Assembly: GCA_018241505.1 (NCBI GenBank) | Contig: JAFEDS010000001.1 | Span: forward strand, 1-64,000 | Origin: Pseudomonadota bacterium | Lineage (GTDB): Bacteria > Pseudomonadota > Gammaproteobacteria > Steroidobacterales > Steroidobacteraceae | Length of the DNA stretch: 64,000 nt | Direction of reading: 5' to 3' | Part shown: positions 1 through 64,000 of the stretch, piece by piece | Layout: every line of letters starts with the position of its first letter | How positions within the stretch are numbered: position 1 is the first letter of the stretch | Translations under genes and position numbers: made by a program | Notes under the pieces: generated by a model | What the model was told of the DNA's origin: nothing | Database searches by the model: none | What the model saw: the letters and a program-made list of their open reading frames with translations, nothing else

Positions 1-890
1 GCACCCGACAGGGTCATGATGCCGTTGATCATGCCTCCCCAGGACGGGGCCAGCAGGATCAGGGAGAAGACCATCCCCAGCGTCTGCGCCCAGTCGGGCA
101 GAGTCGAGTAGTGCAGGTGATGGGGACCCGCCCACATGTAGACTGAAATCAGCGCCCAGAAGTGGACGATGGAGAGACGGTAGGAATAGACCGGACGTCC
201 CGCCTGTTTGGGAATGAAGTAGTACATCATTCCCAGAAAGCCCGCGGTCAGGAAGAAGCCCACCGCATTGTGTCCGTACCACCACTGGACCATTGCGTCA
301 GCAGTGCCGGCATACGCCGAATACGACTTTGTTAGTGTCAGGGGCACTTCGGCGCTATTCACGATGTGCAGCACCGCGGTTGTGACGATGAAGGCGCCGT
401 AGAACCAATTCGCCACGTAGATGTGTTGCACACGTCGCTTCATGAGCGTCCCGAAATACACAATCAGATAGGCAACCCAGACGATGGCAATCAGGATATC
501 GATCGGCCACTCGAGCTCGGCATACTCCTTGGCCGACGTCCAGCCCATCGGCAGGCTGACGACGGCGAGAACGATGACCGCCTGCCAGCCCCAGAAAACA
601 AATGAGGCAAGCTTGTCACTGAACAGGCGGGCGTGACACGTGCGCTGAACCACGTAGAAGGAGGTTCCCATCAGCGCGCAGCCGCCGAATGCAAATATCA
701 CCGCGTTGGTGTGCAACGGCCGGATGCGGCCGTAGCTGAGCCATGGAATATCGAAGCTCAGTGCCGGCCAGATCAGCTCCGCCGCAATGAACGCGCCCAC
801 CAGCATTCCTACGATGCCCCAGACCACAGTCATGACCGTGAATTTGCGGACCACATCGTCGTTGTAGGTTTCGATTGGCAAGGCATTCAT
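1..890 (-). CDS. ccoN: Cytochrome cbb3 oxidase subunit I, CcoN (3' end outside window)
   Basis: Catalytic haem-copper subunit of the high-affinity cbb3 terminal oxidase, which reduces O2 to water at low oxygen in the inner membrane. Reading the minus strand from the ATG at 888-890 gives an open frame of about 296 residues that runs off the window edge; the family is about 470-480 residues, so the last third is missing. Visible hallmarks are several membrane segments, the stretch [16 protein letters not shown] with a metal-ligand histidine, [11 protein letters not shown], and the paired histidines in WAGPHHLHY. It starts 3 bases after the stop of the SCO gene, so the two are surely co-transcribed. 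A chaperone gene ahead of ccoN is not the usual ccoNOQP layout. Confidence 0.93.
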
Positions 891-893
891 GGC

Positions 894-1529
894 TCATTGC
901 TCCAGAGCGTGCCGGACCTGAGCCACGAACCGGGGATCGGGATTCTGTGTATTGGATGTTTTGGCGATGATCCGACCGCTCGCATCGAGCAGAGCAAATT
1001 CGCCTCGGTGGTCTATAGTGCCGTCCGGCATAGGCCGATAGGCAATGCCGAGACCCGCGGCGATGCGGGCGACCGACACGCTCGATGGTCGACCCAGCGT
1101 CCAGCGCGCCGAGTTGAGACCGTGCTCCTGCCGGAACGTCGCAAGCGTAGCGACCGAGTCCTGTTCCGGATCTAGCGTCAGCGCCACCAGCCGTAGCTGC
1201 TCGCGCTCGGTTGCCGACAGCTGATATTCGATGCGCTTCAAAGTTGCCATCGACATAGGGCAGACGCCGGGGCAATGGGCATACATCATCGTAACGATAC
1301 GCACGTGGCCGTTCGACGCCGACAGAGTTGTAGCGTTGCCGTCGGAAGTTGTGAAGGTGGTGTCGATCCAGGCGGCCGCAGGCGTTGCCGCGGCGCGGGT
1401 TTCCTCGGACAGGCTTCGCTGTTGCAGGGGCTCCCAGACAGTAAGTATGAAAATGGCCGCCGCCACAGCAAACAGGGATGCAATCGGCAGCGGGTAGCCG
1501 TCGAGCGCGCTTGGGTCGATTCTGGACAT
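894..1529 (-). CDS. SCO1/SenC family copper chaperone
   Basis: Periplasm-facing, membrane-anchored thioredoxin-fold protein (211 residues) of the SCO1/SenC/PrrC family, which delivers copper to oxidase sites or acts as a thiol reductase. The N-terminus has one hydrophobic segment (about residues 14-32). The copper-binding motif is seen in AHCPGVCPMS, and a late histidine (DGTIDHRGEF) corresponds to the third ligand. Length fits the family. It directly precedes ccoN, so its likely client is the cbb3 oxidase. The ATG at 1527-1529 is followed by a TACGTA element about 90 bases upstream. A second SCO domain in this window is fused to a NirV-like domain at 8903-10378. Confidence 0.88.
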   Translation of the reverse strand: MSRIDPSALDGYPLPIASLFAVAAAIFILTVWEPLQQRSLSEETRAAATPAAAWIDTTFTTSDGNATTLSASNGHVRIVTMMYAHCPGVCPMSMATLKRIEYQLSATEREQLRLVALTLDPEQDSVATLATFRQEHGLNSARWTLGRPSSVSVARIAAGLGIAYRPMPDGTIDHRGEFALLDASGRIIAKTSNTQNPDPRFVAQVRHALEQ

Positions 1530-1599
1530 GTGGATTCTTCCTGGGTGTTCCGGGCGAAGCCAAGATACCGGCCTCAGCGGTCATCAGAATCCGTACTTG

Positions 1600-1628
1600 T
1601 CCTTACGAGTAGGGACTAATACGTACGC
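1600..1628. promoter_or_regulatory. Candidate FixJ-type site between SCO-ccoN and the divergent gene
   Basis: TACGTA lies at 1620-1625, about 90 bases from the start codons of both divergent genes (SCO at 1529, minus; 1716, plus). On the minus strand it reads TACGTATTAGTCCC. It belongs to a family of similar elements in this window resembling the GTA(A/C)GTAG recognition element reported for FixJ. The assignment is inference. Confidence 0.4.
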
Positions 1629-1715
1629 TGTGGCGGCGCGTCAGTAGGAATGCGTATGGGATGGTGCGGCATGGGCCCCCTAAGCTGTGATCCATATTCG
1701 GTGGGGATCAAAAGA

Positions 1716-2123
1716 ATGAATGAGTTTCATCACGCGATCGTGTGGATTGATCGTCAACAGGCGCGAGTGCTGCGCTTTGGGCCGCAAGGAGTGGCATCCG
1801 CGATAGTGCACAGCAGCCATTGCCACGAGCATCTGCATCACAAGGCAAACTCCATCGACAGTGGCAAAGCCCCGGTCGATCGGGATTTTCTACAGCGAGT
1901 GGGCGCGTCATTGCCGCCCGCCGCAGCGATCCTGCTGACCGGTCCTGCAAATGCCAAGCGCGAGTTGCTGTCTCATCTGGAGGCGCATCAGAAGACGATT
2001 GCGAGCCACGTCGTCGGGCTCGAAACGCTGGACCATCCTTCCGACGGGCAGTTGGAGGCGTTTGCTCGCACGTATTTCCATACGGACGAACGCATGCGTT
2101 TGCGCGAAAGGATTCACGGGTGA
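1716..2123 (+). CDS. Translational machinery protein-like (eRF1-domain-like) small protein
   Basis: A 135-residue soluble protein resembling bacterial proteins annotated as translational machinery proteins, which carry a fold related to the eRF1/Dom34 central domain; their cellular role is not established. Recognisable features are the start HAIVWIDRQQARVLRF, a histidine cluster (HSSHCHEHLHHK), GPANAKRELLSHL and the ending LDHPSDGQLEAFARTYF. An upstream in-frame ATG at 1650 would add 22 unconserved residues; the ATG at 1716 has a GGGG ribosome-binding stretch and begins at the conserved region. It precedes the cytochrome c gene by 8 bases, suggesting co-transcription, possibly from the low-oxygen promoter near 1620. 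Confidence 0.7.
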   Translation: MNEFHHAIVWIDRQQARVLRFGPQGVASAIVHSSHCHEHLHHKANSIDSGKAPVDRDFLQRVGASLPPAAAILLTGPANAKRELLSHLEAHQKTIASHVVGLETLDHPSDGQLEAFARTYFHTDERMRLRERIHG

Positions 2124-2131
2124 GATCTGTC

Positions 2132-2824
2132 ATGGAACGCGCTTTGTGCCACGCGGCAGTCATGTTGCTGGCTGGTGCATGTGTGACTACCGCATCACTG
2201 GCAGTCGCGGCTGAAAGCGCCCGTACGGAATTGGACGCTGCGCTGCGCAGCAGGCCGAACCTCGATCACGGCGCCGAGCTTTTCAGAAACTGTGCCGTGT
2301 GTCACGGCTCAAACGGTGAAGGCACCCTGGATGGCGGTGTAGCCCGCATTGCCGGACAACACGCCGCTGTGATTGCGAAGCAACTCGTCGACTACCGTCA
2401 CGATCGCCGCTGGGACATCCGCATGGAGCATTTCGCGGATCAGCATCACCTGGTCGATCCGCAGTCCATCATAGACGTCGCCAGTTATGTTCACGGACTT
2501 TCCGCCGGCGTTGCGCCGGGCGTCGGTGATGGCGAACTGGCGCAACACGGGTCAGAATTGTATGCGGGGCGCTGCTCGGGCTGCCATGGCCCGGAGGGTG
2601 AAGGCAATGCCCAAAAGTGGATTCCCAGGATCGCGGGCCAGCACTACGAGTATCTCATGCGCCAGATTTACGATGCTGTCGATGGGCGTCGTCCGAACAT
2701 GAGCCGCGCGCACGTGAAAATGTTCGCGAAGCTCGATCGAGATGACATTGTGGGCTTGTCGGACTTTCTCTCGCGACTGGGCTCGCGGCCCACGGCGCCG
2801 GAGGCCGTCGCTCCGACGCGCTAG
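2132..2824 (+). CDS. Diheme cytochrome c (c4-like), periplasmic
   Basis: Periplasmic electron carrier of the cytochrome c4/c553 type, 230 residues. A signal peptide (about residues 1-27, ending AVAAES) precedes two haem-binding motifs, CAVCH (54-58) and CSGCH (148-152), each followed by a c4-type RIAGQH segment and an axial-Met candidate region (RMEHF, NMSRAH). It could feed the cbb3 oxidase or the nitrite reductase encoded nearby. The start ATG at 2132 begins the signal peptide; the frame is open further upstream but overlaps the preceding gene. Its stop overlaps the stop of the convergent fixJ-like gene (shared CTAG at 2821-2824). A paralogue at 16510-17163 is interrupted by a stop codon. 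Confidence 0.85.
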   Translation: MERALCHAAVMLLAGACVTTASLAVAAESARTELDAALRSRPNLDHGAELFRNCAVCHGSNGEGTLDGGVARIAGQHAAVIAKQLVDYRHDRRWDIRMEHFADQHHLVDPQSIIDVASYVHGLSAGVAPGVGDGELAQHGSELYAGRCSGCHGPEGEGNAQKWIPRIAGQHYEYLMRQIYDAVDGRRPNMSRAHVKMFAKLDRDDIVGLSDFLSRLGSRPTAPEAVAPTR

Positions 2825-3450
2825 CCCACGGAACCGGGCAATTCTTCGAGATCCATCATCATGCGAACCAGTTGCGCCAGGGAGGAGGCGTGCATCTTTT
2901 CCATCACGCGCGCCCGGTGGATCTCTACCGTCCGTTGGCTGACATTCAGGTCGGCGGCCATGACTTTATTCGGCTTGCCGCTGGTCACCAAAGCCAGCAC
3001 CTCACGCTCCCGTGGAGTCAGGGATTCAAAACGCTCGCGGACTTTCGCCTGTTCGCTCAATTCAGCTCGGTTCGATTGATCCTTGGCCAGCGCGCGTTGC
3101 ACGCGCTCGATCAGATCCTGGTCGCGAAAGGGCTTCTGCAGAAAATCGAACGCGCCTTGTTGCATGGCTTCGACTGCCATGGGTACATCGCCGTGCCCGG
3201 TGATGAAGATCACGGGGATGATCGCGCCTCGCATGTTGAGCTGTTGTTGCAGCTCCAGGCCACTCATACCTGGCATACGCACGTCCAGGATGAGGCAGCC
3301 CGGCTGTTGCGGGTCATAGGTGGAGAGAAACTCCTGGGCTGTGGACAGCGGTCGGGTGGCCAGGCCCAGCGACTTCATCAGCAGCCGGATCGAATTCCGG
3401 ACGGCGTCATCGTCATCGACTATGAATATGAGCGCGGGGCGGTCTTTCAT
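2821..3450 (-). CDS. fixJ: FixJ-like response regulator (receiver + LuxR HTH)
   Basis: Transcription factor of 209 residues. Residues about 6-120 are a receiver with the acidic pocket VDDDD (11-15), phosphoacceptor Asp56 in LILDVRMPGMSG, and a TG/K signature (FITGH, LQKPF). Residues about 140-200 form a LuxR/NarL-type helix-turn-helix (LTPREREVLALVTSGKPNK...RTVEIHRARVMEK), the FixJ subfamily arrangement. It overlaps the kinase gene by 4 bases (ATGA type), so the pair is translationally coupled. Rhizobial FixJ activates microaerobic and denitrification genes, and this copy lies between cbb3 oxidase and NO reductase genes. No FixK/FNR-type gene is visible in the window, so direct control is plausible. 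Confidence 0.9.
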   Translation of the reverse strand: MKDRPALIFIVDDDDAVRNSIRLLMKSLGLATRPLSTAQEFLSTYDPQQPGCLILDVRMPGMSGLELQQQLNMRGAIIPVIFITGHGDVPMAVEAMQQGAFDFLQKPFRDQDLIERVQRALAKDQSNRAELSEQAKVRERFESLTPREREVLALVTSGKPNKVMAADLNVSQRTVEIHRARVMEKMHASSLAQLVRMMMDLEELPGSVG

Positions 3451-4733
3451 GTGGATTCCATACGGTCCGGAATGAATCGGATCGTGAAGCGGGCACCGGA
3501 CGGTTGGTTGGGTTCGTATTCCAGCGTGCCCTCGTGAGCGGCAATGATAGTGCGGCTGATCGCCAATCCGAGTCCAGTGCCACTGGCCTTCGTAGTGCAG
3601 AAGGGATCGAAAATCCGCTCTTTGAGCGAATCGGGAACACCGGGGCCATTGTCGCTGATCGATATTTCAACGTGTCCTTCCGGTGTCCGGCGGGTGGCCA
3701 CGACGACTTCGGACTGAGCTGGAGCGCAGCGCGCGGGCGCCAATGCCTCGAGTGCATTGCGCACCAGGTTTATCACCACCTGTTGAATCTGTGCCCCGTT
3801 TGCCGAAATGGCCGGGAGGTCGGGAGCCAGGTCCTGCCGGAACTGAACCCCATGCGCCTTCGCATCGCTGTTCATGAGGGTGGCTAACTCGTCTATCAGC
3901 GTATTGACGTCGACGAGCGTGCGCGCGGTTTCTTCGCTGCGGGCGAGCGCTCTCATGCGCCGGATGATGTCTCCCGCTCGTACTGCCTGATCGGCAATGA
4001 GCTTCAAAGCGGAGCTGACCTCTTCGATATCCGGCTCAGGAAGGGCCAACAGGCGGTCGCATGCATGCGCATAGGTAGCCATGGCAGCCAGCGGCTGATT
4101 GAGCTCGTGTGCAATCCCGGAGGCCATTTCACCGACGGTTGCCAACCTGGAAACGTGCGTGAGCCGGTCCTGGAGCTGGTGCGATTCCGCTTCCATTCGG
4201 CGGCTCTGCGTGATGTCGTGGACGAGTCCGACGAAGCGGGGCGGATCCTCTCCGGCGATCACGCCCACTGACAGGTGGGCTGGGAAGAGGCTGCCGTCCT
4301 TTCGCCGGACGGTAACGTCGCGTCCCCTCCCGATGATGTGAGGTACGCGTGTGTCGACGTACCGGGCGAGGTGGCCATCGTGGGCTTTGCTGTCCTCGTC
4401 GTTCATGAGGACGCTGACATTCGTGCCGAGCACCTCGTCGCTGGTGAAGCCGAACATCCGCTCCGCGGCTCGATTGAAACTGCGGATTGTGCCCAGGTGA
4501 TCGATGATGATGATCCCGTCTACGGCGGCATCGAGCAGGGCACTGAGCTCTCGGGAGGAATGGCTATCGGTCACTGGGGGGCGCTTGGAATTCCGCAAAC
4601 CTGCATTCTCTGCCAAAGCGAGCGCGGATCTGTACGTATTTTCCGCAGTCACCCGGGCTGGTCGTAGCTTAGCGCCTTTGGGCATTGAATTGGATGCATC
4701 CACAGGTGCCCGCGGCACCGATGGACTCCACAT
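3447..4733 (-). CDS. fixL: FixL-like oxygen-sensing histidine kinase with candidate haem PAS
   Basis: Soluble sensor kinase, 428 residues, no membrane segments. Residues about 62-176 are a PAS domain. The segment RYVDTRVPHIIGRGRDV places His132 where FixL has its haem-ligand histidine (its PHIIGIGR segment), and the following RRKDGSLFP...LSVG also matches FixL, so haem-based O2 sensing is likely. Residues about 190-260 carry the dimerisation/H-box (GEMASGIAHELNQPL, His209), and the C-terminus has N box (VVINLVRNALEA), G1 (SDNGPGV) and G2 (GTGLGLAISR). It is coupled to the FixJ-like gene. The first roughly 55 residues are unconserved, so the start could lie downstream of 4733, in which case the TACGTA site at 4633 would be upstream of it. 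Confidence 0.88.
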   Translation of the reverse strand: MWSPSVPRAPVDASNSMPKGAKLRPARVTAENTYRSALALAENAGLRNSKRPPVTDSHSSRELSALLDAAVDGIIIIDHLGTIRSFNRAAERMFGFTSDEVLGTNVSVLMNDEDSKAHDGHLARYVDTRVPHIIGRGRDVTVRRKDGSLFPAHLSVGVIAGEDPPRFVGLVHDITQSRRMEAESHQLQDRLTHVSRLATVGEMASGIAHELNQPLAAMATYAHACDRLLALPEPDIEEVSSALKLIADQAVRAGDIIRRMRALARSEETARTLVDVNTLIDELATLMNSDAKAHGVQFRQDLAPDLPAISANGAQIQQVVINLVRNALEALAPARCAPAQSEVVVATRRTPEGHVEISISDNGPGVPDSLKERIFDPFCTTKASGTGLGLAISRTIIAAHEGTLEYEPNQPSGARFTIRFIPDRMEST

Positions 4734-4812
4734 TACGATGGCGCGCGTCCGCGGAACATACGTAGATTGCGCCTATTCGGTGCTTCCTATTGCGGAAAGT
4801 ACGTATTTCCCG
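4632..4812. promoter_or_regulatory. Cluster of three TACGTA elements around the fixL-like gene start
   Basis: TACGTA occurs at 4633-4638 (GTACGTATTTTCCGC), 4759-4764 (ATACGTAGATTGCGCC) and 4800-4805 (GTACGTATTTCCCGG). The last two lie 26 and 67 bases upstream of the annotated start at 4733. Three copies in 173 bases of GC-rich DNA is far above chance and suggests autoregulation of the FixLJ pair, although the outer two fall in annotated coding sequence. The binding protein is inferred. Confidence 0.45.
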
Positions 4813-5615
4813 GGCACTGGAGCCGCTATTCTCCGGTCGACGCTTTCCGCGAACGCTCGCTCGATCACGTAGTCGCCGCTGACGCCTATTTGCGGCGAAA
4901 CTGTGAAGCCGCGCGCGTCGAGCAACTGCCTGGTGTCGCTCAACATGCTCATGTTGCCGCAGATCATGAGGCGATCCGTCGCCACGTCCAGGGCAGCAAT
5001 CCCGAGGCCGCTGCAAAGCAGCCCCGACTCCAGAGCCGTTGTGACTCGACCGGGATGCTCGCAGGGCTCGCGCGACACACAGGGATAGTAGAGCAGCGCT
5101 GACTTGGCCAACTCTCCGAGGTACGGATCCTCGCGGACGGCGTGCAGAACAGAGTGCGCAAACGCGAGATCGGAGCGAAGGCGGACGCCATGAACCACAA
5201 TGATCTGCTCAAACAGATCGTACGCCTCCGGATCTTTCACGATGCTGAGAAATGGCGCAATGCCGGTTCCGGTCGCGAGCAGGAACAGTCGCTTTCCAGG
5301 GCGAAGATCGCGCAGCACCAGCGTGCCCGTCGGTTTGGAGCTGATGAGGACACCGGCCCCCGGTTGAACTCGTTGCAGTCGCGAGGTCAGGGCGCCGTCG
5401 GGGACCTTGATGCTGTAAAACTCCAGGTGCTCTTCGTGGTTGGCACTGGCAATGCTGTACGCGCGCACGATCTTGCGATCCGCCAGTTGCAAGCCGAGCA
5501 TCACAAACTGGCCGTTTTCGAAACGCAGGCTGTCCGGGCGCGTCGTTCTGAAGCTGAACAACTTGTCGTTCCAATGCCGAATGTCGATGACGGTCTCGGT
5601 TGTGTAGGCAGCCAC
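4773..5615 (-). CDS. fpr: Ferredoxin/flavodoxin-NADP+ reductase
   Basis: FAD-dependent reductase moving electrons between NADPH and ferredoxin or flavodoxin in the cytoplasm, 280 residues. The FAD-binding motif RAYSIAS (about residue 51), a phosphate-binding segment (DGALTSRL), the NADP-binding ATGTGIAPFLSI and CGNMSML are all present in the expected order, matching bacterial Fpr (about 258 residues). The usual C-terminus, around GDYVIERAFAE, is followed by some 20 extra residues. It lies downstream of norZ on the same strand, separated by an 82-base gap holding a strong hairpin (5651-5676) and a GTATGTAG element (5640-5647, minus strand), so it may be transcribed separately. Confidence 0.85.
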   Translation of the reverse strand: MAAYTTETVIDIRHWNDKLFSFRTTRPDSLRFENGQFVMLGLQLADRKIVRAYSIASANHEEHLEFYSIKVPDGALTSRLQRVQPGAGVLISSKPTGTLVLRDLRPGKRLFLLATGTGIAPFLSIVKDPEAYDLFEQIIVVHGVRLRSDLAFAHSVLHAVREDPYLGELAKSALLYYPCVSREPCEHPGRVTTALESGLLCSGLGIAALDVATDRLMICGNMSMLSDTRQLLDARGFTVSPQIGVSGDYVIERAFAESVDRRIAAPVPGKYVLSAIGSTE

Positions 5616-5639
5616 AGGGTCACTCCAAAATTCATACGT

Positions 5640-5647
5640 CTACATAC
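5640..5647 (-). promoter_or_regulatory. GTATGTAG element upstream of fpr
   Basis: The minus strand reads GTATGTAGACGTATG, 25 bases upstream of the fpr start at 5615. It matches the RTANGTAGA element found elsewhere in the window. Function is inferred from similarity only. Confidence 0.3.
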
Positions 5648-5650
5648 AGC

Positions 5651-5676
5651 AGCGGGGCGGCTCGTGCCGCCCCGCT
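5651..5676 (-). terminator. Strong hairpin downstream of norZ
   Basis: An 11-bp perfect inverted repeat (AGCGGGGCGGC, loop TCGT, GCCGCCCCGCT) lies 21 bases after the norZ stop. No T-run follows on the minus strand, so it may be a weak terminator or a 3'-end stabiliser that separates norZ from fpr. Confidence 0.55.
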
Positions 5677-5697
5677 TGATCATTGCGCAAGCTTCAC

Positions 5698-7962
5698 TCA
5701 GACCGGCAGCGCCCTCGCGGACACTGCGTTCTTGCGGCCCCGCATGAGCAGACGCACAGCGTAGGCTCCGAGGCACAGGCCGCCGACAGCAAACACGATG
5801 TCGCCCGGAACCCGTAGCCACACGAGAGTCTCCATAACACTGGAGTGAACGATCTCAGGCGAACGCGCGTACCACAGCCCCTTCGAGATGGCCGCGCTGG
5901 CCTGGTAGATGCCTGCCGGCACGAGGCTCATGAAGACCATCATGGCCAGGCCGATATTCAGGCTCCAGAAGCTCCACGCCAACAGCCTGTCGGCGTGCAC
6001 GAGGCGATCGAACAAGCCGCGCAGGCAGAACAGGGTCAGTCCGATTCCCAACATTCCATACACGCCGAACAGGGCGGCATGGCCATGGGCCGGGGTCAGA
6101 TTCAATCCCTGCACGTAGTACAGCGAGGCGGGCGGATTGATGGTGAATCCCAGCAGACCGGCGCCGACTGTGTTCCAGAAGCCGACTGCCACGAAGCACA
6201 GGATAGGCCAGCGATACGCGGCGACCCAGGGAGCCGCCTTGGAGCGTTGATAGTTCTCCCAACCTTCGATGCCCAGCAGCGCGAGGGGCACCACTTCCAG
6301 GGCGGAAAACACCGCGCCCACGGCGATCACCGATGTCGGCGTGCCCGTCCAATACAAGTGGTGCAGCGTACCGAGTATGCCGCCGAAGAGAAACACGATC
6401 GTCTCCGCAACGATTGCGCGATTGGCGCTGGCTGTCGCCACTAGCCCGAGCCGGGTGAAGATCAGAGCGACCACCGCGGTTGCAAACACCTCAAAAAAGC
6501 CCTCGACCCACAGATGCACCAGCCACCACCGCCAGTATTCGATCATCGAATAGTGCGTGTGTTGGCCCCAGGTCAGTGACGTTGCATAGAACGCCCCGAT
6601 GCAGGTCGCCGACAGGAACACCATGGCCACCAGGCCCCGCGTTTCGGACGGCTTCTTCAGTGCGGGCCACAGCGCACGTCCCAACAGGAACAACCAGAAG
6701 AGCAGGCCGACGAACAACAGGATCTGCCACACGCGGCCCATGTTGGTGTACTCGAGTCCCTGGGCGCCGAGCCAGAAGTCAAAGTGAAAACCGGCATGCG
6801 CCAGTGAACCGAGCCAACCGCAGGCGGTGGAGCCCACGACAATTGCCAGCAATGCGTAGAAGAGAGCATCGACTCCCAGCTTCTGCAGCTTCGGCTCGTG
6901 TCCGGAGAGCAGCGGGGCGACATACAGCCCCGTCGCGAGCCATGCAGTGGCGATCCAGAAGACGCCAAATTGCGTGTGTATGCTGCGGCTCACGGTATAG
7001 GGCAAAAGCTGGGCCAAGGGCAATCCGAAGAATGACCGGCCCTCGACAGCGTAGTGGGCCGTGATCGCGCCCATAGCGATCTGCACGAGAATCAAGCCGA
7101 TGACCACAAAGAAATATTTGCGCGTTGCTTTCATCGACGGCGTCGCGACTGCCTTCAGCAACGGGTCCGTGGCCGGTGTGACGGGATGCACTTCCTGCGG
7201 CTGGGCCGAATGCCACCAGACCATGGCGCCGATGCCCGCCAACAGCAGGATCACGCTGACCATGGTCCAGATTGCGCTGCCCTGGGTCATGGAGTTTCCG
7301 ACCAGGGGTTCGTAAGGCCAATTGCTCGTGTAGGACAAGCCGGTTTCGCCCGGACGATCGGTCGCCGAAGCCCAGCTCGACCAGAAGAAGAACGCGGCGA
7401 TTGCCTGGCGATCATCCGCTGAAGGCAGGGCGTCATCCGGCATCGCATATTCCGTCCGCAATTCCGTCAGAGATGTGTCATTGCCGAACAGACGCTCAAA
7501 GTGTTGCTTCACAGCCAGTACGGCCTGCGTCCGCTCGTCCGACAAGGAGAGCACCGAGCTCGACGCGTCATATGTGTTGGCCCGCATCGCCGTCTTGACG
7601 CGTGAGTCGATTACAGCGCGCGGTGCATCGCCCAGTTTCGCGTAGGGAATGCCGAACGCCCGGGTCGCCAGTACATCCTGGAGGGCAGTCGCCTCCCGGT
7701 GCAGCCAATCCGCGGACCAATCGGGAGCCACATAGCTACCATGCCCCCATACAGTTCCCAGTTGTTGCCCACCGGCTTTGAACCAGGCCTGTTGGCCGCG
7801 TTGGATCTGGTCGCGTGAGAAGATCGAGCCGCCAGAGTACCGGACTTCCTTGGGGATGGGCGGCGCAGCCAGGTATATTTCGCGCCCCAGCCACCCGAGG
7901 GCGGCGAATGACAGGATGAAGACGACGGCGAGTCCTCTCCATAGTTTGTTGGTTGAGCTCAT
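5698..7962 (-). CDS. norZ: Quinol-dependent nitric oxide reductase (qNOR)
   Basis: Single-subunit NO reductase (2 NO to N2O) using quinol, an inner-membrane protein of 754 residues, the usual qNOR length. The N-terminal periplasmic extension typical of qNOR (FSRDQIQRGQQAWFKAGGQQLGTVWGHG) is followed by many membrane helices. Histidine-rich segments of the haem-copper core are visible: SRSIHTQFGVFWIATAW, HLWVEGFFEVFATA (Glu-containing), HHLYWTGTP and LTPAHGHAALFGVYG. It can serve both denitrification after NirK and NO detoxification. A near-perfect NsrR box lies 41 bases upstream, and nsrR is divergently transcribed, so NO-dependent derepression is the likely control. Confidence 0.95.
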   Translation of the reverse strand: MSSTNKLWRGLAVVFILSFAALGWLGREIYLAAPPIPKEVRYSGGSIFSRDQIQRGQQAWFKAGGQQLGTVWGHGSYVAPDWSADWLHREATALQDVLATRAFGIPYAKLGDAPRAVIDSRVKTAMRANTYDASSSVLSLSDERTQAVLAVKQHFERLFGNDTSLTELRTEYAMPDDALPSADDRQAIAAFFFWSSWASATDRPGETGLSYTSNWPYEPLVGNSMTQGSAIWTMVSVILLLAGIGAMVWWHSAQPQEVHPVTPATDPLLKAVATPSMKATRKYFFVVIGLILVQIAMGAITAHYAVEGRSFFGLPLAQLLPYTVSRSIHTQFGVFWIATAWLATGLYVAPLLSGHEPKLQKLGVDALFYALLAIVVGSTACGWLGSLAHAGFHFDFWLGAQGLEYTNMGRVWQILLFVGLLFWLFLLGRALWPALKKPSETRGLVAMVFLSATCIGAFYATSLTWGQHTHYSMIEYWRWWLVHLWVEGFFEVFATAVVALIFTRLGLVATASANRAIVAETIVFLFGGILGTLHHLYWTGTPTSVIAVGAVFSALEVVPLALLGIEGWENYQRSKAAPWVAAYRWPILCFVAVGFWNTVGAGLLGFTINPPASLYYVQGLNLTPAHGHAALFGVYGMLGIGLTLFCLRGLFDRLVHADRLLAWSFWSLNIGLAMMVFMSLVPAGIYQASAAISKGLWYARSPEIVHSSVMETLVWLRVPGDIVFAVGGLCLGAYAVRLLMRGRKNAVSARALPV

Positions 7963-8002
7963 GACCTCTCACTTCGCTGCGACATATCGGCAGCTTGCTG
8001 TT

Positions 8003-8025
8003 AAGATCTATTTCATCTAGATCTT
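8003..8025. promoter_or_regulatory. NsrR operator between norZ and nsrR
   Basis: A perfect palindrome with 8-bp arms AAGATCTA / TAGATCTT and a 7-base spacer spans 23 bp, the same length and outline as the known NsrR consensus AAGATGCATTT-N-AAATGCATCTT. It lies between the divergent norZ and nsrR starts and probably controls both. Confidence 0.8.
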
Positions 8026-8088
8026 TACAGAGCATCCACCAACGACGGAGCCGGCGGAATACGCAGTTGTCCGTACCCCGGAAACCCC

Positions 8089-8553
8089 ATGCATCTCACT
8101 ACCTACACCGACTATTCGTTCCGTGTGCTGATGCGCCTCGCGTTGACACCCGACCGTCTGACGACAATCGCCGAGATTGCCGCTTCCTACGGCATATCCG
8201 AACACCACCTGATGAAAGTTGTGCACCAGTTGGGTGTGGCCGGTTACATCGAGACCCATCGCGGACGGGGCGGTGGCCTGAGGCTTGCAAAGGATGCGAC
8301 CGACATCACAGTCGGCGAAATCGTGCGTTGCATGGAGCCTGACCTGGGCTTGGTCGCCTGCTTCCGGGCCGGCGAGACTTGCTCGATTTCGAGCGCTTGT
8401 GCCTTGAGCCCTATCCTGGGCGAAGCGTTGGACGCTTTCCTGCGCGTGCTGGATGGCCGCACTCTCGATGACCTGATCTCGAGATCGCGGCAGTTGCGCA
8501 TGCTTTTGAAGATCGAGCCGGCGTCGCCGCCTGTGCCTGCGGGCCGGCGCTGA
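8089..8553 (+). CDS. nsrR: NsrR, Rrf2-family NO-sensing repressor
   Basis: Iron-sulfur transcriptional repressor of the Rrf2 family, 154 residues. The N-terminus (MHLTTYTDYSFRVLMRLAL) and winged helix (ISEHHLMKVVHQLGVAGYIETHRGRGGGLRL) match NsrR closely. Three clustered cysteines, Cys91, Cys98 and Cys104, fit the cluster ligands, which react with NO and release DNA. Spacing within the Cys cluster distinguishes it from IscR. It is divergent from norZ across an NsrR-type palindrome, and a second imperfect box precedes nnrS-nirK, so the likely regulon is norZ, nsrR and nnrS-nirK-nirV. The SirB2-like gene starts 3 bases after its stop and is probably co-transcribed. Confidence 0.92.
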   Translation: MHLTTYTDYSFRVLMRLALTPDRLTTIAEIAASYGISEHHLMKVVHQLGVAGYIETHRGRGGGLRLAKDATDITVGEIVRCMEPDLGLVACFRAGETCSISSACALSPILGEALDAFLRVLDGRTLDDLISRSRQLRMLLKIEPASPPVPAGRR

Positions 8554-8556
8554 ATC

Positions 8557-8976
8557 ATGCTGGTCGGCCACTACCTGCAGGTGCTGCATCTACACGTGGG
8601 TTGTGTGGTTCTCTCAGGATCACTCTTCAGTGCCCGGGCGCTGCTGCGCATCTCAAACAATCCTTTGGCGAATCATCGCGGCTTGCGAATGCTCTCATAC
8701 GTGATTGATACGACGCTTCTGGGCGCCGCCATCCTTCTCACCCTCATCCTTCATCAATACCCGTTTGTCAACGGTTGGCTGACTACCAAAGTATTGCTGT
8801 TGGTTCTCTATATTGTGCTGGGAACCATTGCACTGAAGCGTGCGCGGTCCGGAGCGGCTCGTGTACTGGCGATGCTCGCGGCGCTGACCGTATTTGGCTA
8901 CATCATCGGCGTCGCTGTGCAACATCATCCGGCCGGCTGGTTGCGGTTGCTGCAAACATCGAGTCTGCAGCCGTAA
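8557..8976 (+). CDS. SirB2-family membrane protein
   Basis: Small integral membrane protein (139 residues) of the SirB2 family, four or so hydrophobic helices: LQVLHLHVGCVVLSGSLFSARALL, DTTLLGAAILLTLILHQYPF, WLTTKVLLLVLYIVLGTIAL and VLAMLAALTVFGYIIGVAVQHHP. Histidines in the first and last helices (His-His spacing typical of the family) hint at metal or haem interaction, but no function is established. It follows nsrR by 3 bases. Its last 74 bases overlap the 3' end of the convergent nirV-SCO gene. Confidence 0.8.
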   Translation: MLVGHYLQVLHLHVGCVVLSGSLFSARALLRISNNPLANHRGLRMLSYVIDTTLLGAAILLTLILHQYPFVNGWLTTKVLLLVLYIVLGTIALKRARSGAARVLAMLAALTVFGYIIGVAVQHHPAGWLRLLQTSSLQP

Positions 8977-10378
8977 TCAGCTCGGTGTCGCTCGCCAGCA
9001 CGCCGACGGATCGGGCCTGAATGACGCCGCTCGGGTTGGTCAGTGTGATGATCGTCGAGTGATTGAATGTCTGATCGGGCAGTTGCCGGTAGCGGATGCC
9101 GAGGACCGCAGCAAGAAGGCGCACACTGTCCATGTCCGTGCGTGCGAGTGTCCAGGTAGATGCGCCGATATGATGTCGCTGCCTGAAATCGGATAAGGCG
9201 GCCGCCGTGTCATGGCTCGGGTCGAGCGAAACCATCAGAATGTGAGTATTGGCGCGCGCGCGGGAACTCAGCCGCTTTTGCAGGTTCTGCAGCTGATTGG
9301 TCAGCATCGGGCAGACACTGTTGCAGTCAGCGTAGAACATGGTCACCACGAGCGGTTTGCCTCTGAATGACGAGAGCGGAATGTGCGCGCCGCTGTCCGT
9401 CTCGAGATCCACAGGAAGTTGATACAGTGAGTCGCCAGGCAGCATGCCGGCGCCGGGTGCCGCGCTCGTCGGTCCAGTTGTGGAGGGCGCGGTGTGTGGT
9501 CGGGTGGCTCCGGCGGAAGCGGTGCCGGGGAGGGCAGACGTCGTGCGGGTCGCGCCTTGCGGTACCGGATCCGCACATCGAAAGCCCAGGCGCCGTGCGC
9601 TCGATCGCCCTTCCAGCGCGCTCAAGAACGCTACCCGCATGAGAACGGGATAGTTCTCGCGGTCCTGCGCGCTGATGGAACCGGCGCCGCAGAACTCTAA
9701 TTTGTCGGGATCTCCCTGGTTGCGGCTGTCGTTGCTCACCATGAGCGAGCCGAAATCATCCACCCATTCCCAGATCAACCCGTGCAAGTCATGAATTCCA
9801 TACAGGTTGGGGCGTCCTCGAGCCACCGGCTGCAGGACATCCGTGGCGGGGCGCGCATACCAGTTGAGTATCTGTTCGCGCCAGATCGGATTGGCGCGGG
9901 CATCGCCAACCTGCTCATCCGCCGCGGCGGCCCACTCCCATTCGTTCCAACTGGGCAGTCGCGCCCCATTGACAGCACAGTATGCGCGGGCGGCGAACCA
10001 ACTGACTCTCGTCACCGGTTGGTCCGGTTGCGCTTCCGGGCCCAACGCTTCGGCTCCCGCCCAGTGAGACAAGTAGCCGTTGTCCGCGAACAGGCTGGCG
10101 ACCTGGTCGCGCCGCCATTGCGGCTGCTCGTGCACAAACTGGAGGAATTCGCTGTTGGTGACTGGCCGGGCATCGAGTCTGTAGGCGTTCAGATGCACTC
10201 GCGTTTGTCCTGGCGCGGGCGCAAGCACCGGCGCGAAGTTGGCCGCGGCCACCGCTTTGCGGGACTCAGCGTGCGCACAGGTTGCGGCACCGCATGCCAA
10301 AATCAACGCCCAGAACGACGATCGGACGGCGGGTCCAATGCCCGCCGGTGCGCAGTTGGGCAGCAGCGACAGTTTCAT
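8903..10378 (-). CDS. nirV: NirV-like (FGE-sulfatase fold) and SCO copper chaperone fusion
   Basis: Exported two-domain protein, 491 residues. After a signal peptide (to about residue 38, CAHAES), residues about 45-270 form a formylglycine-generating-enzyme-like (SUMF1) domain: RPVTNSEFLQFV, PVTRVSWFAARAYCAVNGARLPSWNEWEWAA, NLYGIHDLHGLIWEWVDDF and RRLGFRCA. This is the family of NirV, often found beside nirK. A Pro/Thr/Ala linker (about 271-312) leads to a SCO1 domain (about 313-475) with CNSVC at 352-356 and the histidine in DQTFNHSTII. The gene starts 8 bases after the nirK stop. A single protein that could both escort copper and fit NirK is a sensible inference, but untested. The 3' end overlaps the SirB2 gene by 74 bases. 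Confidence 0.87.
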   Translation of the reverse strand: MKLSLLPNCAPAGIGPAVRSSFWALILACGAATCAHAESRKAVAAANFAPVLAPAPGQTRVHLNAYRLDARPVTNSEFLQFVHEQPQWRRDQVASLFADNGYLSHWAGAEALGPEAQPDQPVTRVSWFAARAYCAVNGARLPSWNEWEWAAAADEQVGDARANPIWREQILNWYARPATDVLQPVARGRPNLYGIHDLHGLIWEWVDDFGSLMVSNDSRNQGDPDKLEFCGAGSISAQDRENYPVLMRVAFLSALEGRSSARRLGFRCADPVPQGATRTTSALPGTASAGATRPHTAPSTTGPTSAAPGAGMLPGDSLYQLPVDLETDSGAHIPLSSFRGKPLVVTMFYADCNSVCPMLTNQLQNLQKRLSSRARANTHILMVSLDPSHDTAAALSDFRQRHHIGASTWTLARTDMDSVRLLAAVLGIRYRQLPDQTFNHSTIITLTNPSGVIQARSVGVLASDTELITAADSMFAATATSRPDDVAQRRR

Positions 10379-10385
10379 CTTTCGA

Positions 10386-11867
10386 TTACTCGGCCGCGCC
10401 TGGTGGACGTGCCGTCTTCTTTCGAGTCTCAGCCAGCTCGGCCGCCGAATAGCGATAGCCGCTGTTGCCCCACGAGTGAGTCACATAGGTCAGGATGTTG
10501 GCCAGCTCGTCGTCGTTCAACTGGCTCATGGGCGGCATCACCGAGTTGAATGTCTTGCCGTTGACCGTAATGGGGCCTGACAGGCCGTTGAGAACGATCT
10601 GTTGTGCGCGATGGGGGTCCTTGGCGAGCAGGTCGGAGCCCGCCAGCGGTGGAAACACTCCTTCCAGTCCCTTGCCGTTCGGCTGGTGACACACCGAGCA
10701 CGTGCCTGAAAACAACGATTCCCCCGCTTTTACCTGCTGCTCGAGCGTCAAAGTTCCCTGTTGAGCCGCCGCCGTCGCCTGGCTCACCACGCGCAGGTCC
10801 TTTGCCTTGTCACCCAGGTACACGGAATCGACTTCCTTGCCCGAGTAGACCAGCTTGTTCTCCGCGCCGCTGACCTTGAGGATTGCCAGCGCACCTTTGT
10901 TGAAGGCTCGGAAGATCGAGTGATCCACCATGACAAAGCTACCGGGGACGATGGCTTTGAATTCGGCGATCGCGGCGCCACCGGAGGGTATCAAGGTTGT
11001 CTGCACGTTCTGCTGGTAGTGGACACCACCCTCATACCAGACGCGGTCGAATATCTCGCCAATGACATGAAACGAGGAAACCAGGTTCGGGCCGCCGTTG
11101 CCTATGAACAGTCGCACGCGTTCGCCGACTTTCGCGGTCAGGGCGTGGTCGCCGATCAGCGCACCCTCACTGCCGTTGAACACAACATACGTCGGCTTTT
11201 CGTCGATTGCCTTTTGCATGTCGAATGTCTGCAGACCCTTCTCACGGTATTTGCCCACCGTGTAGAAGTCTCCCTGCATCACGTAGTACTCGTGATCGAC
11301 AGGTGCGAGGCCCTCCGGCGGCTCGACGAGCATGAGGCCGTACATGCCGTTGCCCACATGCATGCCTACAGGTGCGGTCGCACAGTGATACACATAGATG
11401 CCCTGGTTCATTGCCTTGAACGAGAATTGCGACTCGTGTCCGGGCGCCGTGAAGCTCGATGCGGCACCGCCACCCGGACCTACCACACCGTGCAGGTCGA
11501 TGTTGTGGGGCATCTTGTTGTCGGGATGATTCTTGAGATGGAACTCAACGGTATCTCCCTGACGAACCCGGATGAAGCTGCCGGGGACCGTGCCGCCGAA
11601 GGTCCAAAATGTGTAGCGGACGCCCTCGGAAATCTCCTTCTCGACCTCGCGAACTTCCAGTTCGACAATGACTTTCGCGGGCTTCTTGCGATTGGTAGGC
11701 GGAGGAACGTTCGGCGGTGATGTCAGGACCGCGTGCACTGGCGGGCCAGATGGTTGCGTGTCGTCGGCCGTTGTCGCGGAGGCGGCGCGAAGGTTGGGTG
11801 AACCGCACGCAAAGATGGCCGCAGCCATGAGTCCGGCGCACGACCGGAGATAGTAACCGAATGACAT
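10386..11867 (-). CDS. nirK: Copper nitrite reductase NirK with C-terminal cytochrome c domain
   Basis: Periplasmic NO-forming nitrite reductase. The ATG at 11865-11867 is preferred over an in-frame upstream ATG because GGAGAAG sits 6 bases ahead of it and a signal peptide follows; this gives 493 residues. Two cupredoxin domains carry the ligands: His121/Asp124/His126 in MPHNIDLH, His161-Cys162 in YHCATAP, His170 and Met175 in [10 protein letters not shown], His267 in SFHVIGE and His316 in MVDHSIF. Residues from about 375 form an extra class I cytochrome c domain with CSVCH (390-394) and a MPPMSQL ligand segment. The tethered haem likely passes electrons to the type 1 copper. It sits between nnrS and nirV-SCO. 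Confidence 0.95.
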
Positions 11868-11905
11868 GAATGTCTTCTCCCTGTCGAAGCGAATGGCCGC
11901 TGGTT

Positions 11906-13102
11906 TCAACCCGGTTTCCCATCAGCCCTGGGCGACCAGAGAATGGGTGCATAGATGGCCAGGAATAGGGCGAAAGCGGCTGTCCAGCAGCTCGCGCTGA
12001 TGACAATGACGAAAGGGTAGGGCAGTCCTGGTACGCTCAGCCCAAACACACGGACGAGCGCGGCCATCAGCAGAAGCCCGTATCCCAACGCTATAACCGG
12101 ATCGACCACGAGCGCGCGACCTGTGTGCCCCAAAGAGGCGCGTGTCATCACGGCCATGATCATGGTCGCGAGCACTCCAATAGTCAGCGAATGCAGCCAG
12201 AACGCCGAGATGGCCGGCCCCGAGAAGAAGGCGAGGCATTTCAGAGCGAGTCCCACCGGCAACCACAGGTAAGCGAGATGCAATATCCACACAATGGGTT
12301 GGCGCCAGGTGGCCAGGCTGCGCCACTGAAGCATCCGTACTGCGTTGATGACTGCGGCTACGCCCGCCGCGATTGCAGCGAGATGGCTGCCGGGCCAGAA
12401 GATGTCGGTGAACACAACCGCCACCACCGAGAGGATGGCTGCGGGAGTCATGAACGGCAGCGTCAGCAACCCGGCAGGCGCTGGGCCCGACTGCCCAGAT
12501 GCGGCGGCGGATCGAAGCGCATTCGCCGTAAATGCGGGAATGATCCGCCCCCCGATCACTGTAACGAGCAGGAGGCTGACGTTGATGCCGGTCAGAATCG
12601 CATGGCGCGCCATGTCCGCGTCAAAGTGCGCTATCGCCCAATGCGTGACACCGTTGCAGGTTGCCAGCAGAGCGAGCACGAGCAACAAGGGAGTATTTCG
12701 ATTCTTCGAGCGCAGCAATGCGGGCGCAACCAGCGCGCCTACGGCAACGAGAAATCCAACGTCCACAATTGCCACGAGCAACGCCGGCCAATGGGCTGAA
12801 GTGGCAATCAGTACGCGAGCCGCCACCCAAATCCCCGACACGATCATCACCGGCGGTCCGCCGAACCCGCGACTGCCGGTCCAGCTCGGCACCGCCGTGA
12901 GAAGGAAACCGGCGATGGCAGCGGCGATGAAGCCAAAGAGCATCTCATGCGCATGCCACATCGTCGGCGGCCAGCTCGTCCCCAATGACCACCCGAATCC
13001 CCAAATGAGCACCCAGAGTGGCACGAGAACCGTCGCGGCGACCGCCGCCGCCAGGAAGCTGGCACGGAAACCGCTCGCGAATAGCCTGGATTGCATGATC
13101 AC
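11906..13102 (-). CDS. nnrS: NnrS-family membrane haem-copper protein
   Basis: Polytopic inner-membrane protein (398 residues, about 12 hydrophobic helices) of the NnrS family, linked in other bacteria to denitrification and resistance to nitrosative stress. Family signatures seen are [57 protein letters not shown] and [26 protein letters not shown]. It leads the operon nnrS-nirK-nirV/SCO, with 38 bases to the nirK start. An NsrR-like box (13113-13135) ends 11 bases before its start codon, where bound repressor would block transcription or initiation, and a RTANGTAGA element lies about 55 bases upstream. Confidence 0.9.
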
Positions 13103-13112
13103 TCCTGTTGTT

Positions 13113-13135
13113 AAGATCTACTTTAGATAGTCCTT
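13113..13135. promoter_or_regulatory. Imperfect NsrR operator upstream of nnrS
   Basis: AAGATCTACTTTAGATAGTC plus CTT: the left arm AAGATCTA is identical to the norZ/nsrR box and the right arm TAGTCCTT matches 6 of 8 positions of the palindrome, with the same 7-base spacing. It lies 11-33 bases upstream of the nnrS start codon. Confidence 0.7.
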
Positions 13136-13140
13136 TGTAG

Positions 13141-13164
13141 GCGCACATCGCGGTTTCTACCTAT
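13141..13164. promoter_or_regulatory. 20-bp duplicated element (copy 1) upstream of nnrS
   Basis: GCGCACATCGCGGTTTCTAC occurs here (13141-13160) and again at 15863-15882. On the minus strand it continues as ATAGGTAGAAACCGCG, including a RTANGTAGA element (13157-13164) about 55 bases upstream of the nnrS start. The 176 bases between nnrS and 13280 hold this, the NsrR box and no gene. Confidence 0.5.
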
Positions 13165-13279
13165 GCCGCCCTGAAACGCATCACCGTTGTGCAACTGCAG
13201 TGCGGAAGCCCGCTACCTGAGGTTGCGTGAGCCGACACTACAAGCCGCTACTCGAAGTGCGCATATCGAGAGAGGGGGC

Positions 13280-13747
13280 TCAGGGCCGATCGACGTTGGC
13301 CTCAGCCGCAACGGGTGTCGCTCGACGTCCTGTCACCTCTTCAATGTGAATCCGATAGAAGATGGGGGCGCGCCGTGCCTGCCGCTCCGGAGGAACGCAC
13401 GCCGGTTCCCACCACAGCGTACGCTTTTGCAGAATTTCGAGGGCCTGCGCACGAACATGCCCGTATTCAGGCGCGTCGGGCAGCTCTTCATAGCGACCTA
13501 ACACAACAATACTCATCCATAGATCATGGCTGGGCCGCGCGTCGACTTCCAGGCAGACGCGTGGATTGGCACGCATCCATTCGATCTTCTGTCCCGGCGT
13601 GGTGATGCCGTAAAGGTGCTTTCCGTCGAATGCGAAGTAGACGGGGACTATGTAGGGCTGATGATCGCGGGCACAGGCCAATCGGCCAAAGTTGACAACT
13701 TGCAGCTCGGCCCGGCATTCATCGACGGTCATTTCTTGAACCAGCAT
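13280..13747 (-). CDS. Pyridoxamine 5'-phosphate oxidase-fold protein
   Basis: Split-barrel flavin-binding family protein, 155 residues. NFGRLACARDHQPYIVPVYFAFDGKHLYGITTPGQKIEWMRANPRVCLEVD is the typical N-terminal half of FMN- or F420-type split barrels; the substrate cannot be told. The ATG at 13747 is chosen over an in-frame TTG at 13762; GGGGGAG lies just upstream. It is transcribed away from the CBS gene at 13970, with which it shares an upstream region of about 220 bases. Similar proteins occur in hypoxia/dormancy regulons of other bacteria, which fits the neighbouring CBS and GNAT genes, but that link is inferred. Confidence 0.8.
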   Translation of the reverse strand: MLVQEMTVDECRAELQVVNFGRLACARDHQPYIVPVYFAFDGKHLYGITTPGQKIEWMRANPRVCLEVDARPSHDLWMSIVVLGRYEELPDAPEYGHVRAQALEILQKRTLWWEPACVPPERQARRAPIFYRIHIEEVTGRRATPVAAEANVDRP

Positions 13748-13868
13748 CCTCAACTCCCCCAAAGGCTATGACACGAAGGATGCGGCCTGCTTCGTGGCAA
13801 ATCGGGACGCGCAGGCATGCGCAGACTCATGAACGAGCAGAGTATGGGCGACAGCCGCTCGCCCGGGT

Positions 13869-13876
13869 GTAGGTAG
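13869..13876 (+). promoter_or_regulatory. GTAGGTAG element between PPOX-fold and CBS genes
   Basis: GTAGGTAGATTCC lies 94 bases upstream of the CBS gene start (13970) and 122 bases from the divergent PPOX-fold start (13747). It is one of the RTANGTAGA elements resembling a FixJ site. The rest of 13748-13969 shows nothing else recognisable. Confidence 0.35.
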
Positions 13877-13969
13877 ATTCCACGTTGCCCGCATGCTGTG
13901 GGGGCGCTAAATTCGAGCAACCTTGACGCCCCGATTTCGCACTGCAATGCGCCACGGAGAATCGTAACC

Positions 13970-14614
13970 ATGATTGTCGGCATGTGGATGACGCGCGAGC
14001 TGATTTGTGCGCAACCGGATACCCCGCTCGGCACAGCCGCGAAGCTCATGGCTCACAACGGGATTCGCCGGCTGCCGGTGGTGGTACGCCATGAGGATGG
14101 TCTGGCTCTGCTGGGTATTGTCTCGGCGACGGACCTCTATCGCGCCTACCCGGCGCATTGCAACCCGTTCACCGCCACGGAGCCGACGCTCACCGCCTCA
14201 ACAACCGCCGCACAAATCATGACCGAATCGGTGCTGACGACCTCTTCCGATGTTCCCATTGAAGACGCGGCCACGATCATGCGGGATCGTAAGATTGGTG
14301 CGCTGCCGGTAATGCGCCAGGATCGCCTCATCGGCTTGATTACCGAGTCAGACATCTTCCGTGCCTTCATCAGCATTCTACAAGGGGATTCCAACTCCAT
14401 CCGGCTGACCTTCTCGATCGCAAACGGCGAGGATCTGATTGACCTGATCGACGGCGCGGTGCGCAATCACGTTCAACTATTGAGCCTGATGACCTCCCGC
14501 AAGGAGGGCCAGAGTATGTGCGTGGCCCGGATCGCAGGCGCGGGCGCCGAGATGTTTATTGAGTCTCTATGGAGGTCGGGGCATCAGGTTGTGAACGTGC
14601 TGCGGACGCCCTGA
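13970..14614 (+). CDS. Tandem CBS domain protein with C-terminal ACT-like domain
   Basis: Cytoplasmic nucleotide-sensing protein, 214 residues. Two CBS domains occupy about residues 4-65 (VGMWMTRELICAQPDTPLGTAAKLMAHNGIRRLPVV) and 82-145 (AAQIMTESVLTTSSDVPIEDAATIMRDRKIGALPVM...LIGLITESDIFRAFI), followed by a small ACT-like tail (about 150-214). Such proteins usually bind adenosyl ligands; the partner here is unknown. The ATG at 13970 has GGAG about 9 bases upstream and starts at the conserved domain. With the second CBS gene, GNAT and PPOX-fold genes it forms a stress-type group next to denitrification genes. Confidence 0.8.
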   Translation: MIVGMWMTRELICAQPDTPLGTAAKLMAHNGIRRLPVVVRHEDGLALLGIVSATDLYRAYPAHCNPFTATEPTLTASTTAAQIMTESVLTTSSDVPIEDAATIMRDRKIGALPVMRQDRLIGLITESDIFRAFISILQGDSNSIRLTFSIANGEDLIDLIDGAVRNHVQLLSLMTSRKEGQSMCVARIAGAGAEMFIESLWRSGHQVVNVLRTP

Positions 14615-14638
14615 GCTGCATTCAACATCCCTGGCTGG

Positions 14639-14911
14639 TCACGGCGACTCGGCTACGGTGGCACAGGCCACTGTGTCCGCGTCGCGCTCGAGGCCTGAGC
14701 GCCGATAGGTGGCGGGTGCGGGTAAATCATCCCACTGCACACGGACATAGTCCTCCGTGATCTCATCCACGATGATACCCCTGGCGATCAGCGAGCAGTC
14801 CCGCAATTTTACGCGATCGCCTTTGCGCGGGCGGCGCGTGGAGATTTGCGTTTGCACGGTGTACTTCTGACTCATGTCGTGTGTTATACGCACCGACACT
14901 TCGTTTTGCAT
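14639..14911 (-). CDS. Small SH3-like hypothetical protein
   Basis: A 90-residue protein I cannot name. The core KGDRVKLRDCSLIARGIIVDEITEDYVRVQWDDLPAPATYRRSGLE looks like a compact SH3-type beta barrel of the kind used for binding partners or nucleic acids. The start is uncertain: ATGs at 14911 and 14875 are both possible and neither has a clear ribosome-binding site. It converges on the CBS gene at 13970 with 24 bases between the stops. Confidence 0.55.
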   Translation of the reverse strand: MQNEVSVRITHDMSQKYTVQTQISTRRPRKGDRVKLRDCSLIARGIIVDEITEDYVRVQWDDLPAPATYRRSGLERDADTVACATVAESP

Positions 14912-15266
14912 CCGTAGTGACCGCAATTCGAATGTAAGTTGGAATGTGAGGTCGCCTAGTTACGCTTCTGCCCGCTGCGTGAAAGCCTGTCGGAAAATAC
15001 TGAGATATCGGCGTCACGCAATGGATGAGAGACGCTGGTAGCCCGCGCACCGGGCCCCCACACTCCAGCACGAGCCGGCGCATGCCGGGAGCGAGGCAAG
15101 CGCGATCGACCCGTTGACGGCTGAAACGGTTTGCGGTGCGTATGCAGCCGCCGGCAATCCACCTGTCAACGAGTGGCGCTGCGGTACTTGGTTACGTACA
15201 GACCACACTGGGTTCGAGTGCCGACCGGCGTTATATGAGTCCCAACTGATTATGGGGTATTGCGCA
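14912..15266. other. Intergenic region with a TACGTA element
   Basis: No credible gene on either strand in these 355 bases. The only motif noted is TACGTA at 15193-15198 (minus strand GTACGTAACC), 69 bases upstream of the CBS gene at 15267, the same spacing as for other candidate FixJ-type sites here. Confidence 0.4.
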
Positions 15267-15782
15267 ATGAATGCTGCAGATCTAATGACGAGAGATCCGA
15301 TCGCTGTGAGCCGCGATACATCGCTCGAGAAAGCGGCGACGCTGATGGTGGAGCATCGCATCAGCGGCCTGCCGGTAGTGGATGAAGCCGGGGCGGTGAT
15401 TGGCATGATTACCGAAGGCGATCTGATCCGCCGCGCGGAGCTGGACACTTCGGGACAAGCGCCCGGGTGGCTATCGCGGTTTCTGGTGCCGGGGCTAGCC
15501 GCCGAGGAGTACCCGCACTCTTACGGAGTCCGTGTCCGTGAGGTCATGACTGAAAAAGTCATCGCCATCATTCCGGATACGCCATTGTCAGCTATCGTAC
15601 AATCGATGGAGGCTCATTGCGTCAAGCGGCTTCCAGTTGTGCAGGATGGAAAACTGATCGGGATGGTGAGTCGAACCGATCTGTTGCGGGTTCTATCTGC
15701 GTTACTCGGGGCGCGCAAGGTAGTCGAGCTGCGCGGTGCGGTGAGCGATGATCGCGAGCTCGCATTGGCGCCCCCCAGGTGA
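15267..15782 (+). CDS. Tandem CBS domain protein
   Basis: A 171-residue protein consisting of two CBS domains: residues about 4-60 (AADLMTRDPIAVSRDTSLEKAATLMVEHRISGLPVV...IGMITEGDLIRR) and about 90-150 (REVMTEKVIAIIPDTPLSAIVQSMEAHCVKRLPVV...IGMVSRTDLLRVLSAL). Likely an adenine-nucleotide sensor; no catalytic domain is attached. The ATG at 15267 is preferred over one at 15252 because the domain begins there and GGGG lies upstream. TACGTA 69 bases upstream suggests control by the FixJ-like regulator. Confidence 0.82.
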   Translation: MNAADLMTRDPIAVSRDTSLEKAATLMVEHRISGLPVVDEAGAVIGMITEGDLIRRAELDTSGQAPGWLSRFLVPGLAAEEYPHSYGVRVREVMTEKVIAIIPDTPLSAIVQSMEAHCVKRLPVVQDGKLIGMVSRTDLLRVLSALLGARKVVELRGAVSDDRELALAPPR

Positions 15783-15862
15783 GCAATCAGCGTGGCTGAG
15801 TTTGGAAGTCCATGAGCACGCTCGCACTTCACAGTCCGGGCTGCAATTGCGCGCGTTGAGTT

Positions 15863-15886
15863 GCGCACATCGCGGTTTCTACATAC
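15863..15886. promoter_or_regulatory. 20-bp duplicated element (copy 2) upstream of the GNAT gene
   Basis: GCGCACATCGCGGTTTCTAC at 15863-15882 is identical to 13141-13160. The minus strand reads GTATGTAGAAACC (15879-15886 core). It lies 85 bases upstream of the acetyltransferase start at 15971. Confidence 0.45.
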
Positions 15887-15970
15887 GACCTCGGAAAGTT
15901 TGCGGCTTTCCACAATATTGGAATCCTCCTTGCGGGCTCACAATCAGATTTTCGCAAGGAGATGGTCCCA

Positions 15971-16480
15971 ATGCGCACTGCCACTGAGCACTCGATTGCC
16001 GGACACCGGGTCACGATCCGGCCGCTGAACTCGTCCGACACACAGATGGAAGCCGAGTTTGTTCGCAATCTGTCGGATGAGACGAAACATTTTCGTTTCC
16101 TCGGCGCCGTCAAGGAATTGTCGTCCGCCGATCTGCAACGCTTTTGCAGTATCGATGGCTTTTGCAACATGGCGTTTGTTGCCACCGTCCAGGAAGACGG
16201 TCGCGAGCGTGAAATCGGTGTCAGTCGCTATGCTGAAGGGGAGAAGCCGGAGATCCGTGAGATGGCGGTGACGGTGGCGGATTCATGGCAGCATAAAGGA
16301 TTGGGGCGCCTCCTGGCACATCAGTTGATCGACTATGCCCGCGCGCACGGAGTCACACAGTTGTACTCGGTCGATTTCGCTGAAAACACGGCCATGCAGC
16401 ATTTGGCGAACGATCTGGGCATGACGGTGCGGCGTTCCCTCGATGATCCGTGCCAGGTCATCTATTCGCTGCCATTGTGA
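15971..16480 (+). CDS. GNAT-family N-acetyltransferase
   Basis: Acetyl-CoA-dependent acetyltransferase, 169 residues. IRPLNSSDTQMEAEFVRNLSDETKHFRF resembles the N-terminus of the GNAT domain of protein lysine acetyltransferases (Pat-like), and the acetyl-CoA loop is in DSWQHKGLGRLLAHQLIDYA, followed by FAENTAMQHLANDLGM. Substrate is unknown; a protein lysine is a reasonable guess. AAGGAGA precedes the ATG at 15971 at good spacing, whereas an in-frame ATG at 15962 is too close to it. The upstream copy of the 20-bp element links it to the nnrS promoter. Confidence 0.82.
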   Translation: MRTATEHSIAGHRVTIRPLNSSDTQMEAEFVRNLSDETKHFRFLGAVKELSSADLQRFCSIDGFCNMAFVATVQEDGREREIGVSRYAEGEKPEIREMAVTVADSWQHKGLGRLLAHQLIDYARAHGVTQLYSVDFAENTAMQHLANDLGMTVRRSLDDPCQVIYSLPL

Positions 16481-16509
16481 GCTGATCGGCGCCGGGCTAA
16501 CCGGAGCCT

Positions 16510-17163
16510 TCATTCGGGTTTCAGATGCGACAGGTACTCGCAGATCGCACTTAGATCGCGCGACGTCAGCCTGTGACGTAATGTAGCGGTATGTTGGCCT
16601 TAGATTCCGTCCTGCCACCGGTGCAGCAGATATTCATAGTGTTGGCCTGCGAGCCGCGGATTGCGCTTCTGATCGTCGCCCTCGGCACTTGCTCCGTGAC
16701 AGGAGCTGCAATTGCCCTTGTAGAGGTTGGCACCGTGCACAGTGTCATTCCCGATGATGTTGGATACAGACGCCGCTGGCGGCAAATGGCTCACATAGGC
16801 GGCGACATCGGCAATGTCCTGCGTGCCTCCATTCAGGTGCAGCTTGTCCGTGAAATGTTGCATGCGTGAGTCCAAGCGCTGCCCGTGACGGAAACTGACG
16901 AGCTGCCAGACGACGACACGAAAATGTTGGCCCGCGATCGCAGGCACCGTGCCATCGCTGACGCCGCTGCCATTGCCGCTGTGACAGCCAGAGCAGGTGT
17001 CAAATAGCTGCTCGCCATGTACTGCGTCTGCCTGGAGTTGCAACACGGCGGCGAATTCCCGCTCGGCCGCGGAGCCGGGAGGATTGGCGAGTGCGGGGCT
17101 GACCATCGGCAGCAGCGCGAGAGCCAGTCTCACTCGAATGCTCGGTGCAGGTAGCGCTTTCAT
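16510..17163 (-). pseudogene. Diheme cytochrome c (c4-like) interrupted by an in-frame stop
   Basis: A signal peptide (to about residue 26, PALANPP) and two haem motifs, CSGCH and CSSCH, with GQHFRVVVWQL and GQHYEYLL, show a c4-type diheme cytochrome related to the gene at 2132. A TAA at 16600-16602 stops it after 187 residues (HRWQDGI). The same frame then continues for 29 codons to a TGA at 16510, reading GQHTATLRHRLTSRDLSAIC and EYLSHLKPE, which is the expected family C-terminus. Thus a single nonsense change removed the last part. Both haem sites survive, so the shortened protein may still fold; a sequencing error is also possible. CTAAGTAGAACCC lies 72 bases upstream (17235). Confidence 0.8.
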
Positions 17164-17234
17164 CGGGGTCTGGAGCGGGGCACGCGCATTACCGCGAATG
17201 GGATAAATTATGAACGATCGTTAACGTGCGCTCT

Positions 17235-17242
17235 CTAAGTAG
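17235..17242 (+). promoter_or_regulatory. CTAAGTAG element between cytochrome and tlpA-like genes
   Basis: CTAAGTAGAACCC matches the TAGGTAGAAACC form of the recurring element. It lies 72 bases from the cytochrome start (17163, minus) and 122 bases from the thioredoxin-like start (17364, plus). Nothing else is recognisable in 17164-17363. Confidence 0.25.
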
Positions 17243-17363
17243 AACCCACGATGCTCGGCCCAGCGCGCGGGACGTACGGCCCCAAGGGCCTTGCGGCAAC
17301 GCACTTTGCATCGTAAAGTAATTGGCCGCTTCCAGGCGGTGCCGCGCGTGCGTTGGGTTGCAG

Positions 17364-17807
17364 ATGAGAGTCATTCGCGTATTGACTGCGTTGCTACTGA
17401 TCCTGGGGATCGGATTTGCCCAAGCCGATATTCCGGAGTTGAAGGGTCTGCGCGGCCGGGTGGTGTATCTGGACTTCTGGGCATCCTGGTGCACACCTTG
17501 TCGTCAGTCCTTTCCCTGGATGAATGAGCTGCAAAGGCGCTACGCGGACCGCGGGCTTACGATCATCGCGGTCAATCTCGATCATGAACGCGCTGATGCA
17601 GACGAGTTTCTGCACAAGCTCTCCCCTGATTTCCAGGTCCGCTTCGACCCCCAAGGCGAGTTGGCGCAGCAGTTTGCCGTCCACGGCATGCCGACCAGCG
17701 TCATTTTGGATCGCAGCGGCCGGCCGCGCTTCACCCACATCGGATTTCGTAACGTGGATGCGCAGCGGTACGAACAGCAAATTCAACAATTGCTCGCGGA
17801 GCACTGA
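17364..17807 (+). CDS. TlpA-like exported thioredoxin
   Basis: Periplasmic thiol-disulfide oxidoreductase, 147 residues. Signal peptide (about residues 1-20, ending AQA), then a thioredoxin fold with the active site FWASWCTPCRQSFPW and the cis-Pro loop GMPTSVILD. ATG at 17364 begins the signal peptide; the frame upstream is open but unconserved. It opens a compact four-gene run with DUF4266, DUF3570 and ApbE genes (gaps of 5, -10 and 1 bases), a set that recurs in other bacteria and is thought to serve an extracytoplasmic redox function. Confidence 0.85.
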   Translation: MRVIRVLTALLLILGIGFAQADIPELKGLRGRVVYLDFWASWCTPCRQSFPWMNELQRRYADRGLTIIAVNLDHERADADEFLHKLSPDFQVRFDPQGELAQQFAVHGMPTSVILDRSGRPRFTHIGFRNVDAQRYEQQIQQLLAEH

Positions 17808-17812
17808 TTCAA

Positions 17813-18034
17813 ATGAAGCCGGCACTTCTCGTGTCTTGTGTCGCGGTCGCCCTCATCAGCACCGCGTGTAGCTCAATGGGCGTGAAGCCATGGGAGCGCG
17901 ATCTGCTGTCGCGGCGCGATATGCAGCCTGGCGGCAACCGACTCGATGGCGCGATTGACGATCACATCTACTTCAGCAAGGAGGCCTCATCGGGGGGGCG
18001 CACGTTCGGTGGCGGAGGCTGCGGATGCAACTAG
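17813..18034 (+). CDS. DUF4266 small lipoprotein
   Basis: A 73-residue DUF4266 protein. The N-terminus is a lipoprotein signal with lipobox LISTAC (Cys19). The mature part has the family core VKPWERDLLSRRDMQ and IDDHIYFSKEASSGG, ending in a glycine-rich CGCN tail whose two cysteines could bind a metal. Function is unknown; it is almost always next to DUF3570, as here, where the genes overlap by 10 bases. Confidence 0.85.
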   Translation: MKPALLVSCVAVALISTACSSMGVKPWERDLLSRRDMQPGGNRLDGAIDDHIYFSKEASSGGRTFGGGGCGCN

Positions 18035-19344
18035 AGGCCGGTGGTGGCAACCTCCGCAACAAACTCATTGCTGCGAGCTGCGCTTTGCTGGGTGGCGCAC
18101 CGGTGGCGCGAGCGCAGTCTCATGAGGTCGCCGACACGATCAGCAGGGCGCTGGAGGATTGGCAACTCGATGGAGCGTTCGCCTACTACCATGAGAATGG
18201 ACGCATCCAGGCACTCGAACCGGTCATCAATGCCGAACACCAGTTGGCCGACGGCGGGCAGCTCGATTTTGAGTTCACATTCGACAGTCTGTCCGGAAGC
18301 AGCCCGAACGGAGCGCTGACCAACCGCCAGATACAGACGTTCGCCTCGCCGTCAGCCAAAAGCTTCGCACAGGCACGTCACATCTACACTGTGGCGTCGG
18401 GCAATCTTCCGGTCGATCCCAACTACAGTGACGCGCGCGTGGCGGCAGGAGCAAGCTGGACGCTGCCCCTATCGCGCCTCATGCGGGCAACGCTGGGAGG
18501 CAAGTTCTCCTACGAGGACGATTTCTACTCCGCCACCGTAAGCGCTGCACTGGAGCGGGACTTCAATGACAAGAACACCACTGTCTCCATCGGCGTGAAC
18601 AGCGAGAATGACTTCCTGCAACCGATCGGTGGAGCGCCGGCTCCTTTGAGTGACTACTCTTTGTTTGAGAAGAACGGTCACGAATCGAAGCGGGGAGTAG
18701 GGGTGTTGGCGGGCGTCACACAGGTAATGAGTCGTCATTGGATCACGCTCGCCAACCTTTCCGTCGATCGGTTTTCAGGCTACCTCAACGATCCTTACAA
18801 GCTCGTTTCCGTCATTGACGCCGCGGGCAATCCACAAAGCTATTTGTATGAAAACCGGCCCGACTCGCGTACGCGAAGAAGTGTGTACTGGGAGAATCGC
18901 GTTGGCTGGTCGCAGGGGTCCGTGACGGCGGACGCGCGTTACATGACTGATACCTGGGGCATTCATTCCGAGACGGCGCAATTGCACTTGCGTTGGTGGT
19001 TGCCCGGGCGCGATCAGTATTTCGAACCCAGCTTGCGCTGGTACAAACAGAATGCGGCGGATTTCTTCCACCCATGGGTTTCGAGCGGCGTCGCGGTTCC
19101 GACTGAGGTCTCTTCGGACTTCCGGCTGGCTGCCTTTCATGCCCTGACCTATGGTCTGAAATATGGCTGCAAGCTGACTGATCACCTGGGCCGGTTCGGG
19201 CGCGACACCACCGAGCTCAATGTCCGGTTGGAGTACTACGAGCAGACGTTGGACGGCAACCCCGCGGGTCCCCCCTCCTCGAGCGGATTGGATCTGTATC
19301 CGAAGCTTCAGGCATTCCTGCTGCAAATCGGTTTCAGCTATTGA
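18025..19344 (+). CDS. DUF3570 outer-membrane-like protein
   Basis: A 439-residue DUF3570 protein, probably an outer-membrane beta barrel: after a signal sequence (about residues 12-31, APVARAQ) it shows alternating aromatic/polar strands (DGAFAYYHENGRIQ, FSYEDDFYSATVSAALERD, YWENRVGWSQGSVTADARYM) and ends with a C-terminal aromatic (LQIGFSY), typical of barrel proteins. It overlaps the DUF4266 gene and is followed after 1 base by apbE. Role unknown; context suggests it supports a periplasmic redox module. Confidence 0.82.
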   Translation: MQLEAGGGNLRNKLIAASCALLGGAPVARAQSHEVADTISRALEDWQLDGAFAYYHENGRIQALEPVINAEHQLADGGQLDFEFTFDSLSGSSPNGALTNRQIQTFASPSAKSFAQARHIYTVASGNLPVDPNYSDARVAAGASWTLPLSRLMRATLGGKFSYEDDFYSATVSAALERDFNDKNTTVSIGVNSENDFLQPIGGAPAPLSDYSLFEKNGHESKRGVGVLAGVTQVMSRHWITLANLSVDRFSGYLNDPYKLVSVIDAAGNPQSYLYENRPDSRTRRSVYWENRVGWSQGSVTADARYMTDTWGIHSETAQLHLRWWLPGRDQYFEPSLRWYKQNAADFFHPWVSSGVAVPTEVSSDFRLAAFHALTYGLKYGCKLTDHLGRFGRDTTELNVRLEYYEQTLDGNPAGPPSSSGLDLYPKLQAFLLQIGFSY

Positions 19345-19345
19345 A

Positions 19346-20227
19346 ATGCTCGAGCTACGCGAGCTGCCGGGCAATGTTCTTGCGGTGCGTTTCAGCGCCA
19401 TGGCGAGCCCCTGTGAGTTGCTGCTCGCACCGCTCGCCCGTGACCTCGCCCTGGAGCTGGGTTCGGTGGTGGCCGCAGAGGCCCTGCGCATTGAAAGGAA
19501 ATTCAGCCGGTATCGTGATGACAGTGTCGTGAGCTGGATCCATCAACAACGCGGCTGCCGGGTACGAGTAGACGATGAGACCGCGTTGCTGCTGGATTTT
19601 GCGCAGCACTGTTTCGACATCAGCGATGGACTGTTCGATGTCACATCGGGGCCCCTGCGACGGGCCTGGCGTTTCGATGGATCTGATCAGGTGCCGGCGA
19701 CCGAGGACGTTGCGAAGCTGCTGCCCCTCATTGGCTTCCGGAAGCTGAGCTGGAAATCACCCTGGCTCGAGCTGCCGCCCGCGATGGAGATCGACTTCGG
19801 CGGCATTGGCAAGGAGTACGCGGTTGACCGGGCCTACGACCTGATGCTGGCTCGTTGCCCGGTGCCTTTTCTGGTCAACTTCGGCGGCGACTTGCGAGTG
19901 AGCCGCCCCTTGCCACAGGGACCTTGGAAAGTGGGGATCGAGCGGCCGGATTCCGAGCGGCGGGCGGTGATGATGTTGGAGGTGGAGTACGGAGCACTGG
20001 CGACCAGCGGGGACTCGCGTCGCTTCTTGTTGAAGGAGGGGACTCGCTACGGACACATTCTCAATCCACGCACCGGTTGGCCCGTGCCGGATGCGCCGCG
20101 GTCGGTGACCGTCGCAGCGAGCAGTTGCACCGAGGCGGGATTGTTGTCCACTCTGGCGATGCTGAAAGGCCGGAATGCCGAGGAGTTTTTAGAGACGCAG
20201 CAAGTGAGATGCTGGGTGTTTCGCTGA
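19346..20227 (+). CDS. apbE: FAD:protein FMN transferase ApbE
   Basis: Transfers FMN from FAD onto Thr/Ser of target proteins in the periplasm. The 293-residue protein shows MASPCELLL, IERKFSRYRDDSVVSWIHQQ, FDISDGLFDVTSGPLRRAWRF, DFGGIGKEYAVDRA, LVNFGGDLRV and the C-terminal GHILNPRTGWPV...VTVAASSCTEAGLLSTLAML metal/FAD-binding segments. No obvious signal peptide is visible at the N-terminus, which is unusual; the ATG at 19346 follows the DUF3570 stop directly. No flavinylation-target protein (NqrB/C, RnfD/G, FMN-binding or DUF2271 type) is seen in the window, so its substrate lies elsewhere or is unrecognised. Confidence 0.88.
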   Translation: MLELRELPGNVLAVRFSAMASPCELLLAPLARDLALELGSVVAAEALRIERKFSRYRDDSVVSWIHQQRGCRVRVDDETALLLDFAQHCFDISDGLFDVTSGPLRRAWRFDGSDQVPATEDVAKLLPLIGFRKLSWKSPWLELPPAMEIDFGGIGKEYAVDRAYDLMLARCPVPFLVNFGGDLRVSRPLPQGPWKVGIERPDSERRAVMMLEVEYGALATSGDSRRFLLKEGTRYGHILNPRTGWPVPDAPRSVTVAASSCTEAGLLSTLAMLKGRNAEEFLETQQVRCWVFR

Positions 20228-20374
20228 GGTGGTCCGAACGGCCGGCGCCAGCAATAGGAGAGCTTTGGCTTTCGCCGGCTGCGAACGATGGAATAGGCAT
20301 TTGTCCTCATTTCCCTGACAGCCGCCCGATGCCAGCCTGAGCGCAGATCGCAGTGATGGAGCCGAGGCCATTTT

Positions 20375-20875
20375 ATGTTCAAGACCATTCTGCTGCCGGT
20401 TGTCAGCACGGGTGTTGAAACCTCGTCGTTCGGGGCGGCTGTCGCTCTCGCGCGCATGTTCGTCGGCCACATCGATTTGCTGTATGCGCGGCCCGAAGCG
20501 GCAACAGCCGCAGCGGCCTATGGGGGCAAAGTGACCGCGCGTTGGCATCGTGAAATCGGCAAAGTGGCGGATTGCATTGCCGGGTGCGGCCGGGCATCCG
20601 ATATTGCCGTTGTGGCGCGCGGCGGCGATCCGCTGAGGTCGCAGACGATTCGAGGCGCCTTGTTTGAGTCTGGCAAGCCAGTTTTGATTCCCGGATTACG
20701 GCCGCCGTCACTGGAAACGATCCTGGTGGCTTGGAAGCCGACTCGCGAGGCGGCTCGAAGTGTTGGGGCTGCCCTGCCGTTCTTGGCTCAGGCGAAGCGA
20801 GTGGTTGTCGCCGGAGTGTCCGAGGACCGCTCGGTCACGTCGAACGATCGCAGGATGCTGGCAATCAAGATGTGA
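20375..20875 (+). pseudogene. Degraded universal stress protein
   Basis: The start FKTILLPVVSTGVETSSFGAAVALARMFVGHIDLLYARPEA and later RASDIAVVARGG...GKPVLIPGLRPPSLETILVAWKPTREAARSVGAALPFLAQAKRVVVAGVSED match two-domain universal stress proteins of about 270-280 residues. Here about 40 residues are missing after AAAYGGK, and the reading frame ends at residue 166, soon after the start of the second domain, with no homology visible beyond. It is probably a remnant rather than a working protein, although it could be a shortened functional version. Confidence 0.6.
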
Positions 20876-20943
20876 CTACTGTCGCACAAAGCCCGGGCTT
20901 GGTTTAACGCAGGTTATGGACGCGCGATCGCGGGTCAACAACA

Positions 20944-21333
20944 ATGTCGTTGCCATCCGATCAAAAGCAGCCATTGGATACTCAGACCGAGAACGACCTG
21001 CACGAGCTCGCGCGCGGATGCATATCCAACGGGTTTCTGTCGTCGATGCCGCCGGCGCTCGTGCGCAAGGCGAGTGGTGTTGAGACCCATTGCGCGCTTT
21101 GCTCCGCTGAAATACCACGACATGACACGAGATATGAAGTAATTGTTGGAGAGGCGCGCCACTTCTTTCACTTCAGGTGCTATACGGTCTGGTCACTCGA
21201 GTGTGCGCGCCCTTCGTCCCGATACATGAAACCCCAGGTTGTCTGTGGCTCATGGTGCCTGGAGCAGGGCGACAAATCCGTCCGTCGACCCCGCTGTGTG
21301 CAGTGTTATGGAGTCGCTGAACTGCGCAGTTGA
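20944..21333 (+). CDS. Small zinc-finger-like hypothetical protein
   Basis: A 129-residue protein I do not recognise by name. CALCSAEIPRHDTRYEV followed by FHFRCYTVWSLEC has the C-x2-C...H-x2-C pattern of a small treble-clef or ribbon zinc site; a second Cys-rich stretch (CGSWCLEQ, CVQCYG) is near the end. Its last 84 bases overlap the 3' end of the convergent propeller gene, so the C-terminus could be less constrained. The polar N-terminus suggests a cytoplasmic location. Confidence 0.55.
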   Translation: MSLPSDQKQPLDTQTENDLHELARGCISNGFLSSMPPALVRKASGVETHCALCSAEIPRHDTRYEVIVGEARHFFHFRCYTVWSLECARPSSRYMKPQVVCGSWCLEQGDKSVRRPRCVQCYGVAELRS

Positions 21334-22878
21334 TTGATACTCACCGGTGACCACCGCATCGGCATAGGAGGTCAGATCCACGCGCGGACCCGTTTCGTAG
21401 CTCGGTACATAGATGCCCCCCGCCGTGTGGACCCAGGCAAGCCTCGAGGTGTTGGGCGTCGGAGTGCACATCTGCTGAGCCTGCGCGAATGTGGCCACGA
21501 ACAGATTCAGCGCGGTCTTGCCGATCAATGTCTGTCCTCCAATCTGGAGTGCACCTTTGAAGAGGCCGGCGAGGGTCAGGTTGCCGTGTTTGTCATACGC
21601 AATCCCAGTGCCTCCTTCATCCGCGGCACCGCCGAAGCGACGCGCTTCGAGTAGTACCCCACTCGCGTTGTATGTGGCGAAGAATGCGTCCTTATTGAAA
21701 GGCCTGGTAAGCGTTCCACCACCAAGATTGATATTCTTGCCGCCGGGTTGGGACGTAACGATGGTCTGGGCCTGCTGCGTGGAAGCGGATAGGTTGCCGA
21801 TGAATCCGGTGATGCTGATTTTTCCATCGCGACTGCTGGCAATGTCCACTGGAATCGCTTTGTAGCCACCGACGTGGTTGACCCACTGCAGGTTGCCATT
21901 CTCATCGTATTTTACGAGGAAGCCATCGCCGGGGTAGTCAGGAGCACTCTGCACCGGCTCGCTGAAGCCCTCCACGGTTTGATCGTGTCCATCGTTGCTG
22001 TGAAAGGTCGTACCGGCTTCCATCCAGCCTGTCACATACACATTCGCATCCAGGTCAACTGCCACTCTGCGCGCGACGGAGTTGGGTGAGGCCTGGTTTG
22101 ACTGACCCCACTGGAAGGCGCCATGGATATCATATTTCGCCAGCACCATGTGCCAGGTGAACGGACCGGGAACTGAGTGGGAAGTCCCGTTCGATGACGA
22201 GAAAGTCGTATCTCCTTGACTGACACCGGTGATGTAGACGGACCCGGTAATCGAATCCACGGCTACGCTGTATCCCTGGTTGGTTCCGAAGGCGGCCGTG
22301 CCGGTTTGCACCCAGGCGAGCTCTCCGTTGCCGGTGTACTTGGCAAGAAAGATTGTATTGGCAGTACCGGTCACCGACTGCGCCGTTCCGTTCAGTCCCT
22401 GGAAGGCCGCGTTGCTGGAAAACCAGCCTGTCACATAGATGTTGCCTGCTCCATCGAACGCGACGTCTACCGCATGATCCTGCGCCGGGCCGCCCGCACG
22501 AATGAGCCATTTCAGGCTGCCGGAGGAATCATATTTTGCAAGAAATGCGTCGGTGTCTCCGTTGGATACGAGGCTTCTGGTTTGTGACCCCGACTGACTG
22601 GTTTGAGCGCTGGAATGCGGATCGGACAGGGCCACAGTCGGAAAATAGGCTGTCGCTGAGAAGGCTCCCGTGACATATCGGTTGCCTTCGCGATCGACCT
22701 TGACTGTATCGCCGAGGTCGTTGCCGGTCCCACCAAAGCTGACGGCCGACGTCCACGGAATGGCGGGCGGTTGACTTGCGTGGATTGGCACGCTCAACAA
22801 AAGCCCGGTCACGAATCCAAGGCGGGTTGCCGCCTGGCGGCAGCGCTGCCAACTCCTCATCAGCTTTGCACACGGCAT
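21250..22878 (-). CDS. Secreted SBBP-type beta-propeller repeat protein
   Basis: A 542-residue exported protein. Signal peptide (about residues 15-35, LSVPIHASQ) followed by repeated units of the SBBP type: SFGGTGNDLGDTVKVDREGNRYVTGAF, GGPAQDHAVDVAFDGAGNIYVTGWF, NQGYSVAVDSITGSVYITGVS, NSVARRVAVDLDANVYVTGWM, AIPVDIASSRDGKISITGFI and FGGAADEGGTGIAYDKHGNLTLAGLF. These make about six or seven propeller blades. Function is unknown; such proteins are surface-exposed or secreted. GGGAAGGGA precedes the ATG, and a TACGTA element lies 69 bases upstream. Confidence 0.8.
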   Translation of the reverse strand: MPCAKLMRSWQRCRQAATRLGFVTGLLLSVPIHASQPPAIPWTSAVSFGGTGNDLGDTVKVDREGNRYVTGAFSATAYFPTVALSDPHSSAQTSQSGSQTRSLVSNGDTDAFLAKYDSSGSLKWLIRAGGPAQDHAVDVAFDGAGNIYVTGWFSSNAAFQGLNGTAQSVTGTANTIFLAKYTGNGELAWVQTGTAAFGTNQGYSVAVDSITGSVYITGVSQGDTTFSSSNGTSHSVPGPFTWHMVLAKYDIHGAFQWGQSNQASPNSVARRVAVDLDANVYVTGWMEAGTTFHSNDGHDQTVEGFSEPVQSAPDYPGDGFLVKYDENGNLQWVNHVGGYKAIPVDIASSRDGKISITGFIGNLSASTQQAQTIVTSQPGGKNINLGGGTLTRPFNKDAFFATYNASGVLLEARRFGGAADEGGTGIAYDKHGNLTLAGLFKGALQIGGQTLIGKTALNLFVATFAQAQQMCTPTPNTSRLAWVHTAGGIYVPSYETGPRVDLTSYADAVVTGEYQSTAQFSDSITLHTAGSTDGFVALLQAP

Positions 22879-22945
22879 GATTGTATTTCCCTTCCCAGCC
22901 GGGTCGGCGTGGCGTCTACATTAAGCCCTTCGCCAGCTTTCTTTT

Positions 22946-22953
22946 ATACGTAG
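22946..22953 (+). promoter_or_regulatory. ATACGTAG element upstream of the propeller gene
   Basis: ATACGTAGATGACGC, with TACGTA at 22947-22952, lies 69 bases upstream of the start codon at 22878 (minus). One of the recurring FixJ-like elements. Confidence 0.35.
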
Positions 22954-23026
22954 ATGACGCACCGACTGTTCACAGATCGCGGCCGAGGTCGGCTGGGGTG
23001 CAGCCTGTGCGGCCGCCCCCGTGGTG

Positions 23027-24655
23027 TTACTCGTAGATGAAACGATCTATGCAGTAGTCGTGCTGCTTCGGGAAAGGGATGATGTGCAGCCGCTGCAGGT
23101 TGTTGAATTCCTTTTCGCCAGTGCAGATTTCGATGAGATAGTCAGGTTTGATCGCGTTTACGTAATCCACCACGGAGCGTGTCGCCATGAGGGACCTGCC
23201 CGCCGCATCGTTCGCCAGACCATCCAGATTGACCACGTGGTCAAACAGGAAGTATGCGAATTCCCCGGCGCTGAACGCCACCACCTTGTAGTTTGGCTTG
23301 GCCGGAGTCACGTTTGCCAGAAACCAGTCGGCCACTTCAATCTTCTTGTGCTGCCAGGAGGCGGCGAAGCGCGCATCGTCCGAAGCGTCATACGGCTTCA
23401 ACCGGACATACCAGATGATGTCAGTCAGGAAATACAGCAGGCACGCGGCCGCAAGAATCGCCGTCGCCCGGTCGCTCGACCGGAACGCCGCGAGCTGCGA
23501 TTGCAACCATGCAACGGCGAATCCGCAGTTGAGCGCGACCAGTACTGGGAGATCGTAGACGTACCACACCGAGTAGTAGATGTCGTCGGAACGTCCGGCT
23601 TGCAACGCGCCGAAGACGAAGTTGCACAAAATGGCGCCAACATCGAAGCTCAGAAGAAGCAGCACTGCGCGCGAGCGCCGGCGCAGCAGTCCGAGTTTGA
23701 TCAGCCCGACCGCCGCGCCGGCCAAAGCCACGGCCATTACTGTCATCTGCAAAACAGAACGCACACCCTCCCTGGCTTGCAGCTGCAACAGGTTGAATCT
23801 ACTTTTCCCCGACAGTGAGAACTGCAGGCTCTCGAGGAGGTACTGCATGCCGATTTTGATTGAATGCAGGATGGATACCTGGTTCGGTGCGTTCATTTTG
23901 ACGAGCATCGACATCGGCAGCAGATGGCCGAAATACGCATGCGCGAACACGGCCCATGCGATCATCGGCAACAGGCAAGCACCCAGGGCAACGATCTTTT
24001 GCGCGCGGCCCTCCACGAAAATGAGCGCGATCCCCGCATAGAGAATCGATGCAGGGGCGATGCGGGTCAACAGCAAAAGGCCACACAGCAAGCCAACGGT
24101 GGCGGATCTCAACTTGCTTTGTTCTCTCGCGAGCACGGCCCAGATGATTGCCGCCAGCAAAAGCCCGGCAAGTGCATTTTCTTTGCCTGTGATGCTGCTG
24201 AAGAAAACCGTGTGCAGGGAAAGGAAACTGAGCGCAGTGACGCTCATACTCAAAGCTACGGCGGGGCGCCGCATGCCCGGCAGCGCCGGGTCAATGAGGC
24301 GGCCCAGCGCCAGTCCGGCAACGAGCGCGGTGAGCGCAAACAGCCAGCCATTGAGGTTGATGGCCAGTCGCACGAGCGATTCGAGAGTGCCGCAGAAGAG
24401 ACTGAGGAACGTCAGGAGCGTTTCGTATAACGGCTGGAACCCGGATGTTTTCTCACCTCCCAGCGTGAGCCCCGATCCATGCCCGGCGTTCCATGCGGGT
24501 ATGAAGTAGAAGAAGCTGTCGTCCTGAATCGAGCAGACCAGATTGGTGAACTTGCTGGACCACGAGTAGCTGAATACTCTTTCACCTGCCAGGACGATGA
24601 AAAAGAGGACGGGTGCCAGAAAATAAAGTAGCGGGCGCGGGAATTTTCGGAGCAT
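23027..24655 (-). CDS. Multi-pass membrane glycosyltransferase-like protein
   Basis: A 542-residue protein with about 11-13 hydrophobic helices (FLAPVLFFIVLAG, WLFALTALVAGLALG, LLCGLLLLTRIAPASILYAGIALIF, AVALAGAAVGLIKLG and others) and a C-terminal soluble part. The first periplasmic loop contains QDDSFFYFIPAWN, recalling the acidic-pair motif of GT-C glycosyltransferases (PMT/ArnT-like), which use lipid-linked sugars. The acceptor is unknown; decoration of secreted or cell-surface products is a guess. It is a single gene with no partners on its strand. Confidence 0.65.
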   Translation of the reverse strand: MLRKFPRPLLYFLAPVLFFIVLAGERVFSYSWSSKFTNLVCSIQDDSFFYFIPAWNAGHGSGLTLGGEKTSGFQPLYETLLTFLSLFCGTLESLVRLAINLNGWLFALTALVAGLALGRLIDPALPGMRRPAVALSMSVTALSFLSLHTVFFSSITGKENALAGLLLAAIIWAVLAREQSKLRSATVGLLCGLLLLTRIAPASILYAGIALIFVEGRAQKIVALGACLLPMIAWAVFAHAYFGHLLPMSMLVKMNAPNQVSILHSIKIGMQYLLESLQFSLSGKSRFNLLQLQAREGVRSVLQMTVMAVALAGAAVGLIKLGLLRRRSRAVLLLLSFDVGAILCNFVFGALQAGRSDDIYYSVWYVYDLPVLVALNCGFAVAWLQSQLAAFRSSDRATAILAAACLLYFLTDIIWYVRLKPYDASDDARFAASWQHKKIEVADWFLANVTPAKPNYKVVAFSAGEFAYFLFDHVVNLDGLANDAAGRSLMATRSVVDYVNAIKPDYLIEICTGEKEFNNLQRLHIIPFPKQHDYCIDRFIYE

Positions 24656-24833
24656 CCATTCGGCCTGTGTTTGAGTTGTGATTTGCGCCGCGGCCAGCCT
24701 CCGGCTGCTGTATCGATCTCCCGCCGGGAAACGGGAGCGTTAGCTCGGCACAATTAATGCATACTTTGGCATCGATAGCCGGGTGAAGCAAGCGGGGCCG
24801 TATTTGCGCTGGCTGCCGGGATTATGTGATACC
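24656..24833. other. Intergenic gap without recognised features
   Basis: About 180 bases between two minus-strand genes. No gene, hairpin or known operator was seen; it must hold the promoter of the membrane glycosyltransferase-like gene. Confidence 0.4.
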
Positions 24834-25463
24834 TCAGTGCTCGCGCGATGTTTCAGGCTGCACGCCAGCCGCAGGTGAGTCTCGTGCGTCCGATCCGGGC
24901 GCTTTTGAGTAAGGCAACACAGAGACACGGATACCGGCGAGTCGCTCATACAAGCGCCGCCTGCGGTGCAGAGGCACCCATTCGTATAGGAGCGCCTCCG
25001 CCGGTCTCCACAATGCAAGCCACGCAAGTATGATCAAGCCTTCATCGAGGGCTATGGGTAACACTCCCCACGCGCTGTAGGCCAGCCGTCGTGCCCCCAT
25101 GCTGATGAGGAAAATCAGCACCCCGCCGAGCAGGGCTAGCTGGGCCATCCAGAAGTGCTCGCGAAGCGCCCGGCGTTCCGAGGTGGCGAGCCGCTCATAG
25201 TAGGTTTCGAGAGCTGCCTGAAGATGCGCGGCCAAGGAAACTCCCTCCTGAGCGTAAACGTGCAGATGCCAGATGTCCGCGGACAGCTTGTCGCTGAACT
25301 CTCCCTCAATGAACTGCGCTGCATCTCGATCCAGGTCCCGGTCCCAAAAAGGTGACGGGTCGAGCGAGTTGAACATCTGCGCGACCGCTCGAACATGAAT
25401 GCTGACAGTTGCTGTGCTGCCGCGGGCCTTGTGATCCCGTAAGCTTGCGCGTCCTGATTTCAT
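24834..25463 (-). CDS. Conserved hypothetical membrane protein
   Basis: A 209-residue protein of a family found widely in proteobacteria but uncharacterised as far as I know. The N-terminal half is soluble and carries TVSIHVRAVAQMFNSLDPSPFWDRDLDRDAAQFI and an Asp/His-rich WHLHVYAQEG stretch; two hydrophobic helices follow (AQLALLGGVLIFLISMG and EGLIILAWLALWRPAEALLY). Its ATG overlaps the stop of the DUF4010 gene by 4 bases, so the two are translationally coupled and may work together. Confidence 0.65.
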   Translation of the reverse strand: MKSGRASLRDHKARGSTATVSIHVRAVAQMFNSLDPSPFWDRDLDRDAAQFIEGEFSDKLSADIWHLHVYAQEGVSLAAHLQAALETYYERLATSERRALREHFWMAQLALLGGVLIFLISMGARRLAYSAWGVLPIALDEGLIILAWLALWRPAEALLYEWVPLHRRRRLYERLAGIRVSVLPYSKAPGSDARDSPAAGVQPETSREH

Positions 25464-26749
25464 GGCGCGAGCCCCGCCACGGTCATGAGCAGCGCGAGCC
25501 AGCCTGCTATCAAACTGCCCAGGGCGGGCAGCGCGAGTCTGAGGGCGAGCCGACGCCGGCCAAAGAGAGCGCTGATGACAACCTTTGCCAGAAGGTTGCT
25601 CGCGACTCCCGCCAGCAGGGCATAGGTTCCCGTCCGGGCGCCGAGCTCCGGCATGAGCCGCGCCATGGATACGGTCATGGCATCAACATCGACAATCCCC
25701 ATCGCGGCGGCGCCTGCGATCGCGCCGGTGGACCCATACCAGGTGTTGATCGCGCGCCCGCCCAGAATGAGTAGGCCCATGGTGGCAGCCATACCCAGCA
25801 CGGACCAGAAGCTGAACGGATTTCTGAATTGCGCCGCCGGCTCGCCCGGCGATCGCGCGCGCCCGTAGACGGATACGAGCGCAAAGCCAACATTCAGTAC
25901 CACGCCCGCCAGCAGAGCCGGCGCAACCAATAGCGCGAGACTCGGGTTGAGAACACCGGTTATGGCGGCAACTCTGACAAACGACACCGCAGTCGCAAGC
26001 GATGTGCCGGCTGCGAGAACTCGTGGCGATCCTTGATCCGAAGCCGACCGTTTGGCGTTGTCGAACGCCACGGCAGTCGATGATACGAGGCCACCTGCCG
26101 CGGCGGCTATCAGGATGCCACGATGCTCACCGAGTACCTTCACCGCGACGTATCCCACAAAGGAGACAGATGCGAGTGCGATGGCGATGATCCAGACTTC
26201 GCGCGGATTGACGCCACCGAATGGCCCGATCGGGCCGGGAGGAACGACGGGGAGTGCAATGAATGTCATCGCCAACAACAACAGCGCCGACTCGAACTCC
26301 AGGCGGGTGATTCGCTTTACCCACTCGTGCAGGCCCTGCCGAAAAATGAGCAATGCCGCCGCCGCGACCGCGGCGGCCGCCGCTATCCGGACATCGCCGA
26401 TAGCCGCATAGGCCCCCAGGACGAATGTCAGTAGCGCTGCAATTGTCGTGGTCGCGGAGTACCGCCCCGTGGCCTTGTTTTCCTCCAGACCGAAAAGCGT
26501 GATGACGGCCGCGAAGGCGAGGAAAGCTATGCCAAGAAAGACGCCTCCCTCCAGTGTCAGCGCGTGGCTCGGAGCGGATGCCAGTGCACCCAGTAACCCT
26601 CCCAGCAAGCCGCAGATGGCAAACGTGCGCACGCCGGCGGCTCTGCTGCCGGATTGCGCTTCCCGAGTGCTCCAACCGCGCTCCAACCCAATGAGCAAAC
26701 CCATTCCCAAGGCGAGCGCCACGCGCGACAGTTGATTGTCGAAACTCAT
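25460..26749 (-). CDS. MgtC/SapB and DUF4010 family membrane protein
   Basis: A 429-residue integral membrane protein. The N-terminal MgtC/SapB-like region (about residues 8-140) contains ALALGMGLLIGLERGW and VRTFAICGLLGGLLG, and the rest is DUF4010 (WIIAIALASVSFVGYVAVKVLG, AAAGGLVSSTAVAFDNAKRS, GSTGAIAGAAAMGIVDVDAMTVSMARL). About 12 helices are visible. Roles in divalent cation or acid adaptation are suggested for the family but unproven. It lies between the broken ppk2 (1 base upstream) and the hypothetical membrane protein (4-base overlap), forming one operon. Confidence 0.82.
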   Translation of the reverse strand: MSFDNQLSRVALALGMGLLIGLERGWSTREAQSGSRAAGVRTFAICGLLGGLLGALASAPSHALTLEGGVFLGIAFLAFAAVITLFGLEENKATGRYSATTTIAALLTFVLGAYAAIGDVRIAAAAAVAAAALLIFRQGLHEWVKRITRLEFESALLLLAMTFIALPVVPPGPIGPFGGVNPREVWIIAIALASVSFVGYVAVKVLGEHRGILIAAAAGGLVSSTAVAFDNAKRSASDQGSPRVLAAGTSLATAVSFVRVAAITGVLNPSLALLVAPALLAGVVLNVGFALVSVYGRARSPGEPAAQFRNPFSFWSVLGMAATMGLLILGGRAINTWYGSTGAIAGAAAMGIVDVDAMTVSMARLMPELGARTGTYALLAGVASNLLAKVVISALFGRRRLALRLALPALGSLIAGWLALLMTVAGLAP

Positions 26750-26750
26750 A

Positions 26751-27541
26751 CTATCTCGCCAGCCAACCCGAACTGATCAATTTGAGGTTGAATCTGCGCG
26801 CGACATCCGGTGCGACCCTCGCTGCCCGTCGCTTCGCCCCTGGATAGGGAATCCGCGTCAGGATGTCCTGGATGACACTCAAGCGAGCCTCGTGCTTGCA
26901 ATCGGCCCGGACTACAGTCCATGGGGCATCGGGATGATGCGTGCGAGTCAGCATCGCATCGCGTGCGCTGCTGTAGTCGCCCCAATGTGCCCGCGCGGCT
27001 TCATCCACCGGACTCAACTTCCATTGTTTCAGGGGGTCGCTGCGTCGCTCGCGCAGCCGCGCCGCTTGTTCGCGCTTGCTGACATCGAGGTAATACTTGA
27101 GCAGAATGATTCCCGAGCGCACGAGCATGCGTTCAAATTCCGGCACCGCCTGCAGGAAGGCCTCGGTCTGCTTACGGGTGCAATAACCCATAACGCGTTC
27201 GACCCCGGCCCGGTTGTACCAGCTTCGGTTGAACAGCACGTCTCCTGGCCGCAGGGCAGGTGCGGTGCGAAACGTTGAAAGTACCATTGGGTCTGTTCGC
27301 GATCACTGGGTCTGCCCAGAGCGACGATTCTGACTTCACGGGGACTCAGGTGCTCGGCGATGCGTTTGATCACGCCGTCCTTGCCGGCCGCATCTCGTCC
27401 CTCCACAATCACCAGAACCTTCGAGTGGTTGGCGATGACGTGCCTGTGCAACTTAACCAGCTCGATCTGCAAAGATCGGAGTGTGCGGTCATAGTGCTTT
27501 TTGCTCGCCTTCAATGCCATGCGCCAATGTGCTCGATACAC
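26751..27541 (-). pseudogene. ppk2: Polyphosphate kinase 2 broken by a frameshift
   Basis: Two minus-strand frames together spell one PPK2. The first (from 27541, or the more conserved ATG at 27520) holds the Walker A segment VIVEGRDAAGKDGVIKRIAEHLSPREVRIVALGRPSDREQTQWYFQRF and runs out of homology at HLP near 27265. The second takes over with DVLFNRSWYNRAGVERVMGYC, REQAARLRERRSDPLKQWKLSP and PWTVVRADCKHEARL to the stop at 26751. One missing base (or two extra) near 27260 explains the switch. The usual Walker B DRSWYNR is NRSWYNR here, losing a catalytic Asp, which supports real decay over sequencing error. It precedes the DUF4010 gene by 1 base. Confidence 0.85.
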
Positions 27542-27575
27542 TCATGGCCACGAATCAGGATTTCTACGGATCCGC

Positions 27576-27728
27576 CTACAGCACCCGGTCCACTGATCTG
27601 AGCTCGGGATACTCCCGCAGTAAGCGCAGTGCCGCGCGCGGCAGTTCTTCCAAGGGTTCGTCCGATGGGCCTGACAACATCTCGCAAATGAGCTTGCGAC
27701 GCATGTTCGGCGTCCAAAAGCTTATCAT
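27576..27728 (-). CDS. Possible 50-residue small protein
   Basis: An open frame from ATG 27726-27728 to TAG 27576 encodes 50 residues: a short basic start (WTPNMRRKLICEMLSG) and an amphipathic acidic/leucine-rich second half (EPLEELPRAALRLLREYPEL). There is no clear ribosome-binding site and no family I recognise. It lies between the BON gene and ppk2 on the same strand. Treat as tentative. Confidence 0.3.
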   Translation of the reverse strand: MISFWTPNMRRKLICEMLSGPSDEPLEELPRAALRLLREYPELRSVDRVL

Positions 27729-27758
27729 ATGGTTCGAGATGCCGACGATGGCCCTGAA

Positions 27759-28004
27759 TTACGGCCCGATGGCGCGGCTGCAGGAGCTGAGCGGTCTGAC
27801 GGTGATGTGATTCGCCACCGCCGTGACACCCCGAATGCGGCGGACTGCGATTTCTGCCCGGTATTTGGCTAGATAGCTGTCGGCGAAGCCGCTCAAAGTC
27901 ACATCGCCGTTGTTGACATCGAGGGCGATGTCTGTTTCGTTGATATTGGAGGCTGAGCGCAACTTCGACTCGATCGCGAGCTTGATCTTGCGGTCTGATT
28001 TCAT
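27759..28004 (-). CDS. BON domain protein
   Basis: An 81-residue protein made of one BON domain: KIKLAIESKLRSASNINETDIALDVNNGDVTLSGFADSYLAKYRAEIAVRRIRGVTAVANHITV. BON domains occur in OsmY-type stress proteins and bind phospholipid or other surfaces. No signal peptide is visible, so this one may be cytoplasmic or the export signal is absent. The ATG at 28004 is chosen because AGGAGA precedes it at good spacing; an upstream extension to 28073 is unconserved. TACGTA lies 54 bases upstream. Confidence 0.8.
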   Translation of the reverse strand: MKSDRKIKLAIESKLRSASNINETDIALDVNNGDVTLSGFADSYLAKYRAEIAVRRIRGVTAVANHITVRPLSSCSRAIGP

Positions 28005-28056
28005 TTCGGTCTCCTGGCAGCCACGCTCATCATCGCTCAACCATCGCATCGGGAGG

Positions 28057-28064
28057 ATACGTAC
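28057..28064 (+). promoter_or_regulatory. ATACGTAC element upstream of the BON gene
   Basis: TACGTA at 28058-28063, 54 bases upstream of the BON start at 28004 (minus). It fits the recurrent candidate FixJ-type elements. Confidence 0.3.
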
Positions 28065-28090
28065 TGAACGCACCGGTCCTGCAGGACCGA

Positions 28091-28290
28091 TCAGGCCTGC
28101 GACGCGGCTGCCTGTATCGAGTCGACCGCCTTTTCCGCAATCATGATAGTGGGAGCATTCGTGTTCCCCCAGTGCTCAGCGGATTGCGAAAGCGCAGATC
28201 CTCAACGGACAACGGGCCGCCGACTCCGTGGTATTGATCGGCACCGCGAGACTGGTCCTCCGCCTTGCGGAAGTAGGGTAATACCGCCTC
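28091..28290 (-). pseudogene. Remnant of a GMC-family oxidoreductase
   Basis: On the minus strand, VLPYFRKAEDQSRGADQYHGVGGPLSVEDLRFRNPLS is the middle of a GMC flavoprotein (choline dehydrogenase type). Directly after it, in another frame, NTNAPTIMIAEKAVDSIQAA and ASQA end at a TGA (28091-28093), which is the GMC C-terminus. Some 350-400 intervening residues and the FAD-binding N-terminus are absent, so only two scraps joined by a large deletion remain. Confidence 0.75.
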
Positions 28291-28403
28291 ATCGACAAAC
28301 CGCAGCGGCTCGCGACGCTCCTGGGCGTGCTCGCCCAACTGGCGTGCCGAGCCATTCGAGTTGGAGTTGAAGTCCAATACTCTACATGGGAGAGTGGATC
28401 ACA

Positions 28404-28976
28404 ATGGTTACCGACCCCCTGGAAACGTCGCGCCCTCTACATGAACCGGGCCGTTACGGAACGCCTGCAATCGTGCTTCATTGGCTCACTTTCGCTCTTG
28501 TGGTCATCGTCGGTGTCCTCGGGCTCCTGCACGATGACTGGCCGAAACAGACGCAGTCATTCTGGATCAACATGCATGCCGTGCTGGGGACGTTTCTCTG
28601 GCTCATGCTGCTGGCCCGGCTTACCTGGCGGATTCGCCAACCGCCACCACCGGCTGCGGCAAACCTGAGTCGTTTCGCGCTCCGGTTTTCCAGCCCGGTG
28701 CACATGGCCCTCTATGCGCTGCTGTTCGTCATCCCCCTGGTGGGGTTCGTCACCTTCGTCTATCACGGTCGGGTGTTCGATTTTGGCTTTTTCCAGATCG
28801 ATTTCGGTATCGAAAAGAACCGCGCCGTCTTCCATCCGACGGAAGATATTCACGGTTACCTGGCGTACGCACTCTTTGCGTTGGCAACATTGCATGCCGC
28901 GGCCGCGCTTTGGCACCATTTCTACCTGCGAGATGGAGTTCTGCAGCGAATGTGCTTGTCGCGCCGCAAAATGTGA
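28404..28976 (+). CDS. Cytochrome b561-family membrane protein
   Basis: Di-haem b-type membrane cytochrome (190 residues) of the bacterial b561 (CybB-like) family, proposed to take electrons from quinol. Four helices carry the expected histidines: TPAIVLHWLTFALVVIVGVLGLL, INMHAVLGTFLWLMLLARLTWR, SPVHMALYALLFVIPLVGFV and EDIHGYLAYALFALATLHAAAALWHHF. The ATG at 28404 is used because GGGAGAG lies about 9 bases upstream, although an earlier in-frame ATG is at 28386. It converges on the beta-helix gene (19-base gap). Confidence 0.85.
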   Translation: MVTDPLETSRPLHEPGRYGTPAIVLHWLTFALVVIVGVLGLLHDDWPKQTQSFWINMHAVLGTFLWLMLLARLTWRIRQPPPPAAANLSRFALRFSSPVHMALYALLFVIPLVGFVTFVYHGRVFDFGFFQIDFGIEKNRAVFHPTEDIHGYLAYALFALATLHAAAALWHHFYLRDGVLQRMCLSRRKM

Positions 28977-28995
28977 GCCTCGCAACAGCGGCCTT

Positions 28996-30255
28996 TCAGG
29001 GCCGGATGGGGAACAGCGTTGTCGCAAACGGCGTCACCTTTGTTGTGACCGTGCTGAAGAAATCGCAACCCTTTCCACCGTTGTCCGCGGGGTCCGGTCC
29101 GGGCCCCCGCGCGCTGCCCCAATAGTTATTTGTGGCGTCCGCGGGCTGGTCCATACCGACGTTGATAACTCCGCAGTTCGGGCTATCGAGCACAGGCCCG
29201 GGGTTGTTTGAGACACCGCTGTTTCCATAGATATTGTTCGTGCGGATTACAATGTTGTCATTGAACCCGAGCATGAACACCCCCGCGCCGGTATTTCCGA
29301 CGATCGTGTTGTCCCTGATCCGAACGGACTGGCTCAGGCCCTGAATGGCAATGCCGTGGCCAATGTTGCCGGTTACGGTGTTGTTACGGATCTCTGCGTC
29401 GAAGACGCCCGACAGCCGCACTCCCGCGCCGTTGTTGCTGGAAACACTATTGATCAAAAGTGCGTGAAAGCTCGGTCCGCGGAATTCATATCCGCCACCC
29501 GCGTTGCCTGAGGCCGTGTTTTCAGTTACCAACACCGTTTCGCCGACTCCGCGCATTTCGTCGTGAGAAGCGCTGAAGCCGACATCATTTTGTATTGCAG
29601 TGTTGCCGCGGAGTGTCACAGTCAGGGGAATGGGAAACGGCGTGTAGGACTGGTCGATGACTTCAACGTCGAACCCGCTCCGGCGATTGCCACGCGCAAT
29701 GTTGCCTATGATTGTTCCAGCGGAAACCGATGATGTGACGTGCACCCCGTCACCGCCACTTCCCGCGATAGTGAAACCAGCTCCATCCGCTCCGAGTGTT
29801 GTCCCCGTACTGGTAATGCTGATGACATTGTTCACCATTCCGTCGGCCGACTCCGGGTCCGCCCGGCGGTTGTTGCCGGCATCGATGATGGTGTCATCGG
29901 CGCCGTGTAGCGACAGAATCTTGATCGCTTTGTTGACACAAATGAGGCAGGTGCGGCCGTTCCCATCGGTGCCCGGTCGTTCCTCTCCCGGACCGGTAAA
30001 AGCTCCGTCTCCGTTCAGGTCGCCATACAGGCCGGCACCGACCTCGATCACGTCGCTTGGGTTGGCTTTCGCAACGGCAGCGCCTATGGAACGGCATGGT
30101 TTGTCTCGCGTGCCACAGGACGCCCCATCCAATCCTTGATTGGAAACCCACCAGGTGGTGCTCGACGCGAATACGGCAGGGGCGGCGATCACGGCGGCAA
30201 GGACGAGACCGTTGGTTGGGAGATTAGATTTCCGACGCAAGGCGTGCGGGTTCAT
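28996..30255 (-). CDS. Secreted right-handed beta-helix repeat protein (paralogue 1)
   Basis: A 419-residue exported protein. After a signal peptide ending near AVFASS comes a pectate-lyase-like cap with TKPC-type KPCRSIGAAVAKANPSDVIEVGAGLYGD and a Ca-binding-like LNGDGAFTGPGEE, then about ten Asn-rich coils (GNIARGNRRSGFDV, GNTAIQNDVGFSAS, NNTVTGNIGHGIAI, DNTIVGNTGAGVFM, TNNIYGN) and a closing NNYWGSARGPGPDPAD. No catalytic site is recognisable. The protein at 51042-52295 has the same architecture. GGAG 9 bases upstream supports the ATG at 30255. Confidence 0.8.
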   Translation of the reverse strand: MNPHALRRKSNLPTNGLVLAAVIAAPAVFASSTTWWVSNQGLDGASCGTRDKPCRSIGAAVAKANPSDVIEVGAGLYGDLNGDGAFTGPGEERPGTDGNGRTCLICVNKAIKILSLHGADDTIIDAGNNRRADPESADGMVNNVISITSTGTTLGADGAGFTIAGSGGDGVHVTSSVSAGTIIGNIARGNRRSGFDVEVIDQSYTPFPIPLTVTLRGNTAIQNDVGFSASHDEMRGVGETVLVTENTASGNAGGGYEFRGPSFHALLINSVSSNNGAGVRLSGVFDAEIRNNTVTGNIGHGIAIQGLSQSVRIRDNTIVGNTGAGVFMLGFNDNIVIRTNNIYGNSGVSNNPGPVLDSPNCGVINVGMDQPADATNNYWGSARGPGPDPADNGGKGCDFFSTVTTKVTPFATTLFPIRP

Positions 30256-30329
30256 GGGCGCTGCTCCAGGTGTCACGGGAGACCTGGTGCGACGTTTACT
30301 CGAAACGGCGAGCAGCGCTATTCGTGCTT

Positions 30330-30337
30330 GTACGTAG
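30330..30337 (+). promoter_or_regulatory. GTACGTAG element upstream of the beta-helix gene
   Basis: GTACGTAG is an exact match to the FixJ GTA(A/C)GTAG element. It lies 75 bases upstream of the beta-helix start (30255, minus) and just past the stop of the VOC gene. Confidence 0.4.
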
Positions 30338-30369
30338 CGCGAGCCTACCTGTCGAACGCTCGGCTCGTC

Positions 30370-30750
30370 TCACTCCCAACGGTTGGCGTTCTTCGGAAAC
30401 CCCGGCCGCTGAATCTTGACAACGCAGAAGCGCTGTCCGGTGGGTGCCTGCATTACAACCCAACGTTCCAGCCGCTTTGACACCGTGGCCCCCAGCTTCT
30501 CCAGGCGCGCCACTTCCGCAGCAATATCGTCCGTCTCAATGTCCACGTGCACGCGACTCTCGTGATCGACGCGCTGAATCTGGACGATCGGTTCATCAGG
30601 CGGAGTCTCCAACATGACATAGTTGCCGCGCGTACCGGGATGACTGCGATCGATGGGCCGGCCCAACGCATCAGCCCAGAAGCGGGCGGCCTCCTCAACA
30701 TTGGAAGCGTTGCAGTCGATCAGCAGGGCACAGAGCCGGGAATGATGCAT
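30370..30750 (-). CDS. VOC-family (glyoxalase-fold) protein
   Basis: A 126-residue vicinal-oxygen-chelate fold protein: LCALLIDCNASNVEEAARFWADALGRPID, RGNYVMLETPPDEPIVQIQRV, ESRVHVDIETDDIAAEVARLEKLGATV and MQAPTGQRFCVVKIQRPGFP. This is the glyoxalase-like subgroup often annotated as lacking a known reaction; metal ligands cannot be assigned with confidence. The ATG at 30750 is preceded by GAGGAT; an upstream extension to 30819 is unconserved. Confidence 0.8.
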   Translation of the reverse strand: MHHSRLCALLIDCNASNVEEAARFWADALGRPIDRSHPGTRGNYVMLETPPDEPIVQIQRVDHESRVHVDIETDDIAAEVARLEKLGATVSKRLERWVVMQAPTGQRFCVVKIQRPGFPKNANRWE

Positions 30751-30830
30751 GAGCGGATCCTCGCAAGTGACGTGAGCTAGAATGGCGCTGACCGCTAAGA
30801 TACCGCCCCCACGGTACACCGTGCGCAGTC

Positions 30831-32117
30831 ATGACCGAACTACTGATTCACAACGAGTGGGCCCTCGCTGATGGCACAGTCGTCGAGGAGCTGACCGATC
30901 CGGCCACCCGCAAGTCGCTGGAGCAGGTCCGCTGCGCCAGTCCCACCCAGCGCGAACAGGCCCTCGATGCCGCGCAGAATGCGCTAGGAAGCTGGGCGCG
31001 GCGTTCCGCCGATGAGCGCGCCGCCATGATTGCGGCAATGGTCGATGAGATCCGCCAAGCTGCAGGGGCGTTGGCCGAGCGACAAGCCGTCGAGTCCGGG
31101 CAGCCACTGCGCGAGTGTCAGGATCTGGTGGCAAGCGCCATCCGCCGCTGGCGAAGCACCGCCGCGCCCGATCGCGAGCAGCCTCCGGGCGCCCACCAGC
31201 GGCGCCTGCCACACCAATCCCTATGGCCCTTCTGGGACGGCATCCTGAATTCGATAGCCGCCGGATCGACGCTCGTCTGCGAGCTGCCCGCGGATCGATC
31301 ACTGACTGCCCTCGCCATTGCCCGTTGCGCGCACCAGCTCCCACCTGGGGTTCTAAACGTGGTCACCGTTGAGCCGGAGGAGGCAAGCTCAGATGCTGCG
31401 ACCGATTTTCTCTTCGTCAGTCAGGATGCCTACCTCGATGTGGCGGTTGCAGGTGCGGCCGCCTTGCGGCTGTATCACGCCGGCCAGCGGCGGGGACAGA
31501 GTGTGCGGATTCATGTGGAGGCACCGATGGCCTATCGCTTTGCGGACCGCCTTCACGAGTACCTGGCGTTTCTGGAGGCAGGCGACCCGCGGAAAGCCGT
31601 CACTGACCTCGGGCCCCTCTACTGCGAAGCAGCCCTGGATCGCGCGATCGAACAAATCAGCGCTACATTGAAGCGAGGCGCACTGGTCAAACTCGGCGGC
31701 CGCCCCTATCAGCCCTGGGGCCTGCGCGGCTATTTCCTGCAGCCGACCTTGTTGGTGGAGGGTTCCGGGAATGAGCGAGCGCCGCTCGAGGCGATTTCGG
31801 CTCCGGTGGTCATCGTCTCCCCCGCCACTGACATCGGCACGGCACTGCGCGAAACACCCAATCCGCGGTGTCTCACGGCATTTGTGCATCCGGCACCGGT
31901 CGAATTGCAGAAGCTCGAGCTTTCACTCCGTGACGCAGCGTTTGAGCCGCGCATCAGGGCCTACACGCCGAACGTCGACCGCGCCTGGGATCATGCGGTG
32001 GCTGCCGGGAATGGAGGCAGCACGCGCCATCCGGCGGGAGCCCTCGACCTCGAAGTGATCAGCGCGCCCCAGTTGGATTGGTTCCCCTATAAGAGTCGCC
32101 GCGGAATCAAGCTTTGA
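30831..32117 (+). CDS. Aldehyde-dehydrogenase-like pseudoenzyme
   Basis: A 428-residue ALDH-fold protein with the usual order of segments: N-terminal TREQALDAAQ-like helix, FWDGILNSIAAGSTLVCELPAD (cofactor region), HQLPPGVLNVVT, then directly DFLFVSQDAYLDVAVAGAAALRLYHAGQRRGQSVRIHV. Two essentials are missing: the FTGS...ELGGK stretch with the general-base Glu appears deleted (about 40 residues shorter there), and the catalytic Cys of the GQxC motif is Arg (GQRRGQ). It therefore cannot be a normal dehydrogenase. Its stop overlaps the start of the Fe-S protein gene, so it is likely kept for a structural or regulatory role with its neighbours. Confidence 0.7.
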   Translation: MTELLIHNEWALADGTVVEELTDPATRKSLEQVRCASPTQREQALDAAQNALGSWARRSADERAAMIAAMVDEIRQAAGALAERQAVESGQPLRECQDLVASAIRRWRSTAAPDREQPPGAHQRRLPHQSLWPFWDGILNSIAAGSTLVCELPADRSLTALAIARCAHQLPPGVLNVVTVEPEEASSDAATDFLFVSQDAYLDVAVAGAAALRLYHAGQRRGQSVRIHVEAPMAYRFADRLHEYLAFLEAGDPRKAVTDLGPLYCEAALDRAIEQISATLKRGALVKLGGRPYQPWGLRGYFLQPTLLVEGSGNERAPLEAISAPVVIVSPATDIGTALRETPNPRCLTAFVHPAPVELQKLELSLRDAAFEPRIRAYTPNVDRAWDHAVAAGNGGSTRHPAGALDLEVISAPQLDWFPYKSRRGIKL

Positions 32118-32821
32118 TCCCCACCTTCGAAGACCTGCAACACCGGTTTGAATCCGCGGGCCTGAGCGTGCGCGGCGGATTTCATCCGCAATCCGCCGAC
32201 TCACTCCCCGACATCAACGGCCGTCCCGCGCAGACTTTGATCATGCTGGGTTTCACGGGGTCGCAGAACTGGCCGACTTTCACCAGCAGTGTGGAATATC
32301 GCGACGGCCGCGCCAATCCACTCGACCGCTGGTCGATGCGTGTAGTCGATGCACTGGCTGTGCAGCTCGAGGGTAGGGCGTTCTATCCATCCGACGGTCC
32401 ACCTTGGCGGCCGTTTCAAAACTGGGCCCGGCGTGCAATGACGTTATATGTATCTCCGCTTGGCGTGCTCATCGATCGGCAGTTTGGACTGTGGCATTCG
32501 TATCGGGCCGCGTTGGCGCTGCCCGTCACAATAGATCTGCCTGCACCCTTGCCGTGGCCGAATCCGTGCGCAAGCTGTGAAGCGAAGCCCTGTTTGAGCA
32601 CGTGTCCGGTCGGGGCCGTGCAACCCGGTGCATTTGGTGTCGACACTTGCCGGAGTTATGTCAGAACGACCGCTACCTGCAGCGCAGGTTGCGTGGCCCG
32701 CAGGTCTTGTCCAGTGGGCGCGGAACACGCCTATACTCCAACGCAGGCGAATTTTTACATGCGGGCTTTTGCGGGGACGGACGCAGTGCACACGGAGAAA
32801 GGGCCCCCGGCCCGCCAATGA
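32114..32821 (+). CDS. 4Fe-4S ferredoxin-like protein
   Basis: A 235-residue protein with a C-terminal ferredoxin-type Cys pattern: CASCEAKPCLSTCPVGAV then CRSYVRTTATC, CVARRSCPVG, enough for one or two [4Fe-4S] clusters. The N-terminal 140 residues (MLGFTGSQNWPTFTSSVEY, DRQFGLWHSYRAALAL) resemble the helper domain seen in epoxyqueuosine-reductase-like proteins but lack a cobalamin domain I can identify. Translation begins at TTG 32114, overlapping the stop of the ALDH-like gene, and its stop overlaps the next ATG, so three genes are coupled. Electron donor and acceptor are unknown. Confidence 0.7.
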   Translation: MIPTFEDLQHRFESAGLSVRGGFHPQSADSLPDINGRPAQTLIMLGFTGSQNWPTFTSSVEYRDGRANPLDRWSMRVVDALAVQLEGRAFYPSDGPPWRPFQNWARRAMTLYVSPLGVLIDRQFGLWHSYRAALALPVTIDLPAPLPWPNPCASCEAKPCLSTCPVGAVQPGAFGVDTCRSYVRTTATCSAGCVARRSCPVGAEHAYTPTQANFYMRAFAGTDAVHTEKGPPARQ

Positions 32822-33315
32822 GCTGGATTGCGTTGAGCAACGCCATGATCCTGCTGATCGTGGCCAACCTGATGCCGTGGGCACTGGGACGGATGTGCGG
32901 CTCACGCTGGGCTGCGCCCATCGACGGCGGCAAGATCTGGCGCGACGGGCGTCGAGTATTGGGTCCGCACAAGACCTGGCGTGGCCTGGCGGGTTCGCTC
33001 CTGGGCTGTGCAGGCGCGGCGGCCCTGCTGGGATTGCCTTGGTGGTTCGGAGTGCGGTTCGCCGGCCTGTCAATGCTGGGTGATGCCATTTCCAGTGCGT
33101 TGAAGCGGCGCCGCGGGCGTGAGCCTGGACAGGATGATGTCGGGCTCGATCAGCTACCGGAGGCGCTGCTGCCATTGATCGTGTCCCGCCACACACTGAA
33201 CCTGGGGTGGGGGGACATCATCCTGGTGACCCTGGTGTTTGCCGTCCTGGATTTGATCAGCCTGCGTGTTCGCAAGCCCCGTCGGCGCCCGGTTGAGGCC
33301 GACGAGGGCACCTAG
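32818..33315 (+). CDS. CDP-archaeol synthase-like (CarS/DUF46) membrane protein
   Basis: A 165-residue membrane protein with four hydrophobic segments. VLGPHKTWRGLAGSLLG and GDAISSALKRRRGREPGQDDVGLDQLPEALLPLIV match the signature of the CarS/CTP-transferase family, which makes CDP-activated lipids from CTP and a lipid phosphate. Bacterial homologues have no settled substrate. It overlaps the Fe-S gene by 4 bases (ATGA). Its pairing with an ALDH-like pseudoenzyme and a ferredoxin is not one I recognise. Confidence 0.7.
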   Translation: MSWIALSNAMILLIVANLMPWALGRMCGSRWAAPIDGGKIWRDGRRVLGPHKTWRGLAGSLLGCAGAAALLGLPWWFGVRFAGLSMLGDAISSALKRRRGREPGQDDVGLDQLPEALLPLIVSRHTLNLGWGDIILVTLVFAVLDLISLRVRKPRRRPVEADEGT

Positions 33316-33323
33316 CCGTGAGG

Positions 33324-33800
33324 TCAGGCGGCGGACTGGTTGGCCGCCTTGATTTGCGCCGGGTCGGCAAACAGGTTGAAACCAACAGCGAGGCGGTTCC
33401 AGCCGTTGATGACATTGATGGTGATGGTCAACTTCACCTGCTCTTCCGCGGAGAAGTGGGCCTTCAGCGTCTCGTAGGCACTGCCGAGTGCAAATCCTTC
33501 AGACAGCCGCGTCAGCGCCTCGGTCCATTCGAGTGCCGCACGCTCGCGAGCGCTATAGCAAGGAGCCTCGCGCCAGGCCGGCAGCAGGTAGATGCGCTGC
33601 TCAGTCTCGCCCTGGTCCCGTGCTTCGGTGGCATGCAGGTTGATGCAGTTGGCGCAGCCGTTGATCTGTGAGGCCCGCAGCTTGACGAGCTCGGTCAGCT
33701 TCGGATCGAAGTTGGCCGTCGCCGCCAGGTCCATGGAGCCGAGGCGGAAGTCCTTCATCAAGGCAGGGGCGGCGGCGAATACATTGACTCTTGGGTTCAT
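33324..33800 (-). CDS. AhpD/carboxymuconolactone decarboxylase-family protein
   Basis: A 158-residue alkylhydroperoxidase D-like protein. The active motif NGCANCINLHATEARDQGETEQRI contains the Cys-x2-Cys and histidine of the AhpD core, and WTEALTRLSEG plus LTITINVINGWNRLAVGFN complete the family pattern. Probably a thiol-dependent peroxidase. It converges on the CarS-like gene with 8 bases between stops. Confidence 0.85.
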   Translation of the reverse strand: MNPRVNVFAAAPALMKDFRLGSMDLAATANFDPKLTELVKLRASQINGCANCINLHATEARDQGETEQRIYLLPAWREAPCYSARERAALEWTEALTRLSEGFALGSAYETLKAHFSAEEQVKLTITINVINGWNRLAVGFNLFADPAQIKAANQSAA

Positions 33801-33930
33801 GATAGGGGGTCCGTATTGGTGGGTTCCGCCCTATAGACGAGACAGCCTGCGGCCGTGTGACATGGGAGCAGCCGGGGCTGGGCGCCCCCAAGGACCCGGG
33901 CTCCGCGCGGCTTTTGCCGCGCCAATGAAA

Positions 33931-35025
33931 CTAGTTATCGTCCTCGCCACTGCGAAGCGTGACCGGCACCCGCAGTTTCTTGCCATCCCGCCACACCGTG
34001 AGGTTCACGACCTCGCCGGGCTTGCAATCATCCAGCCGGGCAAACAGCCGCCCGACGCTGTCGATCGGTTTGTCGTTCAGTGCCACAATGACATCGCCCG
34101 GGTAGACCGCATTGCGCCTGCCAAAGCGCGCCCCCCGCAGCCCCGCCTTGGCCGCCGGTCCTCCCGGGCGAATGCGCAAAATAACAGCACCGCTCACTCC
34201 GAGTTGCCGCGCGATCGCCCGGCTCAAGTTCTCATCCGTCTGGATACCGAGGCTCGGCGCTGAATAATGACCCGTTGCAATAATCTCGGGGACGACACGA
34301 TTGATGGTGTCGACAGGGACTGCGAAGCCAACACCCGCACTGGCGCCCGAGGGGCTGTAAATCGCCGTGTTCATGCCAATGAGCCGGCCCGCGCTGTCGA
34401 GCAGCGGTCCGCCCGAATTGCCCGGGTTGATGGCCGCATCGGTCTGTACCAGGTGTTGATTCAACACGCCGTTCTCGCCGGTCAGCGAGCGGTCGAGCGC
34501 GGATACGATCCCGACCGTCAGGGTCCAGTCGAGACCGAAGGGATTGCCGATGGCATACACCCTCTGTCCCACCTGCAGGTCGTGACTGGTTCCGATGGGA
34601 ATGGGCAGTGCGGCGCTCGTGGGAATGCGGATCTTCAGAACCGCGATATCGTGGGCCTCACTGACCCCCACGAGGGTGGCGGGATAATCCTTGCCGTCTG
34701 ACAGCCTGATGGTGGCTTCCGCGGCATCGGCGATCACGTGGAGATTGGTGACCACATGTCCCGCGGTATCCCAGATAAATCCGGATCCCGTGCCATGCGG
34801 AACGGTCATGATATTGCGGGTCCAGTAGTCGAGCACGCGCTCGGTGGTCGAGATGTACACGACCGCGCCTTTCGAATTCTCGAAGACGGCGATATTGTTC
34901 TTTTCTTCGGCGGTCAGCGGCCCGCGCGGCGTAATCGAGCGCGGCGCGGCAATTGCATGTCCGAGAGAAACGAATACAGCGAGGAGGGTAGTGCAGGTGA
35001 CCCTCGTCCAACGAACTGGCAGCAT
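33931..35025 (-). CDS. DegP/HtrA-type serine protease with one PDZ domain
   Basis: Periplasmic protease, 364 residues. Signal sequence (about residues 8-27), trypsin-like domain with triad His in VVTNLHVIADA, Asp in EAHDIAVLKI and Ser in NPGNSGGPLL, then one PDZ domain (about 255-355; LRIRPGGPAAKAGLRG, VYPGDVIVALNDKPIDSVGRLFARLDD). One PDZ makes it DegS-like in layout. The ATG at 35025 is used because a longer reading would overlap the upstream sulfotransferase gene, which ends 20 bases away. Confidence 0.88.
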   Translation of the reverse strand: MLPVRWTRVTCTTLLAVFVSLGHAIAAPRSITPRGPLTAEEKNNIAVFENSKGAVVYISTTERVLDYWTRNIMTVPHGTGSGFIWDTAGHVVTNLHVIADAAEATIRLSDGKDYPATLVGVSEAHDIAVLKIRIPTSAALPIPIGTSHDLQVGQRVYAIGNPFGLDWTLTVGIVSALDRSLTGENGVLNQHLVQTDAAINPGNSGGPLLDSAGRLIGMNTAIYSPSGASAGVGFAVPVDTINRVVPEIIATGHYSAPSLGIQTDENLSRAIARQLGVSGAVILRIRPGGPAAKAGLRGARFGRRNAVYPGDVIVALNDKPIDSVGRLFARLDDCKPGEVVNLTVWRDGKKLRVPVTLRSGEDDN

Positions 35026-35045
35026 GCGGCGAATCTTAACACGCC

Positions 35046-36803
35046 TCAGGCGCGTCGCAGCGCCGCCCGCAGATCCCCCAGCCAGGGCTCGTAGTGCCGC
35101 CACTGCCTCAAACCCGTGCGATAGACAGGCTGCCGTACCTGTTCCGAGCTGGCGGTATTCACGGGCCGCTCCGTCGTGTGGAACCGCAGGCAGCCCGGCT
35201 CCGGATCCAACTCACAGTAGCGCAACAGCCGCAGCACGTTGGTCTCCAGGTCATCGACCAGGTTTTCATAACTTACGCGCAGGATCCGGTTCGGCAGTAT
35301 CGCATCCCAGTGATCCATCAGTCGCAGGTAGCCGTTGTAGTAGCGGGCGAGGGCGTCGATGCTGTAGGTGAAATCGTTGCCCCGCGCATAGAGCTGCTTG
35401 AAGTTGCTGAAACAGCAGGCGAGCGGATCGCGGCGTACATCGATGAGCTTCGCCGTCGGTAACATCCGGTGAATGAGGCCGATGTGCCGGAAGTTGTCCG
35501 GTCTTTTGTCAATGAAGAAGGGCTTGCCATGCGGGGCAAAGCTGCGCGCCTCCTCGAGGTAACGCGCGCCCAGGCGCTGGTAGTCGTCCTCCCCGAAAGC
35601 GATTCGGCCGACAACAGGCAACTCCGCGGTCCCTTCGACCCGTGAATGCGATGCGAGTATCTGCTCAACGAGCGTTGATCCCGATCGCGGCAGACCGACG
35701 ATGAATATCGGCGTGCACGCCGGGCTTTCGAGCCCGGTTCGCGTAGCGAAGGTGCCGGCCGTATAGGTCTGGATCAAACGCTCGACTTCGCTTTCAAACG
35801 AATGTGGGTCGTACGAAACTCGTTCTGAGTGCAGTGCGTTGCCGCGCTCGTAGTAGCGCCACGACTCCTCGTAGCTGGCGCGGTCCTCCAGCGCCTTGCC
35901 GAGCGCAAAGCACAACGGGATCCGGTCGACCACTCGGGTAACGGGGGCTGCTTCCAGGGAACGCATCCGCCCAATCTCCTCTGGCGAGAACAGATAGGTT
36001 TTGAGGTTTGCCAGACTCCACCAGGCATCTCCGAAGCTGGGCCGGGCGGCTGCGGCGGCCCGATGAGCCTCGACGGCTTCCTGTGCGCGTCCGGCGGCCT
36101 TCAATGAGTTGCCCAGCAACAGCCAAAGCTCCGGCCAGCCGCGCGTCCGCGCCAGCACCTGTTGGTAGCCTCGAATGGCATGCTCATGTTGTCCCAGCCC
36201 GGCCTGGATGTTGGCGCCCAGGAACAGGTAGTCCCGGTGGCCTGGCTCGAGCTCCAGCAACTCGTCGAGTGCCTGCCGCGCTTCGAGATAGCGCTGCTGC
36301 TCGATGAGTGTGCGAACGTAGTCGGCCCGTGCAGCTCGATAGTCCGGCGCGATAGCCAGCACCTGTTCAAACAGCATGGCAGCGGCTTCGAGTTGATTTT
36401 CGTGATGGGCGATGCGGCCCAGCAGCCGGAACGCCTCCGCATGACTGCCCTCATTGTGCAAGAACTCCTGCAGCACAGCTTTCGCGGCAGTCATTTCGCC
36501 GTCGCAGAACAGACTGCCGGCGCGAACGAGCGTGGGTGGGAGCCGTCTGAGCGTGGCCAGGTGCCTGGCCGCGATGTCCGCCTTGCATGTGTCACCGTTA
36601 GTACGGTGGAGGCGCTCGAGTGCGCTCCAACTCGATACGCGCGCCGCGTTAATTGTGACACTGAGCTCGAACGCCTCGATCGCTCGCGATGTGTCACCTG
36701 TTGTCAGGAGCGCGTGCCCGCGTTCCTCGTACCAACCGCTGCCACGATCGCTTTGCAACTCGTGATTTCCAACTAACTTCACGCAATCGTCATCGGCTTG
36801 CAA
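35046..36803 (-). CDS. TPR-repeat sulfotransferase
   Basis: A 585-residue protein. The first 280 or so residues are tetratricopeptide repeats (AIEAFELSVTINAARVSSWSALERL, HAEAFRLLGRIAHHENQLEAAAMLFEQVLAIAP, HRDYLFLGANIQAGLGQHEHAIRGYQQVL). The C-terminal domain is a sulfotransferase with the PAPS 5'-phosphate loop FIVGLPRSGSTLVEQILASHS and the 3'-phosphate region LIDVRRDPLACCFSNFKQLYA. The acceptor is unknown, perhaps a protein or glycan. A TTG start at 36803 is supported by AGGGAG 8 bases upstream; no ATG lies nearby. Confidence 0.85.
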   Translation of the reverse strand: MQADDDCVKLVGNHELQSDRGSGWYEERGHALLTTGDTSRAIEAFELSVTINAARVSSWSALERLHRTNGDTCKADIAARHLATLRRLPPTLVRAGSLFCDGEMTAAKAVLQEFLHNEGSHAEAFRLLGRIAHHENQLEAAAMLFEQVLAIAPDYRAARADYVRTLIEQQRYLEARQALDELLELEPGHRDYLFLGANIQAGLGQHEHAIRGYQQVLARTRGWPELWLLLGNSLKAAGRAQEAVEAHRAAAAARPSFGDAWWSLANLKTYLFSPEEIGRMRSLEAAPVTRVVDRIPLCFALGKALEDRASYEESWRYYERGNALHSERVSYDPHSFESEVERLIQTYTAGTFATRTGLESPACTPIFIVGLPRSGSTLVEQILASHSRVEGTAELPVVGRIAFGEDDYQRLGARYLEEARSFAPHGKPFFIDKRPDNFRHIGLIHRMLPTAKLIDVRRDPLACCFSNFKQLYARGNDFTYSIDALARYYNGYLRLMDHWDAILPNRILRVSYENLVDDLETNVLRLLRYCELDPEPGCLRFHTTERPVNTASSEQVRQPVYRTGLRQWRHYEPWLGDLRAALRRA

Positions 36804-36863
36804 CTTGGCGCTCCCTAATGTCTGCGCGGGTTTGTGTGTGTTTTTGCAAAGGAGTCATGAATA

Positions 36864-39137
36864 ATGAAGAATACCGATCGCCGCGAATTCCTGCAGTTGC
36901 TCGGCATGGGTGCCGCCGCCGGCGCGCTGCCCGCGGGCATTGCCCAGGCACTGGCAATTCCCGCGAACAACCGTACGCGCAGTATCCGCGACGTTGAGCA
37001 CATTGTCGTTCTCATGCAGGAGAACCGGCCATTCGATCATCACTTCGGTACTCTTCACGGACTGCGGGGTTTCAACGATCCGCGCGCTGTCAACATCCAT
37101 CTGCCGCTGCAGAACGGAAGCGGAACAGTGCCGGCCTCGGTGTTCCTGCAGCCCGCGGGTGCCAAGAACGTAGCGGCCGGATTTGGTGTGCCACCCGACC
37201 AGGGCTCGCTCGGTGGACCGGCTAATGGCGCGTTGGTCATTCCGCCGTTCCGCGTCGATCCGGCAGCCATACCCAAGGACATCGGGCTCACCTATTTTCC
37301 CGGCACCAGTCACAGTTGGGGGAATACACATCGTGCCTGGAACCAGGGGCAACACGATAGCTGGGCGAGCGTCAACGGCCCGGCCACGATGTCCTACATG
37401 ACACGCGCCGACATTCCATATCATTGCGCTTTGGCCGATGCGTTTACGGTCGGCGACGCGTATCACTGTTCGGTGTTGGGCCCCACGAACCCCAATCGCA
37501 CCTACATGTGGAGCGGCTGCATAGGCAATCTCGACAACCTGGGCGCCGGAGGCACGGACGGCCATGGCGCAGGTCCGATGACCTTCAACGGGCTCAGCCA
37601 CAATGGGGCGTTCTGGACTTTCTCGACGTTCCCGGAAGTTCTGCAAAACGCCGGTGTGAGCTGGAAGATCTACCAGGACCTCGCCGGGCAGACCTTTGCG
37701 CCCGATTTCGGCGATGGCACCGGCAACGCCTTTGCCGGCAACTTCGGCGACAACTCCGTCCTGTACTTCAATCAATACTCCACCTCGTCGCCGGGCAACC
37801 CGCTATTCGACAACGGCTGCACGGGCACGCAAATCATCAACACCATCCCGGCCGCAGGTGCACCGGCCGCGGCCTGGAAGGCGTGGCAGGAGTCGTTGTT
37901 CGATCAACTAGGCAGTGACGTGCGCAACGGCAAGCTGCCGCAGGTGTCCTGGATCGTGGCCCCGGCCGGCTACAGCGAGCACCCGGATTTTCCCGTGGAC
38001 TACGGCGCCTGGTACATCTCCAAAGTCATGGACATCCTGGTGTCCAATCCCGAGGTGTTCAGCAAAACGGTGTTGATTGTCAACTACGATGAGGCCGACG
38101 GCAGCTTTGACCACGTCACGCCGCCATTCGCGCCGCTGTCGGCCGACTTTGGCGCCTCGACGGCCGACGCTCACAATGAAATTGTGACGAGCGACCAACC
38201 CGCCGGCCCGATCGGCCTGGGCTTGCGGGTGCCGCTGCTCGTCATCTCGCCCTGGAGCAAAGGCGGCTACGTCACTTCGCAGGTGTTTGATCACACCTCG
38301 GTCATTCAATTCATTGAAAAGCGCTTCGGGGTGTTCGAGAGCAACATTTCGCCCTGGCGCCGGGCGGTGGCGGGCGACCTGACTTCCGTTTTCAACTTCG
38401 CCAACCCCAACGAGGACCGGGTGCACTTGCCGTCGACCGATGCTTTCCTGCCACCCGTGAACGAGCTGGCGGGCGCCAGCGTCCCGACCTTCATTCCGAC
38501 GCCCAGTCAGATTCTCATCGGGCTGCCGAAGCAGGAGAAGGGTTTGCGGCCGGCACGCGCGGTGCCGTACGAGCTCTTTGTCAACGGGCACGTGAACGCC
38601 TCGCGCAGCACATTCGAGCTGGAGTTCATCAACAAAGGCAGGCAGGGTGCGGTCTTCCAGGTTCGCTCCGGCAACGCCGCCGATGCGGTACGTGCCTACA
38701 CTGTTGAACATGGCAAACAGCTCGACGGTACGTGGCAGTTCTCGTCCACGTACGACTTGAGCGTCTACGGACCCAACGGGTTTGCGCGTTACTACAAAGG
38801 CAGCGTCGGTCAATTTGCCGGTATGCTCGACGTCCGAACCCATTACAACAAGGATGACCACGGTTCGATTGTTCTGCACATCAGGAATGTGGGTACCCGC
38901 AAGGCGACTGTAGTCGTTCACGATGCCTACACGGGCGATCATGAGCTGCGGTTGCTGATGCCGGGACAGTCACTCGAGACGGAGCAGCGCCGCGAACGGT
39001 TTTTCGGGTGGTATGACCTGATCCTCAAGATCACTGAAGATGCCGCGTTCCAGTGGCGCTTCGCCGGCCACGTGGAAACCGGCCGGGACAGCTTCTCCGA
39101 CCCGGCCCTGAGCGGGCTGGTGACTCTCGAGACCTGA
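36864..39137 (+). CDS. plcN: Tat-exported phosphocholine-specific phospholipase C
   Basis: A 757-residue enzyme of the PlcN/PlcH family that hydrolyses phosphatidylcholine-type lipids. The N-terminus is a twin-arginine signal (DRREFLQLLGMGAAAG). The catalytic phosphoesterase domain starts with VEHIVVLMQENRPFDHHFGTLHGLRGF and includes the GPTNPNRTYMWSG segment, NYDEADGSFDHVTPP and LLVISPWSKGGYV. Two C-terminal DUF756-like domains follow (from about residue 570, VPYELFVNGHVN...). AAGGAG sits 9 bases before the ATG. The gene stands alone, followed by a strong hairpin, so it is an independent unit likely for phosphate or choline scavenging. Confidence 0.9.
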   Translation: MKNTDRREFLQLLGMGAAAGALPAGIAQALAIPANNRTRSIRDVEHIVVLMQENRPFDHHFGTLHGLRGFNDPRAVNIHLPLQNGSGTVPASVFLQPAGAKNVAAGFGVPPDQGSLGGPANGALVIPPFRVDPAAIPKDIGLTYFPGTSHSWGNTHRAWNQGQHDSWASVNGPATMSYMTRADIPYHCALADAFTVGDAYHCSVLGPTNPNRTYMWSGCIGNLDNLGAGGTDGHGAGPMTFNGLSHNGAFWTFSTFPEVLQNAGVSWKIYQDLAGQTFAPDFGDGTGNAFAGNFGDNSVLYFNQYSTSSPGNPLFDNGCTGTQIINTIPAAGAPAAAWKAWQESLFDQLGSDVRNGKLPQVSWIVAPAGYSEHPDFPVDYGAWYISKVMDILVSNPEVFSKTVLIVNYDEADGSFDHVTPPFAPLSADFGASTADAHNEIVTSDQPAGPIGLGLRVPLLVISPWSKGGYVTSQVFDHTSVIQFIEKRFGVFESNISPWRRAVAGDLTSVFNFANPNEDRVHLPSTDAFLPPVNELAGASVPTFIPTPSQILIGLPKQEKGLRPARAVPYELFVNGHVNASRSTFELEFINKGRQGAVFQVRSGNAADAVRAYTVEHGKQLDGTWQFSSTYDLSVYGPNGFARYYKGSVGQFAGMLDVRTHYNKDDHGSIVLHIRNVGTRKATVVVHDAYTGDHELRLLMPGQSLETEQRRERFFGWYDLILKITEDAAFQWRFAGHVETGRDSFSDPALSGLVTLET

Positions 39138-39148
39138 GGTCCTGCCTG

Positions 39149-39177
39149 GTGCGGGTGGTCATCCTGGCCACCCGCAC
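39149..39177 (+). terminator. Hairpin after phospholipase C gene
   Basis: A 10-bp perfect inverted repeat (GTGCGGGTGG / CCACCCGCAC, 9-base loop) starts 12 bases after the stop and is followed by TAATTTCC. Probable intrinsic terminator with a poor T-tract. Confidence 0.6.
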
Positions 39178-39264
39178 TAATTTCCTGCCACCCTCAGGGG
39201 GAAATCCCGCTATCGTTCATCTACATTCCTACAGTAGAGCACGATCAGGAGAGGGTAAGCGGCA

Positions 39265-39846
39265 TTGGACGACCGGGGCCGTCACCAATGGGTCGCCTCG
39301 CACATCCTTCCCCATGAGGGGGAGGTACGTGCGTGGCTGCGTCGGCACGTACATAGCCTCACGCCATCGGACATCGATGATCTGATTCAGGATGCCTACG
39401 CCCGACTCTGGACTGTGGAGTTCAGCCACATCACCAACGCGCGGAGCTACCTGTTTGCCATCATCCGCAACTTGCTGCTGGAGAATGCCCGGCGCGCCCG
39501 GATCGTCCCCATGGAACGCCTCGGGGAGATCGAAATGCTGCGTATACCCAGCGAAGAGCCGGGGCCGGATCGCCGGGTCAGTGCCCGGCAGGAGCTCGAC
39601 AGGCTGGAGCGCATGGTGGCCGGTTTGCCGGCGCAGTGCCGGCGTGCCTTTCAATTGCAGAAGTTTCAATGCCTGTCGCAGCGGCAGATTGCATTGACCA
39701 TGAACATCACCGAGCGGACCGTGGAAAAGTATCTCGCCATCGCGCTGGGGCGTGTGCTGGATGCTCTGAAGCAGGACGGGGAGGGGGCAGTGGATCGACC
39801 TGAATCAGGAACCAACGGACATGCAGCGAAGCAATCGACGGATTGA
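39265..39846 (+). CDS. ECF sigma factor, FecI-like
   Basis: A 193-residue extracytoplasmic-function sigma factor. Region 2 is seen in DIDDLIQDAYARLWTVE...NARSYLFAIIRNLLLENARRAR and region 4 in LPAQCRRAFQLQKFQCLSQRQIALTMNITERTVEKYLAIAL. GGAGAGGG lies 9 bases before a TTG at 39265, the best start. The gene overlaps fecR-like by 26 bases and is followed by an STN-type TonB receptor, the FecI-FecR-FecA arrangement in which ligand binding at the outer membrane signals to the sigma factor. Confidence 0.88.
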   Translation: MDDRGRHQWVASHILPHEGEVRAWLRRHVHSLTPSDIDDLIQDAYARLWTVEFSHITNARSYLFAIIRNLLLENARRARIVPMERLGEIEMLRIPSEEPGPDRRVSARQELDRLERMVAGLPAQCRRAFQLQKFQCLSQRQIALTMNITERTVEKYLAIALGRVLDALKQDGEGAVDRPESGTNGHAAKQSTD

Positions 39847-40792
39847 CTCCGAGGCCACCGACTGGGTGATCCGCAGTCACACCCGTGCCCTGAGCGCGGA
39901 AGAACAGGCTGAGCTGGATCGCTGGCTGGAGGCGAATCCCCGCCATCGGGGTGCGTACTTGCGTGCCAGCGCTGCCTGGATCGACCTGGACCGCCTGGCC
40001 TCGATGGCAGGTCCCCGGGAATTGCCCCAGGAGAACGGTGCGGCGGCGCCGCCCCGATTCGTTTCCCGTCGCGTGGCGATTGCCGCCGGCATTGCGGTCG
40101 TGGTGTTGGGTGGGCTTCCGGCCTGGTGGGCTCACCGCCACTATAATGTGTATGTCAGTGATGCGGGCCAGGTCCGCCAAGTAGCGCTCTCCGACGGCTC
40201 GCATATGGTGTTGAACACCGAGACTCGGGCAACGGTGCAATTCGACGACACCCATCGCGAAATCGAGCTGGCCAGGGGGGAGGGTTTTTTCCAGGTCGCC
40301 CGGGATCCGGCGCGCCCCTTTGTTGTCCGCACCGGTGCGATTCTGGTCCGCGCCATTGGCACGGTGTTTTCAGTCCGCAGCAGCAATCATCGTGTGGATG
40401 TCACAGTGAGCCAGGGGCTCGTCGAGCTCGTGGATTCCAGCAACCCCGAGCACGTCATCCGGCGCCGGTTGGGCGCCAACGAACACGCGACTGTCGAAGA
40501 GACGCACCGGGTCGAGGTCCAGCGCCTCGAAGAGTCGGAAGTATCCCGCCGTCTCGGCTGGCGCGAAGGCCTGCTCGATTTCGAGGGGCAGCCGCTGCTG
40601 GAAGCTGTGAATGAAATGAATCGCCGCAACCACAAACACATTGTGGTCGACGATCCGCAGCTCGCGGCGCGACCGGTAGTCGGACAGTTCCTGGCCAGCG
40701 ATCCGGCCGGCTTTGCCGCCACGGTGGCCGTCGCCCTGGGAGCACAGAGTGTTGAGCAGGACGATGCGATTCACCTGCGGCGTGTGAATTGA
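39821..40792 (+). CDS. FecR-like transmembrane anti-sigma/sensor
   Basis: A 323-residue single-pass inner-membrane protein. The N-terminal cytoplasmic part (about 1-85) has the DUF4880-type WVIRSHTRALSAEEQAELDRWLEANPRHRGAYLRA; one helix follows (RRVAIAAGIAVVVLGGLPAW). The periplasmic FecR domain contains RQVALSDGSHMVLNTETRATV, RGEGFFQVARDPARPFVVRTG and VRAIGTVFSVR, and the C-terminal DUF4974/STN-like tail FEGQPLLEAVNEMNRRN. It should hold or activate the sigma factor on signal from the downstream receptor. Confidence 0.9.
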   Translation: MQRSNRRIDSEATDWVIRSHTRALSAEEQAELDRWLEANPRHRGAYLRASAAWIDLDRLASMAGPRELPQENGAAAPPRFVSRRVAIAAGIAVVVLGGLPAWWAHRHYNVYVSDAGQVRQVALSDGSHMVLNTETRATVQFDDTHREIELARGEGFFQVARDPARPFVVRTGAILVRAIGTVFSVRSSNHRVDVTVSQGLVELVDSSNPEHVIRRRLGANEHATVEETHRVEVQRLEESEVSRRLGWREGLLDFEGQPLLEAVNEMNRRNHKHIVVDDPQLAARPVVGQFLASDPAGFAATVAVALGAQSVEQDDAIHLRRVN

Positions 40793-40872
40793 CAATGTGA
40801 TGGAGGGATTTCTGTTCGCCATGCATCTATCTCGTAACGCGCACGTTCGATGCGTGAGTGGGGAGACGATGC

Positions 40873-43446
40873 ATGAGCTTTGGGGTCAGGACACGGTTGA
40901 CCGTGATTGAGCTGCTGATCGGAGCAGGTCTGGTGCTGGCGAACCTGCCGGCGTTTGCAACCGAGACGCATCGGTTCGATGTTCCGGACCAGGAAGCGCC
41001 GTCCGCTATCCGGGTGTTTGCTACGCAGGCACGAGTGCAGATTCTCGTCGCCGGCGAGAACGTCAAAAACAAGCATCTGCACGCGGTATCCGGCGAATTC
41101 TCCACCGAGCAGGGCTTGCGCTTGCTGTTGGCTGACAGTGGACTGACACCGCAGTTTGTCGGCAACCGTTCGATAGCGCTCGTGTCAACTAGCGCGCCCC
41201 CGCCGCAGGTCGTGTCGGACAAAGCCCCGGACAGTGCCCCGGAACCGCGAGTCGAGAAGTCGGACGAGCTGGCGGAGGTTGTGGTCACCGCCCTCAAACG
41301 CAACACGCGCATCCAGGACACGCCGATTGCCATTTCGGCTGTCACCGGCGACAGTTTGCAGAAGGCAGGCAACACGGACTTTACCCAGCTCACGCGCTCG
41401 GCGCCCAGCCTGCGCATTGTGGACAGTGGGCCGGGACAGCGCCGAGTTCTGATCCGCGGCATCCAGGCCTCGGGAGAACCCACGGTCGGTGTCTACTATG
41501 ATGAGAGCCCGGTTGCCGGTTCGGTTGGCACCACCAGCGACGCCGCCTCGTCGACACCGGACTTCCGTTTGTTCGATGTGGAGCGGGCGGAGGTGTTGCG
41601 CGGTCCACAGGGTACTTTGTTCGGGGCCGGCTCCATGGGTGGCACCATTCGCGTCATCTTCCAGAAGCCTAAAATGAACCGGTTCGAGGCCGCTGCCAGC
41701 GCCGACGGCCAGGTGGTCCAGCATGGCAAGGGCGGTGGCTCACTGGACGCCATGGTCAACCTGCCGGTCATTGACGACAAGGTGGCGGTCCGCCTGGTCG
41801 GTTTCTATCAGCAATATGCCGGCTATGTGGACAACAACCGGCTCGGTCTGACCAACATCAACGATGGCCACTCCACCGGTGGCCGTGCCTTGATCCGCCT
41901 GACCCCCATCGACCGCCTCACGGTCGACCTGGCGGCGTACTACCAGGATGTGGCGACCGGCTCACCGCGCTGGGTCCTGGAAACCGGGCAGCCGTGGGTG
42001 ACCAATGCCCGCGCCGAATCGGGCAACTTCGACACGGACCGTATCTTTTCGGCCACTGCCCACTATGATCTGGATTTCGCGACCATTACGGGCGTGTCGT
42101 CCTACTTCGATCGCAACAAGATCACGGACGGCGATGTCAGCAACACCTTTCTCGGCCGCGACACGCCGGCGGGGTGCCAGAAATATCTCACCAAAACGCG
42201 CGCCTGCACGAGTGGTGAGTTGTCCAGCTACCTTGTCAACACGCGGGAGCTGTTCTCGTCCAGTCTCTACCAGCCGCAGTACGTGCACGATTTTACCAAC
42301 GAGCTGCGCATGAGCTCCGCAGGCGCCGACCGTTTCAACTGGACGGTGGGTGTCTACACGGAGAATCGAATATCGAGCGTCCGCAGCACGCTTCTACTGG
42401 CGAACCCGGATACCGGTACGCTCCTGCCCTTCGTGGCGGAGAACATCGAGTACGATCGCACCATTGATGACCATCTGAGCCAGGTTGCCGGTTTTCTCGA
42501 GCTGTCCTACAAGATCCTGCCGAGCCTGACATTCACCACCGGCGCCCGTTACTACAAGTATGACAAGTCAGTGGGCGGCCGGGTCGATGTCGGCCAGATC
42601 AACTATGCCTCCGTGGTAACTCCGGAGACGGTCGCGGAATCGAGTCAACACGGTGTCATCGGCAAGTTCAATCTCTCGTGGCAGGCCCAGGAAGGGCTGC
42701 TCGTCTATGCCCAGGCCGCACAGGGCTTCCGGCCAGGAGGTGTGAACCAGGTGATCGGCTTGCCGGCCGCCCTCGCGGCGTACTCATCCGACAGCCTGTG
42801 GGACTACGAGCTCGGTATCAAAAGCACGATCGCACGCGGCATCTATCTGAACCTCACGGGCTACCGCATCGATTGGGAAAACATCCAGGTGTCGGGCCGA
42901 ACCGCCGGCACCGGCTCGGTGTTCGGTTTGATCTCGAACGCAGGGGCGGCGCGGATCTGGGGCAGTGAAGCGGAGCTGACAGCGAACCTGACGAAGGGCC
43001 TCACGCTGTCCGCGAACGTCGGTTATACCGACGCGCGCCTGTCCGCGGACCAGACGAGCACCGTAGTTGTCGCGGCGGGCAAAAAGGATGATCGCCTCGC
43101 CTATGTACCCCAGTACACCCTGGGCGCTTCCCTCGAGTACCTGCATCCGCTCGCCGGCCCCGTCGATGCCTTCTTCCACGCGGACACCAGTTTTGTGGGA
43201 GGATCGTACAGCAGCATCAGCCCGACCGACATTTATCGGCGCTACCTGCCGGCCTACCAGGTGGGCAATGTGCGCTTCGGAGCCCAGAAAAATGATGAAA
43301 CCTGGGGAGCGTATCTCTACGTCAACAACATCGCCGACAGCGTGGCCATTGTCAGCGCGAGCACGAGCTCCAACACCTTGGGTCAGACGCTCGTCTACAG
43401 CTTGCCGCCGCGCACTTTTGGACTCAATCTGACCTACAAGTTTTGA
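40873..43446 (+). CDS. TonB-dependent receptor with N-terminal STN signalling domain
   Basis: An 857-residue outer-membrane receptor. After the signal peptide (to about residue 31, AFA) an STN domain (about 33-100: HRFDVPDQEAPSAIRVFATQARVQILV...GLRLLLADSGL) talks to FecR. The plug begins around LAEVVVTALKRNTRIQDTPIAISAVTGDSL and contains RVLIRGIQ, VEVLRGPQGTLFGAGSMGGTI-type residues; the barrel ends with LNLTYKF. The ATG at 40873 follows GGGGAGA. Operon context with an exported amidohydrolase, M24 protein and DgcN/DgcA suggests a peptide or amino acid derivative as ligand, not iron, but this is inferred. Confidence 0.9.
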   Translation: MSFGVRTRLTVIELLIGAGLVLANLPAFATETHRFDVPDQEAPSAIRVFATQARVQILVAGENVKNKHLHAVSGEFSTEQGLRLLLADSGLTPQFVGNRSIALVSTSAPPPQVVSDKAPDSAPEPRVEKSDELAEVVVTALKRNTRIQDTPIAISAVTGDSLQKAGNTDFTQLTRSAPSLRIVDSGPGQRRVLIRGIQASGEPTVGVYYDESPVAGSVGTTSDAASSTPDFRLFDVERAEVLRGPQGTLFGAGSMGGTIRVIFQKPKMNRFEAAASADGQVVQHGKGGGSLDAMVNLPVIDDKVAVRLVGFYQQYAGYVDNNRLGLTNINDGHSTGGRALIRLTPIDRLTVDLAAYYQDVATGSPRWVLETGQPWVTNARAESGNFDTDRIFSATAHYDLDFATITGVSSYFDRNKITDGDVSNTFLGRDTPAGCQKYLTKTRACTSGELSSYLVNTRELFSSSLYQPQYVHDFTNELRMSSAGADRFNWTVGVYTENRISSVRSTLLLANPDTGTLLPFVAENIEYDRTIDDHLSQVAGFLELSYKILPSLTFTTGARYYKYDKSVGGRVDVGQINYASVVTPETVAESSQHGVIGKFNLSWQAQEGLLVYAQAAQGFRPGGVNQVIGLPAALAAYSSDSLWDYELGIKSTIARGIYLNLTGYRIDWENIQVSGRTAGTGSVFGLISNAGAARIWGSEAELTANLTKGLTLSANVGYTDARLSADQTSTVVVAAGKKDDRLAYVPQYTLGASLEYLHPLAGPVDAFFHADTSFVGGSYSSISPTDIYRRYLPAYQVGNVRFGAQKNDETWGAYLYVNNIADSVAIVSASTSSNTLGQTLVYSLPPRTFGLNLTYKF

Positions 43447-43459
43447 AGGGGAGTGATCC

Positions 43460-45106
43460 ATGACCAGTTTGAGATGGCTCGTTCTGAGCGCCGCCGTGCT
43501 CGCCGTGGGCGGCGCCTGGGCACAAAATCCGGGCGACCCGCCCCCCGAGAAGTCGAATGCAATACCGGCGCCCGCGCGGCAGCAGGGTGAGGGGCAGGGT
43601 CCGTTCAAGAAGCTCGTCATCCGTGGCGTCACGTTGATTGATGGCACGGGTTCGCCCGCCCGCGGTCCCGTGGATATTGTCATCACCGGCAATCGCATCA
43701 CCGAAATCAAACAGGCGGGCACACCGGGCCTGGCACTCAAACCCGGCCGCCCGCCCAAGGATGCCGATTTCGAGCTCGACGCGAGCGGCATGTACGTGCT
43801 GCCCGGGTTTGTCGACGTGCATGTTCATGGCAGCACCGTCGACAAGGCCCCCGACCTCAGCTACACCTACAAGTTGTGGCTCGCGCACGGAGTGACAACG
43901 GTCCGCGGCGTGCCGCTCGCGCCGTTCGACATCTCGCTCAGTGAAAAGGCGCGCTCGGCGAAAAACGAAATTGTCGCGCCGCGTATCTATGCCTATCAGC
44001 GTCCCGGCGAGGGTAACGGCTGGAAGGGCGGCGTAGTCAACACGCCGGAAAAGGCCCGCGCCTGGGTTGACTGGGCGGTCAAGCAGGGCATGGACGGTGT
44101 GAAGATCCTGAATACCCCGGACCAGGATCCCGAGACGTTTGCCGCGCTGTGCGACGAGGCGCGGAAAATGCACATCGGCACTGTCTCGCACCTGTCCGCC
44201 ACCGGCGAGGGCCGGATGAATGCCATTGAAGCCGGCGATGTCGGTCTCAACACCGTGACCCATCACTACGGCCATTTCGAGTCGCTGCTGAAGAACGGGC
44301 AGATCCAGAACTATCGGCCCGAATACAACTACAACAATGAGCAGGACCGCTTCGGTGATGTGGCGGACCTGACCGACCAGAGCTACGACCCCGGCACGCC
44401 ACAGTGGACCGCGTATCTGGAGCATCAGAAGGCCAATCACGTCGTTTTCGACCCCACGATGACCATCTACGTCGCTTCTCGCGACCTGATGCGCATGCGC
44501 AATGCCGACTGGCACGACAAGTACACCATGCCGCAGCTCTGGGACTTCTACCAGTCGTCCCGCGAAAACCACGGTTCCTACTTCTACGACTGGACCACGG
44601 CCACGGAAGTCAAATGGCGCAACTTCTACTGGAAGTTCATGCGTCTCATGAACGACTACAAGAACATGGGCGGCCGGGTGACCACCGGCTCCGACAGCGG
44701 CTTCATTTTCGAGACCTATGGATTCGGCTACATCCAGGAGCTCGAGCTGTTGCAGGAGGCCGGTTTCAACCCGCTGCAGGTCGTGACCTCGGCGACCCTG
44801 AATGGCGCTCTGACGCTGGCCGATCCGAAGGGTGCCATCCCTGAATTCGGCACAGTGCGAGTCAACAAGTTGGCTGACCTCGTCATTGTCAAAGAGAACC
44901 CGCTGCAGAACTTCAAAACACTCTACGGCACCGGCGCGCTGCGTTTGAACGATCAGACGCATCGGCTGGAGCGGGTCGGCGGCGTCAGCTACACAGTCAA
45001 GGACGGCATCGTCTATGATGCGAAGAAGCTGCTGGCGGAAGTGGCGGAGATGGTCGCCGCGGAAAAGAAGAAGCGCGGCCTGCCCGAGCAACTCTATCGG
45101 CCTTGA
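43460..45106 (+). CDS. Exported amidohydrolase-family protein
   Basis: A 548-residue metal-dependent hydrolase with a signal peptide (to about residue 22, GAWAQ). Metal ligands of the amidohydrolase superfamily are visible: GFVDVHVHG, a candidate carbamylated Lys in GVKIL, histidines in GTVSHLSATG and VTHHYGHFES, and the Asp in VTTGSDSGF. The ending NKLADLVIVKENPLQNF is typical for the imidazolonepropionase/prolidase-like branch. It lies 13 bases after the TonB receptor stop, so it probably processes the imported ligand in the periplasm. The exact substrate cannot be read from sequence. Confidence 0.85.
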   Translation: MTSLRWLVLSAAVLAVGGAWAQNPGDPPPEKSNAIPAPARQQGEGQGPFKKLVIRGVTLIDGTGSPARGPVDIVITGNRITEIKQAGTPGLALKPGRPPKDADFELDASGMYVLPGFVDVHVHGSTVDKAPDLSYTYKLWLAHGVTTVRGVPLAPFDISLSEKARSAKNEIVAPRIYAYQRPGEGNGWKGGVVNTPEKARAWVDWAVKQGMDGVKILNTPDQDPETFAALCDEARKMHIGTVSHLSATGEGRMNAIEAGDVGLNTVTHHYGHFESLLKNGQIQNYRPEYNYNNEQDRFGDVADLTDQSYDPGTPQWTAYLEHQKANHVVFDPTMTIYVASRDLMRMRNADWHDKYTMPQLWDFYQSSRENHGSYFYDWTTATEVKWRNFYWKFMRLMNDYKNMGGRVTTGSDSGFIFETYGFGYIQELELLQEAGFNPLQVVTSATLNGALTLADPKGAIPEFGTVRVNKLADLVIVKENPLQNFKTLYGTGALRLNDQTHRLERVGGVSYTVKDGIVYDAKKLLAEVAEMVAAEKKKRGLPEQLYRP

Positions 45107-45117
45107 GGGGGACGCAC

Positions 45118-46602
45118 ATGAAGAACCAGTTGGATCAGACACGGCGTCGGGTCATGAAGTACTGCGCGCTGGGGCTCGTCAGCAGCGCGGTAGTGAACCG
45201 CATGGAGCGGGTTGCGGCGATGCAGACGGATACCTCGCCGACTTCGCCCAGGACGGTGACCGGCAAGCTCAAGGCCGAATACAAGAAGAACAGCGAGAAG
45301 CTGCTGCTTCCGCGCGCCTACGGCGGCAAGGACCAACCACCGAAACCGGCTGACTACGACATGTTGCCCACGTCCTGGCATCAGCGGCAGATGAAGTTGC
45401 TGTTCTCCAGGGCCGCGGAAAAGGGCGTGCAGGCTGTCCTGCTGCGCGACCCGCCGAACGTTCAGTATTTCACGGGATACTGGTACCGTTCGACCGAGCG
45501 GCCGCAGGTTGCGTTCATGAACAAAGATGACGGCGCGCCCTGGTACTTCCATCCCGTCATTGACAATCAGCTCGTGCGTGCGGGATGGTTCGGCGGTGAG
45601 AAGGTCTATTTCGACTTCCCGCATACCCCCGGAGGATTTCCGAACGAGGGCAAGGTAGTGACCGGACCGCCGGTCGACCTGTTCGAGTTCATGCTCGAGG
45701 GGGTGCGGGACAAGAAGGTCCAGGGCAACAAGATCGGCGTCGACGGTGAGTTGTATCCGTCGGAACTGGCCAAGCTGAAAAAGATCCTGCCGCAGGTCGA
45801 GCCGGTCGATGTCTCGCGCCTCATCAAGGAAATCCGGATCACCAAGACACCGGAGGAATTGGCGCTCTGGAGCCGCGCCTACACCTACAACGATCGCGCG
45901 CACATCTTCGCGCGTAGTTACCTGTTGACGTACGGCACCGATGTCACCGATCTCGAGTTGCAGACGGCGACCCTCCTTTGGATCACGGATCTGCTCTACC
46001 AGGAGCTGGATCTGGCCGGCGGCTTCATGAACCATGGAGTGGGAGCGGAGTGTGACGTGGCCATCCGCGCCGGCAGGACCACCGCCTATCCTCATCCGAA
46101 CCAACCGTATTATTCGCGCGTGTTGCGCAACCAACCGCTCCAGGTTGTGTGCGATGTGATGGTCGGCAACTGCGGAGGCGAGAACTATCGCATGTACCAG
46201 ATCGCCGACCAGGCGGGTCATTTCGATGCGCATGGCACGAAGATCTGGGAGGTCAGCCAGCACTGTTGCGACATTCAGCGGGATATGCAAAAGGAAGGCG
46301 CCGTGTGTGGCGACATTGCTTATGCCATACACAAGTACCAGGTCGAGCAGGGCATGCAGAAGTACATCTTCCACCGCCCCGGGCATGGCGAAGCCAGCGA
46401 AGGCCACTACGCGCCCTACATTGCGCTCGGCGATCGCACCGTCCTGAAGAAGAATTCGATCTTCTCCGAGGAACCCGGACTGTACGATCCTGAGGGGGGT
46501 GTCGGGTACAACTGGAGCGACAACATCGTGACCGGTGAGAGCACGGGGTATCGCATGAGCTTTGTTCCCTACACGAAGGAGTTCCTGTTCGTTAAACTCT
46601 AG
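45118..46602 (+). CDS. Exported M24 (Xaa-Pro peptidase/creatinase-fold) protein with altered metal site
   Basis: A 494-residue pita-bread-fold protein. The start has a Tat-like signal (TRRRVMKYCALGLVSSAVV). An N-terminal creatinase-type domain (RQMKLLFSRAAEKGVQAVLLRDPPNVQYFTGYW) leads to the catalytic domain (IKEIRITKTPEELALWSRA...GAECDVAIRAGRTTAYPHP, VVCDVMVGNCGGENYRMYQ, FHRPGHGEASEGHY, FSEEPGLYDPEGGVGYNWSDNIVTG). By eye, the second metal Asp (usually SD in GYxSD) is Asn and the final Glu of the R-x-ED motif is replaced in NWSDN. It may thus be metal-free like creatinase, or inactive. Overlap-close to the amidohydrolase (11 bases). Confidence 0.75.
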   Translation: MKNQLDQTRRRVMKYCALGLVSSAVVNRMERVAAMQTDTSPTSPRTVTGKLKAEYKKNSEKLLLPRAYGGKDQPPKPADYDMLPTSWHQRQMKLLFSRAAEKGVQAVLLRDPPNVQYFTGYWYRSTERPQVAFMNKDDGAPWYFHPVIDNQLVRAGWFGGEKVYFDFPHTPGGFPNEGKVVTGPPVDLFEFMLEGVRDKKVQGNKIGVDGELYPSELAKLKKILPQVEPVDVSRLIKEIRITKTPEELALWSRAYTYNDRAHIFARSYLLTYGTDVTDLELQTATLLWITDLLYQELDLAGGFMNHGVGAECDVAIRAGRTTAYPHPNQPYYSRVLRNQPLQVVCDVMVGNCGGENYRMYQIADQAGHFDAHGTKIWEVSQHCCDIQRDMQKEGAVCGDIAYAIHKYQVEQGMQKYIFHRPGHGEASEGHYAPYIALGDRTVLKKNSIFSEEPGLYDPEGGVGYNWSDNIVTGESTGYRMSFVPYTKEFLFVKL

Positions 46603-46607
46603 GCAGG

Positions 46608-47498
46608 ATGAACCTGCGCCAGATCGAAGTGTTTCACGCCGTGTACGTCAGCGGCTCGGTCACCGCGGCTGCGCGCGCGTTGCACGTCTCGCAACCGTCG
46701 GTCAGCAAAACGCTCCGCCATACGGAGTCTGGGCTCGGATTTGCCTTGTTTCGCCGGCTCAAGGGGCGGCTGCTGCCAACCGAGGAAGCGCGGGTGCTGT
46801 TCAGGGAGGTGGATGAGGTGTACGGGCGCCTCAGCTCACTTCGACTGACGGCGCGGAATCTGAAATCCGGCGGCGCCAGCCATGTGGGGCTGGCGGTTTT
46901 GCCGTCGTTGGGTCTGAGCGTCGCGCCCGCGGCCATTGCGCAGTTCCGGGCGCAAAACCCGCGAGTGACGTTCGATGTTCAGACGCTCGATCATGCGGAT
47001 ATCCTCAAGTGTCTCTATGAACGCGAGTCGGACCTGGCGGTCGGTTTTGTGCGCCCGGACCATCCGCGGCTGCAATCGGTGGAAATCGGCGGCGGTGAGC
47101 TGGTGCTCCTGCATCCCAAGGGAGTGTTGGAGAGCGGCGCAAACCGGGTAGACGTGGGGCGGCTGAAGAAGCAGCCCTACATCAGCCTGACCGGCAGCGG
47201 TCCCATCGGGATCCTGCTGTCCGAAGAGCTGCAACGGCTGGAGATCGAGCTGCGGGAAGTTGTATCGGTGCGCACCTTCTATGTCGCCGCGGCACTCGTG
47301 CGCCAGTCGGTTGGCGTGACCATCGTTGACGAATTTACGGCGCGCGCCATGCAGGCACCCAATGTCGCCTTCAGCCGTCTGAACCCCGCGATCCGCTTCG
47401 GTGTCCACTGCATCTGGCTGGAAGAACGGCCACCCTCGCGGACCGCCCAGCGATTCATTGAGGCGCTCACTCGCGTGGTCCGCGAGCCCGAGGCATAA
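46608..47498 (+). CDS. LysR-family transcriptional regulator
   Basis: A 296-residue LysR regulator: helix-turn-helix in residues 1-60 (MNLRQIEVFHAVYVSGSVTAAARALHVSQPSVSKTLRHTE) and a substrate-binding domain from about residue 92 (HVGLAVLPSLGLSVAPAAIAQF...DLAVGFV). It begins 5 bases after the M24 gene on the same strand, and precedes dgcN by about 100 bases. In other bacteria a regulator adjacent to dgcN-dgcA (DgcR) senses D-glutamate; that role is plausible here but not shown. Confidence 0.87.
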   Translation: MNLRQIEVFHAVYVSGSVTAAARALHVSQPSVSKTLRHTESGLGFALFRRLKGRLLPTEEARVLFREVDEVYGRLSSLRLTARNLKSGGASHVGLAVLPSLGLSVAPAAIAQFRAQNPRVTFDVQTLDHADILKCLYERESDLAVGFVRPDHPRLQSVEIGGGELVLLHPKGVLESGANRVDVGRLKKQPYISLTGSGPIGILLSEELQRLEIELREVVSVRTFYVAAALVRQSVGVTIVDEFTARAMQAPNVAFSRLNPAIRFGVHCIWLEERPPSRTAQRFIEALTRVVREPEA

Positions 47499-47596
47499 CC
47501 TCGAGCTATGGGCGGCGAAAGCCTTGGAAATTCCCACCTCCCGAGTCCTGAGGCATCGTAGCCGCCGTCGCTGTCATGCAATCGAGGGACTCGCGG

Positions 47597-48616
47597 ATGA
47601 TTCCGGCGCCGTATCTGCTCTACATTGGCAATGAAACCGACCCGTTGTCGGTCAAAACCTCCCGAGGGCTCGCTTATTGGCGGCCGCAAGCGTGCCTTGG
47701 CCAGTATCGTTCCTCTGCCAGCGCCATCTCCCTTGGATTACCCGATCTGACATTTGCCGAGGCCGTGCAGCGCGGGGCCCGGACGTTGGTTCTGGGCGTG
47801 GCCAATGCCGGAGGGGTGATGAGCCCGACATTGGTTTCGGATGCGGTCGCTGCGTTGGATGCAGGTCTCAATCTCGCATCCGGCTTGCATGCCCGATTGC
47901 GCGACCAGCCTGAAATCCGGGCCGCCGCCGCCGCGAAACATCGCGAGCTTTTCGATGTCCGCGAGCCGCCACAGCGACTGCCAATCGGGACGGGCTACCG
48001 CCGGCCGGGCCGCCGGCTGCTGACGGTCGGCACTGACTGCTCGGTGGGCAAGATGTATACCACGCTCGCGATTGAGCGGCGCATGCGCGAGCTGGGAACG
48101 GCAGCGGACTTTCGTGCCACCGGTCAAACCGGAATTCTGATTGCCGGCAGTGGAGTTCCGGTGGACGCGGTCGTGGCCGACTTCATCGCCGGATCGGTCG
48201 AACAACTGGCGCCGGCGCGGCGCGATGGGGGTTGGGACCTGATTGAAGGGCAGGGGTCATTGTTCCACCCATCCTTCGCGGGCGTGTCGCTTGGGTTGCT
48301 GCACGGGGCGCAACCGGATGTGATCGTGTTGTGCCACGAGCCAGGGCGCGAACACATGCGCGGCTTGCCGGGGCGTAAGCTGCCGCCGCTCGCTGTTTGT
48401 TTGCAGGCGAACCTCGAGGCTGCCCGGTTGACGAGTCCCGAGGTTGTTTGCGCGGGTGTTGCGTTGAATACTGCTTCGTTGTCGGAAGCGGATGCGCGCC
48501 GTGTTTGCTCCGAAGTCTCGCAGTCGCTCGGCATGCCGTGTCAGGATCCTGTGCGTGATGGCGTGAGCCGAATCGTGGATCGTGTGTTGAGTTTTGACAT
48601 CGAAGGCGTTGCCTGA
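47597..48616 (+). CDS. dgcN: DgcN family (DUF1611) N-acetyltransferase-like protein
   Basis: A 339-residue DUF1611 protein matching DgcN, reported as a D-glutamate N-acetyltransferase in marine bacteria. Visible are PYLLYIGNETDPLSVKTSRGLAYWRP, GVANAGGVMSP, a P-loop-like VGTDCSVGKMYTTLAIERRM, ATGQTGILIAGSGVPVDAVVADFIAG and EGQGSLFHPSFAGVSLGLLHGAQPD. The ATG at 47597 has GAGGGA 8 bases upstream, better than one at 47576. Its stop overlaps the dgcA start (TGATG), so the pair is translationally coupled. Confidence 0.85.
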   Translation: MIPAPYLLYIGNETDPLSVKTSRGLAYWRPQACLGQYRSSASAISLGLPDLTFAEAVQRGARTLVLGVANAGGVMSPTLVSDAVAALDAGLNLASGLHARLRDQPEIRAAAAAKHRELFDVREPPQRLPIGTGYRRPGRRLLTVGTDCSVGKMYTTLAIERRMRELGTAADFRATGQTGILIAGSGVPVDAVVADFIAGSVEQLAPARRDGGWDLIEGQGSLFHPSFAGVSLGLLHGAQPDVIVLCHEPGREHMRGLPGRKLPPLAVCLQANLEAARLTSPEVVCAGVALNTASLSEADARRVCSEVSQSLGMPCQDPVRDGVSRIVDRVLSFDIEGVA

Positions 48617-49710
48617 TGACACGGGCCATTCAGTGCCGCGCTGAGCGATGGCCGCTCTCGCGGCCCTTCCGGATCTCGCGTGGGACCAAGGTTGCAGCGG
48701 AAGTAGTGGTCGTTGAGATTCGCGAGGGCAGTCGGCTAGGGCGTGGTGAGGGTGTGCCGTATCCACGATATGGGGAGAGTCCGGAGTCGGCGCTTGCGCA
48801 GATTGAGCAGATCAGGAGCGCGTTGGAAGGCGGCATGAGCCGCGCCGAGCTCTTGGAAGCGCTGGCGCCTGGTGCAGCGCGTAACGCGGTGGATTGCGCG
48901 TTGTGGGACCTCGAAGCGCAGTTCGGAGTTACGCAGTTGTCGCCACCCGCGGCGGCTGCGGTGGGCATCACGCGTGGGCCATCGGTGGGCGCGGCGCGCG
49001 CGTCTGCGGCCGCGGCGCATGGCGCGTCGGCACCTGCGGTTGGCGCCCTGGGCGCGCTGACCACTGCCGTCACTATCTCCCTCGACACCCCCGACGCCAT
49101 GGCCGCTGCTGCGCGCGCGCTCATTGACGTGCCGCTCATCAAAATCAAAGTCGACGCCCAAGACCCCGCCACCCGCATCCGGCGCATACGCGAAATCTGT
49201 CCCAACAGCGCGCTGATAGTCGATCCCAACGAAAGCTGGACCGCCGAAATCCTCCGTGCCGCCAGCCCTACGCTGGACGACTGCCGGGTCGCACTGTTGG
49301 AACAACCGCTTCCCGCGGGACGGGAGGCCGACTTGGACGGATTGGAGGTGCCCGTGCCAATCTGTGCCGATGAATCCTGTCACACGACTGCCGATCTCCC
49401 ACAGCTCGCCGGCATCTTTCAGTTCGTCAACATCAAGTTGGACAAAACGGGCGGATTGACGGGTGCGCTGGACCTTCTGCAAAAGGCACGGGATAGCGGC
49501 TTTGGGATCATGGTCGGTTGCATGATCTGCACCTCATTGTCGATCGCGCCCGCGTGGCGCGTTGCGACGGCAGCCGAGTTCGTCGATTTGGACGGACCCT
49601 GGTGGTTGAAGCAGGATCGCCCCGGGGGAGTGTCGCTTCAGCACGGTCGACTGCAGCCGCCTGGGCGTGGGTTCTGGGGCGAATCCCACGACGAGCACCC
49701 CGAATCCTGA
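48616..49710 (+). CDS. dgcA: DgcA-type enolase-superfamily epimerase with Ala-rich insertion
   Basis: A 364-residue enolase-superfamily enzyme of the dipeptide epimerase/DgcA (N-acetyl-D-glutamate racemase) type. Catalytic lysines lie in IKIKVDA, metal ligands in LIVDPNESW, ALLEQPLP and ADESCHT, and the second acid/base Lys in FVNIKLDKTGG. After NAVDCALWDLEAQFG there is an unusual alanine/glycine-rich stretch of about 30 residues (about 113-148) where relatives continue directly, making it longer than the usual 320-330. The DNA there is extremely GC-rich. The insert may be a harmless loop or a recent expansion. Confidence 0.82.
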   Translation: MTRAIQCRAERWPLSRPFRISRGTKVAAEVVVVEIREGSRLGRGEGVPYPRYGESPESALAQIEQIRSALEGGMSRAELLEALAPGAARNAVDCALWDLEAQFGVTQLSPPAAAAVGITRGPSVGAARASAAAAHGASAPAVGALGALTTAVTISLDTPDAMAAAARALIDVPLIKIKVDAQDPATRIRRIREICPNSALIVDPNESWTAEILRAASPTLDDCRVALLEQPLPAGREADLDGLEVPVPICADESCHTTADLPQLAGIFQFVNIKLDKTGGLTGALDLLQKARDSGFGIMVGCMICTSLSIAPAWRVATAAEFVDLDGPWWLKQDRPGGVSLQHGRLQPPGRGFWGESHDEHPES

Positions 49711-49746
49711 GCTGAACGCATCTCGTCTGAGTCTCCGGTTTCGGCC

Positions 49747-50312
49747 ACCATAGACCCAGGCCACACCGTAAAGGCCGCGCATGCCGCGCACTTGCCGGTA
49801 TTCATCCATGCGAACGGCACTGATGCTTAATCAAGGCCAACACGGGTTGGCAACCCACCATGCTGTCGAGCGAGGTGCTGAAGTCGACTGACCGCCACGC
49901 GCAATGGCGGGAGGCTCAGGCTGCGCTGGTGTTACCGATTGCGCGCGACAGGAACGCTACTCGCTACCTGGTTGCGCATGGCGGGCGACTTCTATTCGGG
50001 ACAGATATGCCCTGCGCTCCAACATACGCTAATCAGCCTGGACTGAACGGGTATCGAGAAATGCAGCGCTGGGTGGAAGCGGGGGTGACACCGCAGCAGG
50101 TCTTCCGCGCTGCCACGCTGTCCAATGCCGAAATACTGGGTCTCGGCGGCGAAATTGGCACCGTGCAAGCCGGGAAGCGCGCCAACCTGCTGTAGTTGCG
50201 CAAGGACCCGACGCAGACAGTGGATGCCTATGTTGAAATCGCGAAGGTGATTCTGCACGGCAAAGTGCTGGACCCCGCGGATCTCACCGCGAACCGCCAT
50301 GGTACGATGTAG
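49747..50312 (+). pseudogene. Decayed amidohydrolase (3' part)
   Basis: Fragments of an imidazolonepropionase-like amidohydrolase in two frames. First HTVKAAHAAHLPVFIHANGTDA ends at a TAA (49828-49830). In another frame, from about 49860, RYLVAHGGRLLFGTDMPCAPTYANQPGLNGYREMQRWVEAGVTPQQVFRAATLSNAEILGLGGEIGTVQAGKRANLL stops at a TAG (50193-50195), and the same frame continues as LRKDPTQTVDAYVEIAKVIL and HGKVLDP to the natural end at 50312. So there is at least one frameshift, one nonsense change and a missing N-terminus. The insertion-free neighbourhood suggests simple decay. Confidence 0.75.
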
Positions 50313-50315
50313 TAC

Positions 50316-51041
50316 ATGAAATCGATTGGCCTTGGCCTGGTGTTCCTGCTGATGTGGGGTCTGTGTTCGGCGCAGGACCTTCACAAAGACATTCCGTCGT
50401 TCGCGCATTACAGCGCGGGTGAGCAGGGGTGGTCGTGTGACGAGGGATACAAACAGGTGGCCGGATTCTGTGTGCGTGAGAACGAGGGCCCGGCAAACGA
50501 GAACGGCCTGGAGGTCTACCAGGGCGAGTGGCGCTGCCGTCCAGGCTACAGGCGTACCAATGGCGTCTGTGCGCTACCAACTGCGCCCGAACATGCCTCG
50601 CTCATTGATGGAGAACGGTGGGAGTGCGATTGGGGATACAAAAAGGTGGCTTCGCACTGCGAAGAAATTGCCCCGCCCGCCCACGCGTTCCTCGATGCGG
50701 AAGGACGTGACTGGGCCTGCTATCCCGGATACGAACGCGAATCAGATCATTGTGTGCGAGCGGCGGGCGCCGAAAGGCAGGCGGAGCCGCCGCCGGTAGC
50801 CGCACCGTCGGCCGCACCCGCCGCTCCAGCCGCGCCGCCGGCAGCCGCGCAGTCGCCGACAGCCGCCCCAGCTCCGCCGCCAACAGCCGCCCCAGCCCCG
50901 CCGCCAGCAGCCGTCCCAACCCCGCCGCCAACAGTCGCCCCGGCGGCAGAGCCAGCACCATCCCCAACCTCAGTCCCAACGCCACCCGTGCCCCCGCCAG
51001 AGCATCCGGAAGCACCGCCTCCGCCGGTCAATCCTCAATAG
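50316..51041 (+). CDS. Secreted protein with four Cys repeats and a Pro/Ala-rich tail
   Basis: A 241-residue exported protein I cannot assign to a named family. Signal peptide (about 1-19, CSAQ). Residues about 38-147 contain four related modules: WSCDEGYKQVAGFC, WRCRPGYRRTNGVC, WECDWGYKKVASHC and WACYPGYERESDHC, each with a likely disulfide pair and spaced about 33-36 residues. From about residue 155 the protein is almost only Pro, Ala, Thr and Val, with an 8-residue periodicity. The overall plan suggests short EGF/sushi-like binding modules on a wall-spanning stalk. It ends directly at the convergent beta-helix gene. Confidence 0.65.
   Translation: MKSIGLGLVFLLMWGLCSAQDLHKDIPSFAHYSAGEQGWSCDEGYKQVAGFCVRENEGPANENGLEVYQGEWRCRPGYRRTNGVCALPTAPEHASLIDGERWECDWGYKKVASHCEEIAPPAHAFLDAEGRDWACYPGYERESDHCVRAAGAERQAEPPPVAAPSAAPAAPAAPPAAAQSPTAAPAPPPTAAPAPPPAAVPTPPPTVAPAAEPAPSPTSVPTPPVPPPEHPEAPPPPVNPQ
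50859..50930 (+). repeat. 24-bp tandem repeat coding the Pro/Ala tail
   Basis: Three consecutive 24-base units (50859, 50883, 50907), each beginning (A/G)CAGCCG(C/T)CCCA and ending CCGCCGCCA, encode TAAPAPPP, TAAPAPPP and AAVPTPPP; a degenerate fourth starts at 50931. Likely to vary in copy number between strains. Confidence 0.75.
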
Positions 51042-52295
51042 TCACAGAATGCCAAACGGCTGGGTGGCAAACGGCTTGGTGGGCGGCAGGCCGGCATCGT
51101 TATTCGGTATCGTGCCATTACAGAGCGGCAGCTCGCCGACCTGGTCGGCTGGATCGACGCCTGGGCCCTGCGGCGATCCCCAATAATTGTTGATGGCGGC
51201 GGCGCTGTTCTGCTGCACGCTGATGCCGCAGTTGCTGCCGTCGATGGCGCCGTTGCCGTAGATGTTGTTCTGTGTGACGACGACCGGCACCGTCGTGCGG
51301 TTGACCTCGATCCCCGGGCCGCCGTTGCTGATGATGTCGTTGAGCTTCACCAGGTTCTGGCCTTGCAGGATTTCCAGCTTGTCAAAGAAGCTGAAGCCGA
51401 AGCCGTTGTTGGCCGTTACCACATTGTGTGTGAACTGAAATCCACCGCCGACCACCCCGACTCCCGTGCCGTTGCCGGAAATCATGTTGTGAGTGATGAG
51501 GTGCGGAGCGGTGCCGTACACACTGATGCCCGCGCCATTTCCCGTTGAGCTGTTGTTATTCAATTGCACGAAGTTGCTGGAGGTGCCGCCTTCCACGTGA
51601 AAGCCGGCGCCACCGTTGTCGACCGCGGTGTTGTCGGTGGCCAGGGTGTTGCCATTCAGGCCGTTGCTGAAAGTAGGGGTCGGGAAGTTATGTTCGCCAC
51701 CGGGAGACAGCTCGAAGCCGGCGCCGCCGTTGCCGCGGGCAATATTGCCTATGACGCGGGTGTTACCGGCCACGAGAAACAAGCCCCTGCCGTTATCATC
51801 ATCGCCGCGCACGCCGCCGGTGAGGGTGAAGCCTTTGTTGACATCGCCGAATATCACGCCTGTCGCCGCGATCTCCACCACGTTGTAAGTGCTCGCAGCC
51901 CCATCGATCAGCGTCGCCGCTGCACCATTCATCGAGACGATGTGCGCGGCTTTGAGAATACAAACGACACAACTTACCGGCACCGGCAGGCCGCCGGGTA
52001 GGGAGAATTCAGTCTGCATCGGATGCTCGTCGCCCGGGCTTTCAAATCGACCGTCACCGTCAACGTCGCCGTAGTGGCCGGGTCCCACAACGATGGTGCT
52101 GCCCGAGGGCGCGTTGGCCAGGGTCCTCGTGATTGATCGGCAGGGTTTGGTCTGCGCGCCGCAACTCGTTGAGTCGACGCCATTGTTGGCAACGTACAGT
52201 GTGGCCGCGGTGGCTGCGCGAGCTTCGCCTCCGTTGCCGAACATCGGGCTCAAAAGCGATAGAATCAGAATGCTGGGAAGTGTTCCATGGTGCAT
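51042..52295 (-). CDS. Secreted right-handed beta-helix repeat protein (paralogue 2)
   Basis: A 417-residue exported beta-helix protein with the same plan as 28996-30255: signal peptide (to about residue 29), cap CGAQTKPCRSITRTLANAPSGSTIVVGPGHYGDVDGDGRFESPGDE, Asn-rich coils (GNIARGNGGAGFEL, NTAVDNGGAGFHV, NNSSTGNGAGISV, HNMISGNGTGVGV, HNVVTANNGFGFSF, QNNIYGN) and closing INNYWGSPQGPGVDPADQVGEL. No catalytic residues are recognisable. GGGGGA lies upstream of the ATG. A role in surface attachment or glycan binding is a guess. Confidence 0.8.
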   Translation of the reverse strand: MHHGTLPSILILSLLSPMFGNGGEARAATAATLYVANNGVDSTSCGAQTKPCRSITRTLANAPSGSTIVVGPGHYGDVDGDGRFESPGDEHPMQTEFSLPGGLPVPVSCVVCILKAAHIVSMNGAAATLIDGAASTYNVVEIAATGVIFGDVNKGFTLTGGVRGDDDNGRGLFLVAGNTRVIGNIARGNGGAGFELSPGGEHNFPTPTFSNGLNGNTLATDNTAVDNGGAGFHVEGGTSSNFVQLNNNSSTGNGAGISVYGTAPHLITHNMISGNGTGVGVVGGGFQFTHNVVTANNGFGFSFFDKLEILQGQNLVKLNDIISNGGPGIEVNRTTVPVVVTQNNIYGNGAIDGSNCGISVQQNSAAAINNYWGSPQGPGVDPADQVGELPLCNGTIPNNDAGLPPTKPFATQPFGIL

Positions 52296-52400
52296 TGGCG
52301 TGATCCCCCTTGATCTGCCGCGTTGTTCTTATGCACCATTGTTACTACGAAAGAAATCCGAAAGCAAGTCAGGTGCGCCCGCGCGGCGCAACACGGAATA

Positions 52401-53633
52401 TTACCCAGAACGCGCGAGTAACACATGCAACAGCGTATGTGCGCCGGCTGCCAGATCCTCAGGCGTGGCGCTTTCAGCTTCGTTGTGGCTGAGCCCATCC
52501 TTGCAGGGTACGAACAACATCGCTGTCGGCACTACTTGCGCGACATTCATCGCGTCGTGCCCCGCGCCGCTGAGCATGTCGATGTTGGAGTAACCTAGCT
52601 GGGCGGCGGTGTTGCGGATGAGGGTTATGAGGTCCGGCGCAAACCCCAGCGGCGGTATATTGATTGAGCGCGTGATTTCTATGGCCAGCCCGCGTCTCGC
52701 GGCAATGTAACGCATGCTCGCATGCATGCGACTCTCGAGGGTGTCCAACACGCCCGTATCCGGGTGCCGCAGATCGCATACGAAGGTCGCCTTGCCCGGA
52801 ATCGTGGCGCCCGAATTGGGCGACACCTCGATTTTGCCAACAGTGAGCCGAGCGAAAGAGTCCTCATCGCGGGCCATCTGATTCAACGTCGTAATCATTT
52901 CAGCAGCGCCAACGAGCGCGTCCCGGCGGCGATCCATGGGAGTTGTGCCCGCGTGCGAATCAACGCCCGTCAGTGTCACAAGGAACCAGCGAATGCCAAT
53001 AATGTGAGTCACCACGCCAATGGTCTTCGCCTGCGCCTCCAGAATCGGGCCCTGCTCAATGTGGGCTTCAATGAAACAATCCAACGCCCGGCTGCCGGGC
53101 CGTTCGGTACCCAGAAACCCCGTACGCCTCAGGTCTTCGCCCACCGTCGTTCCGTCGGTTGTTGGACATTGGTGCAGGGTGGTTACGTCGAGCTTGCCGG
53201 CGAAAGACTGCGAGCCCGCCAGGGGTGGGCCAAACCGGACCCCTTCCTCATTGGTCCAGCAAATGACATCGAGCGCGGCGTCGGTTTCGATTCGCGCGTC
53301 GTTCAAGGCGCGCACCACCTCGAGCCCCGCGAGCACGCCATAGATACCGTCAAACTTGCCGCCATGAGGCTGTGTATCAAGATGACTCCCAGTCGCCACA
53401 GCCGGCCTCGACGAGTTACGTCCTGTGCGCCGCGCATAGATGTTGCCAGCCGCATCGAAGCTGACCTCGCAGCCTGCCTCGCGGCACCAGCGGATGAAGA
53501 GGTTCCGGCCCTTCCGGTCATCTTCGCTGAGAGCTGGACGGCTGCAGCCGCCATTGGGCAGAGCTCCAACCTGTCCCATCTCCATTAACGTATGCCATAG
53601 TCGGTCGCGGTTGACGGTCAGGTGACTGGCCAT
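52401..53633 (-). CDS. M20-family N-carbamoyl-L-amino acid hydrolase / allantoate amidohydrolase-like
   Basis: A 410-residue metal-dependent amidase. Metal ligands and family motifs are visible: TGSHLDTQPHGGKFDGIYGVLAGLEV, TNEEGVRFGPPLAGSQSFAG, EAHIEQGPILE, DSHAGTTPMDRRRDAL and GAGHDAMNVA. This subgroup removes the carbamoyl group from N-carbamoyl-amino acids, beta-ureido acids or allantoate. Beside hyuA/hyuB the N-carbamoyl amino acid reaction is the best fit, as it completes hydantoin breakdown. The ATG at 53633 follows GAGGT and lies 13 bases after the TetR stop. Confidence 0.85.
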   Translation of the reverse strand: MASHLTVNRDRLWHTLMEMGQVGALPNGGCSRPALSEDDRKGRNLFIRWCREAGCEVSFDAAGNIYARRTGRNSSRPAVATGSHLDTQPHGGKFDGIYGVLAGLEVVRALNDARIETDAALDVICWTNEEGVRFGPPLAGSQSFAGKLDVTTLHQCPTTDGTTVGEDLRRTGFLGTERPGSRALDCFIEAHIEQGPILEAQAKTIGVVTHIIGIRWFLVTLTGVDSHAGTTPMDRRRDALVGAAEMITTLNQMARDEDSFARLTVGKIEVSPNSGATIPGKATFVCDLRHPDTGVLDTLESRMHASMRYIAARRGLAIEITRSINIPPLGFAPDLITLIRNTAAQLGYSNIDMLSGAGHDAMNVAQVVPTAMLFVPCKDGLSHNEAESATPEDLAAGAHTLLHVLLARSG

Positions 53634-53646
53634 GGCTTTACCTCGT

Positions 53647-54369
53647 TCAGCGTTGTTTTTTGACTCCAATGACCTTGCGCCCGGGCGCGCGGAGCCGGTC
53701 GAGAGGGGGATCGCGCAGAAACACGGCCCGGAACCACATGACGGAAATCACCTCGGCAATGTCTTCCGGGCGCCGTCCAAGCTTCACCAGGTCTTCGGTA
53801 TGCCGGATCAGTTCCTGGTAGATGATCCCTTCGGTCATGGCGCCGAGCACAAATCCCATGCGTTCCGCGGCTGGCTTCGTGAAGCCGGCCGTTTCCTGGA
53901 GAAAGCCCGCCACCTGCAGATTCCACAGGTGGGCGTTGCGCTTCCAGATGGAGCCGAATTCGGGAGAATCGGCCGCTAGCCCGAAGAAGCAGGCCAGCAC
54001 ACCCGGATTGCGCGCAAAGACGCTTACTACGGCCAGGTGGTTGTCGTATATCCAGCGGTACGGGTCGCTGTAGTCGGTCAAGTTGCGCGTCTGTTCCAGC
54101 AATTCGTCGAACACGGTGGCACAGACTTCGGCCACCGCCGCGCCCAGGTCCTGGAAGTAGCGGTAGAAGAGCCCGCTCGCCAGCCCCGCCCGCGCCGTGA
54201 CGTCCTGCACGCGCAAGCTGCGGAAACCCCGCTCGTTCAAAGCATCGCGCGTGGCCTGTTTCAACAGCTCGCGACTTCGCAGGGCCCGTGGCTGCTGCAG
54301 TGACTGCTGCGGATGGACCGGCGTGCGCCGGGTCCCGGCCGGCGCGCGACTCAGACGTCTCGTGGACAT
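53647..54369 (-). CDS. TetR-family regulator
   Basis: A 240-residue TetR-type repressor. The helix-turn-helix is in LKQATRDALNERGFRSLRVQDVTARAGLASGLFYRYFQDLGAAVAEV; the rest is a helical ligand domain. The first about 30 residues are Arg/Pro-rich and unconserved, so the true start could be later. It sits inside the hydantoin-type operon between the TonB receptor and the M20 gene, suggesting autoregulated control; the palindrome at 58866-58885 is a candidate operator. Confidence 0.85.
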   Translation of the reverse strand: MSTRRLSRAPAGTRRTPVHPQQSLQQPRALRSRELLKQATRDALNERGFRSLRVQDVTARAGLASGLFYRYFQDLGAAVAEVCATVFDELLEQTRNLTDYSDPYRWIYDNHLAVVSVFARNPGVLACFFGLAADSPEFGSIWKRNAHLWNLQVAGFLQETAGFTKPAAERMGFVLGAMTEGIIYQELIRHTEDLVKLGRRPEDIAEVISVMWFRAVFLRDPPLDRLRAPGRKVIGVKKQR

Positions 54370-54439
54370 CGGTTTCCAACTTCACCTGGCCGCTCCATGG
54401 CGGCGAAGTGCAATAGCCTAGCACTGACCGGCGCTCCCA

Positions 54440-56725
54440 CTAAAAACGATACTCAACCGAAAGGCCCCACGTGCGCGGCTGACCCAGCACCACCTCGGCG
54501 AAACCCAGCGACTGGATCAGGTCCTGGGCCGCGGACAGATAAGTCTGATTGGTCAGATTGCGGGCCCAGGCAGCGACTTCCCAGCGGCCCTGGGCGGGGC
54601 TCAGGGCGACCCGCGCGTTGAGCAGGTAGTAGCCGTTCTCCCGCAGCACGTCCCGGTTGTTGGGCTCGAGGAAGTGGGCGCCCACTTTGACGGCGTCGGT
54701 CTGCAGCCCAAGGTTGTAATTGCCGGGAAGAGGCGCGTCATAGCGCACCAGGGCGTTGACGGTGTAGTGGGGCGCATTCGGGACTTCGTTGCCGGAGATC
54801 GTCGCGGGTGGCCCGCCGTTCAAAGGCGAGAGCACGACATCCGATTGCACGATCTCGGCGTGCAGCAGGCTTACTCCCAGGTTTGCGGTCAGGCGGTGGA
54901 TCGGGAACCATTCAAGAGAGCTTTCCAGTCCGCGCGTATGGACGGTGCCTGCATTCTGCAGGCGCGCATTGGCTTCCGTGGAGCGCACGAAGGTGGCCTG
55001 GAAATCCTTGAAGTCATAGTAGAAGGCGCTCGTGTCGAAGCGTAAATGCGCTTCCGGAAGCGTCCATTTCATGCCCACCTCATAGGAAGTCAACGTCTCC
55101 GGACCATAGGGCGCGAGCGCATCCTGCGCGAAGATGACCGCTGACGAGTAGCCACCGCTACGGAACGCACGGGCGGTACTGACGTAGTACATCAGGTCGC
55201 TGTTGGGTTTGTATTTGAGGATGGCCTGATAGTCGACCTTGCTGTCGGTCAGGCTGTCCGGGAAGTCGAGGGGCGTGCCGGCGTACGGGCTCGTCGCTGG
55301 AACGGGGATCTGGGACAGAATGGGGGCGCCGCTGGCAATGGCGGCAGTCAGGTTCGGGAATGTGCCAACAAACGTCGCGCCGTGCCACCCGCGCTTTTCG
55401 TTGGTATACCGTAGCCCCACCGTGGCTTCCCACTGCGTGTTGAACGAATAGATCAGTTGACCGAACGCGGCCGCGGCGCGCGTCGACTGGTCGGCGCCGT
55501 TGCTGGTCGGGAGATTGATGAGGTCGGTCAGATCGATGGTCTGAAACCAATCAACCAGCGTGTGCGCGAAGTCGGCGCCCACAATCCATTTCAATGGCAG
55601 GGAGTCATCGGAAGTGAGGCGTATCTCTTCGGAGAAATTTTCCACCTCGTTGCGGGTCCGGTTGTCCGCGGCAACAAACGGGGACGCATCGATATCCTGG
55701 TTCTGGCGGCTCGCGAACTTGTCATAGGCCGTGACCGACGTCAGTGTGGCGTGGCTCAGCTTCCATTCGGTCGTGAGTGCCACATCGTGCGTGTGCATCT
55801 GGAGGAACGGGTCCAGATCGGAATTGCCCGTGTAGGGATTGCTGGAGGCGGAAAAGTAGCCGAGCAAATCCACGCACTGGCCTTCGGAACGCTGGCCGGC
55901 CTGCACGGGGGCACAGATCTGACTCCGGTTGTTGGGATCGCGTGCGCCGACGTGTTGCAGCAGAGGCTGGTCGTCCCGCTTGTTGCCGTAGGTATAAACC
56001 AGGCGCAGGCTCAAATCGTCGCTGGGCAGCCACTGCAATTGGCCGCGGATGGCGATGTCGTCCTTGAAGCCCTGGTGGCTGCCATCAAACAGGTTGAGAG
56101 AGTAGCCGCGGTCGCGGGGCGCCCATTGGCCCGAGATTGAAACGCGGCCCAGTAGTCGATCGGTGACAGGTCCGCTGATGGCAGCCTCGGCGGTCTTGCT
56201 GCCCCAACTTCCGAAACCCGCGCGCGCATACCCTTCGAGGTCGTGGGTCGGTTTGGCGGTAATGAAGTTAACTGCACCGGCGGTGCTGTTGCGGCCGTAC
56301 AGAGTGCCCTGCGGGCCCCGCAGCACTTCGACCCGCTGCATATCGAAAACGGCGAAGTTCAACATGTCGGGCGTGGGTACGAAGACTTCGTCGACGTAGA
56401 TTCCCACTGACGGATCCACTGTACCCGTGAAGTCGTTGATACCGACACCGCGGATGTAGAAACCCGTGGTGGCGAGACCGTTCGGTCCGAACTTCGTCAG
56501 CAGTCCGGGCGTATGTTCGGCCAGATCGCGCGGCTCGAACACACCGAGCTTGGCCATGTCCGCCCCGGAAAATACCGTGGCCGAGCTTGCGACAGTCTGC
56601 AGGTTCTCGGAGCGGCGGGTGGCGGTTACCGTGACCTCCTGAAGCTCGTCACTCTCCTCGGCCGGCGCGGGTGCGGCGGCGGCCAGCAGCAGCAAGTTGA
56701 GCCCGGTCAGTGCGCGTATGTTCAC
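54440..56725 (-). CDS. TonB-dependent outer-membrane receptor
   Basis: A 761-residue receptor with signal peptide (to about residue 22), TonB-box/plug start DELQEVTVTATRRSENLQTVASSATVFSGADMAKLGV, plug motifs FYIRGVGINDFTGTVDPSVGIYVDEVF and VEVLRGPQGTLYGRNSTAGAVNF, and a barrel ending in WGLSVEYRF. It has no STN domain. It starts 16 bases after hyuA, so it likely imports the substrate of the hydantoinase system or a related compound. Confidence 0.9.
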   Translation of the reverse strand: MNIRALTGLNLLLLAAAAPAPAEESDELQEVTVTATRRSENLQTVASSATVFSGADMAKLGVFEPRDLAEHTPGLLTKFGPNGLATTGFYIRGVGINDFTGTVDPSVGIYVDEVFVPTPDMLNFAVFDMQRVEVLRGPQGTLYGRNSTAGAVNFITAKPTHDLEGYARAGFGSWGSKTAEAAISGPVTDRLLGRVSISGQWAPRDRGYSLNLFDGSHQGFKDDIAIRGQLQWLPSDDLSLRLVYTYGNKRDDQPLLQHVGARDPNNRSQICAPVQAGQRSEGQCVDLLGYFSASSNPYTGNSDLDPFLQMHTHDVALTTEWKLSHATLTSVTAYDKFASRQNQDIDASPFVAADNRTRNEVENFSEEIRLTSDDSLPLKWIVGADFAHTLVDWFQTIDLTDLINLPTSNGADQSTRAAAAFGQLIYSFNTQWEATVGLRYTNEKRGWHGATFVGTFPNLTAAIASGAPILSQIPVPATSPYAGTPLDFPDSLTDSKVDYQAILKYKPNSDLMYYVSTARAFRSGGYSSAVIFAQDALAPYGPETLTSYEVGMKWTLPEAHLRFDTSAFYYDFKDFQATFVRSTEANARLQNAGTVHTRGLESSLEWFPIHRLTANLGVSLLHAEIVQSDVVLSPLNGGPPATISGNEVPNAPHYTVNALVRYDAPLPGNYNLGLQTDAVKVGAHFLEPNNRDVLRENGYYLLNARVALSPAQGRWEVAAWARNLTNQTYLSAAQDLIQSLGFAEVVLGQPRTWGLSVEYRF

Positions 56726-56741
56726 GTTGTCTCCCCATTTG

Positions 56742-58817
56742 TTATTGACTGGTCAGGCGGATGGCGATGGCTCCAGAGCCTTCCAGGACCGCGGTGCAAT
56801 CCGGTGGCACCACCGTGGTCGAGTCGGTCTGAAGAATGATCGCAGGCCCCGAAACAATCTGTCCCACTGGCAGGCGGCTGCGATCGTAGAACGAGGTCGC
56901 GAATGTTTTCAGCTCGTTGCCGCGGCGGAAGACCGCCGCGTCTTCCCGGATCCAGGCTTCTTTGAGCGAGCCGCCCCGGGGCTGCGCCGGCGCACCGATG
57001 CGTGGCACGCTGGCGACGGCGGTGACACGCAGGTTTACGAGCTCAACGGGAGATTGCTCGAAGTGATGCCCGTATTCCTGGTGGTGCAACTCGTGGAAAC
57101 GGGCGAGCATCTCCTGCGAGCTGGCATCGGTCAGCTCCCGCGAGGGCAACGGCAAGCGCAACTCATACCCCTGACCGACATAACGTGCATCGGCGGATCG
57201 TTCAAACACGGTCCGGGTGATATCCACGTCGTCGGCGGCGAGCTGCTCGGCCAGGGTACGCTCCATGTCCGCGAGCTCCGAATTCATGCGCCCGAGATCG
57301 AGCGCCGCGGACACGAGGAAAGCCGTGCGGACAATGTCGTATTTGAGGTCGGTTGTGAGCAGTCCAATGGCGGAGTTGATGCCAGGGTAGGGTGGGACGA
57401 TCACCTCCGGAATGCCCAGCAGGCGCGCTACCTCGACTCCGTGCAGGGGGCCGGCGCCCCCGAAAGCAACCAATGAATAGTTGCGCGGGTCGATGCCTTT
57501 CTGCACGGTTCGCGCCCGGATGGCATTGGCCATGTTGGCATTCAGAACGGCCACTACTCCTTCGGCGGCCTCCAGGACCGGCAGACCGAGCTGGGTGGCG
57601 AGCGTTTCAATGACGCGCCTGGCTGCGGCGCTGTCCAGCGGCATGGCACCGCCCAGGAAATTGTGCACATCGAGCCTGCCTAGCACTATGTTGGCATCGG
57701 TCACCGTCGGTTCCGTACCGCCGCGGCCGTAGGCGGCGGGCCCAGGCTGAGCTCCTGCGCTCTGCGGCCCAACCTTGAAGGCGCCCGCACGATCCAGGTG
57801 CGCCAGTGAACCTCCACCAGCGCCAATTGTGTGCAGATCAATCATCGGCATGAGAATCGGATAACCGGCGACATAGGTGTCGCGCGCGGAAGCCTCTCCG
57901 AAACGGCCGTCGGTCACGACCCCGATGTCCGCGCTGGTTCCGCCGATATCGAGTGTGATGACGTTGCGGCGCCCGGTTAACTCGCCGATCCATGCGCCCC
58001 CCAACACGCCGGCTGCGAGTCCGGACATGAGGGTGCAAACAGGCAGCTCGGCCACGGTGCGGGCAGGCGCGACTCCACCGTTGGATTGCATGATGTGCAC
58101 TTCGCCGGAGAAACCCCTACTGCGCAGGCCATCGGCAAGATGAGTCACATAGTCACGGACGAGGGGGCCGATGAACGCGTTCATGGCAGTGGTGGTAAAG
58201 CGCTCAAACTCACGAAACTGGGGTGACACCTCGTGTGAGCACGTAACAAACACACCCGGGCACGCCTGCTGCACAATCTCCTTGGCGCGGCGCTCGTGAA
58301 GCGGATTCAGGTACGAGAACAGGAAGCAGATGGCAATGGCGGCGACGCCATCCTGTGCCAGCTCGCGTGCGGCCTGGCGCACGTCTTCTTCATTCAATGG
58401 CTCGATCACAGCACCGTTGGGGGGAGCGAGACGCTCGGTTGCCACCTTTCGGTACCGCCTCTGTACCAGCGGCCGGTTCTGCCACGGGATGTCTTGCTGG
58501 ATCGAGTAGTGTTGGGGACGTTGATGCCGTCCGATCTGGACAATGTCCCGGAAGCCGCGTGTGGTGATCATCCCGGCTCGCGCGCCCCGGTACTGTAGGG
58601 CGGCGTTGGTCGCTACCGTCGTGCCGTGGAAAATGTGGTCGACCGAGGCCATGCCGACCCCGGCACGTTCACAGATTTCCTGCACGCCGCGCAATACCGC
58701 TTCGGACGGATCGGCCGGGGTGCTGGCCACCTTGTGAACGGTCGTCGTATTTTTGTCACTGTCGGCCAGCACGATGTCCGTAAAAGTGCCGCCGACGTCC
58801 ACCCCGATTAACAGCAT
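56742..58817 (-). CDS. hyuA: Hydantoinase/oxoprolinase subunit A
   Basis: A 691-residue ATP-dependent ring-opening enzyme subunit (hydantoinase A/oxoprolinase/acetone carboxylase family). The nucleotide-binding start IGVDVGGTFTDIVLADSD, IFHGTTVATNAALQYRGARAGMITTRGFRDIVQIGR, and LDIGGTSADIGVV with RDTYVAGYPILMPMIDLHTIGAGGGSLAH are diagnostic. The ATG at 58817 is preferred: GGGGGAGA lies 9 bases upstream, while the ATG at 58826 is too close to it and longer readings run through the promoter region. hyuB is divergent, not downstream as is usual. Confidence 0.9.
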   Translation of the reverse strand: MLLIGVDVGGTFTDIVLADSDKNTTTVHKVASTPADPSEAVLRGVQEICERAGVGMASVDHIFHGTTVATNAALQYRGARAGMITTRGFRDIVQIGRHQRPQHYSIQQDIPWQNRPLVQRRYRKVATERLAPPNGAVIEPLNEEDVRQAARELAQDGVAAIAICFLFSYLNPLHERRAKEIVQQACPGVFVTCSHEVSPQFREFERFTTTAMNAFIGPLVRDYVTHLADGLRSRGFSGEVHIMQSNGGVAPARTVAELPVCTLMSGLAAGVLGGAWIGELTGRRNVITLDIGGTSADIGVVTDGRFGEASARDTYVAGYPILMPMIDLHTIGAGGGSLAHLDRAGAFKVGPQSAGAQPGPAAYGRGGTEPTVTDANIVLGRLDVHNFLGGAMPLDSAAARRVIETLATQLGLPVLEAAEGVVAVLNANMANAIRARTVQKGIDPRNYSLVAFGGAGPLHGVEVARLLGIPEVIVPPYPGINSAIGLLTTDLKYDIVRTAFLVSAALDLGRMNSELADMERTLAEQLAADDVDITRTVFERSADARYVGQGYELRLPLPSRELTDASSQEMLARFHELHHQEYGHHFEQSPVELVNLRVTAVASVPRIGAPAQPRGGSLKEAWIREDAAVFRRGNELKTFATSFYDRSRLPVGQIVSGPAIILQTDSTTVVPPDCTAVLEGSGAIAIRLTSQ

Positions 58818-58865
58818 TTGGTGCATTCTCCCCCACGGGCCCAGGCGCCCGGCCGCTACCATAAG

Positions 58866-58885
58866 TGAAAGTGGCTTCACTTTCA
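58866..58885. promoter_or_regulatory. Palindromic operator candidate in the hyuA-hyuB gap
   Basis: Perfect inverted repeat TGAAAGTG-GCTT-CACTTTCA (8-bp arms) 49 bases from the hyuA start and 70 from hyuB. Its position between divergent genes and size fit a TetR-type operator, most likely for the regulator at 53647-54369. Confidence 0.6.
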
Positions 58886-58955
58886 AAATTTGTTTGGTGC
58901 AGGCAGCGGAAGCGGGTATTCTCGCCACTCGCACATTTTCCGTGGATGCCCTGTT

Positions 58956-60734
58956 ATGAAGCCAACCGTGACTCCCCGGGTCGATCCCGTGACCGCCAGC
59001 ATCATCCAGGGTGCGCTGGAGAACATCGCCATCGAGATGGGCTACAAGCTGATGCGCATGGCCTACTCGAGCATCATTCGCGAGTCGGAGGATTTCGGCG
59101 CGGCCATTTGCGATGCGCAGGGCAGGCAGTTGTGCGAGTGTTCGATGAGCACGCCCCTGCAATCGGGCCCCATTCCCGGTTACGTAAAGGGAATCTTGCG
59201 CGAGTTCGCCGCCCGCGGCGAAACATTCCGGCCGGGAGACGTGATCGTGCACAACGATCCGTACAATGGCGCTTCTCACAGCCCCGATGTCGGCTTCTGC
59301 GTGCCCATCTTTCACCAGGGCGGGTTGGTTGGATTCTCGGTCACGACCGCACACCACCTCGACATCGGCTCCTCGCAGCCCGGTAGTGTGGGTGTTGTCG
59401 TCTGTGCGGACTCCTACGCGGAAGGCATTCGCCTGCGGGCGTTGAAGGTATTCGAAGGTGGGAAACGGAACGAGACCGCCTGGCGGCTGATCGGGGACAA
59501 TGTTCGCGTCGCCAGTCTCGTGTTGGGAGACATGGAGGCGCAGATTGCAGCCTGCCACACGGGCGCGAAGCGATTTCTGGAGCTGGCGGAGCTCTATTCC
59601 CTGCCGGTGCTCACCGCGGCGGTTGACGATCTGTTCGACTATTCAGAACGTCTCATGCGCCAGGAAATCGAGAAAATTCCCGACGGCACCTACAGTGCAA
59701 CGGGTCGCATCGACGGCTTCCTGGGCTCGGCCGATCCGGCCCTGAAAAACCTCCCCATCTGCGTGACAGTGACCGTGCAGGGCAGCGACCTGACTGTCGA
59801 TCTCGCCGGCACCGCGCCGCAGGTCGAGGGGCACGCAATCAACATGCCCCTTGTAGGTACTGTCGATGTGGCACTGTGGCTGACGATCCGCTCCATCCTG
59901 CTCGACAGCGAAGTGACGGGCAACATTCCACAGAATGACGGTCTGTTCCGGCCGATCCGCATTGTCGCGCCGCGCGGATGCATAGCGAACCCGGTTTTTC
60001 CGGCTCCCACCATTGCCCGTTTCGCACCCGGCAATATTGTGGCCGATACCCTGATGAAGGCGCTTGCGCCGGCCGTGCCCGACAAGGTTTGTGCGGGCGT
60101 CGCGAACCTGAAAGCCATCACGTTCTCCGGTTTCAAGGGCGAGAATCAGTGGGTGCACATAGAGATCTTCGAGGGTAGCTACGGTGGCCGCCATGGCAAG
60201 GACGGGATGGACAGCGTGGATACGCTGTACGCCAATACGCGAAACAATCCGATTGAAGATATCGAGAGCCATGTGCCTTTGCGGGTGACGCGGTATGAAT
60301 TTCGCGAGGACGCCTGTGGTGCAGGCCGCTGGCGCGGTGGTTGGAATTCAGTCAAGGAAGTCGAATTCCTCACGGATGGCTCGCTCAGTGTGGAGGGCGA
60401 CGGACATGCCAACGCGCCGTGGGGATTTGCCGGCGGCTCGGCGGGTCATCCCTCCCGCCTCGATTTGCTGACCCGGAGTGGCGCGACGGAGGAGCTTCCC
60501 TCCATGCTTCCGACCATGTCAGTGAGCCGTGGGAACAAGGTGCGCGCGACTGGGGGTATTGGCGGCGGCTACGGCGACCCGTTGGTACGTGCCGAAGAAT
60601 CCGTACTCAATGACGTCCTGGACGGCTACCTGACACCCGAGGATGCAGCCGGACAATTCGGTGTCGTCATCGAGCAGGGCCGCGTCAACGCGGAGGCTAC
60701 GCGGCTGAGGCGACAGGTCGCCGCCGGGAAATGA
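58956..60734 (+). CDS. hyuB: Hydantoinase/oxoprolinase subunit B
   Basis: A 592-residue partner of HyuA. Typical segments: DPVTASIIQGALENIAIEMGYKLMRMAYSSIIRESEDFGAAICDAQGRQL, GDVIVHNDPYNGASHSPDVGFCVPIF, TTAHHLDIGSSQPGS, ANPVFPAPTIAR and GGYGDPLVR near the end. The ATG at 58956 begins the conserved region; no strong ribosome-binding site is evident. It is transcribed opposite to hyuA across a 138-base gap, and its 3' end overlaps the convergent permease gene by 38 bases. Confidence 0.9.
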   Translation: MKPTVTPRVDPVTASIIQGALENIAIEMGYKLMRMAYSSIIRESEDFGAAICDAQGRQLCECSMSTPLQSGPIPGYVKGILREFAARGETFRPGDVIVHNDPYNGASHSPDVGFCVPIFHQGGLVGFSVTTAHHLDIGSSQPGSVGVVVCADSYAEGIRLRALKVFEGGKRNETAWRLIGDNVRVASLVLGDMEAQIAACHTGAKRFLELAELYSLPVLTAAVDDLFDYSERLMRQEIEKIPDGTYSATGRIDGFLGSADPALKNLPICVTVTVQGSDLTVDLAGTAPQVEGHAINMPLVGTVDVALWLTIRSILLDSEVTGNIPQNDGLFRPIRIVAPRGCIANPVFPAPTIARFAPGNIVADTLMKALAPAVPDKVCAGVANLKAITFSGFKGENQWVHIEIFEGSYGGRHGKDGMDSVDTLYANTRNNPIEDIESHVPLRVTRYEFREDACGAGRWRGGWNSVKEVEFLTDGSLSVEGDGHANAPWGFAGGSAGHPSRLDLLTRSGATEELPSMLPTMSVSRGNKVRATGGIGGGYGDPLVRAEESVLNDVLDGYLTPEDAAGQFGVVIEQGRVNAEATRLRRQVAAGK

Positions 60735-62046
60735 GCACCCGCCGCAACAGCAGATAGAGAACGAATCCGGCGGGAACACCGACCAGCCAGGATATGGACA
60801 AACACCAGATCATGGTGATGACGCCGGGAATGAAGGTGGCCAGCAGTCCCGCGGTGTTGAATCCGCCCTGATGCCAGTGCTCGCTGTCGGGCCCGGTGAC
60901 GTACAGGCCCGGCACATCGAGCTGACCGCGCCGCACAATGTAGTAATCGGCCAGCATGACGCCCAGGATGGGACCGAAGAACGCCGAGTAGTAGAGGATA
61001 AAGCCGAAAAACGCCGTTGAATTGGCCATCAACAGCCAGGGAAAGGAGAGGGTGGCCAGGATGCTGGTCAGGATGACGCCGCGTCCCCAGGAAATGCGCA
61101 GGGTGCTCACAAAGACCAGAGCGGGCGGCAGGATGTTGATGGTCAGGTTGGTCGTCATCTGTGCCACGAGAATCAGAATGAGCAGCACGAACATCACAAA
61201 CCGGTTCGGACTCAACTGCATGAAGGCCTCGACCGGATCCCAGATCCCTAAGGCGAGGCTGGCCGCCATCCCCAGGAACAGCATGAAAAACCAGGGCGGC
61301 AGCACGCCAAGCAGATGACCCAGCCAGATCGCCTTCGACGAGCGTTCCAGGTGTCGCGTGATATCGCTGATGTTGAGTGCGACGGCGGCCAGCACTCCGA
61401 TACAGGACGTCAGTCCTTCCCAGAAGGGTGCGCCCCACGTGCCGGTCGAAGTCCAGGTCTCGTTCACGTGAAAGCCGTACGTCAGGAGGACATGCACCAG
61501 CAGATAGATTTTCACGAAGACAATGATGACGGAGCCCACGACACTGAATACCTTGACGGTCTTGATGCCACGGTGCGCCAGCCAGGTCTGCACGACCTGA
61601 AGGAAGGCGAACCAGGCGAATTTCGCCCCAGGGTGAGTGAAGCCAGTGGCGCTTTTCAGGATACCGTCAATGGCCAGTGCGGCAATCCAACTGCCGATGC
61701 CGTACCAGATGATGGCGGGCAGGGCCCGCATGCATTCCACAATCGCCGAGCCGCGCACGCCGAAAGGCGCGCGGGTCTGGATGGCGAACGGAATCCCGTA
61801 GTCGAGGCCGGCACGTCCGTTCAGGGACAGCATGACCACAAACACCAGGCCGGCGGCCACCATCACCATGAATGCCTGTGTGATGTTCAGGTGGCCGATG
61901 GGCGGCAGCAGCCCCTGGCCGAGCGCGAAGATCTGGATCACGGTGAGCGCCGACCACCACATGAGAACGTAGGACAGGGTGCTGAACACCCGCCCCTGCG
62001 CGGAAGTCGGTGCAATGCCGTTGGCGGTGTCGCGGGTGTCGTTCAT
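60697..62046 (-). CDS. NCS1-family permease (hydantoin/nucleobase type)
   Basis: A 449-residue transporter with about 12 helices. Family signatures include IFALGQGLLPPIGHLNITQAFMVMVAAGLVF, IPFAIQTRAPFGVRGSAI, ALPAIIWYGIGSWIAALAI, LNISDITRHLERSSKAIWLGHLLGVLPPWFFM and GFILYYSAFFGPILGVMLADYYIVRRGQLDV. NCS1 proteins move nucleobases, allantoin or hydantoins (Mhp1) with Na+ or H+. Beside hyuA/hyuB and an N-carbamoyl hydrolase, hydantoin-like uptake is the most likely role. The ATG at 62046 is used; an in-frame TTG at 62061 is the alternative. Confidence 0.87.
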   Translation of the reverse strand: MNDTRDTANGIAPTSAQGRVFSTLSYVLMWWSALTVIQIFALGQGLLPPIGHLNITQAFMVMVAAGLVFVVMLSLNGRAGLDYGIPFAIQTRAPFGVRGSAIVECMRALPAIIWYGIGSWIAALAIDGILKSATGFTHPGAKFAWFAFLQVVQTWLAHRGIKTVKVFSVVGSVIIVFVKIYLLVHVLLTYGFHVNETWTSTGTWGAPFWEGLTSCIGVLAAVALNISDITRHLERSSKAIWLGHLLGVLPPWFFMLFLGMAASLALGIWDPVEAFMQLSPNRFVMFVLLILILVAQMTTNLTINILPPALVFVSTLRISWGRGVILTSILATLSFPWLLMANSTAFFGFILYYSAFFGPILGVMLADYYIVRRGQLDVPGLYVTGPDSEHWHQGGFNTAGLLATFIPGVITMIWCLSISWLVGVPAGFVLYLLLRRVLISRRRPVASAA

Positions 62047-62106
62047 GTTGGCGTGAGGCAAGCGATGGCCTGATCCAACATGAGTACAACACGGGATGCG
62101 TGTTAG

Positions 62107-62997
62107 TCAACGCCCGGATGGATGACTCGGGCACTCCGGTTTCCAACCAACACCGGGAGACACCTGGGAGATGAACAACTCGCCCGAGGCGCCGTCGGCT
62201 GCGTCGCGCGAGAACATGAAGCTGCGGCTGTCGGGCGCAATCAGGGGACCGATCTCGCTGCCGTTCTGCTCGGGGAAGGGCTGCTCGCGGCGCCAACCCT
62301 GCGCGGTGGCAACGGCGTAGACCAGGCCCACATTGGTTGAAATGATGCCCCAGCGTCCATTGGCGGCAGGTTGAAACTCGGATTCATCCTCTGCGGTGTT
62401 GAATCCGGGGCCGAGGTTCTCGACCACCCAGCGCCCGTCGCGCTCGCGAGCGCGCCAGATGTCGTCTTTCCCGAGCCCGCCCGGTCGGCGCGAACCAAAG
62501 TACAACCAACCATCGGCTGCCGGCCGGGGAAACCACTCGGCGGCTGCCGAATTCACCGGCGCCGGCAGGGCCACGGGCTGCGCCCAGGTGCCATCGGCCC
62601 CGCGCTCGGTCCGGTAGATATCCAGGTCGGCGCTTTTGTGCGAGCCCGTGCGGCGGGTTGAAATGAACCACAGTGTTTTGCCATCGGGCGCGAACCAGGG
62701 GTCCGCTTCCAGGCCCGGCCGCGAAATCGGCGAGTCGACGGGTGCCTGCCAGGCGCCCCGCTCACAGCGGGCCACGAGCAGATGCCAACCGGAAAACTTC
62801 GGATCGCTGCGTACGAACCACAGATCGCCGGTGCGGGGATCGAAGGCCGGATGCGACTCCCAATCCGGGCTCGAGATGGCGGGGGCGTCCCAGTGTTTGA
62901 TCGCGTTTCGTTCCGTCTCGCCGGCGACTCGTTCTGTCGCAAATGCCAGACCCGCGCTCAACAATGGCAGCAGATACACTGCGCGAAAGGCTCCCAT
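62107..62997 (-). CDS. Exported PD40/WD40-like propeller protein
   Basis: A 296-residue exported protein with TolB-type PD40 repeats: HPAFDPRTGDLWFVRSD, ADPWFAPDGKTLWFISTRR, AEWFPRPAADGWLYFGSRRPGG, ESEFQPAANGRWGIIST and IGPLIAPDSRSFMFSRD. Signal peptide about residues 1-20 (MGAFRAVYLLPLLSAGLAFA). GGGAG precedes the ATG at 62997. Function unknown; it is followed divergently by the DUF885 gene. Confidence 0.75.
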   Translation of the reverse strand: MGAFRAVYLLPLLSAGLAFATERVAGETERNAIKHWDAPAISSPDWESHPAFDPRTGDLWFVRSDPKFSGWHLLVARCERGAWQAPVDSPISRPGLEADPWFAPDGKTLWFISTRRTGSHKSADLDIYRTERGADGTWAQPVALPAPVNSAAAEWFPRPAADGWLYFGSRRPGGLGKDDIWRARERDGRWVVENLGPGFNTAEDESEFQPAANGRWGIISTNVGLVYAVATAQGWRREQPFPEQNGSEIGPLIAPDSRSFMFSRDAADGASGELFISQVSPGVGWKPECPSHPSGR

Positions 62998-63069
62998 AGG
63001 CGCTCCCTCGATGATTGTTGAGCTATATTCGCTCCGCCGACGGACGGTGTGCAACATTGAGGGTATTCG

Positions 63070-64000
63070 ATGATCAACCGGCGCAACTTCATTGTGGCAA
63101 GCGGCGTAGCAGCCGCTTTTTCGGATCTGGCCTCGGCCGCGGGTCGTGGGGCGGATGAGTCTGTCGAGACACTGCTGGCCGGCATGGCGGATGAGTTGCT
63201 GGCGGACTATCCGGAGAACGCGACCGGCTTGGGAATCGATCGCGACCGGCGCGCCGCTCTGAAATCCCGGCTCACGGATCGCTCGCCCGAGGGACAGCGC
63301 GCCATTGCGCAAAGAGCTGCGAAACGCCTCGAACGCCTGAAGGCCATCAATGTTGCAACACTCGATGAGGCTACGCGCATCGATGTGGACGTCATGCGCA
63401 CCGCGCATGAATTCGCGCTCACAGGCTTCGGCTTTCCGTATGGAGATGTGACGACCCTCAATCAATCCTGGGCGTTTCGCAATGCCCCGTACGTAGTCTC
63501 GCAGAATACGGGCGCGTTCCTCGAGATTCCCAACATGCTAGACGATCGCCACACGGTGGAAACAGCGGCGGACGCGCAGGCGTACCTGGCGCGAATGGAA
63601 GCCTATGCCGGCCAGTTGGACGGCGAGACCGCGAGGTTGCAGGCTGCTGCCGGCAAAGGAGTGATTGCACCGGACTTCCTGCTCGATCAGGCCATCAAAC
63701 AGATGGAAATCGCGCGTGGCGGCAACATTGCCGATTGGCCGCTGGTGAAATCCCTGGCGAAGCGTACGAAGGACATGCCGGGTCAGTTTGCCAGGCAGGC
63801 TGAGCAGCTTGCGCAGGACAAGGTCAGGCCCGCACTCAATCGCCAGTTTGGTGAGTTGAATGCGCATCGCAAGCGCGCGACGGCCGACGCGGGTGTGTGG
63901 AAGCTGCCGGATGGCGAGGCCTACTATGCCTGGGCGTTGAGTGCCGGAACGACCACGCACCTGAGTCCTGATGAGATCCATCGTATGGGTCAGGAGCAGT
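63070..64000 (+). CDS. DUF885-family protein (5' part, runs off window)
   Basis: The first 310 codons of a DUF885 protein, normally about 580-600 residues. MINRRNFIVASGVAAAFSDL is a Tat-like or Sec signal with twin arginines, so the product is exported. ELLADYPENATGLGIDRDRR, DVDVMRTAHEFA, FPYGDVTTLNQSWAFRNAPYVVSQNTGAFLEIPNML and YYAWALSAGTTTHLSPDEIHRMG are characteristic. DUF885 proteins resemble gluzincin-type peptidases; the metal motif lies beyond the window. Start ATG at 63070, 72 bases from the divergent propeller gene. Confidence 0.85.
   Translation, partial: MINRRNFIVASGVAAAFSDLASAAGRGADESVETLLAGMADELLADYPENATGLGIDRDRRAALKSRLTDRSPEGQRAIAQRAAKRLERLKAINVATLDEATRIDVDVMRTAHEFALTGFGFPYGDVTTLNQSWAFRNAPYVVSQNTGAFLEIPNMLDDRHTVETAADAQAYLARMEAYAGQLDGETARLQAAAGKGVIAPDFLLDQAIKQMEIARGGNIADWPLVKSLAKRTKDMPGQFARQAEQLAQDKVRPALNRQFGELNAHRKRATADAGVWKLPDGEAYYAWALSAGTTTHLSPDEIHRMGQEQ

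Follow-up and report, generated by a model that had tools for sequence, protein, structure and literature searches.

The window, by which we mean the whole stretch of 64,000 nucleotides analysed here, begins inside a cbb3 oxidase gene and carries a FixL/FixJ-like gene pair within the part that belongs to a larger island:

3..890, minus strand: N-terminal part of ccoN (cbb3 oxidase subunit I), the remainder of which lies at C13:160952-161470
2821..3450, minus strand: FixJ-like response regulator (receiver plus LuxR/GerE HTH), from Pfam, NCBIfam and PDB comparison
3447..4574, minus strand: FixL-like sensor histidine kinase with one haem-type PAS domain, from Pfam and comparison of the PAS domain with 1dp6
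1..31000, no strand: right third of an island of low-oxygen type, which continues leftwards on contig C13 from 161471 to ~93000

The kinase has HisKA and HATPase_c domains (Pfam), and its PAS domain best matches the FixL haem domain of B. japonicum type (1dp6), in alignment with which it keeps the haem-pocket residues (HD...RY...PHIIGxGR). Because it falls under the cut-off of the NCBIfam FixL equivalog, which describes the full-length rhizobial form (350 bits versus 850; match from position 123 of 485), we call it FixL-like. Likewise, the regulator, which combines a receiver with a GerE/LuxR HTH (Pfam), misses the NCBIfam FixJ cut-off (241.3 bits versus 255) and is thus named FixJ-like. Over its full length, it scored slightly higher against StyR (1yio, 176.5 bits) than against FixJ (5xso, 161.9 bits) in the PDB; its recognition helix is FixJ-like, with 10 of 16 residues identical to FixJ and 6 of 16 to StyR. 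A second FixL/FixJ-like pair is encoded on contig C13, and its FixJ-like paralogue is 60% identical to the window regulator. In the C13 kinase, the haem pocket is altered at what we take to be Arg206 (Gln), His214 (Arg) and Arg220 (His) in B. japonicum FixL numbering.

It had been predicted originally that an RTANGTAGA/TACGTA element recurs upstream of many genes of the window. This recurrence is real and is backed by a motif derived solely from other species, namely, from 80 loci around homologues 65-80% identical to the window response regulator. The resulting 20-bp box, CnaTAcGTAgtTtcCgCaAt, replaces the RTANGTAGA form, and TACGTA is the mere core of this longer element. Hexamers were counted in 477 dereplicated intergenic regions that surround the regulator in other species; of all hexamers, TACGTA was the most over-represented (56 strand counts versus 8.9 expected) and TACCTA the second (34 versus 6.4). 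No such excess was found inside the genes of these loci (60 versus 78 and 42 versus 45, respectively). The matrix was built by a seed-and-refine procedure, with the seed TA[ACG]GTAG chosen after the unseeded hexamer count. An EM motif search over every intergenic region was abandoned because it drifted towards AT-rich or degenerate patterns. In a two-fold held-out test split by locus, with closely related loci possibly on both sides, the threshold of at least 13 bits yielded 22 and 24 intergenic matches in 41 and 43 kb, compared with 1 and 7 within genes totalling 549 and 529 kb, and column-shuffled matrices gave 0.8 and 0 intergenic matches. Among sites of at least 14 bits, which were not dereplicated, 117 of 151 lie 40-140 bp upstream of a start codon, where random placement in the same regions predicts 82, and the two orientations are balanced (76:75).

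The motif fits the FixJ sites GTAMGTAG, GTAGTTTCCC and TAAGTAATTTCCCTTA given in an excerpt of PMC4999443, and it shares with rhizobial FixJ the TAmGTAr-TTTCC core common to SELEX and gel-shift sites (excerpts of PMC4999443 and PMC13327599). The R. palustris fixK promoter, which is bound by FixJ, contains GTACGTAG, matching the motif found here (excerpt of PMC13327599). Thus, the predicted sites near the regulator genes match the cognate GTAMGTAG/TAmGTArTTTCC box of FixJ-type regulators in sequence.

Scanning with the other-species matrix placed the following predicted FixJ-type boxes in the first 31,000 bases of the window:

1587..1606, plus strand: box 64 bp upstream of SCO1 (then ccoN), 14.8 bits
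1609..1628, minus strand: box 93 bp upstream of SCO1 (then ccoN), 16.4 bits
4630..4649, plus strand: box 62 bp upstream of the FixL-like gene, 20.9 bits
4748..4767, minus strand: middling box upstream of the FixL-like gene, 11.4 bits
4789..4808, minus strand: strongest box of the window, 228 bp upstream of the FixL-like gene and within the 3' end of the reductase gene, 23.7 bits
8057..8076, plus strand: box with norB 101 bp to one side and an NsrR-like gene 26 bp to the other, 15.5 bits
13147..13166, minus strand: box 64 bp upstream of nnrS, 21.5 bits
13867..13886, plus strand: box 97 bp upstream of a CBS-domain gene and 126 bp from a divergent pyridoxamine-oxidase-fold gene, 16.3 bits
14908..14927, plus strand: box at the start of an uncertain 90-aa ORF, 15.1 bits
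15869..15888, minus strand: box upstream of a GNAT gene, 13.0 bits
17233..17252, plus strand: box flanked by a cytochrome c gene at 133 bp and a thioredoxin-like gene at 125 bp, 15.2 bits
20291..20310, plus strand: box 78 bp upstream of the gene at 20375, 14.9 bits
27554..27573, minus strand: box upstream of a PPK2 frame opening near 27520, in a doubtful called ORF, 16.1 bits
30320..30339, minus strand: box ~78 bp upstream of a secreted beta-helix (NosD-like) gene if this starts at ATG 30255, 15.7 bits

The gene at 20375 looks USP-like by eye and has no Pfam or NCBIfam match. The box at 4630..4649 suggests autoregulation of the FixL-like gene.

All 13 positions listed originally carry TACGTA or the close form given for it, within 1 base. 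Seven of them are strong in the 20-bp matrix (1620, 4633, 4800, 13157, 13869, 17235 and 30330; 15.2-23.7 bits, per-position P at most 3.1e-6) and two are middling (4759, 11.4 bits; 15879, 13.0 bits), whereas four are weak, namely, 5640 (5.3 bits), 15193 (8.2), 22946 (9.2) and 28057 (9.3), lying upstream of a ferredoxin-NADP reductase-like gene, a CBS gene, a propeller gene and BON, respectively. Consequently, of the two secreted genes drawn into the set, the beta-helix gene retains a good site (30331) but the propeller gene does not; BON draws its support from relatives, where 3 of 5 orthologues have a box of at least 12 bits, and not from the weak window site at 28057. The list was also incomplete: five boxes (1590, 8060, 14911, 20294 and 27565; 14.8-16.1 bits) were absent from it, so that PPK2, norB/NsrR, the gene at 20375 and the second SCO1-ccoN box had been overlooked. 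The same scan gave additional matches at 36872 (14.7 bits, at a gene start) and 12067 (13.3 bits, within a gene), and the two in-gene copies originally cited scored -3.8 (59182) and 10.9 bits (63488).

Could the TACGTA copies be chance occurrences in AT-rich intergenic DNA? TACGTA alone is weak evidence, and the four misfits among the 13 sites speak for this possibility. The window holds 11 copies, including an unlisted in-gene copy at 23159. The expected rate of about one per 8 kb was twice the actual one, as the genome of 7.88 Mb contains 510 copies, or one per 15.5 kb. In bases 1-31000, a stretch picked because of the finding itself, 9 copies compare with 2.0 expected (Poisson P 2.4e-4); two of the 9 (4800 and 23159) fall within called genes. 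Counts of strict patterns over genomes show no excess: TAVGTAGWWNCC has 11 matches in the whole genome, 3 of them in the window, versus 36 for the reversed pattern, and TASGTAGTTTCC occurs 71 times across 63 of 296 genomes from the order versus ~102 (hand count) for its reversal, and not at all in the genome studied here. TACGTAGANNNCRCR has 5 matches and 0 controls in this genome. The reversed-pattern control is not dinucleotide-matched, and real boxes seldom equal the consensus. A sequence-only covariance model gave a single match in the whole genome (E 1.34), a poor yield that we attribute to the motif being too short for that statistic. Against chance stand the held-out tests, the shuffled-column controls and the clustering in the island, which together render it extremely improbable.

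The clustering concerns one island. The terminal 24 bp of contig C13 equal the first 24 bp of the window and ccoN is split between the two; we therefore join the two, which gives an island of ~99 kb that reaches beyond the window and on C13 includes Usp, CBS, BON and Hsp20 genes (Pfam). A matrix scan of 2.03 of the 7.88 Mb of the genome (26%) placed 24 intergenic boxes in the island, whose intergenic DNA amounts to 14.3 kb, and 4 in 206 kb outside, the island limits having been fixed from the matches after these were known. Thus, in the scanned 26% of the genome the sites are confined almost wholly to the ~99-kb island. The gene caller overlooked genes such as a cytochrome c gene (2132-2824) and a SirB-family gene (8557-8976); the intergenic length of the island is therefore overstated, and the bias runs against enrichment.

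The boxes might instead serve a different response regulator of the LuxR type, NarL- or StyR-like, or only the second FixJ-like paralogue, with the window pair acting on other targets. Two paralogues do reside in one island, boxes lie just upstream of the C13 paralogue (C13:107552 and 107576), and StyR is the nearest full-length PDB chain. However, the motif came from the close homologues of the window regulator and fits FixJ sites, the 20.9-bit box precedes the window kinase by 62 bp, and two further paralogues, 45% and 43% identical, have no intergenic box of at least 14 bits around them (C22:45001-80000 and C8:10001-370000), so that we regard such an assignment as unlikely.

We consider it very probable that a FixJ-type response regulator binds these elements and that a FixLJ-like system is the direct driver of an island for respiration and survival at low oxygen. 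On falling oxygen, the FixL-like haem kinase (3447-4574; paralogue on C13) would phosphorylate its FixJ-like partner (2821-3450), which would bind the 20-bp boxes around TAcGTAgtTtcCgCaAt, mostly 40-140 bp before start codons. The regulator would thereby activate its own kinase gene, SCO1-ccoN (cbb3 oxidase), norB/NsrR and nnrS across the ~99-kb island, as well as universal-stress, CBS, BON and other survival genes. Motif, fit to published FixJ boxes, haem pocket, clustering and position are read directly from the DNA; which paralogue binds, whether it activates or represses, and the oxygen response are what we infer. The originally proposed tie between the sites and the window pair is supported in its core by the other-species motif, the match to published sites, the kept haem pocket and the clustering around FixJ homologues.

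With the FixLJ systems of Sinorhizobium, Bradyrhizobium and Rhodopseudomonas, the pair shares a haem PAS kinase and a receiver/LuxR regulator. In rhizobia and relatives, few direct FixJ targets are known, fixK being the conserved one (excerpt of PMC4999443), and FixJ appears in the published accounts consulted as a narrow switch passing control to FixK. Here, by contrast, in a gammaproteobacterium, the boxes directly precede cbb3, nnrS, kinase and stress genes, and among the promoter elements found in this compact island of low-oxygen type the FixJ-type box is the most frequent. Outside rhizobia, FixLJ of the Burkholderia cepacia complex is oxygen-responsive with a regulon of ~11% of genes; there, fixK is kept, and motility and biofilm are among the regulated traits (excerpt of PMC5234846, which describes no FixJ box). 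In the B. cenocepacia lxa locus, universal stress proteins and survival genes are raised at low oxygen, and BCAM0049/FixK is the suggested regulator (excerpt of PMC6127331). Similarly, judging from genes alone, the island here clusters Usp, CBS, BON, Hsp20 and metabolic genes. Such a cluster is presumably the mark of an lxa-like island. The lxa locus also holds further survival genes, and the mycobacterial DosR regulon likewise comprises universal stress proteins and other survival genes raised at low oxygen; the DosR box differs in sequence from the FixJ-type box. Searching titles and abstract openings, we found among the matches listed no paper on this island or motif in Gammaproteobacteria. 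The host group is known mainly from metagenome-assembled genomes, and the matrix offers a direct route to predicting low-oxygen regulons in them.

In relatives with the regulator, 13 of 24 ccoN promoters have a box of at least 13 bits (column-shuffled mean 0.3, highest 3), 11 of the 13 outside the matrix training loci; the other 11 promoters score below 13 bits. Conceivably, FNR/FixK-type regulators or NsrR run the island, with FixJ-type boxes merely tuning a few genes. In the genome, 11 Crp-type HTH matches exceed the cut-off, and palindromes before norB and nnrS resemble what we take to be NsrR sites. Yet among the 20 Crp-type matches listed none lies on the island contigs (C11 and C13), unlike in rhizobial FixLJ, no FNR box within one mismatch occurs in island intergenic DNA, and just 1 of the 24 ccoN promoters has one, so that control of this kind seems quite unlikely. 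Both relatives without a close regulator (a comparison group of n=2) have FNR boxes at ccoN; one of them, G074, also has a box-like 13.3-bit match beside these, which counts against the cbb3 reading. The cbb3 promoters may present a natural case of oxygen-regulator replacement. We suggest, tentatively and with more doubt than conviction, that FixLJ-like systems without FixK took over the work of FNR/FixK in this gammaproteobacterial order, directly controlling cbb3 oxidase and a survival island, and that two linked pairs, of which the second has a kinase with a changed haem pocket, act through one shared set of boxes but at two different oxygen thresholds.

Boxes of at least 12 bits precede just 22 of 52 kinase homologues and 29 of 83 regulator homologues, and none of the PFK (0 of 2) or GroEL-like (0 of 3) orthologues. 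Among genes behind boxes, response regulators are not enriched (10 of 97 versus 12 of 100 controls), whereas HisKA kinases (21 of 97 versus 6 of 100) and Usp genes (10 of 97 versus at most 2 of 100) are.

The original prediction proposed an RTANGTAGA/TACGTA element at 13 positions in the window as a candidate FixJ regulon, and inspection of the sequence found it at all 13. TACGTA occurs 510 times in the genome (7.88 Mb, 46 contigs), or once per 15.5 kb, and bases 1-31000 of the window, a region chosen by the finding itself, contain 9 copies versus 2.0 expected (P = 2.4e-4).

The underlying motif was learned from 80 loci around homologues of the FixJ-like regulator of the window (2821-3450, minus strand) in other genomes, the 80 best out of 290. 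After dereplication, their intergenic DNA comprised 477 regions (83 kb), in which TACGTA ranked first among hexamers by enrichment (56 counts over the strands versus 8.9 expected) and TACCTA second (34 versus 6.4); within genes of the loci, neither TACGTA (60 versus 78) nor TACCTA (42 versus 45) was enriched. TTnCCGC was common to the flanks of 15 TAGGTAG instances. Refinement on the 70 top-scoring sites, with the own genome left out, gave a 20-bp matrix with the consensus CnaTAcGTAgtTtcCgCaAt. Two-fold held-out testing at cut-offs of 13, 15 and 17 bits put the intergenic density at 19 to 296 times the genic density wherever genic matches existed (one fold had none at 15 and 17 bits); with the matrix columns shuffled, intergenic matches numbered 0 to 0.8.

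One study (PMC4999443) quotes two forms of the SELEX consensus for FixJ, GTAGTTTCCC and GTAMGTAG, as well as TAAGTAATTTCCCTTA as a site from gel shifts; aligned by eye, these FixJ sites and our matrix have TAmGTArTTTCC in common. A PfixK with GTACGTAG is strongly bound by FixJ, according to another paper (PMC13327599). The PAS domain of the window kinase (3447-4574, minus strand) matches best the FixL haem domain 1dp6, with the HD-RY-PHIIGxGR residues kept. The recognition helix of the regulator is identical to that of FixJ at 10/16 positions and to that of StyR at 6/16, and over the full length similarity to StyR is slightly higher than to FixJ. Since both proteins score below the NCBIfam equivalog cut-offs, we call them FixL-like and FixJ-like. 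Judged from sequence, the site set is real and FixJ-type; relative to the original claim, it reaches beyond the window on one side and is tighter inside it. Homology, site match and geometry suggest the regulatory mechanism.

Across 2.03 Mb scanned of the own genome, the boxes are concentrated in one island and do not form a scattered regulon. At 13 bits or more, 24 intergenic boxes lie in the 14.3 kb of intergenic DNA inside the island (C13:93000-161471 plus C11:1-31000, the window being C11:1-64000; limits fixed after the scan) versus 4 in 206 kb of intergenic DNA elsewhere, a rate that predicts 0.28 for the island; because some outside stretches were picked for pattern matches, sampling works against this enrichment. 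Within genes, matches numbered 5 for the island (85 kb) and 34 for the other scanned DNA (1.72 Mb); outside earlier, smaller limits, the real matrix gave 34 and column-shuffled matrices a mean of 42.7. C13 and C11 very probably adjoin each other, because the C13 end has the same 24 bases as the window start and the ccoN profile is divided between them (2-295 on C11, 289-461 on C13).

Gene calls came from a small purpose-built codon-position Markov model, which missed some genes, and gene names from Pfam and NCBIfam. Besides the regulator and kinase, the window encodes CcoN, SCO1, cytochrome c, a ferredoxin reductase-like protein, NorB, an NsrR-like Rrf2 protein, copper nitrite reductase with a cytochrome domain, NnrS, SirB-family, CBS, GNAT, thioredoxin-like, DUF3570, ApbE, propeller, MgtC/DUF4010, PPK2, BON, cytochrome b561 and beta-helix proteins. 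Two of these genes in detail:

2132-2824, plus strand, two-domain cytochrome c gene (two Pfam Cytochrom_C stretches), missed by the gene caller
26751-27541, minus strand, PPK2 gene in two overlapping frames

The N-terminal half of PPK2 lies in 27029-27541 and the C-terminal half in 26751-27302, a frameshift that is either real or assembly-derived.

The C13 part of the island carries a second regulator and a second FixL-like kinase, 60% and 61% identical to the window pair, several universal stress proteins, CBS proteins, Hsp20, BON and GroEL-like proteins, as well as PFK, carbohydrate phosphorylase, cation ATPases, a beta-CASP nuclease and a PRPP synthetase-like protein. Coordinates of three paralogues:

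C13:115905-116993 (L102:5878-7026), second FixL-like kinase
C22:61561-62142, more distant FixJ-like regulator (45%)
C8:119030-119602, more distant FixJ-like regulator (43%)

By eye, the second kinase keeps the haem histidine, and three other haem-pocket positions are changed. The scanned stretches surrounding the C22 and C8 regulators contain no intergenic FixJ-type box of at least 14 bits.

Among the 80 relatives, ccoN exceeded the family cut-off in 26, of which 24 have a regulator at least 55% identical and 2 do not. In the 24, a box precedes ccoN in 13 at a threshold of 13 bits (column-shuffled matrices: mean 0.3, maximum 3) and in 18 at 10 bits (mean 2.1, maximum 6); one of the 24 carries an FNR-like site there with at most one mismatch. 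Of the other two genomes, G061 (49% regulator) has two perfect FNR boxes before ccoN, and G074 (no regulator at E 1e-60) has one, together with a box-like match of 13.3 bits. Possibly the FixJ-type box replaces the FNR box at cbb3; the second group of this comparison, two genomes, is too small for firmness.

Of 151 sites scoring at least 14 bits in other species, 117 are 40-140 bp upstream of a start codon (82 expected), and neither strand is preferred (76:75). Of the 35 sites of at least 12 bits in the own island, 24 are 54-109 bp upstream. Such spacing would fit a dimeric activator. We compared 97 dereplicated genes behind boxes with 100 box-less controls, a sample of 294 such genes from the same loci. 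HisKA was found in 21/97 versus 6/100. Usp was found in 10/97 and is absent from the 25 commonest control families listed, a list that ends with a family of 2 members; receiver domains were about equal (10/97 and 12/100). Within the fetched loci, boxes of at least 12 bits precede ccoN orthologues in 6/6 measurable promoters, BON in 3/5, kinases in 22/52 and regulators in 29/83; for many other genes of the island, orthologues with boxes are few or absent.

TTAAGATCTATTTCATCTAGATCTT lies before norB (7999-8028), and a related sequence, TTAAGATCTACTTTAGATA, before nnrS (13108-13131); we take both to resemble NsrR sites, and nnrS may thus answer both to NO and to the FixJ-type box. The boxes before nnrS and the GNAT gene contain an identical 20-base stretch, GCGCACATCGCGGTTTCTAC (13141-13160 and 15863-15882), perhaps a copied promoter segment.
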